Position numbers and translations under genes: made by a program. Of a stretch of DNA of 64,000 nucleotides, positions 1 through 64,000 are shown one piece after another. The stretch comes from Agathobacter ruminis (GTDB lineage Bacteria; Bacillota; Clostridia; Lachnospirales; Lachnospiraceae), in contig NZ_PDYG01000074.1 in assembly GCF_002735305.1 (NCBI RefSeq), positions 62,001-126,000 on the forward strand. Direction: 5' to 3'. Under the pieces are notes generated by a model that worked only from the letters and a program-made list of their open reading frames with translations, ran no database searches and had not been told where the DNA came from. The first letter of the stretch is position 1, and every line of letters begins with the position of its first letter.

Positions 1-75
1 TCCTTCAACAAATTTCGCGTTTCCATATCCCACAGTATACTAAAAGTCCGGTGTAAAATCCACATGTAAAATAAG

Positions 76-104
76 TTGACTTTATGGAAAACTAGTGCTA
101 ATAT
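76..104 (+). promoter_or_regulatory. Promoter of the giant adhesin
   Basis: A -35 box TTGACT (76-81) lies 17 bases before a -10 box TAATAT (99-104), a near-consensus vegetative promoter. Transcription would begin near 111, giving a leader of about 130 bases before the adhesin start. The open frame extends upstream through this promoter, so any start codon at 76 is untenable. Confidence 0.75.
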
Positions 105-129
105 ACTATTTGTTGTAGGAAAGTTGGGT

Positions 130-161
130 GCAGTGACGCAATTTGCGTTACTGCTTTTTTT
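130..161 (+). terminator. Intrinsic terminator/attenuator in the adhesin leader
   Basis: A strong stem pairs GCAGTGACGC (130-139) with GCGTTACTGC (145-154), with one G-T pair, and is followed directly by seven T residues (155-161). It lies between the promoter and the adhesin start, so it should stop most transcripts unless read through. A second perfect 8-bp hairpin follows at 167-188. This suggests attenuation control of adhesin expression, but no recognisable riboswitch aptamer is present. Alternatively it ends a small leader RNA. Confidence 0.6.
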
Positions 162-166
162 GCAAC

Positions 167-188
167 TTTGCAGGCAGAAACCTGCAAA
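167..188 (+). repeat. Second leader hairpin upstream of adhesin
   Basis: TTTGCAGG (167-174) and CCTGCAAA (181-188) form a perfect 8-bp stem with a six-base loop, just after the leader terminator and about 50 bases before the adhesin start. It may protect the 5' end of the message or take part in antitermination; nothing in the sequence decides between these. Confidence 0.45.
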
Positions 189-243
189 AATGCGTTTTAA
201 TAAGATTAGGAAAAACAAGAAAGAGAAGGAAACGAATTTGAAA

Positions 244-3200
244 ATGAAAAAACGAGTTTTGGCGGCGCTGCTGACAGTGACAATGCTGTTTCAGGCAATT
301 CCCGAGTCTCCGATTTATGCGGGGGAAACGGGAAATCAGATTGTTTTGGAAACATCTGATGAATTTACCCTTTCGTATCAATCCCTGTATTATATGGTGG
401 GAGACGAGCAGGTAGAATGCGCAAAGAATGGAGAAAAGTATACCATTGATACGGCGAGACATTCGACACTGAATGTGACCGGAATCGGCGGAGAACTGGA
501 TGTGGCAATTGACGATGATGCGCTGGCAACATTGGCAAAGGGCGATTATATCAGTTTTACCTTTCCGGATGTGCTTCAGGTGGAGGAAGACAACGGAACC
601 ATCACGAATCCGGATCCGGAGGTGACGATTGCAAAATACAGCATTCACAACAATGAATTGAAACTCATACTGGATGATGCCGTTGATACAGATGGTATTT
701 ATGATATTCATGCCAGTGTTGCATTTGAAGCAACGCTGGATCATGACAAGGTCGGAGAACTGGATCAGAATGATTATGAGATTGCTCCGGCGACAAGAAA
801 GAATCCGGCAACTTATCTGACTCTGCCGAAGATTTCGAATGAAGTGACAGGGCTGACCAAACAGGCCGGGGAAGTGTTGGTAGATGATGAGACCGGTCGC
901 ACCTATGTCGACTGGACCATTACGGTCGGAAGCGATACAAGCTCTGCGGGGCTTGACTTGGGCGGCCTGGTTGTGCATGACATTCCGGAAACGGAAGGCT
1001 TGACAATTGCAGGTGCATATCTGGGCGGACAATATGGCAATGGGACACAGCTGCAGTCAGTGAGCGAGGATGAGAATGAATTTGAGGTAACACTGGCAGA
1101 TGGCGTGAAGGCACCTGCAACCATTGTGGTTCGAACCTATGTGGAGCAGTCGTTGCTCGAAAAAGCATATCAGAATGCATTTGAGGACAGCGATGCAGAG
1201 ACAACTGCGTCGAATTCTGTTTCGGTGGAGCAGGGAGAATCTGCTTTGACGATTGCAGCAGGCAGTGAAAATGCCACTGACTCGGTGGTGATTCCGTATA
1301 CCCATATCGAAAAGTCCGGTGTGCAGGTAAGCGGAAATGCCATGGACTGGACCATTGTGGTAAACAGTGAACAGACAGATTTCTATCAGTGCATTGTTAG
1401 CGATATTCTTTCTACCGGATTGACGGTTGATGAGACGCATGGCATTGCCATTACAAGAGAAAACGGACCGGATATCCAATTGAATGCGCAGAATACTGCA
1501 GATGCTTCAACGGGTATTTCGTATGCGTTGACGGAAGAAAACGGACAGCAGAAACTGGCAATCGCATTTGGAGATACAGGGCATGCAGGATTTTCCGATA
1601 CCTATACCATTGTATTCCGTACTAATATTGCAGTCGATTATCAGTCTGATTCGCAGAGTCTGGATTCGTCTGTCAGCAACAGAGCATATGTACAGGCACT
1701 TTATCCGACATATACCGGAGGCGGATCCGGCACCGGAAGAGTCTGGGGCGCACCGAGTGTAACGACAGAATTTCGGGCAACTTATATTGAAAAGAACGTG
1801 CTTGAGGCAAATACCGAAACCGGATTGATTCAGTGGGAGATTTTGCCGGGAACCAAGATTTCGGATTATACGACAGCTGTCATCACCGATGAAATGGAAG
1901 CAGATTATCTGGCATTGGTACAGGATTCCATCGAGGTGACCTACGAGGATGGCACAGCGGTATCCGATGGTGTTTATACATTTACACAGAACGGATCACA
2001 GCTGAAATTTGAATTTGATCGCAGCGCAATTGATGCAGATCAAAAGACGCTCGATGATATCAGAATCACTTATCAGACAAAAGCTCTGGAATATTTTCGT
2101 TCAAATGATGAGCATGAATATGTGAATCGTGCAACGATTTCGATTGCATATGATGCAAATCATACATATACAGACAGCGACACTGCTTCTGTAAAAATGA
2201 AAAACGAGTTACTGAAAAAGACCGTGGAAGTACTTCATGATGATGAAAATCATGTCAGCTATTTCCATTTTGCAATTCCACTTAACAAAAAGAATATGAC
2301 ACTGGAAAATGTGTCATTGATCGATTCGCTTGCAACTGCATTTACGACAGATGCAGGTGAGCCAATCCCGACCGATTATTACACAATCGCTGCAGCCGGA
2401 AACGGTAATTGGCAGACGCGTGTAGTAAATGCAGCAGGTACTGTTGATACCACTGCAAATATTACAGTGGATGATGCTGCAAAGACCGTATCGGTTCAGT
2501 GGGACGACCCTGTGACGGAGAGCAAGACCGCACATATCTATGTTTCTTTTGATCCGGATCGAATGAAACCGCAGGCAGATTTGTCTCAGGCGGTAATCAG
2601 TGCAGACAATACGGTTGTTTTAAGCTCGGACACTCTTGAAAGTGCAGATCATACTTTTTCTGCGCGCGCAGTCAGCAATAACCAGTCCAAGCTGGACAAT
2701 CATGTGCTCAAAAAGAGCGGAAGCTTTGTGGCTTCCGATGATTCAATTGCATGGACATTGACCGTCAATCGTGCGCATGCAGATATTTCGAATCATCTGG
2801 TCATCACCGATGTCCTGAGCAAGGGGCTGGCGTTTGACAAGAGCACCTTTAAGGTGATGAAGCATGAGACGGATGTGACAAGTCAGGCCACAGTTGAGAT
2901 GGAACCGCAGTTAAACGGTACGACGATTTTGACAATCCACTTGCCGGCAGGTACGACAACAGAAGCCTATGTGATTACTTACAGCTCTGCAATTACCACA
3001 GCAGATGCGACTTTGCGAACCACAGGATTGAGCAATGCTGCATTTATGGGAACGGCGCAGGATGAATTCGGGCGTGTGAACTGTAATGTAGCTGCAAGTG
3101 CAAAGAGCTCCGGTAGTGCAAAAGCACGCGTAATCTTACATTTATCAAAGGTGGACGCATCAAGTACAGCGACAGACCCAATTCCTGTTGCCCAGGCATT

Positions 3201-6200
3201 ATACGGATTGTATTCGGATGCAGCATGTCAGAATCTGGTTTATTCTGCTTTTACCGAAGCGGATGGAAGCTGTAGTCTGCTTGCACCGTATTCTTCTTCC
3301 AATCATGTTTATTATGTTAAGGAAGTGAATTCCACACATGCGATTTCAACTGTGAATACGCAGGAGGGATCCTACACAGCGGATGAAACGGTTTACGGAC
3401 CTTATGATTTTTCTTCGCCGGGAAACAAGCAGATTGCACCGTTGAAAAACGGAGCGGAAATGACCGGATTGCAGGCCGCACATTTTGTGGACGAGCGTAT
3501 GCGCGATGTGCTTGGAGAGATTACGATCGAAAAGCATTATGCGGTAGCGGCAGGTAACGAAAGCAATCAAAAAGTCGGTGTATCTGTACAGAATCAGAGC
3601 TCGACCTTTACATTATATTTATATCCGGATGGCGTGGAAGGACACGGCCGTGTCAAGATGGATACTTATACATCTTCTGCCAGTGATGAAAACGGTATGG
3701 GAAGTTTTACCATTTCCGATTTGCCGTTTGGTTTGTATGGACTGGTTGAGACCACCGCGGCTGACGGTTATCAGCCGAGTGCAGTAGTTCACTATTTTAA
3801 TGTAGATACAACAGGTTCGACAGCCGTGATTACAAAGGGCAGCAACTGGTCCGTCGATGCGGCTTACGCAGATCGCTTCGTGATTGACAATGTATCTACG
3901 GATGTGATTGTGGACGGCAAGAATTCGGACAATGCGGCTCTGACGGATGATACGGAATGGGAATTGACCGGAGATATGCTGATTGACGGTACGGATACCG
4001 GAAGTGATGACAAGATTAGGCTGACCGGAACACAGTTGGCCCAGGGACTGGAATTGCTTGGCGTATTGAAGACAGGAAAGACCTACCGGCTGACACCGGT
4101 AAAGGTTCAGTCGGGATATGTGACTCCGATTGCAACGGTATTCAGTGTGGATCAAACCGGAAAAATTGTATTGTCGACCAGAGGCAATGCAACTGTGACC
4201 GGCAACAAATTGACCATCACACAAAATCCGACCTCATTTGCTTTTGCATTGAAGGACGAATTTGGAGACCCTGTGACAGATGCACAGATTCAGATTCGCG
4301 AGAAAGATACACAGAATGTTGTCGCAGAATATCAGACGACAGAAACTGCAAAGACTTATCGTGGTATTTTTGTGGCAGGAAAAGAATATGAAGTGACGGA
4401 AGTCAGTCCGGAAACGGTTCACAGCACAGCAGAAAGCCTGTTGACCTTTAAGGTGAACGGACAGGGAAGTGCATTGACCAATGTGACCAATGCGGATGAT
4501 GCACTAAAAGGCGCTGTGGAGCGACAGACGACATTGGCAATGGTTAACCGTCGTGTGCTTGCACAGTTGCAGATCAAGAAATATGATGCCTATGACGGAC
4601 AGCTGATTTCATCTGAAGCGGAATTTACAATCCACAGATATACAGGTTCGATTGACAATCCGACAGAGGATGTTGTGGTCGGAACGATTGTGACAGATAC
4701 AACCGGAATTGCAAAGACTGCAGATACGGAAGCTTTGCGCAAGGGATTGCCGGTCGGAAACTATTATGCGATCGAGACGCAGGCACCGGTCGGATATGAA
4801 CTGGCAACCGATAAACTTGCATTTACAGTCGCAAACGCAGATGCGGATACGACCATTACCAGACAGATTTCGGATGAACGAAGAACCGGAAATATGCGAT
4901 TGACGGTGACTTCAGAAGGAACAGCAAGTCTGGATCATGCGCAATTTGGAATCTATACTTATGATGAAAACGGACAGACTTATGATCATGTAAAGGATAT
5001 CACGGTTTCACAGAATGGAACTTCGAGTGCGGTTGGTACCGCAACAGACCTCACCTGGGGTGTGGAGTATTATGTCAAAGCGCTGGATGTTCCATCCGGT
5101 TATCAATATGACGGAAGTTATCACGGACCATATGTCATCAATGCACAATGCACAGATGCAACGGTAGAGGCAGAAATCGCCGAGGCGGTAACTTCAGTGA
5201 CACTGGTTAAGAAGGGACAGAAATGCGATGGCACAGAGGTTGCCGCATTGTCCGGCGCACAATTTGCTGTGACTGGTATTTTTGCCGGATCAGCAGGTTC
5301 AGAGACCAGAAATTTTGAAACCGGCAACGATGGAAGCTTTACGATTTCGAATCTGATTGTGGCAGGCAACCGCTATCTGGTAGAAGAGACCGGTGCACCG
5401 CAGGGATACGGAACCATTGCTCCGTTTGCATTTGTCGTAGATGAGTATGGACATGTGACACGCATTACGGCACCGGATGAGAGCGATACCATCAATCCGC
5501 TTGAAGTGAGCTGGGTTCAAAGTGGTAACGCAATCACCAGAATCGTAATGACGGACTGGATGACCGGATTTACACTGAAATCCACAGCGGATGACAATAC
5601 AAAGATGGTTGGCCATGCGGAATTTGTCATCACATCCGAAGACGGTGCAGTTACCTATCAGACGGTAGAAGCCAGACAGGATGGAACGGTATGGGTTGAG
5701 GGATTGGTGCCTGGAACCTACAGAATTGAGGAGACATCCGTGATCCCAGGATTTAATCAGACGAAACCGGTAGTCTTTGCCATCAACCGTGACAATACCA
5801 TGCGTATCATCGAGACAGAAGGCAATGCACAGGAATATTCGTTTGCAGGTGCAGAATACAGCAGAGATAGAGCAGATGCTCCGGTTCTTGTGATGGATCA
5901 TCAGACCAATCAGCTGACATTTACCACATCACTTCGTTGCTATAACGGCAATGAGGATGAAACTGTCGGCAATCTCAACGGAACCATCGCGCTTCCGGGT
6001 GTGCATTATGTCGTATACAGTGATATTACCTGTACCACTCCGGTACCGGATGAGAACGGGGATCCGATTACAATTGAAAGTGAATTGTCAGGCGACCGTG
6101 CAATCGTATCCATTGCATCGCTCAACCTTGGAGAAACCTATTATCTGAGAGCCCAGAGCATCGATGATCAGGGATTGATCATCATGGATGAAAAAGTATA

Positions 6201-7281
6201 TTCTGCCACGGTAGACGGAGAACATTTCGCCGGACTGGTAGAAGTGGAATCCGGCGAGACATTGCATGATGTGGTATTTGAAGTAAGACGCGGTACCATT
6301 GGATTTAAGACCGTTTCACAGGATGATCATTCAGAAGGAATCGAAGGTGCGGTTTATGGTCTCTATCAGCTTGAGTCCACCATTGAGGATCCGACAGAAG
6401 AAAAGACCATCTTTACCTATATCAAAGAAAAGGCAGAAGAACTGGTACACAATATTGTGGTTCTTTTGTTTGGAGATGAGTCGACAGATCCGGACAGCAA
6501 TGAATATCGTGCGGTCATCGAAGATCAGGGCAAGGATTATATGCTTGTCAAGACTGCGACCACAGATGAAGAAGGCAATATTGTCTTTGACGATGTTGTC
6601 GCAGGCAAAGTCTATCTGATCAAAGAGCTGACAGCTCCGGAAGGTTATGCAACTTCTTCCGAAACGGTTGAAGTAGAACTGGATTATGATGAAGAATCAG
6701 GTGAGACAAAGACCGTTATGGAGGACTCCGATGTATGGGTATATGATGATGAAACCGGTACCTATATCTGGAAATCACCGGTCATCCGTGTAGCCATTTA
6801 TCTGACCGATACGTCAGATCATTATCTTGCAGGCGGTGTACTTCAGCTTGTGGATGACGACGGAAATGTCATCAAGACTTCTGAAGGCCAGAACAGCTGG
6901 GTAACGGAGGAAAGCGAAAAGCAATTGTTCGAAGGCAATTTGGCAATGGGCAGCAAATATACGGTAAAACAGCTTGCTGCACCGAGCGGATATGAGGTTT
7001 CCGAAACCACATTTGTGGTAGATGCCACCGCGCGTGAGACTGATGAAGCATATGTTCAGGATGTTGTTGTCATCGATCGCAAGATTGTCAAGGAAGAAGC
7101 CGACAATAAAAAACCGAAGAAAGAGCAGCCAAAGAACGAATCTGAGAACACTCAGACCGGCAATACACAGACAGGGGATCACGCTTCCGAGCGTCCGTTT
7201 GTACTTCTGTTTGCCGCAGGTGTATGCTTCGTCCTTTCAGGTATGTTCTATCATCGCAAAAAACATGACAGACGCAGATAG
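244..7281 (+). CDS. Giant SpaA/Cna-type cell-wall adhesin
   Basis: A 2,345-residue surface protein, probably an adhesin or pilus-like stalk. The ATG at 244 opens a clear signal peptide (MKKRVLAALLTVTMLF, cleavage near SPIYA-GET). A purine-rich site GAGAAGGA (223-230) lies 13 bases upstream; it is 7 bases from a TTG at 238, which is a possible alternative start. The N-terminal half has repeated collagen-binding-like beta domains. The C-terminal half has a series of SpaA/Cna_B modules with E-box motifs such as YLVEETGAPQGY, YLIKELTAPEGY and YTVKQLAAPSGY, expected to carry internal isopeptide bonds. The C-terminus has a spacer, QTG-containing motifs (NTQTGNTQTGD), a hydrophobic helix and a basic tail, a sortase-type signal without the usual LPxTG proline. 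No sortase gene is visible here. The adhesin class is confident; the ligand is unknown. Confidence 0.85.
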   Translation: MKKRVLAALLTVTMLFQAIPESPIYAGETGNQIVLETSDEFTLSYQSLYYMVGDEQVECAKNGEKYTIDTARHSTLNVTGIGGELDVAIDDDALATLAKGDYISFTFPDVLQVEEDNGTITNPDPEVTIAKYSIHNNELKLILDDAVDTDGIYDIHASVAFEATLDHDKVGELDQNDYEIAPATRKNPATYLTLPKISNEVTGLTKQAGEVLVDDETGRTYVDWTITVGSDTSSAGLDLGGLVVHDIPETEGLTIAGAYLGGQYGNGTQLQSVSEDENEFEVTLADGVKAPATIVVRTYVEQSLLEKAYQNAFEDSDAETTASNSVSVEQGESALTIAAGSENATDSVVIPYTHIEKSGVQVSGNAMDWTIVVNSEQTDFYQCIVSDILSTGLTVDETHGIAITRENGPDIQLNAQNTADASTGISYALTEENGQQKLAIAFGDTGHAGFSDTYTIVFRTNIAVDYQSDSQSLDSSVSNRAYVQALYPTYTGGGSGTGRVWGAPSVTTEFRATYIEKNVLEANTETGLIQWEILPGTKISDYTTAVITDEMEADYLALVQDSIEVTYEDGTAVSDGVYTFTQNGSQLKFEFDRSAIDADQKTLDDIRITYQTKALEYFRSNDEHEYVNRATISIAYDANHTYTDSDTASVKMKNELLKKTVEVLHDDENHVSYFHFAIPLNKKNMTLENVSLIDSLATAFTTDAGEPIPTDYYTIAAAGNGNWQTRVVNAAGTVDTTANITVDDAAKTVSVQWDDPVTESKTAHIYVSFDPDRMKPQADLSQAVISADNTVVLSSDTLESADHTFSARAVSNNQSKLDNHVLKKSGSFVASDDSIAWTLTVNRAHADISNHLVITDVLSKGLAFDKSTFKVMKHETDVTSQATVEMEPQLNGTTILTIHLPAGTTTEAYVITYSSAITTADATLRTTGLSNAAFMGTAQDEFGRVNCNVAASAKSSGSAKARVILHLSKVDASSTATDPIPVAQALYGLYSDAACQNLVYSAFTEADGSCSLLAPYSSSNHVYYVKEVNSTHAISTVNTQEGSYTADETVYGPYDFSSPGNKQIAPLKNGAEMTGLQAAHFVDERMRDVLGEITIEKHYAVAAGNESNQKVGVSVQNQSSTFTLYLYPDGVEGHGRVKMDTYTSSASDENGMGSFTISDLPFGLYGLVETTAADGYQPSAVVHYFNVDTTGSTAVITKGSNWSVDAAYADRFVIDNVSTDVIVDGKNSDNAALTDDTEWELTGDMLIDGTDTGSDDKIRLTGTQLAQGLELLGVLKTGKTYRLTPVKVQSGYVTPIATVFSVDQTGKIVLSTRGNATVTGNKLTITQNPTSFAFALKDEFGDPVTDAQIQIREKDTQNVVAEYQTTETAKTYRGIFVAGKEYEVTEVSPETVHSTAESLLTFKVNGQGSALTNVTNADDALKGAVERQTTLAMVNRRVLAQLQIKKYDAYDGQLISSEAEFTIHRYTGSIDNPTEDVVVGTIVTDTTGIAKTADTEALRKGLPVGNYYAIETQAPVGYELATDKLAFTVANADADTTITRQISDERRTGNMRLTVTSEGTASLDHAQFGIYTYDENGQTYDHVKDITVSQNGTSSAVGTATDLTWGVEYYVKALDVPSGYQYDGSYHGPYVINAQCTDATVEAEIAEAVTSVTLVKKGQKCDGTEVAALSGAQFAVTGIFAGSAGSETRNFETGNDGSFTISNLIVAGNRYLVEETGAPQGYGTIAPFAFVVDEYGHVTRITAPDESDTINPLEVSWVQSGNAITRIVMTDWMTGFTLKSTADDNTKMVGHAEFVITSEDGAVTYQTVEARQDGTVWVEGLVPGTYRIEETSVIPGFNQTKPVVFAINRDNTMRIIETEGNAQEYSFAGAEYSRDRADAPVLVMDHQTNQLTFTTSLRCYNGNEDETVGNLNGTIALPGVHYVVYSDITCTTPVPDENGDPITIESELSGDRAIVSIASLNLGETYYLRAQSIDDQGLIIMDEKVYSATVDGEHFAGLVEVESGETLHDVVFEVRRGTIGFKTVSQDDHSEGIEGAVYGLYQLESTIEDPTEEKTIFTYIKEKAEELVHNIVVLLFGDESTDPDSNEYRAVIEDQGKDYMLVKTATTDEEGNIVFDDVVAGKVYLIKELTAPEGYATSSETVEVELDYDEESGETKTVMEDSDVWVYDDETGTYIWKSPVIRVAIYLTDTSDHYLAGGVLQLVDDDGNVIKTSEGQNSWVTEESEKQLFEGNLAMGSKYTVKQLAAPSGYEVSETTFVVDATARETDEAYVQDVVVIDRKIVKEEADNKKPKKEQPKNESENTQTGNTQTGDHASERPFVLLFAAGVCFVLSGMFYHRKKHDRRR

Positions 7282-7297
7282 TCGTCTGTGACAGAAG

Positions 7298-7327
7298 GCG
7301 GTGCCGGATAACCGGCGCCGCTTTTTT
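7298..7327 (+). terminator. Terminator of the adhesin gene
   Basis: GCGGTGCCGG (7298-7307) pairs with CCGGCGCCGC (ending at 7321) around a four-base loop, then six T residues. It lies 17 bases after the adhesin stop and separates the adhesin from the phosphorelay genes. Confidence 0.85.
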
Positions 7328-7474
7328 GCTATAAATCAAAAAGCGCTCCGCGAAGGATGCGCACTCGCGCGAGACTTTTTTTATGTGGATATTTGCGGAT
7401 GCGTATAGTAGAATGATAATAAAGCAGGGAAGGTACGCATATGATTGCAGGATGAGATTCGCAGAGGGGGACAT

Positions 7475-10318
7475 ATGATGGGTCACGATAGGCGAAATTC
7501 ATTGGTAGGGGGTATTTCAATCTGGGGAGTGGCACTGGGCTGTATCATTGGCTGGGGTGCTTTTGTAATGCCGGGAACCACATTCTTAAAGACGGCAGGT
7601 CCGGTTGGAACCACACATGCAATATGTGCGGCTGCAGTCGGAATGTGTATTGTGGCTGCAAATTATATCTATCTGGCAAGTCAGTTGCCGGGCGAAGGCG
7701 GTGCCTATATTTATTCTGCCAAAATTCTGGGGCAGGACCATGCCTTTCTGGCGATATGGTCGTTGCTGATGGCTTATATTTCTTTATTGTGGGCGAATAC
7801 GACAGCGGTCGCCCTGTTTCTTCGCTATCTGTGCGGAGATTTGTTTCATTTTGGATTCCATTATACTTTTGCAAATTATGAAATATGTTTCGGTGAGATA
7901 CTGGTCACAATCGTCATTCAGATTGTCTTTGCCGTACTGGTATATTTCGGGAAAAAGGTACTGACGGTGCTGCAGGTACTGCTTGCAGCAGTGCTCTTTG
8001 TGTCGGTTTGTATTCTGGCAGTTGGTGTGTTTCGGACATATGGCTTTTCAATGATGACGACTCCGCCGTTTGTCAGTGAAAAGTCGCACTGGTTACAGCA
8101 AATGGATGTCTTTATGCTTGCACCGTGGATGTTTGTGGGCTTTGAGAGTGCCATGTATTTGATGGGAACAGTCAAAATGAAATATAAGAGCATTTATGGG
8201 GCTCTGGTGAGCGCTATTTTTTGCGGAATGCTGATTTATATATTCCTTACACTGATCGGCGCATCGCATGTGCCGGGGGGATATTCGAACTGGACGGAAT
8301 ATATCGGTGCGCTTGATTATTATGCGGGTATGGAGCATGTTCCGGTGCTCTATAATGCATATGCGGCAATGGGAGAGCCCGGACTGGCACTGGTTGTGAT
8401 TGCGATTATGGCAGCTTTGTTTACGAGCATTGTCGGTTTTTATAAGGCAGGCATGCGCGCATTGAAGCAGATGTCGGATGGAGGAGTAGGCGGCACATGG
8501 CTGAAAAAAGAGAGAAACGGAGTTCCGTATGTGGCCCTCATGATTATTCTGGCATTGTCTTTATGGGTTCCGTTTTTGGGAAGGACCGCAATTCAGTGGA
8601 ATGTGGATGTTGCTACGGTCAGCGTTTCAATCACCTATGAATATGTCGCAATCTGTGCTTTTTTGCAGGCGAGGAAATGTCATAATATTCTGCATCAGAT
8701 TCTCGGAATTTGCGGAATGCTGTTATCCGTCCTGTATTTTGTGGTAATTCTAATCCCGAATCTGTTTATGAAAGATATGCTCGGCAGTGAATCCTATTTC
8801 ATTTTGTCAATCTGGTGTATTCTGGGCATTTTATTGTATTGGTTTGTCTTTCGCCTGGATACACAAAACCGGTTTGGAAAATCGACGGTCATGTGGATGA
8901 TGTTGCTGTTTTTGCTGTTTCTGTCCGCAAATATGTGGATGCGTCTGCGCATGGCGAACAAGTTTGAACAGCGATTCGGCAAGAACCATGTCGTGGATAA
9001 ATTGCTGATTCAAAATAATATCATGCAGATGGGATTGGTGATATTTGCATTGATTGTCCTGTTTTCACTGTTTGCCATCATATTGCAGCGCGAAAAAAGC
9101 ATGGACAAGAAAATCATTCAGGCGGAGGAGCACAACCGTGCCAAGACGGAATTCCTGTCGCATGTTTCGCATGATATCAGAACCCCGATGAATGCAATCG
9201 TTGGATACAGTGCAATGGCGATGGATGAAATCGGAAATGAGGAAAAGGTCAGAGAATATATCAGGAATATTCAGATATCCAGCGGATATTTGCTGACATT
9301 GCTCAATAATGTGCTGGAGATGAGTCGTATCGAGAGCGGCCGTCTGGAGATACATCATGCACCGGCATCCATCAAAACAATATTGGAGGAGATAGAGTCG
9401 ATTTTACAGATTCATCTGAAAGAGAAAAAGCTGACGATGTATACGGATTATCAATATCCGTTTGCGGAATATCTGTATCTGGATCGCCTGCGCCTGAATC
9501 AGATTTTGATGAATTTATGTACCAATGCGATTAAATACACGCCGGAAGGCGGTGAAATCAGGATGATGCTGGAACAGACACAGGGACCGATAAAAGATGG
9601 CAAAGAATATGTACGTTGTATTTTTTCGGTGAAAGATACGGGAATTGGAATGGCACCGGAATTTGTGTCCAAAATTTATGAGGCATTTGAGCGTGCAGAG
9701 ACGGAGGAAGTCAGCAAGATTCAGGGAACCGGACTGGGAATGGCCATCACCAAAAGAATTGTGGATGCGTTTGGCGGTGAAATCAAGCTCAATACCAGGC
9801 AGGGGATTGGAACACAGTTTGATGTGATTCTTGATTTTGAACCGGTTCCGGAAGAATATATTCGACAGATTAAAGATAGTCATCGGAAAGTCACTCCGAC
9901 GGACGGGCAGTTCTACGGAAAGCGGGTGCTGGTTGCCGATGATATGGAGACCAATCGCAAAATACTGATGGCAATGTTGAGAAGAATGGGAATTGTGGCA
10001 GAGGAAGCGACAAACGGAATTGAGACCGGCCAGCTTGTAAAAGCGCATGAGGCGGGATATTATGATGCGATTTTGATGGATATTCATATGCCGAAGATGG
10101 ATGGATATGAGGCCACGAGCTATATTCGTTCCTTTGAAGATGCGGGAAAAGCACGGGTGCCGATTGTTGCGGTGACTGCGGATGCATTCCATCGGGACGT
10201 CCAAAAGGCGCTGCAGCATGGCATGGATGCGCATATTTCAAAGCCAATTGATTATCAAAATATTATTCAGGTACTGAAAAAGGTGTTTGAAGGCGACAAT
10301 AACGGAGAAGAGACATGA
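7475..10318 (+). CDS. APC permease-histidine kinase-receiver hybrid sensor
   Basis: A 947-residue three-part fusion. The N-terminal 430 or so residues are a polytopic APC-superfamily amino-acid permease-like domain; GCIIGWGAFVMPG is the APC TM1 signature. Further membrane helices follow to about residue 545. A histidine kinase comes next, with H-box SHVSHDIRTPMNAIVG (phosphorylatable His about 566), N-box NLCTNAIKYTPEGG and glycine boxes DTGIGM and GTGLGM. A C-terminal receiver has its Asp in LMDIHMPKMDG (about 869). The likely start at 7475 follows the site AGAGGGGG; the next ATG at 7478 is equally possible. It overlaps the next gene by 4 bases. By analogy with transporter-kinase fusions such as CbrA, it may sense or transport an amino acid or amine and signal by phosphorelay; the ligand is unknown. 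Confidence 0.85.
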   Translation: MMGHDRRNSLVGGISIWGVALGCIIGWGAFVMPGTTFLKTAGPVGTTHAICAAAVGMCIVAANYIYLASQLPGEGGAYIYSAKILGQDHAFLAIWSLLMAYISLLWANTTAVALFLRYLCGDLFHFGFHYTFANYEICFGEILVTIVIQIVFAVLVYFGKKVLTVLQVLLAAVLFVSVCILAVGVFRTYGFSMMTTPPFVSEKSHWLQQMDVFMLAPWMFVGFESAMYLMGTVKMKYKSIYGALVSAIFCGMLIYIFLTLIGASHVPGGYSNWTEYIGALDYYAGMEHVPVLYNAYAAMGEPGLALVVIAIMAALFTSIVGFYKAGMRALKQMSDGGVGGTWLKKERNGVPYVALMIILALSLWVPFLGRTAIQWNVDVATVSVSITYEYVAICAFLQARKCHNILHQILGICGMLLSVLYFVVILIPNLFMKDMLGSESYFILSIWCILGILLYWFVFRLDTQNRFGKSTVMWMMLLFLLFLSANMWMRLRMANKFEQRFGKNHVVDKLLIQNNIMQMGLVIFALIVLFSLFAIILQREKSMDKKIIQAEEHNRAKTEFLSHVSHDIRTPMNAIVGYSAMAMDEIGNEEKVREYIRNIQISSGYLLTLLNNVLEMSRIESGRLEIHHAPASIKTILEEIESILQIHLKEKKLTMYTDYQYPFAEYLYLDRLRLNQILMNLCTNAIKYTPEGGEIRMMLEQTQGPIKDGKEYVRCIFSVKDTGIGMAPEFVSKIYEAFERAETEEVSKIQGTGLGMAITKRIVDAFGGEIKLNTRQGIGTQFDVILDFEPVPEEYIRQIKDSHRKVTPTDGQFYGKRVLVADDMETNRKILMAMLRRMGIVAEEATNGIETGQLVKAHEAGYYDAILMDIHMPKMDGYEATSYIRSFEDAGKARVPIVAVTADAFHRDVQKALQHGMDAHISKPIDYQNIIQVLKKVFEGDNNGEET

Positions 10319-12018
10319 CACAGACAGAATATGTAGAGACCAGATTCAATTTAAAAAGGCGGATCCTGATTGTAGATGATGAGGAAGTGGAGCGCCGCAT
10401 TCTCGAAAACATCCTAAAGGATGAATACAAGGTTTTGCTGGCCAGGGATGGAGAAGATGCCCTAAAGATTATGCGGGAGATGCCCAACATCATTTCCCTG
10501 GTGCTGCTCGACCTGTTTATGCCAAACAAGAACGGATTTGAAGTCCTCGCAGAGATGCGTGAGGATGAGGAATTGAGTAAGATTCCGGTGATTATATTGA
10601 CGGCAGACAAGACGGCAGAAGTGAAATGCTTAAACAGCGGAGCTACGGATTTTGTCAGCAAGCCGTATAATGTACCGGAAGTGATTCGTGCGCGCGTGCA
10701 AAAGACGATTCAGTTATATGAGAGTCGGCATTTGATTTCACTGACGAGGGATGATGCTTTGACCGGATTGCTGCAGCTGGAATATTTCAAAAATTATGTC
10801 AGACTTGCGCTGCAATATTATCCGGAAGTGCAAAGAGATATGATTGTGCTCAATATCAATCGGTTCCATATTATCAACGAACTGTACGGACGCAAATTCG
10901 GTGATGAACTGCTGGCAAATGTCGGTAAAATACTTCACCTTTATGCGGAGGAAAACGCCGGGGTGGCCTGCCGTGCACACGATGATACATTCTATCTGTC
11001 ATTGCCGCATGACGAAGAACCGGAACATATTTTATGGGAGCTGCATAATCAATTGGCACCGAATATGGCTGATATCCGTACACGGTTTCGCATGGGCGTA
11101 TACAGCAATGCGGACCAGACCGTTGATTGTGATAAGCAAATCGACTGCGCTTTGCGCGCATGCAACAGCATCGTGCACAGCTTTTCCAATTATGTGGCAT
11201 ATTATGATGTGGCGATGTATGAAAAAGATGCCTATGAAGAGCGTTTGATTTCGGAGCTGGATCGTGCGTTGGAGGAAAAACAATTCGTTTTGTATTATCA
11301 GCCGAAATATGCCATTCAGGGAGACAAAGCTTATCCGGTATCGGCGGAAGCGCTGGTGAGATGGAACCATCCGGAATTGGGGATGATCAGTCCGGGGATA
11401 TTTATTCCGCTTTTTGAAAACAACGGTCTGATTAAGCGTGTGGATATGTATATCTGGAAAGAGGCGGCTGAGCAGATTAAGCGCTGGAAAGACAAATATG
11501 GGATTGTATTTCCTCTGTCGGTGAATGTCTCCCGCGTTGATTTGCTGGAGAAGGATTTCGTGGAAACAATCTGTGAGATTGTGCGCGGTGCAGGAATCCG
11601 CTCGACCGACTTTATGCTCGAAGTGACCGAATCCGCATATACACAGGATTCTAAAGGCATCATTGAAATCGTGAACCAGCTGCGTTCCATGGGATTTCAT
11701 ATTTCCATGGATGATTTTGGATCCGGATATTCGTCTTTGAATATGGTTTCGTCTCTGCCAATCGATGAACTGAAACTGGATATGGGATTTGTGCGTCATA
11801 TTCATGAAGATGTCAAAAGTTATAAGCTCGTCGAAATCGTGATGGAGATCGCCAAACTGCTGGATGTAAAGGTCGTGGCAGAGGGCGTCGAAATTCGTGA
11901 ACAGTATGATCTGCTCAAGAAACTCGGTGTGCACATCATTCAGGGATATTATTATTCCAAACCGCTGCCGGAAGCAGAATTTACCAAATTTGTGGAGGAA
12001 AGACTGAATTATGAATGA
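10315..12018 (+). CDS. Receiver-degenerate GGDEF-EAL c-di-GMP phosphodiesterase
   Basis: A 567-residue response regulator. An N-terminal receiver (about 15-135) has acidic pocket DDEE and phosphoacceptor Asp66 in LLDLFMPNKNG. A GGDEF-fold domain follows with its signature replaced by AHDDTF, so diguanylate cyclase activity is unlikely. A full EAL domain has AEALVRW, DDFGSGYSS, ELKLD, VAEGVE and QGYYYSKPL, so hydrolysis of c-di-GMP is expected. The start overlaps the stop of the sensor gene by 4 bases (ATGA), indicating translational coupling. The HPt gene follows with an 8-base overlap. Inference: phosphate passes from the hybrid kinase via HPt to this receiver and modulates c-di-GMP breakdown. 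Confidence 0.9.
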   Translation: MTQTEYVETRFNLKRRILIVDDEEVERRILENILKDEYKVLLARDGEDALKIMREMPNIISLVLLDLFMPNKNGFEVLAEMREDEELSKIPVIILTADKTAEVKCLNSGATDFVSKPYNVPEVIRARVQKTIQLYESRHLISLTRDDALTGLLQLEYFKNYVRLALQYYPEVQRDMIVLNINRFHIINELYGRKFGDELLANVGKILHLYAEENAGVACRAHDDTFYLSLPHDEEPEHILWELHNQLAPNMADIRTRFRMGVYSNADQTVDCDKQIDCALRACNSIVHSFSNYVAYYDVAMYEKDAYEERLISELDRALEEKQFVLYYQPKYAIQGDKAYPVSAEALVRWNHPELGMISPGIFIPLFENNGLIKRVDMYIWKEAAEQIKRWKDKYGIVFPLSVNVSRVDLLEKDFVETICEIVRGAGIRSTDFMLEVTESAYTQDSKGIIEIVNQLRSMGFHISMDDFGSGYSSLNMVSSLPIDELKLDMGFVRHIHEDVKSYKLVEIVMEIAKLLDVKVVAEGVEIREQYDLLKKLGVHIIQGYYYSKPLPEAEFTKFVEERLNYE

Positions 12019-12349
12019 AATTGAACGATTGCGGGAAAAAGGATGTCATGTAGATGAAGCGATTGCCCGCTGTGGTGGCGATGATGCATTTTATTTGGAA
12101 CTCGTGCAACTTGCACTTGCCAAGGAGCGCTATGAGGGAATAAAATTATTACTTGAGACAAAAAATTATAAAGGAGCTTTCGAAGCGGCTCATGCACTCA
12201 AAGGGGTTGTCATCAACTTGTCCCTGACGCCGATGGAGCAGATTGCCATCGATATGACTGAAAAACTGCGCCCGCAGCAACCGGTGGATCTGAGCGAGGA
12301 CCTGACAGCACTTTTGCAATGGCGTGATTCGCTGGAAGCATGTATGTAA
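12011..12349 (+). CDS. Stand-alone HPt phosphotransfer protein
   Basis: A 112-residue, predominantly helical protein with the histidine phosphotransfer motif AAHALKGVVINL (His61). Its length fits a single HPt four-helix bundle. A strong site GGAGGAAAG lies just upstream of the ATG, inside the end of the EAL gene, so the three genes form a tight operon. It is the expected shuttle between the receiver of the permease-kinase and the receiver of the EAL protein. Hybrid kinases need an HPt partner and none is fused to the kinase, which supports the assignment. Confidence 0.85.
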   Translation: MNEIERLREKGCHVDEAIARCGGDDAFYLELVQLALAKERYEGIKLLLETKNYKGAFEAAHALKGVVINLSLTPMEQIAIDMTEKLRPQQPVDLSEDLTALLQWRDSLEACM

Positions 12350-12352
12350 CAC

Positions 12353-13708
12353 ATGACGCAATATGAAAAAATGACACAGACACCGATTCCGAAATTAATC
12401 GTATCGTTGTCGATTCCGACCATCATCTCTATGCTGGTCACAAATATTTATAATCTGGTGGATACCGCATTTGTCGGCAAGTTGGGAACCAGCGCAAGTG
12501 GCGCTGTCGGAGTGGTATTTGGATTCATGTCGATTCTGCAGGCAATCGGCTTTTTGTTTGGACAGGGATCCGGAAGTATCATCGCGCGACGATTGGGAAC
12601 AAAGGACAACGAAGCGGCAAGCAAAGTGGCATCCACCGGATTTTTTACGGCTTTTGGGATTGCAACATTGGTTGGAATCGGCTGCATGATCGGGCTGGAC
12701 GATCTGGTCACTTGGCTTGGCAGCACACCGACCATCGCGCCATATGCCAAGAGTTATATCATGTTTATTCTGATTGCCGCGCCATTTATGGTGACCAGCT
12801 TTACACTCAACAATATTCTGCGATATGAGGGCAAAGCCATTCTTGGAATGGTTGGACTGATGGTCGGCGCAGTTTTAAACATTCTCGGAGATGCCATCCT
12901 GATGTTTGGATGCCATCTCGGAATCATGGGAGCCGGAATCTCTACGGCGGTATCTCAGATTATCAGCTTTGGAATACTGATTTCGATGTTCCTGCGCGGC
13001 AGAACATCCTGCAGGATTTCATTGCGCAATTTCCGGTTTGGCGAGGGCATGATCTGGGAGATTGTATCCACCGGTTTCCCGAGTCTGCTTCGTCAGGGAT
13101 TAAACAGCATTACCACAGTATTACTGAACAGCGAGGCGGCTGTCTACGGTGATCCGGCTGTTGCGGCAATGAGCATTGTCTCGCGCATCATCTTTTTTAT
13201 GGCATCGGTTGCCATCGGTGTGGGACAGGGATTTCAGCCCGTCAGCGGATTCAATTACGGCGCAGGACGCTATGACAGGGTAAAGAAAGGTTACTGGTTT
13301 ACCATGATTCTGTCAGAGGTGATTCTGACCGGGCTCGGCATTGTTGTATTTGTGTTCTCCCCTGATCTGATTCGGATTTTCCGGGATCATGAGAGTGTGG
13401 TAAGTATCGGAACAAGGGCATTGCGCTTACAGGCGATTTCACAGGTGGTGATGCCGCTGTGTATGTCGACGGAGATGATGTTTCAAAGTACGGGAAACAG
13501 AATCCCGGCAACGTTACTCTCCGCGATGCGCAATGGAATTATTTTTATACCGACACTGCTGATTCTGGCGAATCTCAGAGGTCTCGCGGGAATTCAGGAA
13601 GCACAGCCGCTGGCAAACCTGCTTGGCGTGATTCCGACCGTAATCTGCGCAGTGTGGTTCTTCCGGGGTAAATTAAAAGGAAAAGAAAACAAACATGAAT
13701 CAATTTGA
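12353..13708 (+). CDS. MATE-family multidrug/cation exporter
   Basis: A 451-residue integral membrane protein of about 12 helices with typical MATE features near the N-terminus (PTIISMLVTNIYNLVDTAFVG) and a symmetrical second half. MATE proteins export organic cations or toxic metabolites using Na+ or H+ gradients; the substrate cannot be read from the sequence. It begins 3 bases after the HPt stop with only a weak ribosome site, so it may be translationally coupled to the phosphorelay operon. Its end overlaps the start of the next gene by 14 bases. Confidence 0.9.
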   Translation: MTQYEKMTQTPIPKLIVSLSIPTIISMLVTNIYNLVDTAFVGKLGTSASGAVGVVFGFMSILQAIGFLFGQGSGSIIARRLGTKDNEAASKVASTGFFTAFGIATLVGIGCMIGLDDLVTWLGSTPTIAPYAKSYIMFILIAAPFMVTSFTLNNILRYEGKAILGMVGLMVGAVLNILGDAILMFGCHLGIMGAGISTAVSQIISFGILISMFLRGRTSCRISLRNFRFGEGMIWEIVSTGFPSLLRQGLNSITTVLLNSEAAVYGDPAVAAMSIVSRIIFFMASVAIGVGQGFQPVSGFNYGAGRYDRVKKGYWFTMILSEVILTGLGIVVFVFSPDLIRIFRDHESVVSIGTRALRLQAISQVVMPLCMSTEMMFQSTGNRIPATLLSAMRNGIIFIPTLLILANLRGLAGIQEAQPLANLLGVIPTVICAVWFFRGKLKGKENKHESI

Positions 13709-14423
13709 AAGAACCGGCATCCTGTTGGGATATGATGCCGTGGAACAATTACATAAAGCCCATGTGGCTGTCTTTGGAATCGGAGGCGTGGGCGGACATG
13801 TCTGCGAAGCTCTGGTACGAAGCGGAGTGGGCAGTTTTGATCTGATTGATAATGATCAGGTTTCCATTACCAATCTGAACCGCCAGATTATCGCAACACA
13901 TGATACCATCGGGATGGACAAAGTTGCAGTGATGAAGGCGCGTATGGAATCCATCAATCCGCAGGTGCGCGTGAACGCACGCAAATGCTTTTTCCTGCCG
14001 GAAAATGCGGATGAGTTTGATTTTTCCGAATATGATTATGTGGTGGATTGCGTCGATACGGTCACTGCAAAAATCGAATTGATTATGCGCTGCAAACAGG
14101 CCCAAACACCGGTCATCAGCAGCATGGGCGCCGGCAATAAGCTCGACGGCAGTCGTTTCCGCATCGCGGATATCTACAAGACGCAGATGGATCCGCTGGC
14201 CAAAGTGATGCGCCGTGAGCTCAAAAAACGAGGCGTGCGCAAATTAAAAGTGGTATATTCGGACGAAAAGCCGATTGTGCCTGAACAGATTGAGGATGGC
14301 GTGCGACGCGCGGTACCGGGAAGCACAGCCTATGTGCCTGCTGTCGCAGGTTTGATTCTGGCAGGGGAAGTGGTGCACGATCTCTGCCAAAGCAAGGATA
14401 AGACAAAAGAGGAAGATTTATGA
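13695..14423 (+). CDS. tcdA: tRNA threonylcarbamoyladenosine dehydratase-like E1 enzyme
   Basis: A 242-residue ThiF/MoeB/HesA-fold ATP-dependent adenylating enzyme with nucleotide-binding loop GIGGVGGHVCEAL and motifs DNDQVSITNLNRQ and VDCVDTVTAK. Size and motifs match the TcdA (CsdL/YgdL) group, which cyclises t6A37 of tRNA to the hydantoin form. A site AAGGAAAAG precedes the ATG within the end of the MATE gene, and the stop overlaps the YgiQ start by 4 bases. Other E1-like activities cannot be excluded, but no ThiS/MoaD partner is adjacent. Confidence 0.85.
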   Translation: MNQFERTGILLGYDAVEQLHKAHVAVFGIGGVGGHVCEALVRSGVGSFDLIDNDQVSITNLNRQIIATHDTIGMDKVAVMKARMESINPQVRVNARKCFFLPENADEFDFSEYDYVVDCVDTVTAKIELIMRCKQAQTPVISSMGAGNKLDGSRFRIADIYKTQMDPLAKVMRRELKKRGVRKLKVVYSDEKPIVPEQIEDGVRRAVPGSTAYVPAVAGLILAGEVVHDLCQSKDKTKEEDL

Positions 14424-16324
14424 TACATGATTTTTTGCCAATCACAATGGATGATATGAAAAAGCGCGGCTGGGAACAGCCGGATTTTGTCTATGTGATC
14501 GGCGATGCGTATGTTGATCACAGCTCGTTTGGGCCGGCAATTATCAGCCGTGTGCTCGAAGCGCATGGATATAAGGTGGCAATCATTTCGCAGCCGGATT
14601 GGACAAAAGATGAAAGTGTCCGCGTATTTGGCGAGCCAAGACTGGGATTTCTGGTCAGCGCAGGCAATATGGATTCGATGGTCAATCATTATTCCGTAAG
14701 CAAAAAACGGCGCAAAAACGATGCCTATACACCGGGCGGTGTGGCTGGCAAACGACCGGATTATGCCACAATCGTTTATTGCAATCTGATTAAGCGCAGT
14801 TACAAAAACAAGCCGATTCTCATCGGTGGAATCGAGGCGAGTCTGCGCAGACTCGGCCATTATGATTACTGGTCAGACAAACTGAAACGCTCCATTCTGA
14901 TGGACTCCGGCGCGGATCTGTTGATCTATGGAATGGGGGAATTGGCAATCGTGGAACTTGCGGATGCGCTAAACAGCGGACTTCAGGCAGAGGATATCAC
15001 GTTTGTCCGCGGCACAGTTTACAAGGCAAAAACAATCGATTCGGTTCTCGAAAACGAACAGGGAATTGTGCTGCCGGACTTCGAGGACTGTCTGGCCGAT
15101 CGCATGAATTATGCAAAGAGTTTTTTGATCCAATATAACAATACGGATTTTGCAACCGCGCATCCGCTGATAGAGAAATACGGAGAGAAGCGTTATCTGG
15201 TGCAAAATCCGCCGCAAAGGCCGCTTACGATGCAGGAGATGGATGATGTTTATGAACTTCCGTATATGAATGCTTACCATCCATCCTACGAAAAAGATGG
15301 CGGAGTTCCTGCAATTTCGGAAATTAAATTTTCGCTGACGAGCAATCGCGGATGCTATGGAGGCTGCAGCTTTTGTGCACTGACCTTTCATCAGGGGCGG
15401 ATTGTGCAGGCGCGCAGCCATGAATCACTCTTGCGCGAAGCAAATCAGATGGTGCAGGATCCTCAGTTTAAGGGATATATTCATGATGTCGGCGGCCCGA
15501 CAGCGCAATTCCGTGGTCCGGCCTGCCAGAAACAGATGAAGCACGGTGTGTGTAAAGATCGCCAATGTCTGTTTCCAAAACCTTGTAAGAATCTTAAGGT
15601 GGATCACAGCGATTATATCCAATTGCTGCGCAAACTCCGCGCAATCAAAGGCGTCAAAAAAGTATTTATCCGTTCCGGAATCCGCTATGATTATGTGCTT
15701 GCAGACAAAGACCGGACGTTCTTGCGCGAATTGTGTCAGCATCATGTCAGTGGACAGCTGCGTGTCGCACCGGAGCATGTAACGGATCATGTGCTTGCCC
15801 TGATGGGCAAACCGGATGCCTCGGTTTATCAGGCGTTTGTGGAGCGCTTCAAAGCCGTGAACAAGCAGCTTGGACTGAATCAATATGTGGTGCCATATCT
15901 GATTTCGTCTCACCCGGGATCGGATTTGAAGGATGCCATTGCACTGGCAGAGAGTGTGCGCGATATGGGCTATATGCCGGAGCAGGTACAGGATTTTTAT
16001 CCGACACCATCCACAATCTCCACGGTGATGTACTATACGGGTGTGGATCCACGCACGATGAAAAAGGTTTATGTGACGCGCAATCCGCATGAAAAAGCGA
16101 TGCAGCGTGCACTGATTCAGTACCGGAAACCGGAAAATTATGCGTTGGTCAAAGAGGCATTGTTAAAAGCCGGGCGCAGTGATCTGATCGGATTCGGACC
16201 GCAATGTCTGATTCCACCGCGTGAGCACAAAAACAGCAATACAAAAAACAGCAATAGACATACAAACAATCGTGTAAAACATAACAACGATGCGCGGCAT
16301 AAACGCACCGGCAAAAAAAGATAG
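14420..16324 (+). CDS. YgiQ-family radical SAM protein
   Basis: A 634-residue protein with a long N-terminal region (FLPITMDDMKKRGWEQPDFV, typical of YgiQ), then the radical SAM iron-sulfur motif in NRGCYGGCSFCALTFHQG (CxxxCxxC). Further conserved blocks include DVGGPTAQFRGPACQKQ and RVAPEHVTDHVL. The C-terminus is Asn/His/Lys-rich and low complexity (NSNTKNSNRHTNNR). The biochemical role of YgiQ proteins is not established. The 4-base overlap with tcdA suggests co-expression. Confidence 0.9.
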   Translation: MIHDFLPITMDDMKKRGWEQPDFVYVIGDAYVDHSSFGPAIISRVLEAHGYKVAIISQPDWTKDESVRVFGEPRLGFLVSAGNMDSMVNHYSVSKKRRKNDAYTPGGVAGKRPDYATIVYCNLIKRSYKNKPILIGGIEASLRRLGHYDYWSDKLKRSILMDSGADLLIYGMGELAIVELADALNSGLQAEDITFVRGTVYKAKTIDSVLENEQGIVLPDFEDCLADRMNYAKSFLIQYNNTDFATAHPLIEKYGEKRYLVQNPPQRPLTMQEMDDVYELPYMNAYHPSYEKDGGVPAISEIKFSLTSNRGCYGGCSFCALTFHQGRIVQARSHESLLREANQMVQDPQFKGYIHDVGGPTAQFRGPACQKQMKHGVCKDRQCLFPKPCKNLKVDHSDYIQLLRKLRAIKGVKKVFIRSGIRYDYVLADKDRTFLRELCQHHVSGQLRVAPEHVTDHVLALMGKPDASVYQAFVERFKAVNKQLGLNQYVVPYLISSHPGSDLKDAIALAESVRDMGYMPEQVQDFYPTPSTISTVMYYTGVDPRTMKKVYVTRNPHEKAMQRALIQYRKPENYALVKEALLKAGRSDLIGFGPQCLIPPREHKNSNTKNSNRHTNNRVKHNNDARHKRTGKKR

Positions 16325-16335
16325 GGAGGAACCAT

Positions 16336-17487
16336 ATGGGAAAACAACAGGAAGGAATTCCGATGAATCTCGTGGAAGAGGCAACACAACGCCGCAAAAC
16401 CATCATCGGAACCAGTATCATAGGAATCGTTGCAAATGTATTTCTGGCAGCGTTCAAGGCGATCATCGGATTGCTGTCGCATTCCATCGCCATCACACTG
16501 GATGCGGTCAACAATTTATCGGATGCATTGTCATCACTGATTACCATCGTGGGAACCATGCTTGCCGGCAAACTGCCAAACAAGAAACATCCGATGGGTT
16601 ATGGCAGAATTGAATATCTAAGCGGCATGATTGTCTCTGCAATCGTGCTCTATGCTGGTCTGACTTCGCTTGTAGAATCTGTCAAGAAAATCATCTGGCC
16701 GGAACTGGCAGATTATTCGACACCGATGCTGATCATCATCGCAGCTGCAATTCTGGTAAAAATTGTTTTGGGACTGTTCGTCAAGCACCAGGGACTGAAA
16801 GTGAATTCGAGTTCTCTGATCGCTTCCGGCACGGATGCAATGTTTGATGCGATTTTGTCCGCATCGGTATTGGCATCTGCAATCATTTATCTTTTGACAT
16901 CGGTTTCTTTGGAGGCGTATGTCGGTGTGATCATCTCCGTGATTATCATTAAGTCCGGTCTTGAAATGCTTTTCGAGACGCTGGATGACATTCTGGGCAA
17001 GCGCGCAGACAAGGAACTGACTGTCAAAATCAAACGTATGCTCAACGAAGAGGAAGTGGTCCGTGGTGCCTATGATTTGATTATCAACAATTACGGACCG
17101 AACCGCAATTATGCTTCTGTCCATCTGGAACTGCCGGATGTGATGACCGTCGATGAAGTCGATGTATTAAGCCGCCATCTGCAGGAAAAAGTCTATCGTG
17201 AGACCGGTGTCGTCCTGACCGGAGTTGGCGTATATTCTTACAATACGACGGACGAGGCGGCCGGAAAAATCCGCCATGAAGTCATGAAAACCGTCATGTC
17301 TCATGAGTGGGCGCTACAAATGCATGGATTTTATGTGGACATGCAGGCCAAGGAAATGCGTTTTGATGTGGTCTTCAGCTTCGACATCCTTGCTTCCGAT
17401 GGAGTAGAGCACCTCTACCACGAACTAAAAGAATTATATCCGGACTATCGCATTCAGGTTTCCCCTGATGTCGATATTACCGACTAA
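16336..17487 (+). CDS. Cation diffusion facilitator (CDF) metal transporter
   Basis: A 383-residue CDF-family exporter. Membrane helices fill the first 200 or so residues, with the metal-site pattern SHSIAITLDAVNNLSDALSS in helix 2 and ASGTDAMFDA in helix 5, followed by a cytoplasmic ferredoxin-like domain. The ATG follows an excellent site (AGGGAGGAACC). Metals such as Zn, Mn or Fe are plausible; the NxxxD-type site in helix 2 in place of HxxxD suggests a non-Zn specificity, perhaps Mn or Fe. It ends in a strong terminator, closing the run of genes from 7.4 kb. Confidence 0.88.
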   Translation: MGKQQEGIPMNLVEEATQRRKTIIGTSIIGIVANVFLAAFKAIIGLLSHSIAITLDAVNNLSDALSSLITIVGTMLAGKLPNKKHPMGYGRIEYLSGMIVSAIVLYAGLTSLVESVKKIIWPELADYSTPMLIIIAAAILVKIVLGLFVKHQGLKVNSSSLIASGTDAMFDAILSASVLASAIIYLLTSVSLEAYVGVIISVIIIKSGLEMLFETLDDILGKRADKELTVKIKRMLNEEEVVRGAYDLIINNYGPNRNYASVHLELPDVMTVDEVDVLSRHLQEKVYRETGVVLTGVGVYSYNTTDEAAGKIRHEVMKTVMSHEWALQMHGFYVDMQAKEMRFDVVFSFDILASDGVEHLYHELKELYPDYRIQVSPDVDITD

Positions 17488-17492
17488 CCTTT

Positions 17493-17520
17493 CGAGCGGG
17501 CATTGCCCGCTCGTTTTTTT
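17493..17520 (+). terminator. Terminator after CDF transporter
   Basis: CGAGCGGGC (17493-17501) and GCCCGCTCG (17505-17513) form a perfect 9-bp stem with a three-base loop, then seven T residues. Foldback element copy 1 begins only 8 bases later. Confidence 0.92.
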
Positions 17521-17527
17521 GCTCGGA

Positions 17528-18064
17528 CCACTCTGCCCCTGCCTGCCATGCGCTACCTCCGCCCCTCCCGCACACGATAGGCTCGATGGCTTAGATTCTC
17601 CAAAACCGTACGCACCGCTTCAAGAGGTTGTCCTTTCACCGATTTTGCATTTCGACAAACTGTCTTTTCGTCGCAAACACCTTAATGTGTTTCGTATCGC
17701 TTTCCTGTCCATATAGACCGGTTGAGGAACACTGTCCGCTTGCTATACCGTCTCAGAGCGTCCATCCGGGACGCCATCGACTCTCGCCGCCGTCCGTGGC
17801 GGCTCGTATCGAGCGCTGTGCAAAGCCGGCTTCTGTTTTACTAAGCGCACTCCCAACGATGTTCCTCAACCGGTCTATATGGCCCAGGAAAGTGATAAAG
17901 ACTAACGAGTGTTTGCGTTGAAAAGACCGTGTAGGAGAAGTGCAAATAGTTGAAAGAACAACCTCAATCAAAGAAGTGGTGCGCAGTTTTGTTGAGAATC
18001 TTGCCTTCAAATGCCGTGTGTGCGGAGGGGCGGAGGCAGCGCATGGCAGGCAGGGGCTGAGTGG
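17528..18064. repeat. Long foldback element, family 1, copy 1
   Basis: This 537-bp intergenic stretch (gap 17488-18240) is one long imperfect inverted repeat. The outer left arm (17528-17575) is nearly the exact reverse complement of the outer right arm (18018-18064); both carry the CTGCCTGCCATGCGCT block or its complement. Inside lies a core shared with the copies at 29650 and 54756: TTTCACCGATTTTGCA on the left and AGTGCAAATAGTTGAAAGAAC on the right, meeting at a tip with small hairpins (GCGTCC/GGACGC; GCCGCC/GGCGGC). Copy 1 lacks about 35 bases of the inner left arm that copies 2 and 3 have. The open frames inside are overlapping, non-homologous in register and lack ribosome sites, so no protein is called. 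It could be a structured RNA or a non-autonomous mobile element. Confidence 0.85.
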
Positions 18065-18140
18065 GAGAAGCAGATGAGAGCGAGGCGGGGGGCGGAAGAA
18101 AGGGAACTGTCTGATAATTGTAAAAATAAAGCAGAAATGG

Positions 18141-18168
18141 TTGAAAGTTATGCGTAAAGTGGTATGAT
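18141..18168 (+). promoter_or_regulatory. Probable promoter of the chemoreceptor gene
   Basis: TTGAAA (18141-18146) and TATGAT (18163-18168) are spaced by 16 bases, about 70 bases before the chemoreceptor start. It lies just beyond the right end of foldback copy 1. A sigma-28-type motif was looked for and not seen. Confidence 0.5.
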
Positions 18169-18240
18169 TGTAGTATAAAAGTGATACTAATTTCCTATTT
18201 TTTAAGGGGATTACAATAAAATGAAGAAAGAGGTGGGGTT

Positions 18241-19977
18241 ATGAACAGACCACAAAAGGGAAAGAAAACACGAAAATTGAGTATCATGTTTAAAATTATG
18301 ATACCGGTGACGCTGGTTTTGCTGATTGTTTCGTCGGCATTGACCATCATGACATTTCGCTCGGCAAAAAAGTATATGGTTGAGCTTGGTGCGGAAAAGG
18401 CACAGGCTGTTGCAGAGGCGGCAGGACTGATTCTGGATGGAGATGTCATTGAGGGATTGAAACCGGGGGATGAGCAGAGTGAACAGTATATTGCAATGAT
18501 TGATCAGGTTCAGAGCATGCAGGAGCAGTTTAATATCGCATTTCTGTATACCATTTATGCAGATGGAGATGGTTTGTATTACGGTCTTGACAGTTCAGAA
18601 GACGGAGAAGCCATCGGAACGGAGATTGATTTCGTCACCATAGACGAATTAAAACCTGTATTTGCAGGCGAAGCAATTGCACAGCCGTATATCGATCAGT
18701 CAGAGGACGGTGATTTGATTACCGCTTATGCACCGATTAAAAACAGCGCCGGAAAAATTATTGCGGTGGTTGGATGTGATTATAATGCAAGCAATATTGT
18801 AATTGAAACCAACAAGCTTCAGATGAGAGCTGTAATGGTGACCGGATTCGGAATCCTGATCGGACTTGCAATTTTGTTTATCATCATTCATGTGATTATC
18901 CGTAATTTGAGAATCGTGAATGACAAATTATATGACCTTGTTCATAATGAGGGAGATTTGACACAGCGTGTGGATATTCATACGGGAGACGAGACGGAAC
19001 TGATGGCCAATAACATCAACGACCTGCTCGAATATATGCGCGGCATTATGAAAAATATCCGTCATAATTCACACATCCTGCGGGATGCGTCTTCGAATAT
19101 TTCCGGCAATCTCGATCTGGCACAGGTCAATGCTTCCGAAGTGAGCTCTACCATGGAATCCATCAGTGCTGCCATGGAAGAGACATCCGCATCTTTGAAT
19201 GAGATCAATGGCGATATCGGAAATATTTATAATGCGATTACCGATATCAGCAACCGCGCGCAGGACGGACGCAAATTTACCGAGAACTTCCGCGAGCATG
19301 CAGTTTCGACTGAGCAAAAAGCGGTGGAAGATAAGGAAAGTGCAGCCGTGCGTGTCAATGAAATCGGCGAAACGGTTCGTACACAGATTGAACGATCAAA
19401 AGATGTTGAGCAAATTAACATTTTGACGGATAATATTATCAGTATTACGGAGCAGACCAACCTGTTGTCTTTGAATGCTTCGATTGAAGCGGCTCGCGCA
19501 GGTGAAGCCGGAAAAGGTTTTGCGGTTGTTGCTAATGAAATCAGCAAGCTGGCACAAAATTCCGCCAGCGCCGCAACAGAAATTCAAAAGGTCAGTGCTT
19601 CTGTCATTGAAACCGTAGAGGAACTCGCCAAATCCGCAGAGAATATGATTGAATTCATGCGTACCACTGCAATGACCGGCTATGAGGAACTGGTCAATAC
19701 CTGTACAGACAATCAGCAGAGTGCGGAAGAACTGGTTGCAATCATGCAGGAATTTGCATCCATCAGCGAAGAAGTGCAGCAAAATATCGATAATATCAAA
19801 TCTGCAACCGATGCAGTAAATATTGCGGTAGAAGAAAGTGCACAGGGCGTAACCAATGTGGCAAGCCGTTCCAGCGATATGGTAATATCCATGGAGCAAA
19901 TCGGCAATGAAGCAGGTTCAAGCAGCGAAATCTCAGTGACTCTTTCGGATGAGGTACACAAATTTAAACTGGATTAG
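18241..19977 (+). CDS. Methyl-accepting chemotaxis protein
   Basis: A 578-residue chemoreceptor. A transmembrane helix at about 15-37 is followed by a roughly 150-residue extracytoplasmic sensor of Cache-like type (it contains [17 protein letters not shown] and [10 protein letters not shown]), a second helix at about 197-220, a HAMP linker, and a cytoplasmic coiled coil with hairpin tip [20 protein letters not shown] and [13 protein letters not shown]. No CheR/CheB-tethering pentapeptide is at the C-terminus. The site AGAGGTGGGG precedes the ATG. The ligand is unknown. The presence of an MCP implies a chemotaxis system elsewhere in the genome; none of its other genes are in this window. Confidence 0.92.
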
Positions 19978-19988
19978 GGAATAGAAAA

Positions 19989-20948
19989 ATGATGACATTT
20001 AGTCTTTGTATGATTGTCAAAAATGAAGAAGCGGTGCTGGCGAGGTGTCTGGATTCCATTCAGGATCTGATGGATGAAATCATCATAGTGGACACAGGCT
20101 CGACAGACCGGACCAAGGAGATTGCGGCGCAGTACACCGACAAAATCTATGATTTTGCATGGGTGGATGATTTTTCGGCTGCGCGTAATTTCGCCTTTTC
20201 GAAAGCAACCTGCGATTATATCTATTCTGCAGATGCGGATGAGGTCCTGGATATTGAGAATCATCAAAGACTGGCCATGCTCAAGCAATATCTGCTGCCT
20301 GAAATCGAGATTGTGCAAATGCATTATCTCACACGCAATGAATATAATACGACGCAGAATTATATGGATGAGTATCGGCCGAAATTATACAAGCGTCTGC
20401 GCACCTTTACCTGGATTCATCCGGTACATGAGGTGGTTCGTCTCGACCCGGTTGTATTTGACAGTGATATCGAGATCATTCATCTGCCACAGTCCATGCA
20501 CAACAAACGCGATTTTCATATTTTTAAGAATACGTTCGAGCAGCAGGGGGCGCTCTCACCGGAAGTGTTCAATATGTATGCAAAGGAACTGTTTATCAGC
20601 GGAGCCGACTGGGATTTTACAGAGGCTCTGACCATTGCAAAATCTGCATGCGACGATCCGGCGACACCGGAGGAAATGGTGCAGGAGGCGCAATGTATTC
20701 TCGCACATGCGTATCTGGTGGAAAACAAAATCCCGGAATTCTTTGATTTGGCATTTCGCACGCTGCATGATTTCCCATGCTCAGAAATCTGCTTTGAAAT
20801 CGGTGAATATTTCCGTTTGCGCGGAGACTGCGAGGAGGCGGGAAACTGGTACAAAATGGCAATCGAGGAAACGGAACCTGTGATCGACATTCGCCGCGGG
20901 GGAACGCTCGCGGAAGAACGCCTGCGTGAATTGCACAAAACACATTGA
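19989..20948 (+). CDS. Family 2 glycosyltransferase with helical-repeat tail
   Basis: A 319-residue cytoplasmic protein starting with a GT-A domain: SLCMIVKNEE, EIIIVDTGSTDRTKEIA and the metal-binding region SADADEVLD. The C-terminal 130 or so residues are helical and TPR-like (CILAHAYLVENKIPEFFDLA). This matches the SunS/TPR group of GT2 enzymes that glycosylate peptides or surface glycans; acceptor unknown. It starts 11 bases after the chemoreceptor stop and is probably co-transcribed with it. A second ATG lies one codon later (19992). Protein glycosylation, for instance of flagellin, is possible but unsupported by neighbours. Confidence 0.85.
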   Translation: MMTFSLCMIVKNEEAVLARCLDSIQDLMDEIIIVDTGSTDRTKEIAAQYTDKIYDFAWVDDFSAARNFAFSKATCDYIYSADADEVLDIENHQRLAMLKQYLLPEIEIVQMHYLTRNEYNTTQNYMDEYRPKLYKRLRTFTWIHPVHEVVRLDPVVFDSDIEIIHLPQSMHNKRDFHIFKNTFEQQGALSPEVFNMYAKELFISGADWDFTEALTIAKSACDDPATPEEMVQEAQCILAHAYLVENKIPEFFDLAFRTLHDFPCSEICFEIGEYFRLRGDCEEAGNWYKMAIEETEPVIDIRRGGTLAEERLRELHKTH

Positions 20949-20973
20949 CATTTCAAGACAATTGAACGATGAT
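20945..20973 (+). promoter_or_regulatory. Possible promoter of the small membrane protein gene
   Basis: A consensus -35 box TTGACA (20945-20950) overlaps the glycosyltransferase stop codon. At 17-base spacing the -10 position is GATGAT (20968-20973), a weak match. The call rests mostly on the -35 box. Confidence 0.3.
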
Positions 20974-21048
20974 AAAAATATAAGGATTTTAACTCAGTCG
21001 GGGTACAAGCTCCGCGAGCGAGTCTTGACTATATTAGGAGGGGATTAC

Positions 21049-21201
21049 ATGTTACAAAAGATAAAAGACCATTTCGTCACTTATGAAGATGACGGAGCCA
21101 TGACCATTACGCTTTTTTCAAGCATTTCTGAAGTGATCATTCTGGTATTGGCGATTGTAGCTGTTGTCGAATTTATTATGCTGCGCAAGAGACGCAAATA
21201 A
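21049..21201 (+). CDS. Small single-pass membrane protein, unknown function
   Basis: A 50-residue protein starting at the ATG preceded by the perfect site AGGAGGGG. It has a short charged N-terminal segment (KDHFVTYEDDGAM), one hydrophobic helix (about residues 24-44, EVIILVLAIVAVVEFIML) and a basic end RKRRK, so it is likely inserted with the C-terminus inside. It is followed by its own terminator and preceded by about 100 bases containing a GC-rich palindromic stretch (CTCCGCGAGCGAG). I do not recognise a family; such proteins can be regulators of larger membrane complexes or toxins, and nothing nearby chooses between these. Confidence 0.7.
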   Translation: MLQKIKDHFVTYEDDGAMTITLFSSISEVIILVLAIVAVVEFIMLRKRRK

Positions 21202-21226
21202 GTGTTGGAAATATGATAAGTATAAG

Positions 21227-21257
21227 AAACCACCGGCTCGAAAAGCCGGTGGTTTTT
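21227..21257 (+). terminator. Terminator after the small membrane protein
   Basis: AAACCACCGGCT (21227-21238) pairs perfectly with AGCCGGTGGTTT (21244-21255) around a five-base loop, ending in a run of five T residues. Confidence 0.9.
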
Positions 21258-21288
21258 AATGCCCTGAAACAGGACCGATTGCAGAAGG

Positions 21289-21650
21289 CTACCATTCACA
21301 GCCTGCAATCCTGCAATTACATCCTCGCCCCATAGCTCCGGTAACTCCTTCACTTTGCAAGAATATTTTGGTTTTCTAATATGCAAAAGCTCGCATTCTG
21401 ATTACCATATGTCTTTTGAACGCCTGCACAATTTTGAAAAAAGGTTTATAGTTGGCGGACACCAAAAACTGTCGTATATGTAAAGTGTCCGCCACTTCAT
21501 AAACCTTTTCCCAAAATCGTTCATTCTCAAAAGACACATGAGTGATGCTCGCCTTTTGCATATTGAAAATCTAAAATATTCGCAAAATGCGAAGGAGTTA
21601 CCGGAGCTATGGGGCGAGGACGCTATTGCAATGAATGCTGTGAATGGTAG
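21289..21650. repeat. Long inverted repeat, family 2, copy A
   Basis: A 362-bp foldback element. The left end CTACCATTCACAG (from 21289) pairs with the right end CTGTGAATGGTAG (to 21650). Blocks such as ATAGCTCCGGTAACTCCTTC recur in inverted form on the right. The two arms converge on a perfect 10-bp stem TGGCGGACAC (21453-21462) and GTGTCCGCCA (21485-21494) with a 22-base loop. Read outward, both arms encode similar peptide strings (KELPELWGED), which follows from the inverted symmetry and is not evidence for a gene. A partial copy lies at 37008-37310. Function unknown; it may be a structured RNA or a foldback mobile element. Confidence 0.8.
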
Positions 21651-22039
21651 TTACAAAATCTGTCATTGGGAAAAACCACTAAAATGTGAATCGCGTTCTT
21701 GTATGTTTTTCATGAAATAAAAAATCCGGCTTGCAAACAGGGGAGAGGGGTGCTATTATCGTTGTTGGGAACGATACCGAAACCGTTACCGATAACGATA
21801 CCGACATCCTCCAGTGCTTGCGGAATTCGGCAGCCGCCTGCATTGGTCAGCATCGTTTTGGTGAGTGAGGTTTCGCTCCAATCCTCGTTAGTCCATTTTT
21901 CAGTTGATGTCATCACAATTAGGGATGTGGTGGCATCTTACTGGAAAACCATGTGAGACATGGATTCGGCAAAAGGACCTGAGGATTATATGACTAAGCT
22001 TTTCATGGTTTACTAATATATTTAAGGAGGGACATTACT
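21651..22039. other. Intergenic region upstream of the sugar ABC operon
   Basis: About 390 bases without a convincing gene. It holds a LacI-type operator-like palindrome (21784-21797), a small perfect hairpin CCATGT-GAG-ACATGG (21949-21963), and AAACCATG (21946-21953) mirrored by CATGGTTT (22004-22011). A 68-codon minus-strand frame (21710-21916) lacks a ribosome site and resembles no family I know; it could be a decayed gene end. The strong site AAGGAGG at 22024 serves the binding protein. No clear promoter was located; TAATAT at 22014 is too close to the ribosome site to be used. Confidence 0.5.
21784..21797. promoter_or_regulatory. LacI-type operator-like palindrome
   Basis: CGTTACCGATAACG is an inverted repeat (CGTTA/TAACG) with a CG-centred core, the usual form of LacI-family operators, embedded in related half-sites (ACGATACCGAAACCG and ACGATACCGAC). 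It lies about 240 bases upstream of the ABC operon whose last gene precedes a LacI regulator, the likely binder. The distance to the coding start is larger than usual. Confidence 0.4.
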
Positions 22040-23332
22040 ATGAAAAAGAAGCTTGTTAGTGTATTGCTTTGCGCTGCTATGACAGCCGGACTTGTTGCCG
22101 GATGTGGCGGAAAAGCAGGGGACACATCCAAAGGGGATGCCAAAGGATCTGTTTACTGGTTGAATTTTAAACCGGAAGCAGACGAAGGACTCCAGACTTT
22201 GGCAAAAGAGTACACCGAAGAGACCGGTGTGGATGTAAAGGTGGTAACCGCTGCATCCGGAACCTACAGTTCTACTTTGACTGCAGAAATGGCAAAATCA
22301 GAGGCACCTACATTATTTGTTGTAGGTAACCAGGGCGGTGTCGCTACATGGAAAGATTACTGCTATGATTTGAAAGATACTGCAGTATACAAGGAGCTTA
22401 CAACTGATGATTTCACTTTGTATGATGAGTCAGGCAAGGCATGCTCCATCGGATATTGCTATGAGACATTCGGTATCATTGTAAACAAGACTTTGCTGGA
22501 CAAAGCAGGATACAAGACCGAAGACATCAAAGATTTCGCAAGCTTAAAGAAGGTTGCGGATGATATTCATGCAAGAGCAGGAGAGTTGGGATTTGATGCC
22601 TTTACTTCTTCCGGAATGGACGATTCTTCTTCGTGGAGATTCTCCGGACACCTTGCAAACCTTCCACTTTACTATGAGGAGCAGGCGGATAAGTGGACAG
22701 GATGTCCTGCTGAAATTAAAGGAACCTACCTTGACAATTACAAGAACATCTGGGATCTTTACACAACAGATTCCGCTGTAGACAAGACCACTCTTGCTAC
22801 CGGTGGATATGATGCAGAAGGCGAGTTTTTAAACGGACAGGCAGTCTTCTACCAGAATGGTTCTTGGGAATATGAGAACCTCAGTAAGAAATATGGCGAT
22901 GATGAACTTCAGATGATTCCGATTTACACCGGTGTGGATGGAGAAGAGAATCAGGGACTTTGCTCAGGCACAGAGAACTGCTGGGCTGTAAATGCAAAGG
23001 CTTCCGAAGAAGACATCAAGGCAACACTTGACTTTATGAACTGGCTCGTAACCAGCGAAAAAGGAACTACATTCATGGCTGAAAAGTTTGGAGAGATTCC
23101 TTACAAGAAAGCTGCTGAGAACAAGAATGTATTCTTCCGTGATGCTAAGGCACTGATGGAAGCAGGAAAGTATTCTGTTGATTGGGCATTCAATTATACT
23201 CCGAATGTAGATGAGTGGAGAGCAGGCGTTGTAGCAGCATTGAACAACTATGATGCCGGTGGCAGCTGGGATGATGTAGTAACCGCATTTGTTGACGGTT
23301 GGGCTACTCAGTATAAAGCTGCAAACGAATAA
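22040..23332 (+). CDS. Sugar ABC transporter substrate-binding lipoprotein (maltodextrin type)
   Basis: A 430-residue extracellular binding protein. The signal peptide MKKKLVSVLLCAAMTAGLVAGC ends in a lipobox (LVAGC), so it is lipid-anchored at the Cys. The mature protein has the cluster-B/MalE fold pattern (LQTLAKEYTEETGVDVKVV; GQAVFYQNGSWE; CSGTENCWAVNAKASEE). Genomic context (two MalF/G permeases, MalQ, LacI regulator) indicates an alpha-glucan oligosaccharide such as maltodextrin. A strong site AAGGAGGGA precedes the start. A terminator-like stem follows the gene and may let this gene be expressed above the permeases. No ATPase subunit is present; a shared MsmX-type ATPase elsewhere is expected. 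Confidence 0.9.
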   Translation: MKKKLVSVLLCAAMTAGLVAGCGGKAGDTSKGDAKGSVYWLNFKPEADEGLQTLAKEYTEETGVDVKVVTAASGTYSSTLTAEMAKSEAPTLFVVGNQGGVATWKDYCYDLKDTAVYKELTTDDFTLYDESGKACSIGYCYETFGIIVNKTLLDKAGYKTEDIKDFASLKKVADDIHARAGELGFDAFTSSGMDDSSSWRFSGHLANLPLYYEEQADKWTGCPAEIKGTYLDNYKNIWDLYTTDSAVDKTTLATGGYDAEGEFLNGQAVFYQNGSWEYENLSKKYGDDELQMIPIYTGVDGEENQGLCSGTENCWAVNAKASEEDIKATLDFMNWLVTSEKGTTFMAEKFGEIPYKKAAENKNVFFRDAKALMEAGKYSVDWAFNYTPNVDEWRAGVVAALNNYDAGGSWDDVVTAFVDGWATQYKAANE

Positions 23333-23343
23333 AAAAGTCATGT

Positions 23344-23376
23344 TTCAGGGCAGGTCTATGGCCTGCCCTGAATTTT
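23344..23376 (+). terminator. Intra-operon stem-loop after binding-protein gene
   Basis: TTCAGGGCAGG and CCTGCCCTGAA form a perfect 11-bp stem with a seven-base loop and a short T run. It lies between the binding protein and the permease genes, where it probably acts as a partial terminator or 3' stabiliser that raises the ratio of binding protein to permease, as in other sugar ABC operons. Confidence 0.75.
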
Positions 23377-23389
23377 TGAGGAGATATTT

Positions 23390-24310
23390 ATGGCAAAACA
23401 AGTGCGTTCTCATGGTTCCGCTACGAACTCCAAAATGATGCGCAGATCCATCCAGAAATGGGCAATTCTGTTTTTGGTGCCGACGCTGGCTTCATTTGTG
23501 ATTGGTTTCGTATATCCGTTTTGCAAGGGCGTCTATCTTTCCCTTTGCAAATTTACGACAACAGAAGATGCGACATTTATCGGATTCGGTAATTATGTCA
23601 AAGCATTTCAGGATGCCTCATTTGTGCATGCATTCTGGTATACGGCATTATTCGCGGTCGTGTCTGTTGTTCTGATTAATCTTTTTGCTTTTTTGATTGC
23701 GTATGCACTGACACAGGGCATTCGCGGTTCCAATATTTTTCGTACGGCATTTTTTATGCCGAATCTGATTGGCGGTATCGTGCTCGGATACATCTGGAGC
23801 ATGATTTTCAACGGTATTTTGAGCCGCTATAATACCAATATTTTGATGGAGACCAAATATGGTTTCTGGGGACTGATCATTTTGATGTGCTGGCAGCAGG
23901 TCGGCTACATGATGATTATCTACATCGCAGGCCTACAGGCCGTTCCGGAAGATATGCTTGAGGCAGCCAAGATTGACGGTGCCAGCCGCGCGCAGACACT
24001 GTTTCGCGTGATTATTCCAAATGTGATGAGTTCCATTACGGTTTGTCTGTTCCTTACACTGACAAACGGATTTAAATTATTCGATCAAAACCTGGCTTTA
24101 ACGGCCGGTCAACCATATGTATTCAAAGAAGGCGGCACGGTCGTAAAGACCACAGAAATGCTTGCATTGAATATTTACAGTACCTTCTATGGTCAAAATG
24201 TACATGCGCGAGGCACCGCACAGGCAAAGGCTGTATTGTTCTTTATCCTTGTTGCGGGAATCTCATTGATTCAGCTGCGTGCGACCCGTAGAAAGGAGGT
24301 ACAACAGTAA
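23390..24310 (+). CDS. Sugar ABC permease, MalF type
   Basis: A 306-residue inner-membrane permease with six predicted helices and the ABC permease EAA loop EAAKIDGASRAQTLFRVIIP near residue 190. Its N-terminus is basic with an early helix WAILFLVPTLASFVIGFVYP. It pairs with the following MalG-type permease, the two genes overlapping by one base (24310). Site GAGGAGAT lies before the ATG. Confidence 0.9.
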   Translation: MAKQVRSHGSATNSKMMRRSIQKWAILFLVPTLASFVIGFVYPFCKGVYLSLCKFTTTEDATFIGFGNYVKAFQDASFVHAFWYTALFAVVSVVLINLFAFLIAYALTQGIRGSNIFRTAFFMPNLIGGIVLGYIWSMIFNGILSRYNTNILMETKYGFWGLIILMCWQQVGYMMIIYIAGLQAVPEDMLEAAKIDGASRAQTLFRVIIPNVMSSITVCLFLTLTNGFKLFDQNLALTAGQPYVFKEGGTVVKTTEMLALNIYSTFYGQNVHARGTAQAKAVLFFILVAGISLIQLRATRRKEVQQ

Positions 24311-25152
24311 TGAAAAAGAGCAGAATCGGTAAAAATATACTGACGGTAGTGTTTACCATCCTGTCCGCCTGCTGGATACTTCCGGTGCTGGTGGTTTTGA
24401 TGAATTCCTTTAAAGGAAATACTTTTGTAAAGACGGCAACCTTTGCATGGCCGACCGGTGACATGTTTGTCGAGTGGGCAAACTATGTGAAGGGAATGAC
24501 ATTCGGAAATTATCCGTTTTTGAAATCTGTCAGCTACAGTGTTGTCATTACAATACTCGGAACATTTTTGATTTTACTTTGCACATCTATGGCTGCATGG
24601 TATATAATTCGAGTAGATTCCAAAATATGCAGAATCTGCTATTATCTGTTTGTTTTTTCGATGGTGGTTCCATTTCAGATGGTTATGTTCCCATTGGCAA
24701 AAACAGCGGATACATTAAAGCTGAATACACCATGGACGATCCCGATTGTCTACCTCGGATTTGGCGCCGGAATGGCGACCTTCATGCTTGCCGGATTTGT
24801 AAAGACACTTCCGCTTGAAATTGAAGAGGCTGCGGAGATTGACGGATGCGGTCCGATTCGTACTTTCTTCATAGTCGTATTGCCGATGTTGAAACCGACA
24901 TTGATTTCGGTTGCAATTCTTGAAATTATGTGGATTTGGAATGATTATTTGCTGCCGTATCTGGTTTTGGATCGCACCAAATATATGACAATTCCGATTC
25001 ATATCCAATATTTGCAGGGAAGCTACGGTCAGGTGGATTTGGGTGCCATTATGGCATTAATTATCGTGAGCATCATACCTGTTATTGCATTTTATCTGCT
25101 TTGCCAGAAATATATTATAAAGGGCGTTGCGGCAGGTGCAGTGAAGGGTTAA
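24310..25152 (+). CDS. Sugar ABC permease, MalG type
   Basis: A 280-residue partner permease with six helices and the EAA loop EIEEAAEIDGCGPIRTFFIV. It has the typical MalG C-terminal block YLLCQKYIIKGVAAGAVKG. The site AAAGGAGG lies inside the end of the upstream permease gene, giving overlapping, coupled expression. Together the permeases form the channel for the lipoprotein's substrate. Confidence 0.9.
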   Translation: MKKSRIGKNILTVVFTILSACWILPVLVVLMNSFKGNTFVKTATFAWPTGDMFVEWANYVKGMTFGNYPFLKSVSYSVVITILGTFLILLCTSMAAWYIIRVDSKICRICYYLFVFSMVVPFQMVMFPLAKTADTLKLNTPWTIPIVYLGFGAGMATFMLAGFVKTLPLEIEEAAEIDGCGPIRTFFIVVLPMLKPTLISVAILEIMWIWNDYLLPYLVLDRTKYMTIPIHIQYLQGSYGQVDLGAIMALIIVSIIPVIAFYLLCQKYIIKGVAAGAVKG

Positions 25153-25173
25153 AGATACGAGGAGGAGAAGACA

Positions 25174-26670
25174 ATGAGAGCAAGTGGAATTTTATTACCG
25201 ATTTTCAGTCTGCCGGGAGAATACGGAATCGGATGCTTTTCGAAAGAGGCATATCGTTTTGTGGACTTCCTGGAGAAAGCGGGACAGAAATATTGGCAGA
25301 TTCTACCGTTAGGACCGACTAGTTATGGAGATTCTCCGTATCAGTCATTTTCGACATTTGCAGGCAATCCGTATTTTATCGATCTGCAGGAACTGGTAAA
25401 ACAGAAACTGATTACCAAAGCGCGAATCGCAAAAGCGGATTTTGGTTCGAATGAAACGGATATCGATTATGAAAAATTATATCAGAACCGTTTTGCAATT
25501 TTATTTGAAGCATATAAAAAGAGCAACATTGCCGAAAATGAAGACTTCAAAAAATTCTGCAAAAAGAATGTATACTGGCTCGAAGATTATGCACTGTTTA
25601 TGGCAATCAAGGATTCCTTTGGAGGTGTCAGCTTCGCGGAGTGGCCGAATGATATCCGTCTGCGCGAAAAGAGCGCGATGGAGCGCTACAAAAAGGATCT
25701 GGCGGAGCAGGTGGAATTCTATGAATTTTTGCAATATGAATTCGACCGTCAGTGGACAGCTTTAAAGGCCTATGCAAACGAAAAAGGCGTGGAAATCATC
25801 GGTGATATTCCGATTTACGTCGCATTTGACAGCTCTGATGTATGGGCTCATCCGGAAATGTTCCAGATGGATAAAAAAGGAAATCCGAAAGCGGTTGCAG
25901 GATGTCCGCCGGATGCGTTTGCACTGACCGGACAGCTTTGGGGCAATCCGCTGTATGACTGGAAGACACATGAGGCGACCGGCTTTGACTGGTGGATTCG
26001 CCGTATCAAGAAGTGCAAAGAATTGTATGATGTCATCCGCATTGATCATTTCCGCGGATTTGACGAATATTATTCGATTCCGGCCAAGGACAAGACCGCA
26101 GAATTCGGTTCATGGAAGAAGGGGCCGGGAATGAAGCTGTTCTCAAAGATTCAGGCTGCATGTCCGGATACCAATATCATTGCGGAGGACCTGGGCTTCA
26201 TTACAGATACTGTGCGCAAGCTGGTTTCCGACAGCGGTTATCCGAATATGAAGGTGCTTGAATTTGCATTTGACTCTCGTGGATCGGGCAGTGAAAATCT
26301 CTCAGAGTATCTGCCGTTCTTCTATACACAAAACTGTGTCGTATATACCGGTACACATGACAATGCGACACTTGCAGGCTGGGTGAACCAGATTAAGAAA
26401 AATGAGATTCAGAATATCCGTAATTATGTGGCAAAACCGGAATTGACGAAAAAGGAAATCCCGGATGAAATCATTCGCCTCGCGCAAAGCAGCGTGGCAG
26501 ACTGGTGTATTATCCCACTTCAGGATTATATGGGACTCGGCGATGAGGCGCGTATCAATATTCCGTCTACTTTGGGCGGCAACTGGAGATGGCGCTGCCG
26601 CAAAGATCAGCTGACCAAAGATCTTGCAAAGAAGATTTTAAAGGGAACCCAAACATACGGAAGAATTTAA
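25174..26670 (+). CDS. malQ: 4-alpha-glucanotransferase (amylomaltase)
   Basis: A 498-residue GH77 enzyme. N-terminal signature MRASGILLPIFSLPGEYGIG and SYGDSPYQSFSTFAGNPYFID; catalytic-region motifs VIRIDHFRGFDEYY (nucleophile Asp), IIAEDLG (acid/base Glu) and GTHDNAT (third Asp). It disproportionates maltodextrins in the cytoplasm, releasing glucose and longer chains for phosphorylase. It starts at the ATG after AGGAGGAG. Position at the end of the ABC operon supports maltodextrin as transported substrate. Confidence 0.95.
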   Translation: MRASGILLPIFSLPGEYGIGCFSKEAYRFVDFLEKAGQKYWQILPLGPTSYGDSPYQSFSTFAGNPYFIDLQELVKQKLITKARIAKADFGSNETDIDYEKLYQNRFAILFEAYKKSNIAENEDFKKFCKKNVYWLEDYALFMAIKDSFGGVSFAEWPNDIRLREKSAMERYKKDLAEQVEFYEFLQYEFDRQWTALKAYANEKGVEIIGDIPIYVAFDSSDVWAHPEMFQMDKKGNPKAVAGCPPDAFALTGQLWGNPLYDWKTHEATGFDWWIRRIKKCKELYDVIRIDHFRGFDEYYSIPAKDKTAEFGSWKKGPGMKLFSKIQAACPDTNIIAEDLGFITDTVRKLVSDSGYPNMKVLEFAFDSRGSGSENLSEYLPFFYTQNCVVYTGTHDNATLAGWVNQIKKNEIQNIRNYVAKPELTKKEIPDEIIRLAQSSVADWCIIPLQDYMGLGDEARINIPSTLGGNWRWRCRKDQLTKDLAKKILKGTQTYGRI

Positions 26671-26678
26671 TTGAAAAG

Positions 26679-26711
26679 CGGTTCTGCAAAATCTTGCAGA
26701 ACCGTTTTTTT
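26679..26711 (+). terminator. Terminator after malQ
   Basis: CGGTTCTGCAA (26679-26689) and TTGCAGAACCG (26694-26704) form a perfect stem with a four-base loop, followed by seven T residues. Its descending arm contains the TTGCAG used as the -35 box of the LacI gene promoter. Confidence 0.9.
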
Positions 26712-26722
26712 CGGGGTATAAT
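26694..26722 (+). promoter_or_regulatory. Promoter of the LacI regulator gene
   Basis: TTGCAG (26694-26699) is spaced 17 bases from a perfect TATAAT (26717-26722). Transcription would begin near 26729, at the edge of an operator-like palindrome. The -35 box lies within the malQ terminator stem. Confidence 0.7.
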
Positions 26723-26729
26723 CAAAAAG

Positions 26730-26746
26730 TTGTATCCGATATACAA
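26730..26746. promoter_or_regulatory. Probable autoregulatory operator of the LacI gene
   Basis: TTGTATCCGATATACAA is a 17-base imperfect palindrome (TTGTAT/ATACAA) positioned at the predicted transcription start of the LacI-type gene. Binding here would block initiation. It shares the CCGATA core with the palindrome at 21784 upstream of the ABC operon. Confidence 0.55.
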
Positions 26747-26767
26747 ATAACAATTCGAGGTAAAGCT

Positions 26768-27793
26768 ATGGCAGCACTTACAATCAAAGATATTGCAAAA
26801 CTTTGCGGAGTGAGTACCAGTACTGTTTCCCGCGCAATCAACAACGAAACCGGTATCAACAAAGAGACCAAAGAGCGCATTCTGGAGACGATTGCAGAGT
26901 ATAATTTTGTTCCGAATAACAGTGCAAGAAACCTCAAGATGCTTGACAGCAATACCATCGCACTTTTGATCAAAGGCATCGACAACCAGTTCTTTCAGGG
27001 CATGTTACATACATTTGAGGGTGAATTAAACAAGATAGAATATTCTTTTGTCGTGCATGCGGTGGGAGAAAATCAGGATGAAATTGCTGTGGCAGCAGAA
27101 CTGATCAAAGAGAAAAAATTAAAGGGAATCATTTTCCTCGGCGGAGGTCATGTCGAGAATACAGATGATGTGATGATTCCGTTAGGGGTACCGTATGTGC
27201 GATGCACCGGTGCGATTGAGGGACGCAAACTGACCGGCGGCTGCTCGATTACCATCGATGACCGCAAGGAGAGCGAGAAAGCAGTCTCTTATCTGATTGA
27301 AAAAGGACATCGCAGGATTGCAATCTTTACAGCACCGGACCATTCGGTTGGACGTCTGCGTCTGGAAGGATACAAGGATGCGCTGGCGAAACATGGCATC
27401 CCGTTTGATGAAAACTATGTCCGCTATTCGAAAGTGACAGATAAGGCATATTCCATGGAAAACGGATATCTGCTTGGCAAAAGCTTAATCGAAGACGGCA
27501 CGAACTGTACTGCTATTTTTGCCGTGTCCGACAATATGGCAATGGGTGTTTACAAGGCAATCTATGAAGCAGGTAAGCGAATCCCGCAGGATTATTCCAT
27601 TATCGGATTTGACGGACTCGATATGACAAGATATTACCATCCATCCTTAACGACCATTCAGCAGCCTGTCGAGGATATGGTAAAGGCTTCCATCAAACAA
27701 TTGATGAAAGCCATTGATGGTCAGGAATTGAAAGAACATCAGATTCTCTATGAAGGAACCCTTTTGGAAAGGGACTCCGTAATTGCATTATGA
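26768..27793 (+). CDS. LacI-family regulator of sugar uptake
   Basis: A 341-residue repressor with an N-terminal helix-turn-helix and hinge (TIKDIAKLCGVSTSTVSRAI) and a periplasmic-binding-protein-like effector domain (AIFAVSDNMAMGVYKAI; DYSIIGFDGLDMTRYYHPSLTTI). Adjacent to the maltodextrin operon, it probably represses it and responds to a maltodextrin or derived sugar, and has a palindrome at its own promoter. Its 3' end overlaps the convergent ABC-F gene by 6 bases, with no terminator between them. Confidence 0.9.
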   Translation: MAALTIKDIAKLCGVSTSTVSRAINNETGINKETKERILETIAEYNFVPNNSARNLKMLDSNTIALLIKGIDNQFFQGMLHTFEGELNKIEYSFVVHAVGENQDEIAVAAELIKEKKLKGIIFLGGGHVENTDDVMIPLGVPYVRCTGAIEGRKLTGGCSITIDDRKESEKAVSYLIEKGHRRIAIFTAPDHSVGRLRLEGYKDALAKHGIPFDENYVRYSKVTDKAYSMENGYLLGKSLIEDGTNCTAIFAVSDNMAMGVYKAIYEAGKRIPQDYSIIGFDGLDMTRYYHPSLTTIQQPVEDMVKASIKQLMKAIDGQELKEHQILYEGTLLERDSVIAL

Positions 27794-29572
27794 TTCATTG
27801 GTCTGGCGGATTTGTTCCGCCAGATTTTCTAAATAATCCCAACGCTCCATTTTTTCCAGCAATTCATTTTCACAAGCTTCTTTTTCTGCGGTAAGTTCCG
27901 TAAGTTTTCCATAGCTGGAAGCATTTCGCAGAATATCAGCCTCAAGATCGGAAATACGCTCCTCAAGGGCGGCAATATCCGCTTCGATGGTCTCGTATTC
28001 TTTTTGTTCCTGATAGGTGAATTTAATTTTTGTACTTTTCTTTTTCCATGTGGTGCGTGAATCGGAAGTCATCGCACTTTTACTTTGTGTACTTTCTTCT
28101 TCCCAAAACGGCAGCGGGGTCTTTTCAAGATAATCCGTATATCCGCCCTCATATTGATGAATTTCTCCGCGCTCAAATGCAAAGATCCGGTGTACAACGC
28201 GATCGAGAAAATGACGGTCGTGCGATACTGTCACGATGATTCCCGGGAAATTTTCCAGATAATCTTCAAGAATCGCAAGTGTCTCCGTATCCAGATCGTT
28301 GGTCGGCTCATCGAGAATTAAAAAATTCGGATTGCCCATCAGGACGTTCAGCAGAGCCAGTCGCCGTTTTTCGCCGCCGGAGAGCTTTTCAATCGGACTG
28401 TATTGCTGTTCCGGTGTAAACAAAAACCGTTCAAGCATCGACGATGCCGATATCTTTCCGTCTACAGTCGGAATGTATTCCCCTGTCTCGCGAATATAAT
28501 CAATCACGCGTTCGCCTGGATTCATCCACTGGATTTCTTGCCCGAAATATCCCATCTGCACGGTCTGACCGACAGTCACATTTCCGCTGTCCGGGGTCAG
28601 CAGCCCGGCAATGATTTTCATCAGTGTGGTCTTGCCGCATCCGTTATTGCCGACAAATCCCACGCGATCCTGTTTCAAAAAGATATAGGAAAAGTCATTG
28701 ATGATGGTGCGATTGTCATATGACAGTTGAATTCGGTCCAGTTCCACGGTGGTGCGGCCCATACGCGTCGCAATAGAGCCCATCTGCAGGCTTTCCTGTA
28801 CCTTTGGAGCCTCCATATCGCGCAATGCCTCATAGCGCTGAATATGTGCCTTCTGCTTGGTCGAACGGGCGCGTGCACCGCGCCGAATCCATGCCAGCTC
28901 ACGTCGCAAAATATTCTGGCGTTTCTGTTCGGAGGAGCGAATGTTGTCATATCGTGCGGCTTTGCGCTCCAAAAACCCGGAATAATTGCAGTCATAGCTG
29001 TAAATGTGCGACTGATCGATTTCGACAATTCTGTCACAGACTTCATCCAGGAAATACCGGTCATGCGTTACCATAATGATGGTTCCCTGATATCCGTTCA
29101 AATATTTCTGCAGCCATTCAATCATGCCATAATCCAGATGGTTGGTCGGCTCATCAAGCAGCAACAGATCTGCCGGTTTCGACAGTGCAATTGCCAGCGC
29201 CAGCTTCTTTCGCTGCCCCCCTGACATTTCGCCCACTTTTTGCTCTAAATCCGTAATGGACAGTCTCGTCAGAATCGTGAGTGCTTCTGTTTCATTCTCT
29301 GTCTGCGCAAGCACATTCTCGCGCACCGATTTCTCATCATCGAACTGCGGATCCTGCGGCAGATAACTGATTACCACATGATTCGCCTTAATCACATTTC
29401 CCTCATCCGGCTCCTCCTGCCCCGCAACCATCTTCAGCAAAGTAGATTTTCCGGTCCCGTTGATTCCGACAATCCCGACCTTCTCATGCTCCTGCACAAA
29501 AAAAGAGGCCTCCTCAAACAACAGGTGGTCCGTATATGCTTTTGTTAATTTTTCTATATTTACCACATTCAT
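27788..29572 (-). CDS. ABC-F ATPase with Uup-like C-terminal coiled coil
   Basis: A 594-residue soluble protein with two ABC ATPase domains and no membrane segment. Walker A motifs are GINGTGKST and GNNGCGKTT; signatures are MSGGQRKKLALA and LSGGEKRRLALL. The C-terminal 80 or so residues form a coiled coil (EADIAALEERISDLEADI) as in Uup. ABC-F proteins act on ribosomes or on branched nucleic acids (Uup). The start is placed at the ATG at 29572 because homology begins with MNVVNIEKLTKAY; no good ribosome site is visible. An antibiotic-protection role is possible but less likely than housekeeping. Confidence 0.88.
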   Translation of the reverse strand: MNVVNIEKLTKAYTDHLLFEEASFFVQEHEKVGIVGINGTGKSTLLKMVAGQEEPDEGNVIKANHVVISYLPQDPQFDDEKSVRENVLAQTENETEALTILTRLSITDLEQKVGEMSGGQRKKLALAIALSKPADLLLLDEPTNHLDYGMIEWLQKYLNGYQGTIIMVTHDRYFLDEVCDRIVEIDQSHIYSYDCNYSGFLERKAARYDNIRSSEQKRQNILRRELAWIRRGARARSTKQKAHIQRYEALRDMEAPKVQESLQMGSIATRMGRTTVELDRIQLSYDNRTIINDFSYIFLKQDRVGFVGNNGCGKTTLMKIIAGLLTPDSGNVTVGQTVQMGYFGQEIQWMNPGERVIDYIRETGEYIPTVDGKISASSMLERFLFTPEQQYSPIEKLSGGEKRRLALLNVLMGNPNFLILDEPTNDLDTETLAILEDYLENFPGIIVTVSHDRHFLDRVVHRIFAFERGEIHQYEGGYTDYLEKTPLPFWEEESTQSKSAMTSDSRTTWKKKSTKIKFTYQEQKEYETIEADIAALEERISDLEADILRNASSYGKLTELTAEKEACENELLEKMERWDYLENLAEQIRQTNES

Positions 29573-29649
29573 AGCATAGAGTGTAGCACAGATGCCGCAA
29601 TTTCTCAATTTCCCCTTCACTGTCCCCGTGCCCATCACCATCTAGGGCT

Positions 29650-30220
29650 CCGCACACAAGCCCTGCCCGGGGCGCCCCCATCCCCCCTCAGCTCTCACAC
29701 AGTGCTCAAACTTGATTCGTTCAGAAAGTTGTGCATTGCTTCAAGGATTAAGGCTGTTCTTTCAACTATTTGCACTTCTCCTGCACAGTCTTTTCTACGC
29801 AAACACTCGTTAGTCTTTATCACTTTCCTGGGCCATATAGACCGGTGGAGGAACATCGTTGGGAGTGCGCTTAGTAAAACAGAAGCCGCTTTTGCGAAGT
29901 GCTCGATACGAGCCGCCACGGACGGCGGCGAGAGCCGATGGCGTCCCGGATGGACGCTCTGAGGCGATATCGAGTACTCAAAAGCGGCTTCGTGGTTTTA
30001 CTTAGCAAGCGGACAGTGTTCCTCCACCGGTCTATATGGACAGGAAAGCGATACGATAGTCTACAAGGTGTTTGCGATGAAAAGACAGTTTGTCGAAGTG
30101 CAAAATCGGTGAAAGGACAGCCTGATGAAGCAATGCACGACTTTCGAAGAATCTAAGTTCTCGCACTTATCGTGAGAGCTGAGGGGGGATGGGGGCGCCC
30201 CGGGAAGGGCCTGTGTGCGG
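29650..30220. repeat. Long foldback element, family 1, copy 2 (core inverted)
   Basis: This 571-bp element fills most of the gap 29573-30431 between the divergent ABC-F and glp genes. The outer arms (29650-29699 and 30171-30220) are almost exactly complementary (CCGGGGCGCCCCCATC block), but their sequence is unrelated to the arms of copies 1 and 3. The inner core is homologous to those copies but in opposite orientation: here the AAATCGGTGAAAGGACAGCC block is on the right. Inner arms pair AAGCCGCTTTTG with CAAAAGCGGCTT, and the tip has two GC-rich hairpins (GCCGCC/GGCGGC and GCGTCC/GGACGC). No ribosome-bound frame is shared between copies. Confidence 0.85.
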
Positions 30221-30278
30221 TGGGCAGGCGGTAAATGGGGGGACGGGGACGGCGAAAGGGAACATTAATTGCGGCATC

Positions 30279-30307
30279 TTGCACACGCGTGCAGAATGTG
30301 GTAAAAT
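30279..30307 (+). promoter_or_regulatory. Promoter of the glp operon
   Basis: TTGCAC (30279-30284) and TAAAAT (30302-30307) with a 17-base spacer; transcription would start near 30314, leaving a leader of about 118 bases that carries the terminator. A partial palindrome TGCAC-ACGC-GTGCA (30280-30293) overlaps the -35 box and could be a repressor site. Confidence 0.6.
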
Positions 30308-30334
30308 ATAGAAAAAATAAGAGCACCAATGAGA

Positions 30335-30392
30335 CGAGAGTAAATGGTAGAGGCGAAGAGATTCGCCTATTTCATTTGCTCTCGTTTTTTTT
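30335..30392 (+). terminator. Leader terminator (candidate GlpP-controlled attenuator)
   Basis: CGAGAGTAAATG (30335-30346) pairs with CATTTGCTCTCG (30373-30384), enclosing a second stem AGGCGAA/TTCGCCT, followed by eight T residues. It lies after the promoter and before the first glp gene. This is the arrangement known for glp leaders of Firmicutes, where GlpP with glycerol-3-phosphate prevents termination. A GlpP homologue is encoded at 39792-40367. The control itself is inferred. Confidence 0.75.
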
Positions 30393-30431
30393 ATGTCTCG
30401 GAGGATAAGGAGACAGGAAAGGGGATATTGT

Positions 30432-31892
30432 ATGTATGATGTGATTGTGATTGGCGGCGGCGTAACAGGATGTGCGATTGCCCGCGAATTGTCAAAATTT
30501 GAGGGAAAGGGCTGCGTAATTGAGGCCGGGGATGATGTATGCTCGGGTACTTCGAAAGCGAACAGCGCAATTATTCATGCCGGATTTGATGCAGCTCCGG
30601 GAAGCAATAAAGCAAGGCTGAATGTCAGAGGAAATGCGATGATGGATGAACTGGCAGAAAAGCTCGATATTTCATTTCGCAGGAACGGCTCGCTGGTCGT
30701 TCGCACGGCAGAACAACCGGAAGAAGGACTGAGACAATTGCTGGAGAAAGGCAGACAAAACGGTGTGCCGGGAATTCGTATTGTGGCAGGCGAAGAATTG
30801 AGAGCGATGGAGCCGAATCTGGCGGATACTGTCGTGGAAGCATTGTATGCGCCGACAGGCGCGATTGTCTGTCCGTTTGAGATGACGATTGCATTTGCGG
30901 AAAATGCATATGAGAACGGTATGGAGTTTCGTCTGGAGACGACGGTAAAAGAAATCGAAAAAGAAGAGGGTGGATATTGTGTTCGCGTGGAGAAGCGCGC
31001 AGCAGATCAGACGGTGACGACGGAGGAGCTGCATACGAAGGCGGTGGTCAATGCCGCCGGCGTTTATGCAGATGTCTGGAACAACCGGGTGAGCGAAAAC
31101 AAAATCCATATCACCGCCAGAAAAGGCGAATATCTGTTGCTGGATAAAGTCGCAGGGAATCATGTGCAGCATACCATTTTTCAGTTGCCGGGCAAGATGG
31201 GAAAAGGCGTACTGGTGACTCAGACGGTCCATGGCAATCTGCTTGTGGGCCCGACTGCAAAGGATATCGATGACAAGGAAGGCGTGAATACAACACCGGA
31301 GGGGCTGGATTATCTACCTGATTCTGCGGCAGTTTCGGTGAAAAATTTACCGCTTCGCCAAGTGATTACAAGTTTTGCGGGATTGCGCGCGCACGAAGAC
31401 GGTGATGACTTTGTACTCGGAGAGGCAGCGGATGCACCAAACTTTTATAATGCAGCCGGAATCGAATCCCCGGGACTTTCCTCAGCACCGGCAATCGGAG
31501 AAGAGATTGCGGCGGAAGTGGCAGCCAAGCTTGGATTGCAGAAAAAAGAAGGATTCAAGGATACGAGAAAAGGCGTGCAGCATCTGGCAGAGCTGAGTAT
31601 GGAACAGCGAAATGAACTGATCCGGCAGAATCCGGCCTATGGCAATATCATCTGTCGTTGTGAAATGATTTCGGAGGGGGAAATCCTCGATGCGATTCAT
31701 CGACCGATTGGCGCCCGAAGTCTTGATGCAGTGAAACGGCGCACCAGAGCGGGAATGGGCCGTTGTCAGTCCGGTTTTTGCTCTCCTCGTGTGATTGACA
31801 TTCTCAACAGGGAATGTGGAATCCCGATGGAACAGGTGCGTAAAAACAGCGGAGCAAGCAATTTTATTGTGGGAAAGAATAAGGAGATTTAG
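30432..31892 (+). CDS. Anaerobic glycerol-3-phosphate dehydrogenase-like FAD subunit (GlpA type)
   Basis: A 486-residue DAO-family flavoprotein with N-terminal dinucleotide fold VIVIGGGVTGCAIARELS and SGTSKANSAIIHAGFDA. A C-terminal [2Fe-2S] BFD-like domain has cysteines in IICRCEMISEGE and GRCQSGFCSP. The group oxidises glycerol-3-phosphate to dihydroxyacetone phosphate in the first gene of glpABC-like operons; related enzymes act on other 2-hydroxyacids. The ATG at 30432 is used because the dinucleotide motif begins immediately and AGGAAAGGGG lies upstream. The gene after it starts 2 bases beyond its stop. The leader terminator and GlpP support the glycerol-3-phosphate assignment. Confidence 0.85.
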   Translation: MYDVIVIGGGVTGCAIARELSKFEGKGCVIEAGDDVCSGTSKANSAIIHAGFDAAPGSNKARLNVRGNAMMDELAEKLDISFRRNGSLVVRTAEQPEEGLRQLLEKGRQNGVPGIRIVAGEELRAMEPNLADTVVEALYAPTGAIVCPFEMTIAFAENAYENGMEFRLETTVKEIEKEEGGYCVRVEKRAADQTVTTEELHTKAVVNAAGVYADVWNNRVSENKIHITARKGEYLLLDKVAGNHVQHTIFQLPGKMGKGVLVTQTVHGNLLVGPTAKDIDDKEGVNTTPEGLDYLPDSAAVSVKNLPLRQVITSFAGLRAHEDGDDFVLGEAADAPNFYNAAGIESPGLSSAPAIGEEIAAEVAAKLGLQKKEGFKDTRKGVQHLAELSMEQRNELIRQNPAYGNIICRCEMISEGEILDAIHRPIGARSLDAVKRRTRAGMGRCQSGFCSPRVIDILNRECGIPMEQVRKNSGASNFIVGKNKEI

Positions 31893-31894
31893 GC

Positions 31895-33160
31895 ATGAAA
31901 CAATATGATCTGGTAATTATCGGCGGGGGTCCGGCCGGAATGGCGGCTGCAATTGCAGCATATGATGAAGGCGTTTCTGATATTTTGATCATTGAGCGCG
32001 ATAAAGAACTCGGAGGCATCCTGAATCAGTGTATTCATAATGGATTTGGGTTGCATACATTCAAAGAAGAGCTGACAGGCCCGGAATATGCCGCACGATT
32101 TGCACAGCAGGTGTATGAGCGCGGAATCGCATTCAAATTAAATACCATGGTAATGGATATCAGTGAGCAGAAAGTTGTAACAGCGATGAATGCACATGAC
32201 GGAATGTTTGAGGTGCAGGCAAAGGCTGTTGTCCTGGCGATGGGATGCAGAGAGCGCAGCCGCGGTGCACTCAATATTCCGGGCTATCGTCCGGCAGGCA
32301 TTTATTCGGCCGGTACGGCACAGCGACTGGTCAATATGGAAGGCTTTATGCCGGGAAAAGAAGTTGTGATTCTCGGTTCGGGAGACATTGGACTGATTAT
32401 GGCAAGACGCATGACACTTGAAGGCGCAAAGGTGAAAGTGGTAGCGGAGTTGATGCCATATTCCGGAGGATTGAAGAGAAATATTGTGCAATGCTTAAAT
32501 GACTTTGATATTCCGCTCAAGCTTTCGCATACGGTAGTGGATATCGAGGGGAAGGAGCGCGTCGAAGCGGTGACCATTGCGCAGGTAGGAGCAGACAGAA
32601 AACCGATTCCGGGCACAGAAGAACGATATACCTGTGATACCCTGCTGTTATCCTGTGGTTTGCTCCCGGAAAATGAACTGTCACGGACAGCAGGTGTGGA
32701 ATTGTCTCCGGTGACTTCGGGTCCGGTGGTCAATGAATCGCTCGAGACCAGTGTGGAAGGCATTTTTGCCTGCGGAAATGTCCTGCATGTGCATGATCTG
32801 GTGGATTATGTATCGCAGGAAGCGGCCGTCGCAGGTCGTCATGCTGCAGAATATATCAAGGCAGATGCGATGGAAAAGAGCTCAGGAAAGACGATACAGA
32901 TTGAAGGAGAAGGCGGCGTGCGCTATACCGTGCCGGGATTTATCAGACCGGATTGCATGGATGAGAACCTGACCGTGCGTTTTCGTGTGGGAAATGTGTA
33001 TCAGAACTGTTCGATTGTGACCTATTTTGATGACAGGGAAATCGCCAGAAGAAAACGTCCGGTGATGGCGCCGGGTGAAATGGAGCAGATTATTCTGCAA
33101 AAAAAGCAGTTACAGAATGACGTATCGCGAGTAAAAATCGTGATTGAACCTAATTCATAG
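31895..33160 (+). CDS. NAD(P)/FAD-dependent oxidoreductase (second glp subunit)
   Basis: A 421-residue pyridine-nucleotide-disulphide-type oxidoreductase. FAD motif DLVIIGGGPAGMAAAIAAYD, NAD motif EVVILGSGDIGLIMARRM, C-terminal FAD motif EGIFACGNVLHVHDLVDYVS. No redox-active CxxC is seen. In Clostridia this protein is the usual middle gene of the GlpA-like/DUF1667 operon and likely transfers electrons from the GlpA-type subunit to NAD+ or another acceptor. It is translationally linked to both neighbours. Confidence 0.85.
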   Translation: MKQYDLVIIGGGPAGMAAAIAAYDEGVSDILIIERDKELGGILNQCIHNGFGLHTFKEELTGPEYAARFAQQVYERGIAFKLNTMVMDISEQKVVTAMNAHDGMFEVQAKAVVLAMGCRERSRGALNIPGYRPAGIYSAGTAQRLVNMEGFMPGKEVVILGSGDIGLIMARRMTLEGAKVKVVAELMPYSGGLKRNIVQCLNDFDIPLKLSHTVVDIEGKERVEAVTIAQVGADRKPIPGTEERYTCDTLLLSCGLLPENELSRTAGVELSPVTSGPVVNESLETSVEGIFACGNVLHVHDLVDYVSQEAAVAGRHAAEYIKADAMEKSSGKTIQIEGEGGVRYTVPGFIRPDCMDENLTVRFRVGNVYQNCSIVTYFDDREIARRKRPVMAPGEMEQIILQKKQLQNDVSRVKIVIEPNS

Positions 33161-33180
33161 TCATGGGTGGAGGCAATATT

Positions 33181-33552
33181 ATGGCAAAAGAGATCATCGA
33201 ATTAACCTGTATCGGATGTCCGCTCGGATGCAGTTTGAAAGTAGAAAAACAGGATGCGGAAATTTTGAGTGTGGAGGGAAATACCTGTCCGCGCGGAGAT
33301 GCATATGCGAGAAAGGAAGTGACCAATCCGACGCGTATTGTTACTTCCTCCGTGAAAGTCGTCGGCGGGGAAGTGGAAACTGTCTCCTGCAAGACGGCTT
33401 CCGACATCCCGAAAAATCTGATTTTTTCAGTGATTGAAGTGTTGCGTGGACAGACCGTGACAGCACCGGTTCGAATCGGGGATGTACTTGTAAAAAATGT
33501 TTGCGATACAGGTGTTGATATTGTTGCGACGAAGGAAGTTCAAAGCGCTTAA
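33181..33552 (+). CDS. DUF1667 cysteine-rich electron-transfer-like protein
   Basis: A 123-residue protein with cysteines in ELTCIGCPLGCSL and NTCPRGDAYA, the DUF1667 pattern (CxxCPxGC), likely binding an iron-sulfur cluster or metal. It is the standard third gene with the two upstream oxidoreductases, where it may replace GlpC. The ATG at 33181 follows GGTGGAGG; an ATG at 33163 is less likely. Role in electron transfer is inferred from context. Confidence 0.85.
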   Translation: MAKEIIELTCIGCPLGCSLKVEKQDAEILSVEGNTCPRGDAYARKEVTNPTRIVTSSVKVVGGEVETVSCKTASDIPKNLIFSVIEVLRGQTVTAPVRIGDVLVKNVCDTGVDIVATKEVQSA

Positions 33553-33656
33553 ATTAAAGTAATCTTTTGCTTCACAATCTCTTTTCAAATGCGTGCAGTT
33601 ATGGTAAATTTAATTATGATAATCTATGCTGTTTAGGCAGGAAACTGGAGACTGGA

Positions 33657-36299
33657 ATGGAGCAAAAGCGTAGCATCTTGGTCATCGAGGATGACAAAAT
33701 AAGCCGAACGATCCTTGCGAACAAGCTAAAGGAAGAATATATCGTTTATCAGGCTGAGGATGGAGAAGAAGGTTTGACCATGCTCAGAAAGCATCCGACG
33801 GTGTCTGTTATTTTATTGGATATTCTGATGCCGGTGATGGATGGATACGAATTTTTGCATATAATCAAGCAAAATGACGCATACAGCCTGATTCCGGTAA
33901 TCGTGATTACCGGAAACTTTAGCGAAGAGGAAGAGCTGAAATGTCTCGAACTCGGCGCAAATGATTTTTTGAGCAAACCGTACAATCCGGCAGAGGCCCT
34001 TGTGCGTATTCATAATATAATCCGCCTGGAAGAAGCTTCCAATGCATTGCAGGAGATGGAAAAGGATGAGCTGACAGGCTTGTTTACCAAGCAGGCGTTT
34101 TTGCGTTATGCAACGGAGATGGTGGAGCAGAACCCGGATACGGATTTTGCAATCCTTGGATTTAATATCGAGAATTTTAAGGCGACAAACAGCCAATACG
34201 GAGAGCGGATGTGTGACGAATTTTTGGCATATATCGGTGCGAAAGTACGCCGTGTCATCAAGACCGGTATCTCCGGCCGCTTTAGCGGAGATCAGTTTGT
34301 TGTTTTATTTGACAATGACGAAAAGAATACCATTGATCGAATCGAGCAGATTTCGCGCGTGGTATTTCAGCATGCACCGATTCCGCATCAGGTGGCAAAG
34401 ATCGGTGTCTATGCACCAATCGATCGTAATATCGAGATGGCCCGTTGTTGCGACCGTGCCTTTCTTGCGATTCGAGAGGTAAAGGGTGTTTATCACAAGA
34501 ATGTTGCATTCTACGAAGAAAAAATGCGTGAGCAGATGATCAACGAGCAGCGCATTCAGGATTCGATGGAGAAAGCACTCGCGGAAGAGCAGTTCATGGT
34601 TTATTACCAGCCGAAGCATGAGAGTATCAGCGGGGAAATTGCCGGCGCAGAAGCATTGATCCGATGGAATCATCCGGAATTCGGATTCATGCAGCCAAAC
34701 AAGTTTGTACCGCTGTTTGAGCGAAACGGATTCATCACCGAGCTGGACAGTTTCGTGCTGAAACGGGTATGCGAAGATATCCAAAGATGGCAGGAAAAGG
34801 GAATCCCTGTCGTGCCGATTTCCGTCAATGTATCCAGACGAGATTATCTGGAAGAGGGTTGGATTGATCGGCAGATTGAGATGATTGACAATTATGGCAT
34901 CAATCATTCTCTGATTCACATGGAGGTGACCGAATCACTCTATGCGGAGAATACCGGTGTCATTATCGAGCAGATTCACAAATTACAAAAAAATGATTTC
35001 CTGATTGAGATGGATGATTTTGGTGCCGGATATTCCTCTTTGGGTATGCTGGCAACATTCCCGCTTGATGTCATCAAGCTGGATATCAGCTTTGTGCGCT
35101 CCATCGAGATCAACAAGGTAGTCATCGAAAATATTATCAAGCTTGCACACAAGATGGGCTTTAAGACAGTCGCAGAAGGCGCGGAGACGGAAGCACAATT
35201 CCATATCCTGCGCAACCTCGGATGTGATTTTATCCAGGGATATTATTTTTCAAAACCATTGTCCTGCGACAAATATGAGAAATATGTTACGGAGAAGATG
35301 AACCTGTTGGAGCAGGTTGGTGATGCATTGAACCGGATGGAAATTTCGGTTCCGACGACGGAACTGGAAAAGTCGCGTGAGAATATGCGCATCAACAGTC
35401 TTCTTTCGATTATCGAATCACTTGAAGAAGCGAACTTTATTGACTCACTGACCGGATTCCAAAACCGGAAAGCATTTTATAATTCCATCCAGAGTATCGA
35501 GAATTCGCCGCAGCTGAACAGTATGCCGATCGGAATCGCATTCGTGGATATCAATGGATTGAAGAGCGTCAATGACAACTTCGGTCATGAAGCGGGCGAC
35601 CGTTTGATTGTACATATTGCGGGCATTTTGCGTTCCATCTTTTTGACGGCGGATATTTTCCGCGTCGGAGGCGATGAATTTATTATTTTATCCCGTGAAT
35701 CAACGGAGCGGGAATTCTATGAAAAGATACGCCGTGTGAATTCGCGCTGGACCGAGGAAGAGTCTGCGGCAGTTGGATTTATCTGGCTGATGGAGGCACG
35801 TAATCTCGAACAGCATATGGTTGCTGTCGACAAGCAGATGTACAAAGAAAAGCGCAAATATTACGAGCAGAAATTCAATGACAGACGTCGTGGACAGCGC
35901 CGTGGCAAAATCAATGAATCAATGGATGCCTCATTACCTTCCTTGTTTGATGATATTGCAAATGCTTTGCCTTGCGGATTTTTCGTATATCAGGCAGAAG
36001 GCGATGAAAGGCTGGTATTATACAATGACGAGCTGGTTCGCCTGTTTGGCTGTTCCGGACCGGAAGATTTTCATGCATATGTCAACGGATCGTTCCGCGG
36101 CATGGTACATCCGGATGATCTCGCAATGGTTGAGGGTAATATCTCTGAACAGATTAACGAAGAAAATGATGTGGATTATGTCGAATACCGCATCATCACA
36201 AAAGACGGCACAGTAAAGAAAGTGCGTGACCACGGACGATTCATTCATTCCGAAGATTATGGCAATGTCTTTGTCGTTATGGTCAATGAAATCAAATAA
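33657..36299 (+). CDS. Receiver-GGDEF(degenerate)-EAL-GGDEF-PAS signalling protein
   Basis: An 880-residue c-di-GMP protein. Order: receiver (Asp55 in LLDILMPVMDGYE), a degenerate GGDEF (signature SGDQF, about 130-290), a complete EAL domain (AEALIRW, DDFGAGYSS, VAEGAE, QGYYFSKPL), a second GGDEF with intact FRVGGDEFIILS, then a C-terminal PAS-fold domain (FVYQAEGDERLVLYND to VFVVMVNEIK). It could both make and break c-di-GMP. The PAS domain at the C-terminus, after the catalytic parts, is unusual. The first half is closely similar in layout to the EAL protein at 10315, which suggests duplication. The start ATG follows GGAG; homology begins there. It is monocistronic, ending in a bidirectional terminator. 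The cognate kinase is not adjacent. Confidence 0.88.
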   Translation: MEQKRSILVIEDDKISRTILANKLKEEYIVYQAEDGEEGLTMLRKHPTVSVILLDILMPVMDGYEFLHIIKQNDAYSLIPVIVITGNFSEEEELKCLELGANDFLSKPYNPAEALVRIHNIIRLEEASNALQEMEKDELTGLFTKQAFLRYATEMVEQNPDTDFAILGFNIENFKATNSQYGERMCDEFLAYIGAKVRRVIKTGISGRFSGDQFVVLFDNDEKNTIDRIEQISRVVFQHAPIPHQVAKIGVYAPIDRNIEMARCCDRAFLAIREVKGVYHKNVAFYEEKMREQMINEQRIQDSMEKALAEEQFMVYYQPKHESISGEIAGAEALIRWNHPEFGFMQPNKFVPLFERNGFITELDSFVLKRVCEDIQRWQEKGIPVVPISVNVSRRDYLEEGWIDRQIEMIDNYGINHSLIHMEVTESLYAENTGVIIEQIHKLQKNDFLIEMDDFGAGYSSLGMLATFPLDVIKLDISFVRSIEINKVVIENIIKLAHKMGFKTVAEGAETEAQFHILRNLGCDFIQGYYFSKPLSCDKYEKYVTEKMNLLEQVGDALNRMEISVPTTELEKSRENMRINSLLSIIESLEEANFIDSLTGFQNRKAFYNSIQSIENSPQLNSMPIGIAFVDINGLKSVNDNFGHEAGDRLIVHIAGILRSIFLTADIFRVGGDEFIILSRESTEREFYEKIRRVNSRWTEEESAAVGFIWLMEARNLEQHMVAVDKQMYKEKRKYYEQKFNDRRRGQRRGKINESMDASLPSLFDDIANALPCGFFVYQAEGDERLVLYNDELVRLFGCSGPEDFHAYVNGSFRGMVHPDDLAMVEGNISEQINEENDVDYVEYRIITKDGTVKKVRDHGRFIHSEDYGNVFVVMVNEIK

Positions 36300-36300
36300 T

Positions 36301-36338
36301 CAAAAAAAGCGTAGCAGTCTGACTGCTACGCTTTTTTG
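36301..36338. terminator. Bidirectional terminator
   Basis: CAAAAAAAGCGTAGCAGT and ACTGCTACGCTTTTTTG form a near-perfect 17-bp stem with A and T runs on both flanks. It can terminate both the rightward signalling gene and the leftward cytidylate-kinase-like gene. Confidence 0.9.
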
Positions 36339-36351
36339 ATTGAATTAAGAA

Positions 36352-36951
36352 TTATTGCATATTATGTGTGCGACGTCTGACATAGTCATACAGAAAATCA
36401 ATCGTTGCTTCCACACCAAGTGCGGAACTGTTCACGCACAGATCATAGGTCTGCGGATCGCCCCACTGACATTCGCAAAAATGATTATGATAATTACGGC
36501 GATGACTGTCATGGCGTTTCATGGCTGCCAGAGCCTCGTGTTCGCTCATGCCACGCAATTTGATGATGCGCGCAAGTTTGACATCCTGATCCCCATAGAT
36601 GAAAATCGGAATCAAATTATCGATTTCCGCAAGCACGGTTTCGGCACAGCGGCCGACTACCACAAATGATTCTCCTTTTTGAGCCAGATCGCGCAAAAAA
36701 TTAAATTGCAGGGTTGCCACAGCTTCTTCCGGAGAATTGCTGTATCCGCGGACGGTGCGGCTCATCAGTCTGCGTCGTGGAGTCTCATCATACTTATTCA
36801 ATGTTGATACATCCAGCCCTTTCTTCTCCGCAATCTGATCCAGAATATTATGATCATAAAATGGCAATCCCAATTTTTTTGCAAGTGCTTCGCCGATGTC
36901 ATGACCACCGCTTCCGTATTCGCGACTAATTGTAATAATCACCTGTTCCAT
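36352..36951 (-). CDS. Cytidylate-kinase-like (AAA_26) protein
   Basis: A 199-residue P-loop-related protein. The N-terminus IITISREYGSGGHDIGEALA carries the degenerate nucleotide loop of the cytidylate kinase-like family, and FYDHNILDQIAEKKGLD is the usual second block. It is distinct from canonical Cmk and common in Clostridia; the substrate is not established. The site AGGGGAGGG lies upstream of the ATG on the minus strand. Confidence 0.82.
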   Translation of the reverse strand: MEQVIITISREYGSGGHDIGEALAKKLGLPFYDHNILDQIAEKKGLDVSTLNKYDETPRRRLMSRTVRGYSNSPEEAVATLQFNFLRDLAQKGESFVVVGRCAETVLAEIDNLIPIFIYGDQDVKLARIIKLRGMSEHEALAAMKRHDSHRRNYHNHFCECQWGDPQTYDLCVNSSALGVEATIDFLYDYVRRRTHNMQ

Positions 36952-37007
36952 TATCGTTTCCCTCCCCTAAACTGTTTCTACATTCATTCTACCATAATGC
37001 TTCCGCC

Positions 37008-37310
37008 AAAAAAAGGTTTATGAAGTGGCGGACACTTCATTTATTGATATTATGTACTCCTCAATCTAAGGGATACCCGGGTTCAGACTCCGTTTGCATA
37101 GCGCACTCCAATTCACCCGGGTATCCTTTAGATGAGAAGTACATATACGATCGCTTTGTGTGTCCGCCAACGATAAACTTTTTTCAAAATTGTACAGGCA
37201 TTCAGGGGATGCGAGCTTTTGCATATAAGAAAACCAAAATATTTTTGCAAAGGGAAGGGGTTACCGGGGCATGGACTGAGGATGGTTATCATAAGGCAGA
37301 CTGTGAATGG
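37008..37310. repeat. Long inverted repeat, family 2, truncated copy B
   Basis: Most of the gap 36952-37409. The right arm (about 37165-37310) matches the left arm of copy A in reverse complement (ATGCGAGCTTTTGCATAT, AGAAAACCAAAATATT, GGTTACCGG, CTGTGAATGG). The left arm is cut to about 28 bases (AAAAAAGGTTTATGAAGTGG), close to the start of the kinase-like gene. Where copy A has a 22-base loop, copy B carries an extra 89-base hairpin (37054-37142) with arms GGATACCCGGGT and ACCCGGGTATCC. No gene is supported here. Confidence 0.75.
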
Positions 37311-37341
37311 AAACTGCCGGAAATGGGCACAAAGATAGTAT

Positions 37342-37371
37342 TTGGCGGGATTAGGACAAGTGTGATATACT
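37342..37371 (+). promoter_or_regulatory. Probable promoter of the shikimate kinase operon
   Basis: TTGGCG (37342-37347) with TATACT (37366-37371) after 18 bases, about 40 bases upstream of the shikimate-kinase-like start and directly beyond the end of repeat copy B. Confidence 0.45.
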
Positions 37372-37409
37372 ATATTGGTTTCTAGAAAGTTTATGGAGAT
37401 AATGGGTGA

Positions 37410-37925
37410 ATGAGAAAAAAAGATAATGTCGTATTGATTGGTTTGCCGGGAGTCGGAAAGAGCACTGCAGGTGTCATTCTGGCAAAAATTACCGGGAAAC
37501 AGTTTGTGGACTCGGATCTGGTCATACAGGAGCAGCAGAAACGCCTGCTTAAGGATATTATTGCGCAGGATGGTGTGGATGGATTTATCGAAATTGAGAA
37601 CCAGGTGAATGCCGGACTGGAGGCGCACAATTGTGTGATTGCAACCGGCGGGAGTGTGGTATACGGAAAAGAAGCCATGCAGCATTTGCGTGAAATTGGA
37701 ATTGTCATTTATTTGAAAGTCGATTATCAGGTGATTACAACACGACTGTCCGATATCAGGGGACGAGGTGTTGTGTTGCGGGAAGGTCAGACTTTGCATG
37801 ATCTTTATGAGGAGAGAATCCTTTTGTATGAACAATATGCGGATGTGATTGTGGATGAAACCGGGCTGACGATAGAGCAGACGGTGGAGCAAATGATAAA
37901 GGCGATTGATGACTATCATGAATGA
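37410..37925 (+). CDS. Shikimate kinase-like protein
   Basis: A 171-residue P-loop kinase: Walker A GLPGVGKST, VDSDLVIQ (substrate Asp region) and ATGGSVVY, typical of shikimate kinase, which phosphorylates shikimate in chorismate synthesis. The lid region reads RGRGVVLREGQTL rather than the RPLL seen in classical AroK, a variant found in clostridial homologues. It lies outside any aro cluster and overlaps an HD-domain gene by 8 bases, so a different small-molecule substrate is possible. Confidence 0.75.
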   Translation: MRKKDNVVLIGLPGVGKSTAGVILAKITGKQFVDSDLVIQEQQKRLLKDIIAQDGVDGFIEIENQVNAGLEAHNCVIATGGSVVYGKEAMQHLREIGIVIYLKVDYQVITTRLSDIRGRGVVLREGQTLHDLYEERILLYEQYADVIVDETGLTIEQTVEQMIKAIDDYHE

Positions 37926-39795
37926 CGAGCAGACGAATAAAATCAATATCGAAAAAGATTTCGAACAATATGTGGAGCGAATGAAGCGCATCCGTGCGCT
38001 TGCAACACCCGATATTACGGAAATCAAAACTGCAGATGAATATAGTAAGGTGCTGATTGATCACTTCCGCCAGATTGGTGTTCTCGCAGAGCAGAATTAT
38101 GCGCTGATTGAAGATTATATTATGCCGATGCGCCTGCCAAGGGAAGAACTGGAGCGCTTCAATGAGATGCTGGTGAATGAGATTGATGCAGTGGAAGTGG
38201 ATGTGCATCTGTCGGACTGGCTGATGGACAAATTAATGCTCTCCGATATTGAAATGCATAGCGGTCAGGATGACAGTTCATTGTTGTCCAGATTGTTTGT
38301 GCAGATGCGCCGCGCGTATTATCGGATTGCGTCTTTTTCGCGCTATCATGACTATGAATCGGAGCGGGTGCGGGAACAGATCATCAAAGATGCAAAAATC
38401 GTTGATGATTATCTTGCAAAAGAACGATTTGCACAGTTGTCAGTGGAAGCAAGACGGATTTTGATCGAGTGTGTCAAATTCGCTCCCCAGTTATATAACA
38501 ACAATGAATATCCGCTGTCGGATGAGTATTGCAATGAGCAGTTCGCGATTGTTGAGCGAGCGCTATCTGTGTGTCGGGATTCGTTTTATCGTAAACTGAT
38601 GCCGGATTATGACTGGCAGAGTTATAAGATGTATGTTCATTTGTATGCATGTTATATGATATATGCGGATATTTCGCAGGAGACGGCGCACAAAGTCTAT
38701 CGATATATCAAAAAGCTAAAAGGAATCGTAAGACGAAGCCACTCGAGATTCAAACTGGGGGATTGGCTGGATTACAAAACCCGAGATTTTGAAATGTGGG
38801 CACTGGTTGTTTCTGGAAAAGAAAATATCCTTGAGGCTGGCAAAAGGTGCTATCGCAGCTATTCGAGGCGCAATCAGTATGATTATTCCGATACGGGAAT
38901 TCTCAAAAATCTGGATTTGCCGGCATCCTTTATCAGCCTTGTCAAAAATCATCCCGTTCCGTTTGATGAAGATCTGGCAAAAAAATATGAGGCGATGGCA
39001 AAAGGAATGCTCGAATATCTCTATCGCATTCCAAAACTGAGTTCACAATATTTCCGCTGTATGATTATTTTCATCAACCTGTTGATGAATTATATGGAAA
39101 TGCCGGGGATTCTCTCGATGGAGGATTTGTGCCTGAATGCATTTATCACGCTTCATCCGCCAAGTTATATTCACAGCCGTATGGTGGCGCAGATTTCCAG
39201 CTGTCTTTCGAGACATCTGGCACAGCTGCATCCGGAGCTGCTGGAGGAGCGCTGGAAAGACAATCGTTTCGGTTTTCAGATGTATGCTTATCATGCGGGA
39301 TTATGCCATGATATCGGAAAATTGTTTATCATAGACACCATCTGTATGTATGGTCGTCCGCTCTTTGATGAGGAGTTTGAAATCATCAAAAAGCATCCTT
39401 CGGTAGGCGCCGGTGTGGCGCGTAAATATGATTCGTTGCGCGATTATATGGATGTGATCCGCTATCATCATGTGTGGTATGATGGCAGCAGAGGATATCC
39501 GGATTGTCCGCAGGGACTTGGTGGCGTCAGAAATACCGCAATCAATATTGTGCATATGGCGGACTGTATGGATGCAGCGACGGATGTGGTCGGCAGAAGC
39601 TACAAGGCTGCCAAGACGCTGGACCAGTTTATCGCGGAGGCGAAGGCCGGCAGCGGAACGGAATTTGCACCGTATGTGGTGGAACTGCTTCAAAATGAAA
39701 AAGTGAAGCAGGAACTGGATTTTCTGCTATATCAGGGGCGTCAGAATCTATATCAGGAAACATATTTGATGCTGATGCAGATGAAAGGAAAATGA
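37918..39795 (+). CDS. HD-GYP-like phosphohydrolase
   Basis: A 625-residue cytoplasmic protein. The first 400 or so residues are helical and unrecognised. The C-terminal HD domain contains YHAGLCHDIGKLFI, KKHPSVGAGVA and RYHHVWYDGSRGYPD, close to the HD-GYP signature (HHxxxDGxGYP with one extra residue). HD-GYP proteins hydrolyse c-di-GMP; the insertion may change specificity. The ATG at 37918 lies within the end of the kinase gene, and its stop overlaps the GlpP start, so it is in a tight operon. The N-terminal half may be a sensing or scaffold region. Confidence 0.8.
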   Translation: MNDEQTNKINIEKDFEQYVERMKRIRALATPDITEIKTADEYSKVLIDHFRQIGVLAEQNYALIEDYIMPMRLPREELERFNEMLVNEIDAVEVDVHLSDWLMDKLMLSDIEMHSGQDDSSLLSRLFVQMRRAYYRIASFSRYHDYESERVREQIIKDAKIVDDYLAKERFAQLSVEARRILIECVKFAPQLYNNNEYPLSDEYCNEQFAIVERALSVCRDSFYRKLMPDYDWQSYKMYVHLYACYMIYADISQETAHKVYRYIKKLKGIVRRSHSRFKLGDWLDYKTRDFEMWALVVSGKENILEAGKRCYRSYSRRNQYDYSDTGILKNLDLPASFISLVKNHPVPFDEDLAKKYEAMAKGMLEYLYRIPKLSSQYFRCMIIFINLLMNYMEMPGILSMEDLCLNAFITLHPPSYIHSRMVAQISSCLSRHLAQLHPELLEERWKDNRFGFQMYAYHAGLCHDIGKLFIIDTICMYGRPLFDEEFEIIKKHPSVGAGVARKYDSLRDYMDVIRYHHVWYDGSRGYPDCPQGLGGVRNTAINIVHMADCMDAATDVVGRSYKAAKTLDQFIAEAKAGSGTEFAPYVVELLQNEKVKQELDFLLYQGRQNLYQETYLMLMQMKGK

Positions 39796-40367
39796 TTGTT
39801 ATGAAATCGCAATTTCGGGAAATGATAGAGAACTGTCCGATTATTTGTGCAATCAAAGATGAAAACGGATTGCAGCAGTGCAAAGACAATGACAGTGAGA
39901 TTGTCTTTATCCTGTATGGAGATATCTGCAATATCGCAGATATTGTCAAAACGGTAAAAAGCTATGGTAAGCTGGCGATGGTACATCTGGATTTGATTGC
40001 CGGATTAAGTCCCAAGGAAGTGGCCGTTGATTTCATCCGCAAATATACACAGGCCGATGGAATCATTACGACAAAGCCTGCGCTGATCAAACGCGCGAAG
40101 GAACTTTCGTTATATACGGTATTGCGCTTCTTTGTGATTGATTCGATGGCATTTTCCAATATAGAGCGACAGCTGAGCGCAGCGCGACCGGACCTGATTG
40201 AAATCCTTCCGGCGCTGATGCCAAAGGTGCTTTCCAGGATTTGCAAGATGACCAATATCCCTGTGATTGCGGGAGGTTTGGTATCGGAAAAGGAAGACAT
40301 CATGGAACTGTTGGATGCGGGGGTCGCATGTATTTCAAGCACCAACCCGGCTGTATGGGATTTATAA
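39792..40367 (+). CDS. glpP: Glycerol-3-phosphate-responsive antiterminator GlpP
   Basis: A 191-residue TIM-barrel-like protein matching the GlpP family along its full length (REMIENCPIICAIKDENGLQ; MVHLDLIAGLSPKEVAVDFI; PDLIEILPALMPKVLS; NIPVIAGGLVSEKEDIM). With glycerol-3-phosphate it binds leader RNA of glp genes and prevents termination. Start at 39792 overlaps the upstream stop by 4 bases; another ATG lies at 39801. Its likely target in this window is the leader terminator at 30335-30392. Confidence 0.9.
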   Translation: MIVMKSQFREMIENCPIICAIKDENGLQQCKDNDSEIVFILYGDICNIADIVKTVKSYGKLAMVHLDLIAGLSPKEVAVDFIRKYTQADGIITTKPALIKRAKELSLYTVLRFFVIDSMAFSNIERQLSAARPDLIEILPALMPKVLSRICKMTNIPVIAGGLVSEKEDIMELLDAGVACISSTNPAVWDL

Positions 40368-40379
40368 AAGGACAGATTT

Positions 40380-41360
40380 ATGAAATCGGAAAATCAAAAG
40401 GCCAAATTGTTATATATCGAGAAATATCTGCGGGAGAATACCGATGAGAACCACCCGGTGACAACGCCGCGTCTGATTGAATATCTGGATTCAAAAGGGA
40501 TTAAGGCGGAGCGCAAGAGCATTTATTCCGATATGGATCTGCTGACTGCGTTTGGACTGGATATTGAAAAAGTGGCAGGAAGGTCCGGAGGATATTATCT
40601 TGCCAGCAGAGAGTTTGAATTGGCAGAGGTGAAATTGCTGGTGGATCTGGTTCAGTCCTCCAAATTTATCACCGAAAAGAAATCGCGTGAACTGATTCAA
40701 AAATTAGAACTGCTTGTGCCGCATCATGAGGCCGTCCAGCTGCAAAGACAGGTGGTGGTGAGTGACCGGAACAAGGCAGTCAACGAATCGATTTATTATA
40801 GTGTGGATACCATTTATGCGGCGATGTCGGGAAACAAGACCGTGCGGTTTTTGTATTTTGAGTGGGATGAAAACGGAAAGCAGGTGTTGCGAAAAGACGG
40901 CAGCTATTATGAAGTCAGCCCATGGCTTCTGACCTGGGATGATCAGAAATATTATCTGCTGGCTTATGATCGCGAGGCACAGATTATCAAACATTACCGT
41001 GTGGATAAAATGCTTCATCTTGAAACCGGAAAGGATGCGCGCGCCGGCAGGGAGGCATTTGAACAAATTGATGTGGCTTCGTATGGCAGACGAATGTTTG
41101 GTATGTTTGCGGGACAGCCGCGAACGGTACGCCTTGCGATGCCGAAGTCGCTTGCGGGAGTTGTGGTGGACCGATTCGGGAATGATGTCCCGATGAGACT
41201 GCTGGATGAGCAAACGATTGCCGTTCGCGCGGAAGTATCTGTCAGCGCGCAGTTCTTCGGATGGCTGGCCGGTCTCGGTGCGGGCGTGCGCATTATCGGA
41301 CCGGACGATATTGCGGCCGAATACCGCAATTACCTGTCGTCGATTCTGGCTTCGCAATAG
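40380..41360 (+). CDS. YafY-type WYL-domain transcriptional regulator
   Basis: A 326-residue regulator. An N-terminal winged helix (TPRLIEYLDSKGIKAERKSI) is followed by a linker and a WYL domain (RFLYFEWDENGKQ; YYEVSPWLLTWDDQKYYLLAYD), then a C-terminal extension (WLAGLGAGVRIIGPDDI). WYL domains bind small ligands or nucleic acids and modulate DNA binding. It begins 12 bases after glpP and lies in the same direction, probably one operon. Targets are unknown. Confidence 0.88.
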   Translation: MKSENQKAKLLYIEKYLRENTDENHPVTTPRLIEYLDSKGIKAERKSIYSDMDLLTAFGLDIEKVAGRSGGYYLASREFELAEVKLLVDLVQSSKFITEKKSRELIQKLELLVPHHEAVQLQRQVVVSDRNKAVNESIYYSVDTIYAAMSGNKTVRFLYFEWDENGKQVLRKDGSYYEVSPWLLTWDDQKYYLLAYDREAQIIKHYRVDKMLHLETGKDARAGREAFEQIDVASYGRRMFGMFAGQPRTVRLAMPKSLAGVVVDRFGNDVPMRLLDEQTIAVRAEVSVSAQFFGWLAGLGAGVRIIGPDDIAAEYRNYLSSILASQ

Positions 41361-41374
41361 AAAAGGAGAGTCTT

Positions 41375-41551
41375 ATGAATTTACCAAAAGATCCAATTAT
41401 GCTTTTGAGCGCGGTGAATATGCAGTTGCGTGATCATTATGAAACACTCGAAGAATTTGTGAAAGCCAATGATCTTTCACAGGAAGAATTATGCGAACGT
41501 TTAAAGGCTGTCGGCTATGAATATCAGCCGGAAATCAATCAGTTTCGCTAA
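41375..41551 (+). CDS. DUF4250-type small protein
   Basis: A 58-residue soluble protein starting at the ATG after AAAAGGAGAG. The sequence (NLPKDPIMLLSAVNMQLRDH and an acidic helical region) fits the short DUF4250 family common in Clostridia, of unknown function. It follows the WYL regulator by 14 bases. Confidence 0.75.
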   Translation: MNLPKDPIMLLSAVNMQLRDHYETLEEFVKANDLSQEELCERLKAVGYEYQPEINQFR

Positions 41552-41563
41552 GGAGAATCAGAT

Positions 41564-41734
41564 ATGCTGTGTGATTATTGTGCATATAATGAATATGATG
41601 AAGAGGACGAAGCTTATTATTGCTCCGTAAATATGGATGAGGACGACATGGCACGCTTTATGCAAAGTGATTATAAAGAGTGCCCGTATTATCGCAATGG
41701 CGATGAATACGCTGTCGTCCGTCATCAGATGTAA
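41564..41734 (+). CDS. Small Cys-rich acidic protein (DUF6472-like)
   Basis: A 56-residue protein that begins MLCDYCAYNEYDEEDEAYY and has four cysteines: the CxxC pair, a third in YCSVNMDEDD and a fourth in KECPYYRNG. The pattern suggests a small metal-binding fold like the DUF6472 proteins of Lachnospiraceae. The site AAGGAG precedes the ATG, 12 bases after the DUF4250 stop. Its stop lies only 5 bases from the end of the convergent pyrG. The family name is from memory of the pattern and is less certain than the gene itself. Confidence 0.65.
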   Translation: MLCDYCAYNEYDEEDEAYYCSVNMDEDDMARFMQSDYKECPYYRNGDEYAVVRHQM

Positions 41735-41739
41735 ATTTT

Positions 41740-43344
41740 TTATCGGTTACATTCGGTTGCCGCTTTCACAAATCCGCGGAAGAGTGGGTGCGGTCTGTTT
41801 GGCCGGCTCTTAAGCTCCGGATGTGCCTGTGTGGCTACAAAGAACGGATGCTCCGGAAGTTCAATCATTTCGACAATGTGATTATCCGGAGAGGTTCCGC
41901 AAAGGCGCATGCCATGTTCTTCCATGGCGGCGCGGAAGTCGTTGTTGACTTCATAGCGGTGGCGATGGCGCTCCGCAATCTCTGTCGTCTGATAGAGCTG
42001 ATGCGCCAGTGAGCCTTCAGCGAGGACGCATGGATAAGAACCGAGACGCAGGGTTCCGCCCAAATCGGTGACACCGTTTTGATCCGGCAGCAATGCGATG
42101 ACCGGATGTGTTGTCTTTGGATCAATCTCGATGGAGTTTGCATCCTCAAATCCAACGACATGGCGGGCAAATTCGATGAATGCCACCTGCATGCCGAGAC
42201 ACAGACCAAGATACGGAACCTTATGTTCGCGAGCGTATTTGGCAGCGAGAATTTTTCCTTCCACACCTCTGGTGCCGAAACCACCCGGAACGAGAATGCC
42301 GGATACATCGGACAGGAGCTCATCGACGGTATCTTCGGTGACGGTTTCGGAATCCACCCATTTGATATTGACGGTGGTATGAAGCGGAATGCCACCATGT
42401 TTTAAAGCTTCCACGACAGAGATATAAGCGTCATGGAGCGCAATATATTTGCCGACAAGGGCAACGGTTACTTCTCTGGTCGGATGACGCAGGTCGTCCA
42501 CCATCTGTTTCCAGTCACTTAAGTCCGGTTCCGGACAATCAAGATTCAGACATTCACAGGCTACGGATGCAAGATGTTCTGCCTCCATGGCAAGCGGTGC
42601 CTCATATAAATATTCCACATCAAGATTTTGCAATACATGAGAGCTCGGAACATTACAGAACAGGGCAATTTTGTCTTTGATGGTATCATCAAGCGGCTGC
42701 TCGCTTCTGCATACGATGATGTCCGGCCAGATTCCCATTCCCTGTAATTCCTTGACAGACTGCTGGGTCGGCTTTGTCTTTAATTCGCCGGACGCCTTGA
42801 TATACGGGATGAGCGTGACATGACAAAGGATGGCATTTTCATGTCCGATGTCATGCTGAAACTGTCGGATAGCCTCCAAAAACGGCTGACTTTCAATGTC
42901 ACCGACCGTGCCGCCGACTTCGATGATTGCAATGGTGGTTTCTTCGTCTTCATCATTGCGGTAAAAACGACTCTTTATTTCATTGGTAATGTGAGGAATG
43001 ACTTGTACTGTGCCGCCGCCGTAATCTCCGTGGCGCTCTTTCTGAAGAACCGACCAGTAAACTTTGCCGGTTGTGACATTGGAATTTTTGGTGAGGCTTT
43101 CATCGATGAAGCGCTCATAGTGTCCGAGGTCCAGATCGGTCTCGGCACCGTCGTCAGTGACAAAGACCTCGCCGTGCTGAATCGGATTCATTGTGCCGGG
43201 GTCCATATTGATATACGGGTCAAATTTTTGCATGGTAACTTTGTAGCCGCGTGCTTTGAGCAGTCGGCCGAGTGATGCGGCGGTGATTCCCTTGCCCAGA
43301 CCGGACACGACACCACCGGTAACAAATACATATTTAACAGCCAT
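41740..43344 (-). CDS. pyrG: CTP synthase
   Basis: A 534-residue enzyme that converts UTP to CTP using ATP and glutamine. N-terminal synthetase domain begins [20 protein letters not shown] and [16 protein letters not shown]-terminal class I glutaminase domain has nucleophile Cys in YLGLCLGMQ and the His-Glu pair near [12 protein letters not shown]. Length is typical. AGGAGG is 7 bases before the ATG. Transcribed leftward, divergent from ftsH. Confidence 0.97.
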
Positions 43345-43380
43345 ACATTACCTCCTGATTATTAGAAAAAATACTTTCCA

Positions 43381-43409
43381 ATACTACTACCAGCTTTTAA
43401 GAAAATCAA
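43381..43409 (-). promoter_or_regulatory. Promoter of pyrG
   Basis: On the minus strand TTGATT (43409-43404) and TAGTAT (43386-43381) are separated by 17 bases, about 36 bases upstream of the pyrG start. No attenuator structure is visible in the short leader. Confidence 0.55.
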
Positions 43410-43462
43410 GATTCTTTTAAGAAAAACTTAATAAATAAAGCAAAAAGTTTATTTCTGTTTTG

Positions 43463-43491
43463 TTGATTTTGCGCGGTTTTTTCAATATAAT
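43463..43491 (+). promoter_or_regulatory. Promoter of ftsH
   Basis: TTGATT (43463-43468) and a perfect TATAAT (43486-43491) with a 17-base spacer, 32 bases before the ftsH start. Confidence 0.75.
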
Positions 43492-43523
43492 GAAAATGCT
43501 TTATATACAGTAAGGAGAATTAC

Positions 43524-45728
43524 ATGTCAGACAACAAATACGAATTTAATCCAAACGAATTCAATCCGAATGAATTCAATGATCCAAATAACAGAAATAA
43601 CAACAATCGTCCAAACGGAGGCAATAATAATAAAAAGAAGGGCCAGACCATAATGAGCTTTGTCTTTATGGCTCTGATTGCATTATTTATTGTATCGCTT
43701 GTGACAAGTCGTTTTTCGTCATACAACAAGAAAGAAACCGATTACAGTGATTTTCTTGCCGAACTGGACAAGCACAATATTGCAACGGTTGAATTCAGCA
43801 GTGCACAGATCAATTATACACTGGTGAAAGATGACAGTGCGAACTATGAAATTACTTATTATACCGGCCGTATTGTATCTGATGAGACTGCACTCATGGA
43901 GCGCTTAAAAACCGAAAAGACCAGTGATGATAAGCCAATCGAGATCCGTGCGACGGTTCCGGACAATACCTCAACCTGGATTGTCAACATTTTAAGCATG
44001 GTGATTCCTTTCATCCTGTTCTGGTTCCTGATCAGCCTGCTGATGAAGAAGATGGGCGGCGGCAGCATGGGTGTCGGCAAATCCAATGCGAAAGTATATG
44101 TGGAGAAGTCCACCGGTGTGACATTTAAGGATGTTGCAGGTCAGGATGAAGCAAAAGAAACCTTGCAGGAGATGGTTGACTTTTTGAATAATCCGGGCAG
44201 ATATCGTCAGATTGGTGCGAAGCTTCCGAAGGGAGCCCTTCTGGTGGGACCTCCGGGAACCGGTAAAACGCTGCTGGCAAAGGCGGTGGCAGGAGAAGCC
44301 GGTGTGCCGTTCTTCTCACTTGCAGGTTCCGACTTCGTGGAAATGTTTGTCGGTGTCGGTGCATCCCGTGTGCGTGACCTGTTTAAGGAAGCACAAAAAA
44401 TGGCACCGTGTATTATCTTTATCGATGAGATTGATGCCATCGGAAAGAGTCGTGACAGTCGTTACGGCGGTGGCAATGACGAGCGTGAACAGACGCTGAA
44501 TCAGCTGCTTGCGGAGATGGATGGATTTGATACTTCCAAGGGTATTTTGATTCTGGCGGCAACCAACCGTCCGGAAGTACTCGACAAGGCGCTGCTTCGT
44601 CCGGGACGATTCGATCGTCGTGTCATCGTAGACAAGCCGGATCAGAAAGGCCGTCTCGAAACATTAAAAGTACATGCAAAAGATGTGCATATGGATGAGA
44701 GTGTGGATCTCGATGCACTTGCACTTGCAAGCGCGGGACTCGTAGGATCCGATCTCGCCAATATCATCAATGAGGCTGCAATCAATGCAGTAAAGCATAG
44801 ACGCAAATTTGTCAACCAGTCGGATCTGTTTGAAGCCTTTGAACTTGTGGCAGTCGGCGGAAAAGAAAAGAAAGACCGCGTGATGAGCGACAAGGAACGC
44901 AAGATTGTTGCCTACCACGAAGTGGGACATGCGCTTGTATCCGCATTGCAAAAGAATTCCGAACCGGTACAAAAGATTACCATCGTACCGCGTACCATGG
45001 GTGCGCTCGGCTATACACTTCAGACCCCTGAGGAGGAAAAATTCCTTCAGACAAAAGAGGAATTGATTGCAAAAATCAATACCTATATGGCCGGAAGAGC
45101 GGCTGAGATGCTGGTATTTGAATCTGCTACCAGCGGTGCGGCAAATGATATCGAGAGTGCGACCAAGATCGCGCGCGCCATGGTGACCATGTATGGTATG
45201 AGTGATACCTTCGGCATGATGGCGTTGGCTACCGTTGAGAATCAGTATCTCGACGGAAAAGCAGGATTGATTTGCGGAGAAGATACTGCAGCATTGATTG
45301 ACAAGGAAGTTCTCTCCATCATCAACAAAGCATATGATGATGCGATGCAGATGCTGATTGAGAATCGTGAGATTCTCGACAAGATTTCCGAATATCTTTT
45401 CCAGAAAGAGACCATCACCGGCAAGGAATTCATGAAGATGTTCCGCGAGATGAAAGGTCTGCCGGATGAAGAGCCGGATGAGAACGCAAAGAAACTCGAA
45501 AGTTTCTTCGCAGAAGAGCATGCCAAGCAGGACGAAGCCGCAAAGGAGGCAGAGACTGCACCGGAGCCTGAGATGTTTGAGCCGGAGGTACAGCCGGAAG
45601 AGAATACATCTGTCTTTCAGGATGTTGCACCGACGAAATCGGGCAATTATAATGAGAGTGAGATGGTTTGGCATAACGGTCGTTTCGTAAAAAAAGATGA
45701 TTTGCGGGATGACATGTTCGAGGAATAA
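43524..45728 (+). CDS. ftsH: ATP-dependent zinc metalloprotease FtsH
   Basis: A 734-residue membrane-anchored AAA+ protease that degrades misassembled membrane and short-lived cytosolic proteins. Residues 1-40 are Asn-rich with a tandem NPNEF repeat, then a transmembrane helix (about 41-60), an external segment, a second helix (about 150-175), the AAA module (Walker A GPPGTGKT about 242-249; Walker [13 protein letters not shown]; arginine-finger region [11 protein letters not shown]), and zinc site HEVGH (from His465). The tail is acidic. AAGGAG lies upstream of the ATG. Confidence 0.97.
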
Positions 45729-45744
45729 TTTCTGAGGAACGCAT

Positions 45745-47610
45745 ATGTTTGATATACAGGAAGAATTAAGTAAACTCCCGGACCAACCGGGAGTTTATAT
45801 TATGCATGACAAAGATGATGTGATCATCTACATAGGGAAAGCAAAGAGTCTGACCAAGCGCGTGCATCAGTATTTTCAGCCGAGTCACAATGAAGGCATC
45901 AAGAAGCAGCAGATGGTGCAGCATATCCATCACTTTGAATATATCATTACGGATTCCGAGCTGGAGGCACTGGTCTTAGAATGCAATCTGATCAAGGAAC
46001 ATACGCCGAAATACAACACCTTATTGCGCGATGACAAAAGCTATCCGTATATTCGCGTGACGGTGGAAGAAACATATCCCCGTGTTCTGTTTGCACATCG
46101 GATGAAAAAGGATAAATCGCGCTATTTTGGCCCTTACACGAGTGCGTCAGCAGTGAAGGATACGATTGAACTGCTCAACAAGATTTATCAGATTCGAACC
46201 TGCAATCGCAACCTGCCAAGGGACTGTGGCAAGGAACGCCCGTGCCTGAATTATCATATTCATCAGTGTCTCGCGCCATGCCGTGGAGATATTCCGGAAG
46301 AGGAATACCGGAAACAGATTGAAGGCGCGCTGGATTTCCTGAGCGGAAATTATGCGCCGGTCATCAAGATGCTGAAGGAACGGATGATGGAAGCATCCGA
46401 ACAGCTTGAATTCGAGCGCGCGATTGAATTGCGTGAACTGTTGAATTCGGTGAAGCAGATTGCGCAGAAGCAAAAAATCACGAATACCGACGGCGAGGAC
46501 AAGGACATCATTGCGCTGGCGTGCGATGACACGGATGCCGTGGTACAGGTCTTCTTTGTGCGCGGTGGCAAAATCATCGGGCGCGATCATTTTCATGTTC
46601 GTGTCGGCACGAATGAAAACAAGAGCGATATCATGACGGAATTCGTGAAGCAATTCTATTCCGGAACACCGTTTATACCGCGTGAAATCATGCTTCAGGA
46701 AAATGTTGACGAAGCGGAAATGCTCGAAGAATATTTGAGCCGTAAGCGTGGAAAGAAGTGTTCCATTGTCGTGCCGCAAAAGGGCATGAAGAACCGCCTC
46801 GTGGAACTGGCGGAAAAGAATGCAATGCTTGTGCTCTCGCAGGATAAGGAAAAGATCAAACGAGAGGAAGGTCGCACAATCGGTGCGGTCAGAGAAATCG
46901 AATCATGGCTTGGTATCAGGGACTTAAATCGAATGGAAGCATTTGATATTTCCAATATCAGCGGATTTGAAACGGTTGGCTCCATGGTGGTCTATGAGCG
47001 GGGCAAGCCAAAGCGCAGCGATTATCGTAAATTCCGCCTGCGTACGGTAGAAGGCCCGGATGATTATGCATCGATGCATGAGGTGCTGACGCGCCGTTTT
47101 ACGCATGGACTTCAGGAACAGAAAGATCAGGTGGAACAGGAAATGGGCAGCTTCAACCGTTTCCCGGATATCATTCTGATGGACGGTGGACGCGGACAGG
47201 TCAATATCTGCCTGCAGGTGCTCGAAGAACTTGGGTTAAATATCCCGGTATGCGGCATGGTCAAGGATGATTTTCACCGCACCCGAGGATTGTATTATAA
47301 CAATGTGGAGATTCCGATTGACAGACACAGCGAAGGCTTTAAACTGATTACCAGAATCCAGGATGAGGCACACCGGTTTGCAATCACGTATCATCGCTCT
47401 TTGCGTTCCAAGGACCAGGTACATTCCATCCTCGATGATATCGAAGGCATCGGACCGGCCAGACGCAAAGCACTGATGCGCCGCTATGCCGGCATTGAGG
47501 CGATTCGAGAGGCGGATGTGGAGGATCTGGCACAGACGGAATCTATGAATTTACAGGCGGCACAGGCAGTTTGGGATTTCTTTCACCCGCAGACCGGAGA
47601 CGGTGATTGA
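45745..47610 (+). CDS. uvrC: Excinuclease ABC subunit C
   Basis: A 621-residue nucleotide-excision-repair endonuclease. GIY-YIG domain ([20 protein letters not shown]) cuts 3' of lesions; central UVR region ([20 protein letters not shown]); RNase H-like domain ([24 protein letters not shown]) for 5' incision; C-terminal helix-hairpin-helix pair ([19 protein letters not shown]). Length is normal. It begins 16 bases after ftsH, plausibly read through from it. Confidence 0.97.
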
Positions 47611-47639
47611 TTGCTGATGCTGTCATTTTATGATAAGAT
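47611..47639 (+). promoter_or_regulatory. Possible promoter upstream of hprK
   Basis: TTGCTG (47611-47616) and TAAGAT (47634-47639) with a 17-base spacer in the 74-base gap after uvrC. Both boxes deviate from consensus, so hprK may equally be read through from uvrC. Confidence 0.3.
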
Positions 47640-47684
47640 AAAGAGTACGGTATAAACCAAAGATGACGGATAAGGAGGTTTCTC

Positions 47685-48629
47685 ATGGGGAAAAGTGAAA
47701 GTGTTTCCGTTTCAAAATTAATCGAAGATCTGGATTTGATGAATTACACACCGGATCTGGATTTGCGTGGCCGCCGCATCAATACAAAAGATGTCAACCG
47801 TCCTGCACTTCAGCTGGCCGGATACTTTGAACATTTCGAGGAGAATCGCGTGCAGATTCTCGGAAATGTAGAATATGCATATATGTCAAAAATTTCGGAT
47901 GAGGAGCGTGGTGGTCGTTTTCACGAACTGTTCCGCTACAATATTCCGTGCATTATATACAGTCGAAATCTGAAGCCGTCGGAACCGGTACTGCATGAGG
48001 CACTTGTGGCAGGAATTCCTGTACTTGGAACAGAGCGCCCGACTTCCGAATTCTCAGCGGAGATCATCACCTATCTGGGAGAAAAACTTGCGCCATGCAT
48101 TTCCATCCACGGCGTACTGGTAGATGTCTATGGTGAAGGTCTGCTGATTACAGGTGAGTCCGGAATCGGTAAATCCGAGGCGGCACTCGAGCTGATTCGA
48201 CGAGGCCATCGACTGGTTACCGATGATGTGGTAGAAATCCGTAAAATCAATGATCATACACTGGTCGGCACATCACCTGAGATTACGCGTCACTTCATTG
48301 AATTGCGCGGAATCGGAATTATTGATGTCAAAACCTTATATGGTGTGGAATGTGTCAAAGAATCACAGACCATCGATCTGGTAATCAAACTGGAGGATTG
48401 GAAGAAAGATACCGAGTACGACCGTCTCGGTCTTGAAGAGGAATATATCGAGTATCTTGGCACAAAAGTAGTATGTCATTCGCTGCCGATTCGCCCGGGC
48501 CGAAACCTGGCCGTTATCTGCGAAACCGCAGCGGTTAACCATCGTCAAAAGAAGATGGGATATAATGCTGCGCATGAGCTGTATCGCCGTGTGCAGGAAA
48601 ATTTAACCAAAAAATCCGAGGAGGACTAA
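47685..48629 (+). CDS. hprK: HPr kinase/phosphorylase
   Basis: A 314-residue bifunctional enzyme that phosphorylates or dephosphorylates HPr Ser46 and so drives CcpA-type carbon catabolite control. Walker A LITGESGIGKSE, the preceding SIHGVLVDVYG region with the catalytic His, and signature HFIELRGIGIIDVKTLYG are intact. Strong site AAGGAGG. It heads the run hprK-pepM18-murB-rapZ-whiA. Confidence 0.96.
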   Translation: MGKSESVSVSKLIEDLDLMNYTPDLDLRGRRINTKDVNRPALQLAGYFEHFEENRVQILGNVEYAYMSKISDEERGGRFHELFRYNIPCIIYSRNLKPSEPVLHEALVAGIPVLGTERPTSEFSAEIITYLGEKLAPCISIHGVLVDVYGEGLLITGESGIGKSEAALELIRRGHRLVTDDVVEIRKINDHTLVGTSPEITRHFIELRGIGIIDVKTLYGVECVKESQTIDLVIKLEDWKKDTEYDRLGLEEEYIEYLGTKVVCHSLPIRPGRNLAVICETAAVNHRQKKMGYNAAHELYRRVQENLTKKSEED

Positions 48630-48635
48630 AAACAT

Positions 48636-50075
48636 ATGGCTGGAAAGACAGCAAAGAAGCAAAAAGAGACCAAAATTGTCTATGCGTGGGAAAAGTATCC
48701 GCAGGGCAAGGAGAGAGATAAGGTCATGAAATTTGCGGAGTCTTATCGCAAATTCATTTCAGAAAATAAAACAGAGCGTGAGTGCACATCCACAATCTAC
48801 GAAGATGCAATCAAAAACGGATTTGTTGATCTTGAGGAAGTGATTGCTTCCGGCAAAAAGCTTGAGGCAGGAAGCCGTGTGATTGCCAATAATATGGGAA
48901 AAGGACTGGCACTTTTCATTGTCGGAGAAGAACCGATTCAGAATGGAATGAACATTCTCGGTGCGCATATTGACAGCCCGCGCATCGATTTGAAGCAGGT
49001 GCCGCTCTATGAAGATGCGCTTTACAAAACCCATTTTGCAATGCTTGATACCCATTATTACGGCGGAATCAAGAAATATCAATGGGTAACCCTTCCACTT
49101 GCTTTGCATGGTGTATTTGCAAAGAAGGATGGAAGTGTTGTCAATGTCAGCATCGGTGACAAGCCGGGTGATCCGGTATTCGGTATCAGTGATTTGCTGA
49201 TTCATCTCGCAGGCAGTCAGATGAGCAAGAAGGCAACGGAAGTCATCACAGGTGAGAAACTGGATATCCTTGTCGGCAGCATCGCAAAGTCAAAGGAAGA
49301 AGAGGAAGAGGCAAAAGATCTCGTCAAGAAAAATGTACTTGCGATTCTTGCCGAGACATATGGCATCGAAGAAGATGATTTCCTTTCTGCAGAAATCGAA
49401 GTGGTTCCGGCAGGGGAAGCGCGCGACTACGGTCTTGACCGCAGTATGATCATGGGATACGGTCATGACGATCGTGTCTGTGCATATCCTTCTTACAAGG
49501 CAATGCTCAAAATCGATCAGCCAAAGTATACATCCGTATGTCTGCTGGTGGACAAGGAAGAAATCGGATCGGTCGGCGCAAGCGGCATGCAGTCCCGTTT
49601 CTTCGAGAACTGTGTGGCAGAAATGATCGCATTGACCGGAGAATACAGCGATTTGTATGTGCGTCGGGCTTTGAAAAATTCCAAGGCACTGTCATCGGAT
49701 GTATCTGCAGCACTTGATCCGAATTTCCCGGCTGTTATGGAAGACAAAAACTCCGCTTTCTTTGGAAAGGGACTCGTATTCAACAAATATACCGGATCCA
49801 GAGGCAAGTCCGGATCCAATGATGCAAATGCGGAATATGTTGCAAAAGTCCGCGCAATCATGGACAACAACAATGTCAAATTTCAGACCGCAGAGCTTGG
49901 AAAGGTTGATGAGGGCGGCGGCGGAACCATCGCATATATTCTCGGCAATTACAATATGAATGTCATTGACAGCGGTGTTGCGGTATTGAATATGCATGCG
50001 CCATGGGAAATCATCAGTAAAGTGGATTTGTATGAGGCTTATCTTGGATATGTCGCATTTTTGAAGGAAGCCTGA
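48636..50075 (+). CDS. M18-family aminopeptidase
   Basis: A 479-residue cytosolic zinc aminopeptidase. Metal and catalytic regions: NILGAHIDSPRIDLKQ, LLVDKEEIGSVGASGMQS, GYGHDDRVCAY and NMHAPWEIISKVD near the C-terminus. Members remove acidic or aliphatic N-terminal residues; exact preference is not visible. It starts 6 bases after hprK stop with the site GAGGAGG. Confidence 0.93.
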   Translation: MAGKTAKKQKETKIVYAWEKYPQGKERDKVMKFAESYRKFISENKTERECTSTIYEDAIKNGFVDLEEVIASGKKLEAGSRVIANNMGKGLALFIVGEEPIQNGMNILGAHIDSPRIDLKQVPLYEDALYKTHFAMLDTHYYGGIKKYQWVTLPLALHGVFAKKDGSVVNVSIGDKPGDPVFGISDLLIHLAGSQMSKKATEVITGEKLDILVGSIAKSKEEEEEAKDLVKKNVLAILAETYGIEEDDFLSAEIEVVPAGEARDYGLDRSMIMGYGHDDRVCAYPSYKAMLKIDQPKYTSVCLLVDKEEIGSVGASGMQSRFFENCVAEMIALTGEYSDLYVRRALKNSKALSSDVSAALDPNFPAVMEDKNSAFFGKGLVFNKYTGSRGKSGSNDANAEYVAKVRAIMDNNNVKFQTAELGKVDEGGGGTIAYILGNYNMNVIDSGVAVLNMHAPWEIISKVDLYEAYLGYVAFLKEA

Positions 50076-50078
50076 TTC

Positions 50079-50996
50079 ATGGAAACATTTGTAGAAAAGT
50101 TAAGAAGGGTAATTGCAGATGACCGCATCCTGCTGAATGAGCCGATGCGGAAGCATACCACATTTCGTGTCGGAGGTCCGGCGGATATTTATGTCAAGCC
50201 GGCCATCGAAGAAATTCCGGCACTCATCGCGCTGGCCCGCAGAGAAAATATTCCGTATACCATCATTGGAAACGGAAGCAATCTGCTTGTCAAAGACGGT
50301 GGCATTCGTGGCATGGTCGTTGAGCTGGGTGTGGATGCCGGTATGATTCATATGAAGGACGGCAGTACCCATATGATTACGGCAGAGGCCGGAGTCCGTC
50401 TGGGAAATCTCGCGCAAAAAGCTGCGGAGCACAGTCTGAGAGGACTGGAATTTGCAGCCGGAATTCCGGGGGCGGTCGGCGGAGCCGTTTTTATGAACGC
50501 GGGTGCATACGGCGGAGAAATCAAAGATGTGCTGCATTCCGTGACCGTTCTTGAAGAAAACGGTGCAGTTACGACTGTTCCTGCAAAAGATCTCGAACTG
50601 TCCTACCGTCACAGCGCGGTAGAGGAAAACAATTATATTATTTTATCGGCCTCCTTTTTGCTGGAAGAGGGGGAAGAGACCGAAATCCGTGCGGCCATGA
50701 GCGATTACAGCAGACGCCGTCTGGAAAAGCAGCCGCTTGAATTCCCAAGTGCCGGAAGCACATTTAAGCGACCGGAGGGAATGTTTGCAGGCAAACTGAT
50801 TCAGGATGCCGGACTGCGTGGTTTCCGTGTCGGAGATGCACAGGTGTCGGAAAAACATTGCGGCTTTGTCATTAACCGCGGCAATGCGACCGCAAAGGAT
50901 TTGCTGGAATTGATTGCACAGGTTCAAACACGTGTGCAGGAACAATTCGGCGTGCATCTGGAGACAGAAGTGCGCATATTGGGAGAAGACGAATGA
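50079..50996 (+). CDS. murB: UDP-N-acetylenolpyruvoylglucosamine reductase
   Basis: A 305-residue flavoprotein that makes UDP-MurNAc in peptidoglycan synthesis. FAD-binding segment (TIIGNGSNLLVKDGGIRGMV), GIPGAVGGAVFMNAGAYGGE, and C-terminal PSAGSTFKRPEGMFAGKLI with the catalytic Ser. Lacks the extra loop of type I enzymes, so it is type II. Overlaps rapZ by 4 bases. Confidence 0.96.
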   Translation: METFVEKLRRVIADDRILLNEPMRKHTTFRVGGPADIYVKPAIEEIPALIALARRENIPYTIIGNGSNLLVKDGGIRGMVVELGVDAGMIHMKDGSTHMITAEAGVRLGNLAQKAAEHSLRGLEFAAGIPGAVGGAVFMNAGAYGGEIKDVLHSVTVLEENGAVTTVPAKDLELSYRHSAVEENNYIILSASFLLEEGEETEIRAAMSDYSRRRLEKQPLEFPSAGSTFKRPEGMFAGKLIQDAGLRGFRVGDAQVSEKHCGFVINRGNATAKDLLELIAQVQTRVQEQFGVHLETEVRILGEDE

Positions 50997-51868
50997 GACT
51001 TGTAATCGTAACAGGCATGTCAGGTGCCGGAAAAAGTACAACAATGAAGATGCTCGAAGATATGGGCTTTTTCTGTGTGGATAATCTTCCGGTTCCGCTG
51101 TTGCCGAATCTGGTGGATTTTTCCAATGAATTCTACCAGAATGTCGAGAAAGTAGCAGTCGGTGTGGATGTCAGAAGCGGCAAAGCAATTGCTGATCTGA
51201 TGCCGGTAGCAAAAGCATTCCGTGAACAGGGCGGTGATTTGTCCATCCTGTTTCTGGATGCATCGGATGAGGTGCTGGTAAAGCGCTACAAAGAGACCCG
51301 CCGCAACCATCCGCTTGCGATGAACGAGCGTGTGGAGATGGCGATTGCCGAGGAACGCAGCCAGCTTCGTATGTTGCGGGAACAGGCAGATTATATTATT
51401 GACACGAGCCATCTGCTTACGCGTGAGCTCAAAACCGAACTGCAAAATATTTTTATGAATCAGGAAGATTATAAAAATTTGTATGTGACAATTCTGTCGT
51501 TCGGCTTTAAATACGGCATTCCGTCGGACTCCGACATGGTGATGGACGTGCGTTTTCTGCCAAATCCTTACTATGTAGAGGAATTGCGTCCGAAGACGGG
51601 AAATGACAAGGAAATCCGGGATTATGTGCTTGGTTGTGAAGAGGCACAGGTATTCCTGGACAAGATGGAAGATTTGATTGATTTTCTGATTCCGAATTAT
51701 ATTTCGGAAGGCAAGAATCAGCTGGTAATCTCAATCGGCTGCACCGGCGGCAAGCATCGCTCGGTTACGCTGGCCAATGAGATTTATAAACGATTGAGCG
51801 AAAACAAGACCTACGGGTTAAAGATTGAGCACCGCGATATCGCAAAAGATGCAATTCGCGGCAAATAA
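50993..51868 (+). CDS. rapZ: RNase adapter/nucleotide-binding protein RapZ
   Basis: A 291-residue P-loop protein (Walker A VTGMSGAGKSTTMK; DNLPVPLLPNL) with the conserved C-terminal ISIGCTGGKHRSVTLANEI. RapZ/YvcJ proteins bind nucleotides and a glucosamine-pathway metabolite; in Bacilli the homologue affects competence and cell wall. Directly precedes whiA, the standard Firmicutes arrangement, though without yvcK between them. Confidence 0.95.
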   Translation: MRLVIVTGMSGAGKSTTMKMLEDMGFFCVDNLPVPLLPNLVDFSNEFYQNVEKVAVGVDVRSGKAIADLMPVAKAFREQGGDLSILFLDASDEVLVKRYKETRRNHPLAMNERVEMAIAEERSQLRMLREQADYIIDTSHLLTRELKTELQNIFMNQEDYKNLYVTILSFGFKYGIPSDSDMVMDVRFLPNPYYVEELRPKTGNDKEIRDYVLGCEEAQVFLDKMEDLIDFLIPNYISEGKNQLVISIGCTGGKHRSVTLANEIYKRLSENKTYGLKIEHRDIAKDAIRGK

Positions 51869-51882
51869 TTGAGGAAACAAGA

Positions 51883-52755
51883 ATGTCCTTTTCTAGAGAA
51901 ATCAAGGAAGAACTGTCCAAACAGATCAGTAAGAGCCGCCACTGCCAGATGGCAGAAATTGCGGCACTGCTGGAGATGGAGGGTTGTGCTTCCATGGAAC
52001 CGCTAAGCATGAATCTGGAAACAGACAACAATCTGCTTCTCGATACCTATGCAATGCTGGTTCGGCGCGCATTTGATGTAGATCCGCAAAATCCGCTGGA
52101 TGAAACGGTATCGCGCAAAATGCTCGAGGCACTGAAGTGGGAGACCCCGAATTTAAAAGAACAGCGTACCAACGGCATGCTCTTGCAACAGACCTGTTGC
52201 AGGAGAGCTTTTTTGCGTGGAGCTTTTATGGCTGCGGGATCGATCAGCGACCCGAATACCAAAAGTTATCATTTTGAAATTTCGGTGCGCACGCAGGCAC
52301 AGGCTGACCAGATTGTCGAGCTGATGCAGAGCTTTGACCTGTCTGCAAAGGTGGTAGAACGCAAGAAAAGATATGTGGTCTATCTCAAGGAGGCAGAGCA
52401 AATCGTGGACATGCTCAATGTCATGGAAGCTTATGTGGCTTTGATGAAACTTGAGAATGTGCGTATTCTCAAAGAAATGCGTAATACGGTCAACAGAAAA
52501 GTGAATTGCGAGACTGCCAATATCAGCAAGACCGTAAATGCTGCAATTAAGCAGGTGGAAGACATTCGACTGATTGAAAAAATGCGAGGACTCGACTCAT
52601 TGCCACAGGCATTGCGGGAAATGGCATATTTGCGTTTGGAATATCCGGACATGCCACTCAAGGAGCTTGGAACTCTGCTGGACCCGCCGGTTGGAAAAAG
52701 CGGGGTGAATCACAGACTGCGCAAGATTTCCGCCATCGCAGAGACTTTGCGATAA
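51883..52755 (+). CDS. whiA: DNA-binding protein WhiA
   Basis: A 290-residue regulator with an N-terminal LAGLIDADG-like fold (CCRRAFLRGAFMAAGSISDP) and a C-terminal helix-turn-helix (LPQALREMAYLRLEYPDMPL and GKSGVNHRLRKI). It affects cell division and chromosome segregation in Gram-positive bacteria. Starts 14 bases after rapZ. No HPr-like crh gene follows, unlike in some relatives. Confidence 0.95.
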   Translation: MSFSREIKEELSKQISKSRHCQMAEIAALLEMEGCASMEPLSMNLETDNNLLLDTYAMLVRRAFDVDPQNPLDETVSRKMLEALKWETPNLKEQRTNGMLLQQTCCRRAFLRGAFMAAGSISDPNTKSYHFEISVRTQAQADQIVELMQSFDLSAKVVERKKRYVVYLKEAEQIVDMLNVMEAYVALMKLENVRILKEMRNTVNRKVNCETANISKTVNAAIKQVEDIRLIEKMRGLDSLPQALREMAYLRLEYPDMPLKELGTLLDPPVGKSGVNHRLRKISAIAETLR

Positions 52756-52767
52756 TAAGACCGAAAC

Positions 52768-52796
52768 TTGACAGCATTTGTGGAAATGAGTATTTT
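52768..52796 (+). promoter_or_regulatory. Promoter of the lipid kinase gene
   Basis: A consensus TTGACA (52768-52773) and TATTTT (52791-52796) are separated by 17 bases, 36 bases before the kinase start. Confidence 0.6.
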
Positions 52797-52831
52797 ATAG
52801 AAGGTTGCAATGTTTAAGAAAAGAGAGAATC

Positions 52832-53719
52832 ATGAGTAAAAAGCTATTATTTATCTACAATCCTTTTTCCGGAAAGGGTTTGATTAAAAAGCACCTTGCG
52901 GACATTATCGACGCAATGGTCAAAAAAGGATTTGAGGTGACAACCTATCCGACTCAGGCAAGAGGGGACGGAATGGAAAAAGCCAAGGCAGAGGCGGCAA
53001 ATTATGACCGCATCGTCTGTAGCGGCGGCGATGGCACATTGGACGAAGTGATGACGGGTGTGATGCAAAGCGGCGTCGATATTCCAATCGGATATATTCC
53101 GGCAGGAAGCACGAATGATTTTGCCAATTCCCTGAAAATCCCAAAGGAAATGCCAAAGGCAGCTGTGGTTGCGGCAGGCAATCATATTTTCCCTTGCGAC
53201 ATCGGAGATTTTAACGGAGATACATTTGTCTATGTGGCTGCATTCGGACTGTTTACCGAAGTTTCTTATCAGACTTCGCAGCAGATGAAAAATATTCTCG
53301 GCCATGTGGCATATCTGCTTGAGGGAATCAAACATCTGGTGGATATCCCGAGTTTTACGATGCAGGTCGAGCATGACGGTACCATTATCCAGGACAAATT
53401 CATCTATGGAATGGTAACGAATTCCATGTCTGTTGGTGGCTTTAAGGGCATTACCGGAGATGATGTCAAACTTGATGACGGCGTCTTTGAGGTGACACTG
53501 ATCAAAACACCGCGCAATCCAATTGAATTGAATCAGATTATTCGCGCACTGACCAATCGCGCAGATGATACGGATATGATTTATACCTTTAAGACAGATG
53601 AATTAAAATTTGTCACAAATAAAGAAGTTCCATGGACATTGGACGGAGAATTCGGCGGCAAGCACACGGAGCTGCTGGTTCGCAACCTGAATAAACGCGT
53701 ACAGATTCTCGTTCCGTAA
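52832..53719 (+). CDS. YegS/DgkB-type lipid kinase
   Basis: A 295-residue soluble diacylglycerol-kinase-fold enzyme. It begins KLLFIYNPFSGKGLIKKHL, has the nucleotide motif VCSGGDGTLDEVMTG and the PAGSTNDFANSL block, and ends with the usual C-terminal strand region TLDGEFGG. It phosphorylates diacylglycerol or a related lipid for phospholipid recycling. The ATG at 52832 with AAGAGAG upstream is chosen over the earlier 52805 because homology starts there. Confidence 0.9.
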   Translation: MSKKLLFIYNPFSGKGLIKKHLADIIDAMVKKGFEVTTYPTQARGDGMEKAKAEAANYDRIVCSGGDGTLDEVMTGVMQSGVDIPIGYIPAGSTNDFANSLKIPKEMPKAAVVAAGNHIFPCDIGDFNGDTFVYVAAFGLFTEVSYQTSQQMKNILGHVAYLLEGIKHLVDIPSFTMQVEHDGTIIQDKFIYGMVTNSMSVGGFKGITGDDVKLDDGVFEVTLIKTPRNPIELNQIIRALTNRADDTDMIYTFKTDELKFVTNKEVPWTLDGEFGGKHTELLVRNLNKRVQILVP

Positions 53720-53761
53720 GCGCGCGGGGTTAATTTTGTGAAATAATTAACTAGCATATTG

Positions 53762-53774
53762 CACAATCATTGTG
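53762..53774. promoter_or_regulatory. Operator-like palindrome upstream of fba
   Basis: CACAA-TCA-TTGTG is a perfect inverted repeat directly upstream of TATAAT (53775-53780). No good -35 box lies at the right distance, so transcription may need an activator bound here, or the site may be a repressor target. A small leader hairpin GCCGC/GCGGC follows at 53791-53806. Confidence 0.4.
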
Positions 53775-53837
53775 TATAATATAAGCGGTTGCCGCATTAT
53801 GGCGGCTCGGCGATAACAATTTTAGGAGGAAAGTAAA

Positions 53838-54707
53838 ATGTTAGTATCCGCAACTGAAATGCTCAAGAAAGCAAAAGAAGGCCATTATGCAGTAGGCCAG
53901 TTCAACATCAACAACTTAGAGTGGACCAAATCCATTCTTTTAACTGCACAGGAATTAAACAGCCCGGTTATCCTTGGTGTATCTGAAGGCGCCGGAAAGT
54001 ATATGACCGGTTTCAAGACCGTAGCTGCTATGGTAAAGGCTATGGACGAAGAACTCGGAATCACTGTTCCTGTAGCACTTCACTTAGATCATGGTACATA
54101 CGAAGGATGCTATAAGTGCATCAAGGCCGGATTTACCTCTATCATGTTTGACGGCTCTCACTATCCATTCGAAGAGAACCTTGCAAAGTCTACCGAACTT
54201 GTTCATGTAGCACATCAGCTTGGCCTTTCTATCGAGTGTGAAGTTGGTTCCATCGGTGGAGAAGAAGACGGTGTCGTAGGAATGGGCGAGTGCGCTGATC
54301 CTGAAGAATGCAAGACCATCGCAGATCTCGGTGTAGATATGCTTGCAGCAGGTATCGGTAATATCCATGGAAAGTATCCTGAAAACTGGCAGGGACTTTC
54401 ATTCGAGACACTTGATGCAATCCAGCAGAAGACCGGAGCTATGCCACTTGTACTTCACGGTGGTACAGGAATCCCTGCAGATATGATCAAGAAAGCCATC
54501 GAACTTGGCGTTTCCAAGATCAACGTAAATACTGAATGCCAGCTTTCATTCCAGGAAGCTACAAGAAAGTACATCGAAGCAGGCAAGGATCAGGAAGGAA
54601 AGGGCTTTGACCCTCGTAAACTTCTTGCACCTGGCGCAGAAGCTATCAAGGCAACTGTAAAAGAAAAGATGGAACTTTTCGGATCAGTAGGAAAAGCAAA
54701 CGCATAA
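53838..54707 (+). CDS. fba: Class II fructose-1,6-bisphosphate aldolase
   Basis: A 289-residue zinc aldolase of glycolysis and gluconeogenesis. Metal and catalytic motifs: VALHLDHGTYEGC, ECEVGSIGGEEDG, ihGKYPENW (zinc His), PLVLHGGTGIP and INVNTECQ. Codon choice (CTT, GGT, TCT, ATC) differs from neighbours in the manner of highly expressed genes. AGGAGG precedes the ATG and a strong terminator follows; it is a single-gene unit. Confidence 0.96.
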   Translation: MLVSATEMLKKAKEGHYAVGQFNINNLEWTKSILLTAQELNSPVILGVSEGAGKYMTGFKTVAAMVKAMDEELGITVPVALHLDHGTYEGCYKCIKAGFTSIMFDGSHYPFEENLAKSTELVHVAHQLGLSIECEVGSIGGEEDGVVGMGECADPEECKTIADLGVDMLAAGIGNIHGKYPENWQGLSFETLDAIQQKTGAMPLVLHGGTGIPADMIKKAIELGVSKINVNTECQLSFQEATRKYIEAGKDQEGKGFDPRKLLAPGAEAIKATVKEKMELFGSVGKANA

Positions 54708-54728
54708 TTTCCCCAACAACGGGCAACA

Positions 54729-54756
54729 GGCCGGCGCATCAGCGCCGGCCTTTTTT
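54729..54756 (+). terminator. Terminator of fba
   Basis: GGCCGGCGC (54729-54737) and GCGCCGGCC (54742-54750) form a perfect 9-bp stem with loop ATCA, followed by six T residues. The left end of foldback copy 3 starts at the last T. Confidence 0.93.
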
Positions 54757-55330
54757 GTCCCTCTTCAGTCTCAGCCCATGCCCCATCTGCTCCCGCCCCC
54801 CTACACAATAGGCTTCAAAGCCTAGATTCTCAAAAGTTGCGCAATGCTTCACACGGTTGTCCTTTCACCGATTTTGCACTTCAACAAACTGTCTTTTCAT
54901 CGCAAACACCTTGAAGCGTTTCAAATCGCTTTCCTGTCCTATATAGACCGGTACGGAACACTGTCCATTTGCTAAGTAAAACAACGAAGCCGCTTTTGAG
55001 TACTCGATACCGCCTCAGAGCGTCCATCCGGGACGCCATCGGCTCTCGCCACCGTCCGTGGCGGCTCGTATCGAGCGCTTCGCAAAAGCGGCTTCTGTTT
55101 TACTAAGCGCGTTCCCAATGATGTTCCTCCACCGGTCTATATGGCCCAGAAAAGTGATCAGGAATATCGGGTGTTTGCATAGAAAAGACTGTGTGGAAGA
55201 AGTGCAAATAGTTGAAAGAACAACCGCAATCAAAGAAGCGGTGCGCAACTTTTTCGAGAATCTTGCTTTGATATGCCGTGTGTAGGGGGCGGGAGCAGAT
55301 GGGGCATGGGCTGGGGGCTGAAGAGGGACA
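54756..55330. repeat. Long foldback element, family 1, copy 3
   Basis: A 575-bp inverted repeat filling most of the gap 54708-55389. Outer arms pair TGTCCCTCTTCAG (from 54756) with the complement ending at 55330, through the GCCCATGCCCCATCTGCTCC block; they are unrelated in sequence to the arms of copies 1 and 2. The core (TTTCACCGATTTTGCAC; CCGGTCTATATGGCCCAG) is homologous to and in the same orientation as copy 1. Inner arms pair AGCCGCTTTTG with CAAAAGCGGCT; the tip has GCGTCC/GGACGC and GCCAC/GTGGC hairpins. One inner-arm site (CCGGTACGGAAC versus GTTCCTCCACCGG) is mispaired here. No protein is supported. Confidence 0.85.
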
Positions 55331-55389
55331 AATATACTAGTGCGATGTGGCGTGACAGTGTGTTAGAATGAAGCGAGGAGGATGGAGAA

Positions 55390-56403
55390 ATGAATGTTGC
55401 AATTTATGCGGTGGCCCATATGTTTGTGGATTGCGCATGTGCGTTTGCAATGTATGGGGCATTTATGGGATGGCAGAATGCGCATATATGGATATTGGTT
55501 TACAATTATTGTGCATTTGCGCTGCAGATGCCGCTGGGCGCGCTCGTAGACGGGCTCAGGCACCGCGGAAAGGAATGCAGCAGGGAATTTGCCCTGGCAG
55601 GCGTGATTTTGACCGGTGTGGGGATTTTTACACATCCGGCAGTGCTTGGAATCGGAAATGCACTGTTTCATGTGGGCGGCGGCGTTGGCTGTATGCTTGA
55701 GGATGAGAGGCATGGCAGACAGGGAAAAGACTTCGGTGTCTTTGTGGCGCCGGGCGCATTGGGACTGTTTCTGGGCATGAAGCTGGCCACAGGATTTGGA
55801 ACACCAAACAACTGGATGTATTTGCTGGTATGTGTCGCATTGGGGCTGTCCATGATTACCATCTGCTGGATGGTACAGTCGGAATGGCAAAAGGCAGATG
55901 CGGTGGAGGCACCGGCGAAACGGCATTTGCCGATGGTATTGATGTTGTGCTTCCTGGTGGTGGGCATTCGCTCCTATGTGGGACTGAATAGCACATTTGC
56001 ATGGAATAAAACGACGGCTCTGGCGTTGATTGCGACATTGGCAATCGCGGCAGGAAAGGCAGGCGGTGGCTTTGCAAGAGCGAAGCTTGGAACCGGTCTG
56101 ATGGCGGTCGTAACACTGATTCCGGCAGCTGTGTGCTTTGGATTCGGACATCTGGCAGTGATGGGCATTCTGGCATTGTTTCTGTTTCAAATGACGATGC
56201 CGGTGACATTATATCTGCCGACGGTATGGCTGCCAAAATGGAAAGGTCTGATATTCGGGCTGATGACATTTGCTTTGTTCCTGGGATATTTGCCGAGATA
56301 TTTACATGCAACGGCGCCGGAAACATGGATTCTGGGAGTGGCAGCCAGCCTGATTTCACTACTTATGATATTGATTATGGAGGGAATTGGAAATGTTGAT
56401 TAA
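55390..56403 (+). CDS. Polytopic membrane protein, MFS-like, unknown function
   Basis: A 337-residue integral membrane protein with about ten hydrophobic helices. The N-terminal half resembles a major-facilitator domain (YNYCAFALQMPLGALVDGL between helices, then GIGNALFHVGGGVGCM), but the protein is shorter than the usual 400 residues of MFS carriers. The ATG follows AGGAGG. It overlaps the next small membrane protein gene by 11 bases and leads a three-gene unit. Transport is plausible; the substrate is unknown. Confidence 0.7.
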   Translation: MNVAIYAVAHMFVDCACAFAMYGAFMGWQNAHIWILVYNYCAFALQMPLGALVDGLRHRGKECSREFALAGVILTGVGIFTHPAVLGIGNALFHVGGGVGCMLEDERHGRQGKDFGVFVAPGALGLFLGMKLATGFGTPNNWMYLLVCVALGLSMITICWMVQSEWQKADAVEAPAKRHLPMVLMLCFLVVGIRSYVGLNSTFAWNKTTALALIATLAIAAGKAGGGFARAKLGTGLMAVVTLIPAAVCFGFGHLAVMGILALFLFQMTMPVTLYLPTVWLPKWKGLIFGLMTFALFLGYLPRYLHATAPETWILGVAASLISLLMILIMEGIGNVD

Positions 56404-56743
56404 TTTGATGCGGACGATGGGAATTGCATTATTGATGACTTTGGTCGTGGAATTATTTGTGATTCTGCTGCTCACGAAAGAATCCGAACGAAAGGCTGTA
56501 ACATGGCTTGTGTTTTTGCTGGCCAATCTGTTGACCAATCCGGCTGCGGTTTATCTGGCTACGATTGGTCATTCTTATCTGACTTTTTTGCCGGATCTTG
56601 TAATTCAGATCCCGATTGAAATTGCAGTGGTGATTGTAGAATGGATTGTTTACAAAGGCTATCTTTCCAGACCGCTGCTGTGTGCAATCGCAGCGAATCT
56701 GTGTTCATGGGGTGTAGGGATAATGTATAATAGGCTGTTCTAA
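56393..56743 (+). CDS. Small polytopic membrane protein, unknown function
   Basis: A 116-residue protein with about four hydrophobic helices (MGIALLMTLVVELFVILLL, AVTWLVFLLANLLTN, IEIAVVIVEWIVYKGYL, ALLCAIAANLCSWGVG-like C-terminus). The ATG at 56393 is 6 bases after the site GGAGGGAA within the end of the upstream gene; a TTG at 56387 sits too close to that site. No family recognised. Coupled expression suggests work with the two neighbours. Confidence 0.65.
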   Translation: MLINLMRTMGIALLMTLVVELFVILLLTKESERKAVTWLVFLLANLLTNPAAVYLATIGHSYLTFLPDLVIQIPIEIAVVIVEWIVYKGYLSRPLLCAIAANLCSWGVGIMYNRLF

Positions 56744-56757
56744 GAGGAGGATTTAGT

Positions 56758-57591
56758 ATGAAAGCAAAAAAAGTATTATTGAGTGGAATTGGACTGCTTC
56801 TTGCATGTATGATGACAATTCCGACATTGCATGTGTATGCGGATTCAATCCCGGAACCGGATGACATGTTTGCGGAGGAGCATATCGACGAGTGTGAGCT
56901 CGACGTGCGTGTATATCGCACAAAAGAAGAGACGACAGCATATGTCAGTCCGGAGGATGCAACTGTCGCATTTGTCCTTGAGACGCAGATGGAGATTGGC
57001 GGCGACTGGAGTTATAAGGACGGCAATGGCCATCAATGGCTGCTTGTTCATTACAATCAAAAAACCGGCTGGATCCCAAAAGCAGAGCTGGAGGTCAAAT
57101 ATGATACGATTTCATTTGAAGAAGAACATAAGAACGAATTGGTACAATATTCGGATGATCTTTTTAAGAATGTCGATTTAAGCACCGTTAAAGACTATCG
57201 TTTCTGGAAATATCCGGGATCGGAAGACTGCATGGAAATAACAGACGATGATGGGTTTGAAAACTTTGATATTTTTTCCTTCTTCTATACCGATCAGAAC
57301 GGACTGCGCTGGGGAAAGGTCGATTATTACAGAGGCCGCGTGAACAGCTGGATCTGTCTGGACAATCCGAACGGTGATTATGAGGAAATCAGCAAGGGCA
57401 CTAAGTTTGCCCATGAGGAATATTCTCCGGCGGAGACAACAAATGAAACCGGCAAAAGCGAAAAAGTGAAACCAAATGTTGATGCGACATTTGTATATGC
57501 ACTCGTAGGCGCAATGGTTGGTTTTGTTGTCATTGTGACTGCGGTCATTTTAATCGTATTAAAAAAGAAAAAGTCACGCGAAGAACCTTGA
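56758..57591 (+). CDS. Exported SH3-like protein with C-terminal membrane anchor
   Basis: A 277-residue surface protein. It has a signal peptide (MKAKKVLLSGIGLLLACMMT, cleavage near HVYA-DS), an SH3-like segment (WSYKDGNGHQWLLVHYNQKT, then GWIPKAELEV), a second related segment (NGLRWGKVDYYRGRVNSWIC), and a C-terminal helix (YALVGAMVGFVVIVTAVILI) before basic KKKKSREEP. The bulk therefore faces the cell exterior. SH3-like domains often bind peptidoglycan peptides; partner function with the two upstream membrane proteins is inferred only from the operon. Site GAGGAGG precedes the ATG. Confidence 0.75.
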   Translation: MKAKKVLLSGIGLLLACMMTIPTLHVYADSIPEPDDMFAEEHIDECELDVRVYRTKEETTAYVSPEDATVAFVLETQMEIGGDWSYKDGNGHQWLLVHYNQKTGWIPKAELEVKYDTISFEEEHKNELVQYSDDLFKNVDLSTVKDYRFWKYPGSEDCMEITDDDGFENFDIFSFFYTDQNGLRWGKVDYYRGRVNSWICLDNPNGDYEEISKGTKFAHEEYSPAETTNETGKSEKVKPNVDATFVYALVGAMVGFVVIVTAVILIVLKKKKSREEP

Positions 57592-57666
57592 TTTTCTCTG
57601 TTGATTAAGGTATCGTAGTTTCTAGTGAAAAATGACATGGTCATGAAATAGGAAAGGATACCAGTA

Positions 57667-59802
57667 ATGAGCGAAACAGAGTACTTCAATGTTGCAGACA
57701 TCTTTGGTGAAAATGTATTTAATGATGCAGTGATGCGCGAGCGTCTTCCGAAGGGCACTTACAAAAAACTCCATGAAGTAATGGAGAATGGAGGAGACCT
57801 CGATCTGGCGACTGCAGATGTCATCGCCCATGAGATGAAGGAATGGGCTATTGAGAAGGGAGCTACCCACTATACCCATTGGTTCCAGCCACTGACCGGA
57901 ATGACTGCGGAAAAGCATGATTCCTTTATCTCCGCACCGATGGCAGACGGCAGAATCTTGATGAGTTTTTCCGGAAAGGAATTGATCAAAGGAGAGCCTG
58001 ATGCATCTTCTTTCCCGTCCGGAGGTTTGCGTGCAACATTTGAGGCGCGTGGTTATACAGCCTGGGATTGTACTTCACCGGCATTCGTGAGACAGGACCC
58101 GGAAGGCACCACCGTACTTTGTATTCCGACAGCATTTTGTTCTTATACAGGAGAAGCATTGGATCAGAAGACCCCATTGCTTCGCTCCATGGAGGCTATC
58201 AATGAACAGGCATTGCGCCTGATTCGTCTGTTTGGCAATACGACTTCCAAAAAGGTGACTCCATCGATTGGAATTGAACAGGAATATTTCATTATTGACC
58301 GCGATAAATATTTAAAGAGAAAAGACCTGATTTTTGCCGGCCGTACTTTGTTTGGTGCGATGCCGCCAAAGGGACAGGAGATGGATGATCATTATTTCGG
58401 TACCATCCGTCAAAGAATCGCATCCTATATGAAGGATGTCAATGAAGAGCTTTGGAAGCTCGGTGTGTCAGCAAAAACACAGCACAACGAGGTGGCTCCG
58501 GCACAGCACGAGCTTGCTCCGATTTATGCACAATGTAATGTGGCTGTCGACCACAATCAGTTGATTATGGAGACATTAAAGCGTGTTGCGGGCAGACATA
58601 ATCTGCATTGCCTGTTACATGAAAAGCCGTTTGCAGGGGTGAACGGTTCCGGTAAGCATGACAACTGGTCACTGACCACCGATGACGGAATCAATCTGCT
58701 TGAGCCGGGAGATACCCCACATGAGAACATTCAGTTCCTGATGGTTCTGACCTGTATTCTGAAAGCAGTTGATGAGCATGCTGCATTGCTTCGTGCATCT
58801 GCATCCGATCCGGGTAATGATCACCGCCTTGGGGCAAATGAGGCACCACCTGCCATCATCTCTGCGTTCCTCGGAGAGCAGTTGGAGGATGTAATCAATC
58901 AGCTTGTCAGCACCGGTTCCGCAACACACAGTCTGGCAGGACAGAGATTGCATACCGGCGTATCAACACTTCCTGATTTCATGAAGGATGCAACAGACCG
59001 AAATCGTACATCACCATTTGCGTTTACCGGTAACAAATTCGAATTCCGTTCTGTTGGATCACAGGATTCCGTAGCGCCTGCGAATGTAGTATTGAATACC
59101 ATCATTGCAGAAGCTTTTGCAGATGCCTGTGATGTACTTGAGAAGGCAGATAATTTTGATATTGCGGTCCATGATTTGATCAAAAAATATGCGACTGAGC
59201 ATCAGCGTATTATCTTTAGTGGAGACGGTTATTCTGAGGACTGGGTCAAAGAGGCAGAGCGCCGCGGACTTCCGAATATCAAATCCATGGTAGAAGCAAT
59301 TCCGGCTTATGTGGATGAAAAGAGTGTTGCTGCATTCGAACGCTTCCATGTCATGACCAAGACTGAGCTGGAATCCCGTGTCGAGATTGAATACGAGACT
59401 TATGCAAAGACCATCAATATTGAGGCACTTGCAATGTATGATATTGCCGGAAAGCATATTATCCCGGCTGTAATTCGCTATACAACACGCCTTGCGGAAT
59501 CCATCAATCAGGTGAAATCCGCATGCCCGGATGTCAGCGTAAAAGTGCAGAGCGATTTGCTTGCGGAGACAAGCCGTCTTCTGACAGAAACACAGTCTGC
59601 GTTGCTGCATCTGAAAGAGGTTACGGAAACAGCCAAGAATATGGAGCGCGGCTGTGAGCAGGCCAACTACTATCACAATGAAGTGGTTGTTGCAATGGCT
59701 GCTCTGCGTAAACCTGTTGATGCGCTTGAGATGATTGTGGCAAAAGATTTGTGGCCAATGCCATCTTACGGCGATTTGTTGTTTGAAGTATCTGCAATTT
59801 AA
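57667..59802 (+). CDS. glnN: Type III glutamine synthetase
   Basis: A 711-residue ammonia-assimilating enzyme of the GSIII (GlnN) class. Residues include [67 protein letters not shown] and [13 protein letters not shown]. Length is as expected for the class and nearly twice that of type I. AGGAAAGG precedes the start. It ends at a bidirectional terminator. No glutamine-responsive element was recognised upstream. Confidence 0.96.
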
Positions 59803-59820
59803 AAATTCTAATAAAGAAAC

Positions 59821-59854
59821 AAAAAGAACTGCGCACAAAGGCGCAGTTCTTTTT
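59821..59854. terminator. Bidirectional terminator between glnN and tetR-type gene
   Basis: AAAAAGAACTGCGC (59821-59834) and GCGCAGTTCTTTTT (59841-59854) form a perfect 14-bp stem with A and T flanks, able to end both the rightward glnN and the leftward regulator transcripts. Confidence 0.9.
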
Positions 59855-59873
59855 GTATAAGATTGAGATTAGA

Positions 59874-60476
59874 TTAGAGAGCGTTTTTAAAGGCGACAAA
59901 CAGGCCGTCGCGCATGATTTCGGCCATAATCTGGCGGGCATCACGCATGGAGATGATGGTATCATTCATGAACCACCAATGCACCAGTGCCATCACATTG
60001 GATGAAAACAGATAGGCATAATAGTCACAATATGCACGTTTCTTTTTGTCGTCAGAGACGGTATGCAACATCTGCTCATAGATGGAATGGTGGATGACCA
60101 TGGTCATCTCTTCGTATATATTGCGGTCGATATCTGCGCGCCAAATGGTCTGGTACTGCTCGCGGTGATCGCTGATGAACGTCAGCAGATTTCCGAAGGA
60201 ACTGATATAATGATCGTCGTCGATGGTATCAGCTGTGGCTGTGACAAATTCACAGTCGGCCTGTTCTTTGAATTCATTGAGCATTCGCTCCAGATAATTT
60301 TCCAGTAAATCATATTTGTCCAGATAATATTTGTAAAAAGTAGAACGGTTAATCAATGCTGTCTCGCAGAGCATATCAACCGTGAGCTTCTGCTGCGAAG
60401 TCGTCTTCAGACAGGTCAACAGAGCGTCATCTATCTGGCGCAAAGTTTTAATAACACGCGGGTCGTTTCGGTTCAT
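59874..60476 (-). CDS. TetR-family regulator
   Basis: A 200-residue helical regulator with an N-terminal DNA-binding domain (LTVDMLCETALINRSTFYKY) and a ligand-binding domain of the DhaS-like type (VMALVHWWFMND). The site TTGGAG lies before the ATG on the minus strand. It is divergent from the butyrate-kinase operon, and its upstream region carries two near-identical palindromes around its own promoter. Autorepression and control of the neighbouring operon are likely. The ligand may be an acyl-CoA or related molecule, which is inference. Confidence 0.85.
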   Translation of the reverse strand: MNRNDPRVIKTLRQIDDALLTCLKTTSQQKLTVDMLCETALINRSTFYKYYLDKYDLLENYLERMLNEFKEQADCEFVTATADTIDDDHYISSFGNLLTFISDHREQYQTIWRADIDRNIYEEMTMVIHHSIYEQMLHTVSDDKKKRAYCDYYAYLFSSNVMALVHWWFMNDTIISMRDARQIMAEIMRDGLFVAFKNAL

Positions 60477-60508
60477 ATTTTCTCCAAATCAAACATTCGT
60501 ATTATCCA

Positions 60509-60524
60509 TGTTGGATAAACAACA
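60509..60524. promoter_or_regulatory. TetR operator-like site 1
   Basis: TGTTGGATAAACAACA is an inverted repeat (TGTTG/CAACA), downstream of the regulator's -10 box. It is nearly identical to the site at 60538 (one base differs). Confidence 0.6.
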
Positions 60525-60526
60525 CT

Positions 60527-60554
60527 ATTATACCATATGTTGCATAAACAACAA
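60527..60554 (-). promoter_or_regulatory. Promoter of the TetR-type gene
   Basis: On the minus strand TTGTTG (60554-60549) is followed after 16 bases by a perfect TATAAT (60532-60527). Operator-like sites overlap its upstream part and flank its start. Confidence 0.6.
60538..60553. promoter_or_regulatory. TetR operator-like site 2
   Basis: TGTTGCATAAACAACA, overlapping the regulator's -35 box and spacer. The centre-to-centre distance to site 1 is 29 bases, about three helical turns, suited to cooperative binding on one face. Confidence 0.6.
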
Positions 60555-60668
60555 TATGGTTTTATTTGTATCTAGAAGAATCTGTGAAAAGTTGATAAGA
60601 TATTAGTGTGTAGAAAAGCGATTTTGTGTAAAATCACAACAAAAAACACAGGAAAGGACAGGGGTTTT

Positions 60669-61772
60669 ATGGCATATCGTATTTTGACGATCAATCCGGG
60701 CTCAACTTCAACAAAATTGGGCTGTTTTGAAGGTGAAAAAGAATTATTCACGATGAATGTCTCTCACGATGCTGAGGATTTAAAAAAATTCGCGACAATC
60801 AGCGATCAGCTTCCATATCGTAAAGACATGATTTTAAATGCTTTAAAGGAGGCAAATATCGATCTGTCAACCATCGACGCGTTTGTAGGTCGTGGTGGCG
60901 GACTGATGGCGGTAGAAGGTGGTACTTATACCATCAATGATATTGCACTTGACCATGCAAGGCGCGGAGCAAACGGAATTCAGCATCCGGCACAGCTTGG
61001 TCCGCAGATTGCAAGAGGATTTGCAGACGAATATCAGAAACCGTCATTTATCGTAAATGCGCCGGACACGGATGAATTGTGTCTGGAAGCGCGTATCACA
61101 GGTATCAAGGGCGTCTATAGAAATGTACATTTACATGCATTGAATTTGAAAGAGACTGCCATTCGTCATAGCAACAACAACGGTTGGAATTATGAGGACA
61201 AAAATTATGTTGTATGTCACATCGGCGGCGGTATTTCGGTATCGGCACATCAGAAAGGCAAGATGATTGACGGATTCGACATTGTAGGAGGCGAAGGTCC
61301 TATGGCTCCGACGCGTTGCGGATCCATTCCGGCAGCGGAATTGATTCGTTATTGCTTCGCTCATGATGACATGAAGGAAGTACTTGCTCTGACGACAAAG
61401 ACCGGTGGTTTTGTCAGCCACCTTGGCACCAGCGATGCACTTGATGTTTCCAATCGTGCAAATGCGGGTGATAAGGATGCGAAACTGGTATGGGATGCGA
61501 TGATATATCAATTGATCAAATGCATCTCTGCCATGGCCGGTGTACTGCATGGCAAAGTAGACGGAATTCTGCTTGGCGGCGGTATGGTACACAATAAGGA
61601 ACTTGTTTCCCGTATCACCGCGGCTTGCGAATGGATTGCACCGGTTTCCGCTTATCCGGGAGAGTTCGAGCTTGAGGCGATGGCAGCAGGCGCGATTCGT
61701 GTACTGGAAGGAAAAGAACAAGTAAAAGAATATACCGGGAAACCAGTTTGGACACCGGATCAACTTGATTAA
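60669..61772 (+). CDS. buk: Butyrate kinase
   Basis: A 367-residue acetokinase-family enzyme that converts butyryl phosphate and ADP to butyrate and ATP. Motifs: RILTINPGSTSTKLG, VGRGGGLMAVEGGTYTIND, HIGGGISVSAHQKGKMIDGF, GILLGGGMVHNKEL. Family members also use branched or other short acyl phosphates. The ATG at 60669 follows AGGACAGGGG. First gene of an operon with thiolase-like, DUF35-type, ACP and phosphate acyltransferase genes. Confidence 0.93.
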   Translation: MAYRILTINPGSTSTKLGCFEGEKELFTMNVSHDAEDLKKFATISDQLPYRKDMILNALKEANIDLSTIDAFVGRGGGLMAVEGGTYTINDIALDHARRGANGIQHPAQLGPQIARGFADEYQKPSFIVNAPDTDELCLEARITGIKGVYRNVHLHALNLKETAIRHSNNNGWNYEDKNYVVCHIGGGISVSAHQKGKMIDGFDIVGGEGPMAPTRCGSIPAAELIRYCFAHDDMKEVLALTTKTGGFVSHLGTSDALDVSNRANAGDKDAKLVWDAMIYQLIKCISAMAGVLHGKVDGILLGGGMVHNKELVSRITAACEWIAPVSAYPGEFELEAMAAGAIRVLEGKEQVKEYTGKPVWTPDQLD

Positions 61773-61793
61773 TCACGAAAGGGGATACTTTTT

Positions 61794-63104
61794 ATGAGCA
61801 AAAGTATGTATGGAAGAAGTGTTTCGATTATCGGTGTCGGATGTACACCATTTATGTATACGGTGGATAATCCTGAAACCAACAATTTGACGGAACACGA
61901 ATTACTTGGATATGCAGCATTGTCCGCAATGGAGGATGCAGGCATTCGTGCAACGGATGTAGACTATTATTTCCACGGACAGGCATCTCCGCTTGCCGGC
62001 TCCAACCAGCTGACTCCGAATATTCATTGCGGAAACTGGTTTGGCATGAAAGGAAAAGGTTCTATCCATCATTCCGAAGCATGCTGTACCGGATATCTTG
62101 CACTTGATCTTGCTGCAAACTATGTAGCATCCGGAAAGTATGATTGTGTTATGACCGGCGCCGTGGAATTCGGTGACAGCAATGCTTATCCGAATGACAG
62201 TGTGGAGACTCCAAAGCATCCATATAAGAGAGAAAAGGTTACCATGGAGAAATTCCTTTTCACCACCAAGTGGTTATATGACCGTGTTTATGCACGTGCC
62301 ATGATGGCTCCAATGGAACTGATCTATGATGATGCCGCAGAAGAATATGTACGTACCCGTGGCATTACTGCAGAGCAGATGGATGACACCTTAAACTGGA
62401 TGTGCATCAACAACCGCAGAAATGCCAGCAAGAACCCTCTTGCAATCGTTCATGAGACCTATCAGGAAATTGCAGAGCAAAATGGCTTCGCAACCGATCT
62501 GGATTACTTAAGAAGTCCATACAACCCACGTATGGGTGATTTCCTCCGTGCAGCCTGCTTAGAGCTGAAGTGCGACGGTGCAGCAGCAGTTATCGTTTGT
62601 GCAACCGAGAAGATTCCGGAAATCTGCAAGAACTTAAAGCATAAGCCAATCGAAATTCTTGGTGTAGGAGCTTCTTCTTACAATGCAATTAATCCTCATT
62701 TTGAGATTCGCGCAACCGAGAATGCGGTGAAAGAAGTCTATGATCGCACCGGTGTAACCGGAGATGATCTTGATATCTTCTTTGCAAACGACTTTATTAT
62801 TACTTCTCATTTGATTTCTGCCGAAATCGCCGGATATCTTCCATATGGCGAAGGATGGAAATACATCTGTGAAGGACGTACCGCATATGACGGAGACAAG
62901 CCAATCAATACCAATGGTGGTCGTACTTCCTTTGGTCATGCACATGCCGCTTCAGGTCTTGCAGATGTATATGAGTGCTGCAAGCAGATGCGTGGTGAAT
63001 GTGGCGAGCGTCAGGTGAAGAAACTTCCAAAGACCGCAATGCTCAGAGGATACGGCGGAGCTCAGAACGTAGCCGCAGTTGTGCTTAAGACAATCGAAGA
63101 CTAA
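61794..63104 (+). CDS. Thiolase/SCP2-like condensing enzyme
   Basis: A 436-residue thiolase-superfamily protein. The nucleophile Cys lies in HHSEACCTGYLALDLAANYV, and the catalytic His region is GGRTSFGHAHAASG (canonical GHPxGATG). The second C-terminal Cys of biosynthetic thiolases is absent; the end reads RGYGGAQNVAAVVLK. This fits SCP2-type or archaeal-like thiolases, which pair with a DUF35 Zn-ribbon/OB protein, as the next gene does. It may condense or cleave short acyl units on CoA or on the ACP encoded downstream; the exact reaction is unknown. A site AAAGGGG precedes the ATG. Confidence 0.8.
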   Translation: MSKSMYGRSVSIIGVGCTPFMYTVDNPETNNLTEHELLGYAALSAMEDAGIRATDVDYYFHGQASPLAGSNQLTPNIHCGNWFGMKGKGSIHHSEACCTGYLALDLAANYVASGKYDCVMTGAVEFGDSNAYPNDSVETPKHPYKREKVTMEKFLFTTKWLYDRVYARAMMAPMELIYDDAAEEYVRTRGITAEQMDDTLNWMCINNRRNASKNPLAIVHETYQEIAEQNGFATDLDYLRSPYNPRMGDFLRAACLELKCDGAAAVIVCATEKIPEICKNLKHKPIEILGVGASSYNAINPHFEIRATENAVKEVYDRTGVTGDDLDIFFANDFIITSHLISAEIAGYLPYGEGWKYICEGRTAYDGDKPINTNGGRTSFGHAHAASGLADVYECCKQMRGECGERQVKKLPKTAMLRGYGGAQNVAAVVLKTIED

Positions 63105-63118
63105 CAGGAGGAAAGACA

Positions 63119-63553
63119 ATGGGTGAAGTTAAATTAGAGAAAATTGTTCAGCCTTTCTACGAGGCACTCGAAGAAGGCAAGATCATGGGACGTAAATGTC
63201 CGGAGTGCGGAGCCGTTGAATTTCCACCGGTTTACGCATGCAATACATGTGGATGCTTACATACCGACTGGTATGAGATTTCAGGAAATGCCAAGATGCA
63301 TTCCATCGTAATGCCGGCTGCTCTTTCTTCAAAGCCGGATTATAAGGATATGGGAAAATATGCATATGGTGAAATCGAGCTCGAAGAAGGAGCACGCTTC
63401 AACGGTGTCGTTCGCGGAATGACCAAGAAGATCCGCAAGAAGATCATGGAAGAGGGCTTACTTCCGGTTGAGGTACATGCTGCAATCTATCAGCAGCCGG
63501 GCGTTGATTACAAGACGGTTGTCTTTGATCTCGATGAGAAATATTTACAGTAA
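63119..63553 (+). CDS. DUF35-type Zn-ribbon/OB-fold protein
   Basis: A 144-residue protein with a rubredoxin-like zinc ribbon (RKCPECGAVEFPPVYACNTC) then an OB-fold. In archaea and some bacteria such proteins form a complex with SCP2-type thiolases and bridge CoA intermediates. It is 14 bases after the thiolase-like gene with AGGAGG upstream. A small palindrome AATATGAT/ATCATATT (63564-63581) lies after its stop. Confidence 0.85.
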   Translation: MGEVKLEKIVQPFYEALEEGKIMGRKCPECGAVEFPPVYACNTCGCLHTDWYEISGNAKMHSIVMPAALSSKPDYKDMGKYAYGEIELEEGARFNGVVRGMTKKIRKKIMEEGLLPVEVHAAIYQQPGVDYKTVVFDLDEKYLQ

Positions 63554-63615
63554 TACAGTTCCCAATATGATGAATCATATTTAGATAAAAGATTTAGAAA
63601 AAAGGAGATTTTAAA

Positions 63616-63855
63616 ATGGATCGTAAAGAATTAGAAGAAAAGATTATTGAATTAGTAGCAAACTCTTATGGTGTAGATGCTTCCACACTTAGTGTGGATT
63701 CTGTATTCGGTGAGGATTTAAAGGGCGCTTCCGTACAGATGGTAGGACTTGTTTCCGAAATCGAGAACGAATTGGATGCAATGGTAGCACTTGCTGATGC
63801 AGCTGCATGCAAGACAATCGGAGAACTTGTTGATAAGGTAGAAGAGGAATTATAA
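63616..63855 (+). CDS. Acyl carrier protein-like protein
   Basis: A 79-residue acidic four-helix protein of ACP type. The serine expected to take phosphopantetheine lies in GEDLKGASVQMVGLV, where ACPs normally have DSL; here the residue before Ser is Ala. It differs from fatty-acid AcpP and is embedded between a thiolase/DUF35 pair and a phosphate acyltransferase gene. AAAGGAG precedes the ATG. It could carry the acyl chain handled by these enzymes; modification of the Ser is unproved. Confidence 0.82.
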   Translation: MDRKELEEKIIELVANSYGVDASTLSVDSVFGEDLKGASVQMVGLVSEIENELDAMVALADAAACKTIGELVDKVEEEL

Positions 63856-63879
63856 TTTTTCCTCAAGAAGGAGCAAAAA

Positions 63880-64000
63880 ATGAGTGTATTAGATCAGATT
63901 TATGAAAAAGCAAAAGCTGATCCTCAGAAAGTTGCCTTCCCGGAAGCCGAAAATGAAAAAATGATGCAGGCTGCTTATGAATGCGGACAGGAAGGATATA
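63880..64000 (+). CDS. Phosphate acetyl/butyryltransferase, N-terminal part
   Basis: The gene runs off the window; 40 residues are visible, starting MSVLDQIYEKAKADPQKVAF and PEAENEKMMQAAYECGQEG, typical of the PTA_PTB family N-terminus. AGAAGGAG precedes the ATG. Next to butyrate kinase it likely makes acyl phosphate from acyl-CoA, or possibly from acyl-ACP. Whether it is Pta or Ptb cannot be told from this fragment. Confidence 0.75.
   Translation, partial: MSVLDQIYEKAKADPQKVAFPEAENEKMMQAAYECGQEGY

Follow-up and report, generated by a model that had tools for sequence, protein, structure and literature searches.

Three foldbacks and their RF01731 tips

The window, the whole stretch of 64,000 nucleotides of Agathobacter ruminis DNA that was analysed, contains three giant foldbacks. 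Self-alignment recovered each of them as a single imperfect hairpin where the original prediction had located one, with a conserved core and a multi-hairpin tip, and element 2 was found to exceed its predicted limits of 29650-30220. The RNA folding energies of elements 1, 2 and 3 were -314.6, -371.9 and -337.7 kcal/mol (z -20.5, -26.4 for 29650-30220, and -21.2 for 54756-55330), and 0 of 100 shuffles folded as well in each case. As had been predicted, the elements encode no recognisable protein and have no transposase nearby: no ORF in elements 1-3 reaches 100 aa (the shorter ORFs listed for element 2 are at most 86 aa long), and a Pfam scan of 8 neighbouring proteins, 7 of which had matches, returned no transposase. 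For one neighbouring protein, the closest match with a name comes from Lachnospiraceae bacterium SIG321, at 73% identity. A terminator-like hairpin immediately precedes both element 1 and element 3. The features are listed below; for elements 1 and 3, the strand is the one on which the tip reads.

17528..18064, minus: element 1, whole foldback (self-alignment)
17745..17809, minus: element 1, RF01731-like tip, partial match
17792..17797, minus: element 1, hexaloop ACGGAC
17758..17774, minus: element 1, hairpin whose pentaloop contains GGA
21289..21650, unstranded: fourth foldback, shell of the related family B, without an ANGGAN tip (inverted repeats; many copies in G180)
29545..30320, plus: element 2, whole foldback including the outermost arms (self-alignment)
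29590..29602, plus: element 2, left 13-mer of the outer arms, repeated in inverted form at 30267-30279 (empty-site alignment among the evidence)
29858..30017, plus: element 2, TwoAYGGAY core (RF01731; E 5.8e-06)
29918..29923, plus: element 2, hexaloop ACGGAC
29941..29957, plus: element 2, hairpin whose pentaloop contains GGA
30267..30279, plus: element 2, outer right 13-mer, flank aligning with the empty site of G180
54754..55332, minus: element 3, whole foldback (self-alignment)
54961..55118, minus: element 3, TwoAYGGAY core (RF01731; E 6.8e-06)
55054..55059, minus: element 3, hexaloop ACGGAC
55020..55036, minus: element 3, hairpin whose pentaloop contains GGA

The foldbacks had been proposed as a new large structured RNA class, and a match to Rfam had been named as the result that speaks against this. 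Such a match was found: the tips match RF01731, the TwoAYGGAY RNA described in 2010 (Weinberg, PMC2864571). Elements 2 (53.5 bits) and 3 (53.2 bits) pass the gathering cut-off of 43 bits, and element 1 scores 35.5 bits, under it. RF01731 alone reached its gathering score in the whole window, where no sequence passed the gathering threshold of ROOL, GOLLD, OLE or HEARO. The tip and inner stem of the window elements fit the Rfam model, but what is repeated in the genome is larger, a foldback of about 300-780 bp in which the core can be inverted. New here is that the 168 positions of Rfam are the tip of this longer unit, and that each copy has outer arms of its own. In addition, the loops obey the broader ANGGAN rather than the AYGGAY of the family name, and each window copy carries a single ACGGAC hexaloop together with a CGGAT pentaloop. 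The fourth foldback at 21289-21650 was missed by the original prediction, and a search of it for the ANGGAN hairpin found none.

Copy number, distribution and mobility

The expectation of many copies per genome was borne out, since the genome of origin has 25 RF01731 matches, 24 of them over the cut-off. Elements were found in 24 of the 60 genomes sampled in the genus and 21 of the 150 sampled in the family; the distribution is patchy between species and the copy number high. A site comparison with the nearest relative, G180, covered elements 1 and 2, and both sites are empty there, with flank-to-flank gaps of 307 vs 890 bp and about 54 vs 731 bp, respectively. Between the sister species G163 and G165, 25 of the 33 G163 copies have a G165 partner at an orthologous site, counting four pairs placed on one flank only (C28:11189, C16:94699, C16:111648 and C37:12727, the last of which an alignment supported on both flanks); 4 of the 33 could not be placed. 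Of the 49 G165 copies, 23 lack a partner in the G163 stretches that were retrieved, and for two of these G163 misses a whole 7-kb block.

The related composites of family B have one common shell with terminal inverted repeats. Direct repeats of 8 bp flank four of these copies (8/8 at L257 and L005, 7/8 at L009 and L266), whereas none was found at L265, L002 or the window's shell copy, the one at L004 is weak, and at L001 and L003 the flanks are inverted. A 14-base pattern of the family B terminus matched at least 120 stretches in viral contigs, which was judged to be chance, and plasmid and phage records gave no match to element 2. Inspection of the window-type elements by eye for conserved terminal inverted repeats or target duplications found none.

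These results support the proposed non-autonomous foldback mobile element only in part. The dispersal, the patchiness, the two empty sites in G180 and the ends of family B agree with it; the window type without such ends, the sharing of most placeable copies by two sister species, and the fact that no clean insertion event was seen do not. Family B resembles bacterial MITEs in its shell and in the direct repeats of four copies, whereas the window-type elements have neither feature. REP/BIME sequences with RAYT are likewise dispersed intergenic palindromes, at times in close inverted pairs, but the foldbacks here are far larger. Mobilisation by RAYT/Y1 was rejected for the present genomes, as eight element-rich ones (G163, G165, G186, G196, G198, G199, G200 and G203) gave no match to Y1_Tnp (PF01797).

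Different evolution of core and arms

The covariation of the core was evaluated in 35 of the 49 G165 cores, divergent or low-scoring ones being excluded. Both sides had changed in 21 of 33 pairs, 95.3% of cells were paired, and 0 of 500 shuffles scored as high. Mismatches in the core were biased toward GU (22 vs 4 AC, p 0.0005), although these counts are small. Moreover, G163 and G165 differ at 17 of 1155 sites in the conserved core columns and 16 of 306 in the variable ones, compared to 377 of 10717 non-ORF sites and 1505 of 20775 fourfold sites; the pair C16:94699, with 44 of 158 core positions different and a doubtful pairing, was excluded from these rate counts. By its covariation, its GU excess and its slow evolution, the core behaves like a selected RNA.

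The arms, which are strongly paired along their whole length, have a different record. In 41 of the 49 G165 copies the outer arms had 77 GU and 63 AC mismatches, which differs from the core (p 0.0045). In three sets of copies with an arm score of at least 50, the GU/AC counts were balanced or tilted to AC: 117/107 (72 of 82 G163/G165 copies), 30/45 (16 of 22 other-genus copies, drawn from the 29 loci L026-L054) and 50/70 (18 of 20 own copies, drawn from 25). Furthermore, the core was flipped in place in 6 of the 25 paired copies, the inverted stretch being about 265 bp in the one case measured. Matched double changes in the arms numbered 17, against about 1-3 expected under independence, in 23 of the 25 pairs (C16:94699 and C19:40917 were left out). 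Their frequency was 9 in 295 columns in the six inverted pairs and 8 in 727 in the others (p 0.054, Fisher), and the exact arm matches in the six inverted pairs were 13-51 bp.

The inversion, the excess of matched double changes and the lack of an RNA-strand bias in the arms together point to template switching, a process able to yield both matched changes and loop inversions (PMC8794818). The hairpins described there likewise combine matched double changes with a loop inversion, but the inversions are rare and short, with four nucleotides the usual length and eight the maximum, compared to about 265 bp and 6 of 25 pairs here. Recombination between the arms could also invert the core. An inverted target duplication at insertion was rejected as the sole source of the private arms, since the hypervariable paired zone in G165 lies inside weakly conserved ends. 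It is suggested by L055, by element 2 compared with G180, and by L001 and L003, and is kept as a partial picture.

CsrA as a putative partner and competing explanations

A link between TwoAYGGAY and CsrA was proposed already in 2014 on motif matches (PMC4333381). The tip loops fit the CsrA consensus ANGGAN, both N positions varying in the hexaloops, and the ANGGAN hexaloop is given as the loop of high-affinity CsrA/RsmE targets in a 2020 review (PMC7652899). A spacing of 29-30 nt between the loops was seen in 91 of 106 double sites, compared to 6 in a reversed-sequence control. Two strict ANGGAN hairpins were present in 53 of 82 G163/G165 cores and 9 of 22 other-genus cores, but in 0 of 20 own cores, each of which carries a single one. 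With 6-8 bp, the tip stems are longer than those of most CsrA SELEX ligands (at most four bp), and the spacing of the loops exceeds the optimum of 18 nt.

In the family sample, csrA was found in 21 of 21 bearing genomes and 59 of 129 others (Fisher p 4.7e-07, uncorrected for relatedness), and the co-occurrence of flagellin with the element is just as complete (21 of 21). Within the genus csrA is almost universal (58 of 62); it was found in 23 of the 24 bearing genomes, the exception with no match being G171 (68% complete). FliW was present in all 8 bearing genomes tested. A second, divergent csrA paralogue was rejected as the specific partner, being missing by eye from about half of the bearing genus genomes. 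The elements resemble the Csr/Rsm antagonist RNAs CsrB, RsmY and RsmZ in that short hairpins hold GGA in their loops, that each RNA or genome has several such sites, and that csrA is present; more than one GGA hairpin-loop site fits ANGGAN, with a single strict hairpin in each of the own cores. They differ in that each has two sites and that dozens of elements are dispersed in genomes that bear FliW too.

We consider it about an even chance that the foldbacks are dispersed CsrA-binding modules in self-repairing, flipping palindromes, with a tip that is selected as RNA and arms that are kept by template switching. They would be copies of one repeat type whose two parts obey different evolutionary rules. 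The tip and inner stem would form a transcribed RNA module with one strand under selection. Its ANGGAN or GGA loops sit on short hairpins, at a typical distance of about 30 nt that a single CsrA dimer could span. Alongside the protein antagonist FliW, the copies may jointly act as CsrA decoys, or may mark transcripts for CsrA. The long outer arms, private to each copy, would not be selected as RNA of the tip strand; template switching across the palindrome during replication may keep them complementary and flip the core in place. A more specific version, that tens of CsrA decoys change their RNA strand over evolutionary time while the hairpins persist, and act on CsrA jointly with FliW, is put forward tentatively.

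The conserved core positions, kept in copies at fixed orthologous sites, and the strand-specific GU excess of the core argue against a non-functional, MITE-like foldback transposon whose transposase is unseen and whose tip hairpins are its recognition structure only. Patchiness, high copy number, the two sites missing in G180 and the repeats of family B would suit such a transposon, but the 25 of 33 paired copies, the window type without ends or target duplications, and the family B copies with absent, weak or inverted flanking repeats would not, and we regard it as rather unlikely. The neighbourhood of the copies bears on a structured RNA or DNA element at gene borders, such as a two-way terminator, an mRNA end or an insulator, with no link to CsrA. 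The 49 G165 copies lie between 36 tandem, 9 convergent and only 4 divergent gene pairs, which together with the hairpins before elements 1 and 3 favours this, but 5 of 21 copies in G000 lie between divergent genes. Relative to tandem neighbours, the tips are evenly split in G165 (18/18), whereas G000 has 4 in sense and 10 in antisense. This does not fit a fixed cis role and counts against the favoured reading; a two-way role agrees with the even split. As the conserved ANGGAN loops and the csrA pattern are left unexplained, this account seems improbable.

Less probable again is that selection, on RNA of both strands or on a DNA cruciform, keeps the arms paired while homologous or site-specific recombination between them inverts the core. 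The high pairing over the full length agrees with this, and a role on both strands would mask a GU bias. The arm mismatches, however, are balanced or even tilted to AC, the exact arm matches in the inverted pairs are short, and 9 of the 17 double changes fall in those six pairs, as one joint mechanism predicts.

The elements offer a natural test bed for template switching, because the same hairpins carry long inversions and matched changes between sister species. Covariation by itself would mislead on the arms, and the contrast in strand bias between core and arm shows a way to distinguish stems under selection as RNA from those that the copying of DNA maintains. The bearing genomes combine FliW, csrA and many GGA-hairpin elements, and according to the 2020 review a joint action of FliW and sRNAs on CsrA remains to be determined in any species (PMC7652899). 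TwoAYGGAY, whose function has been unsettled since 2010, thereby gains a complete anatomical description, a copy number at the scale of genomes and a partner that can be tested.

Three foldbacks with a known RNA motif at the tip

The three intergenic foldbacks of the original prediction proved real and as described, by self-alignment and RNA folding. The foldbacks of the window are as follows.

Foldbacks of the window (elements 1-3 delimited by self-alignment)
17528-18064: element 1, foldback
29545-30320: element 2, foldback
54754-55332: element 3, foldback
21289-21650: fourth foldback, a family B shell whose termini resemble GTTACCATTCACAG and which has no ANGGAN tip

The RNA fold z-scores of elements 1, 2, and 3 were -20.5, -26.4, and -21.2, respectively, and none of 100 shuffles matched the fold of any of them. 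According to the Pfam scan, element 1 is flanked by a cation efflux protein gene and a chemotaxis receptor gene, element 2 by ABC ATPase and FAD oxidoreductase genes, and element 3 by a class-II aldolase gene and a gene for a protein without a Pfam match. As predicted, no transposase was among the eight neighbouring proteins scanned.

A new class of large structured RNA had been suggested, which the Rfam scan contradicted. The sole match in the window was RF01731 (TwoAYGGAY), found at the tips of elements 2 (53.5 bits) and 3 (53.2 bits), while the tip of element 1 scored 35.5 bits, under the cut-off of 43. The Rfam type of this family is Cis-reg; a table of 2010 marks it as probably not cis-regulatory (PMC2864571). 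The expectation of many copies per genome was borne out by 25 RF01731 matches in the own genome, 24 of them over the cut-off, which were sorted by eye into 13 of the window type, 11 of type B (an RF01731 core inside a shell), and one of neither. With one genome per species and the own genome included, matches were present in 24 of the 60 genomes sampled from the genus and in 21 of the 150 sampled from the family. The element-rich sister species G163 and G165 had 33 and 49 copies, respectively.

In most copies read, the complementary arms run well beyond the RF01731 region, and the outermost arms of elements 1-3 have little sequence in common. Among 22 copies of G165 the core (tip and inner stem) was strongly conserved, including its inner-stem mismatches. 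The linkers and outer stem were hypervariable between copies, yet both arms of one copy matched, and weakly conserved ends lay outside the hypervariable stem. In alignment A1, a T-T mismatch (columns 14 and 161) and other inner-stem non-pairs were conserved across copies, as would be expected if the RNA is bound by a protein or if the non-pairs mark the strand.

Core pairs up to about 800 bp apart, counted by eye among the best matches listed, were divergent in 18 cases, convergent in 0, and tandem in 2 (p = 1.6e-09 against 1/4), with one orthologous pair counted in both G163 and G165 (loci L055-L062, L081, L083, L094, L095, L098, L099, and the genus, family, and sister-species match lists). 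A conserved spacer common to some close core pairs was seen in the sampled genome G201.

Spread of the elements and the type B shell

The proposal of a mobile foldback element stood in part: G180, the nearest relative, lacks elements 1 and 2 at the corresponding sites, and type B looks MITE-like, but no mechanism of spread was found for the window type. The left arm of element 2 holds an inverted 13-base copy of the flank that aligns with the empty G180 site. In type B, the core sat at an identical left junction within the shell in 11 of 11 copies, with the right junction visible in 9. The shell also occurs without a core, at 21289-21650 and in G180, where related sequence lies at at least 10 places. 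Shell copies end in GTTACCATTCACAG, and direct 8-bp repeats flank L257 and L005 (8/8 matching) as well as L009 and L266 (7/8), that of L004 being weak. No direct repeat was found at L265, L002, or the window copy, and the flanks of L001 and L003 were inverted. Because of the common junction, the shell without core, the termini, and the direct repeats, this subgroup is likely to have spread as a component of a MITE. At 20979-21031 the window has 28-40 bases that recur, unchanged or almost so, at several unlinked G180 places, perhaps another short repeat.

Pairing in core and arms, and inversion between sister species

Selection on a one-strand RNA was judged by tolerance of GU but not AC mismatches. 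GU and AC counts were 22 and 4 in the core (35 G165 copies), and 15 and 3 in the tip hairpins (132 distinct hairpins from the loci collected by that stage). The outer arms gave 117/107 in G163 and G165, 77/63 in G165 alone, 30/45 in other genera, and 50/70 in the own genome, and the balance differed between core and arms (p = 0.0045). The covariation check supported the core, with 21 of 33 pairs changed on both sides, above all 500 shuffles. At orthologous sites, its conserved columns differed by 1.5% and its variable columns by 5.2% (p = 0.0003). On the GU/AC contrast, the covariation, and these column rates, we read the core as a probable selected RNA and the complementarity of the arms as probably maintained at the level of DNA.

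G163 and G165 differ by 7.2% at fourfold sites, 3.5% at non-ORF sites, and 0.7% at codon positions 1 and 2. A G165 counterpart was assigned to 25 of the 33 G163 copies (one pair, C16:94699, doubtful); 1 more pairs with a truncated copy, 3 are missing from G165 or half deleted there, and 4 were unplaceable. Two of these three losses resemble deletions at short repeats; the third is internal. G165 also has a block of about 7 kb, holding two elements and with one edge close to an element, that G163 lacks (L164:3000-15000 vs G163:C18).

The core was inverted between collinear flanks in 6 of the 25 pairs; in five of these the arms also aligned better collinearly, C44:15857 being ambiguous. A simple assembly error is an unlikely source, since the longest exact arm-arm matches in the six pairs were only 13-51 bp. 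Template switching is known to yield loop inversion as well as matched double changes (PMC8794818); recombination between the arms could also have caused the inversions. Matched changes on both sides occurred at 17 paired arm columns in 23 pairs, against about 1-3 expected if independent. Inverted pairs held 9 of the 17 (9/295 vs 8/727 columns, p = 0.054), a concentration that is suggestive, not firm.

A possible CsrA link

The tip hexaloops fit ANGGAN with both N positions free, a loop that PMC7652899 gives for high-affinity targets of CsrA/RsmE. Among 106 double sites, 91 were spaced 29 or 30 nt, compared with 6 in the reversed-sequence control; in Campylobacter jejuni, a leader carrying two loops of this kind at a spacing of 21 nt titrates CsrA (PMC4894983). 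On the contrary side, two strict ANGGAN hairpins were found in only 53 of the 82 cores from G163 and G165 and in 9 of 22 other-genus cores, and one in each of 20 own cores tested; the window copies carry an additional GGA pentaloop. Most CsrA SELEX ligands have shorter stems than these tips, and the spacing of the loops exceeds the 18-nt optimum, both as given in the literature. Tips pointed with tandem neighbours in 18 cases and against them in 18 in G165, and in 4 and 10 cases, respectively, in G000, which counts against a fixed role in cis, though not against a decoy role. That the tip, as its sequence suggests, is a CsrA-binding module is a well-motivated hypothesis.

In the family sample, csrA exceeded the cut-off in all 21 bearing genomes and in 59 of the 129 others (p = 4.7e-07, kinship ignored); flagellin was likewise found in all 21, so this test cannot tell CsrA from motility. 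In the genus csrA was nearly universal (58/62), one bearing genome, G171 (68% complete), giving no csrA match. FliW was found in every one of the 8 bearing genomes tested for it. Several family members have a second CsrA-like gene with a lower score, at a distance of a few hundred bases from a flagellin gene (G074:C68, G057:C9, G042:C54 and C27, G037:C137, G001:C90, G143:C16, G016:C292 and C144); it is the only type present in G143.

A CsrA role for TwoAYGGAY was already proposed in 2014 from motif matches (PMC4333381), and the csrA co-occurrence is a test added here to that proposal. In the open-licence full texts searched, no account of the longer foldback, the in-place inversion, or such a co-occurrence test was found for TwoAYGGAY. 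The elements place a known RNA motif in a context not found described, that of a foldback repeat which is high-copy and flips; this context and its dynamics rest on the data of this analysis.
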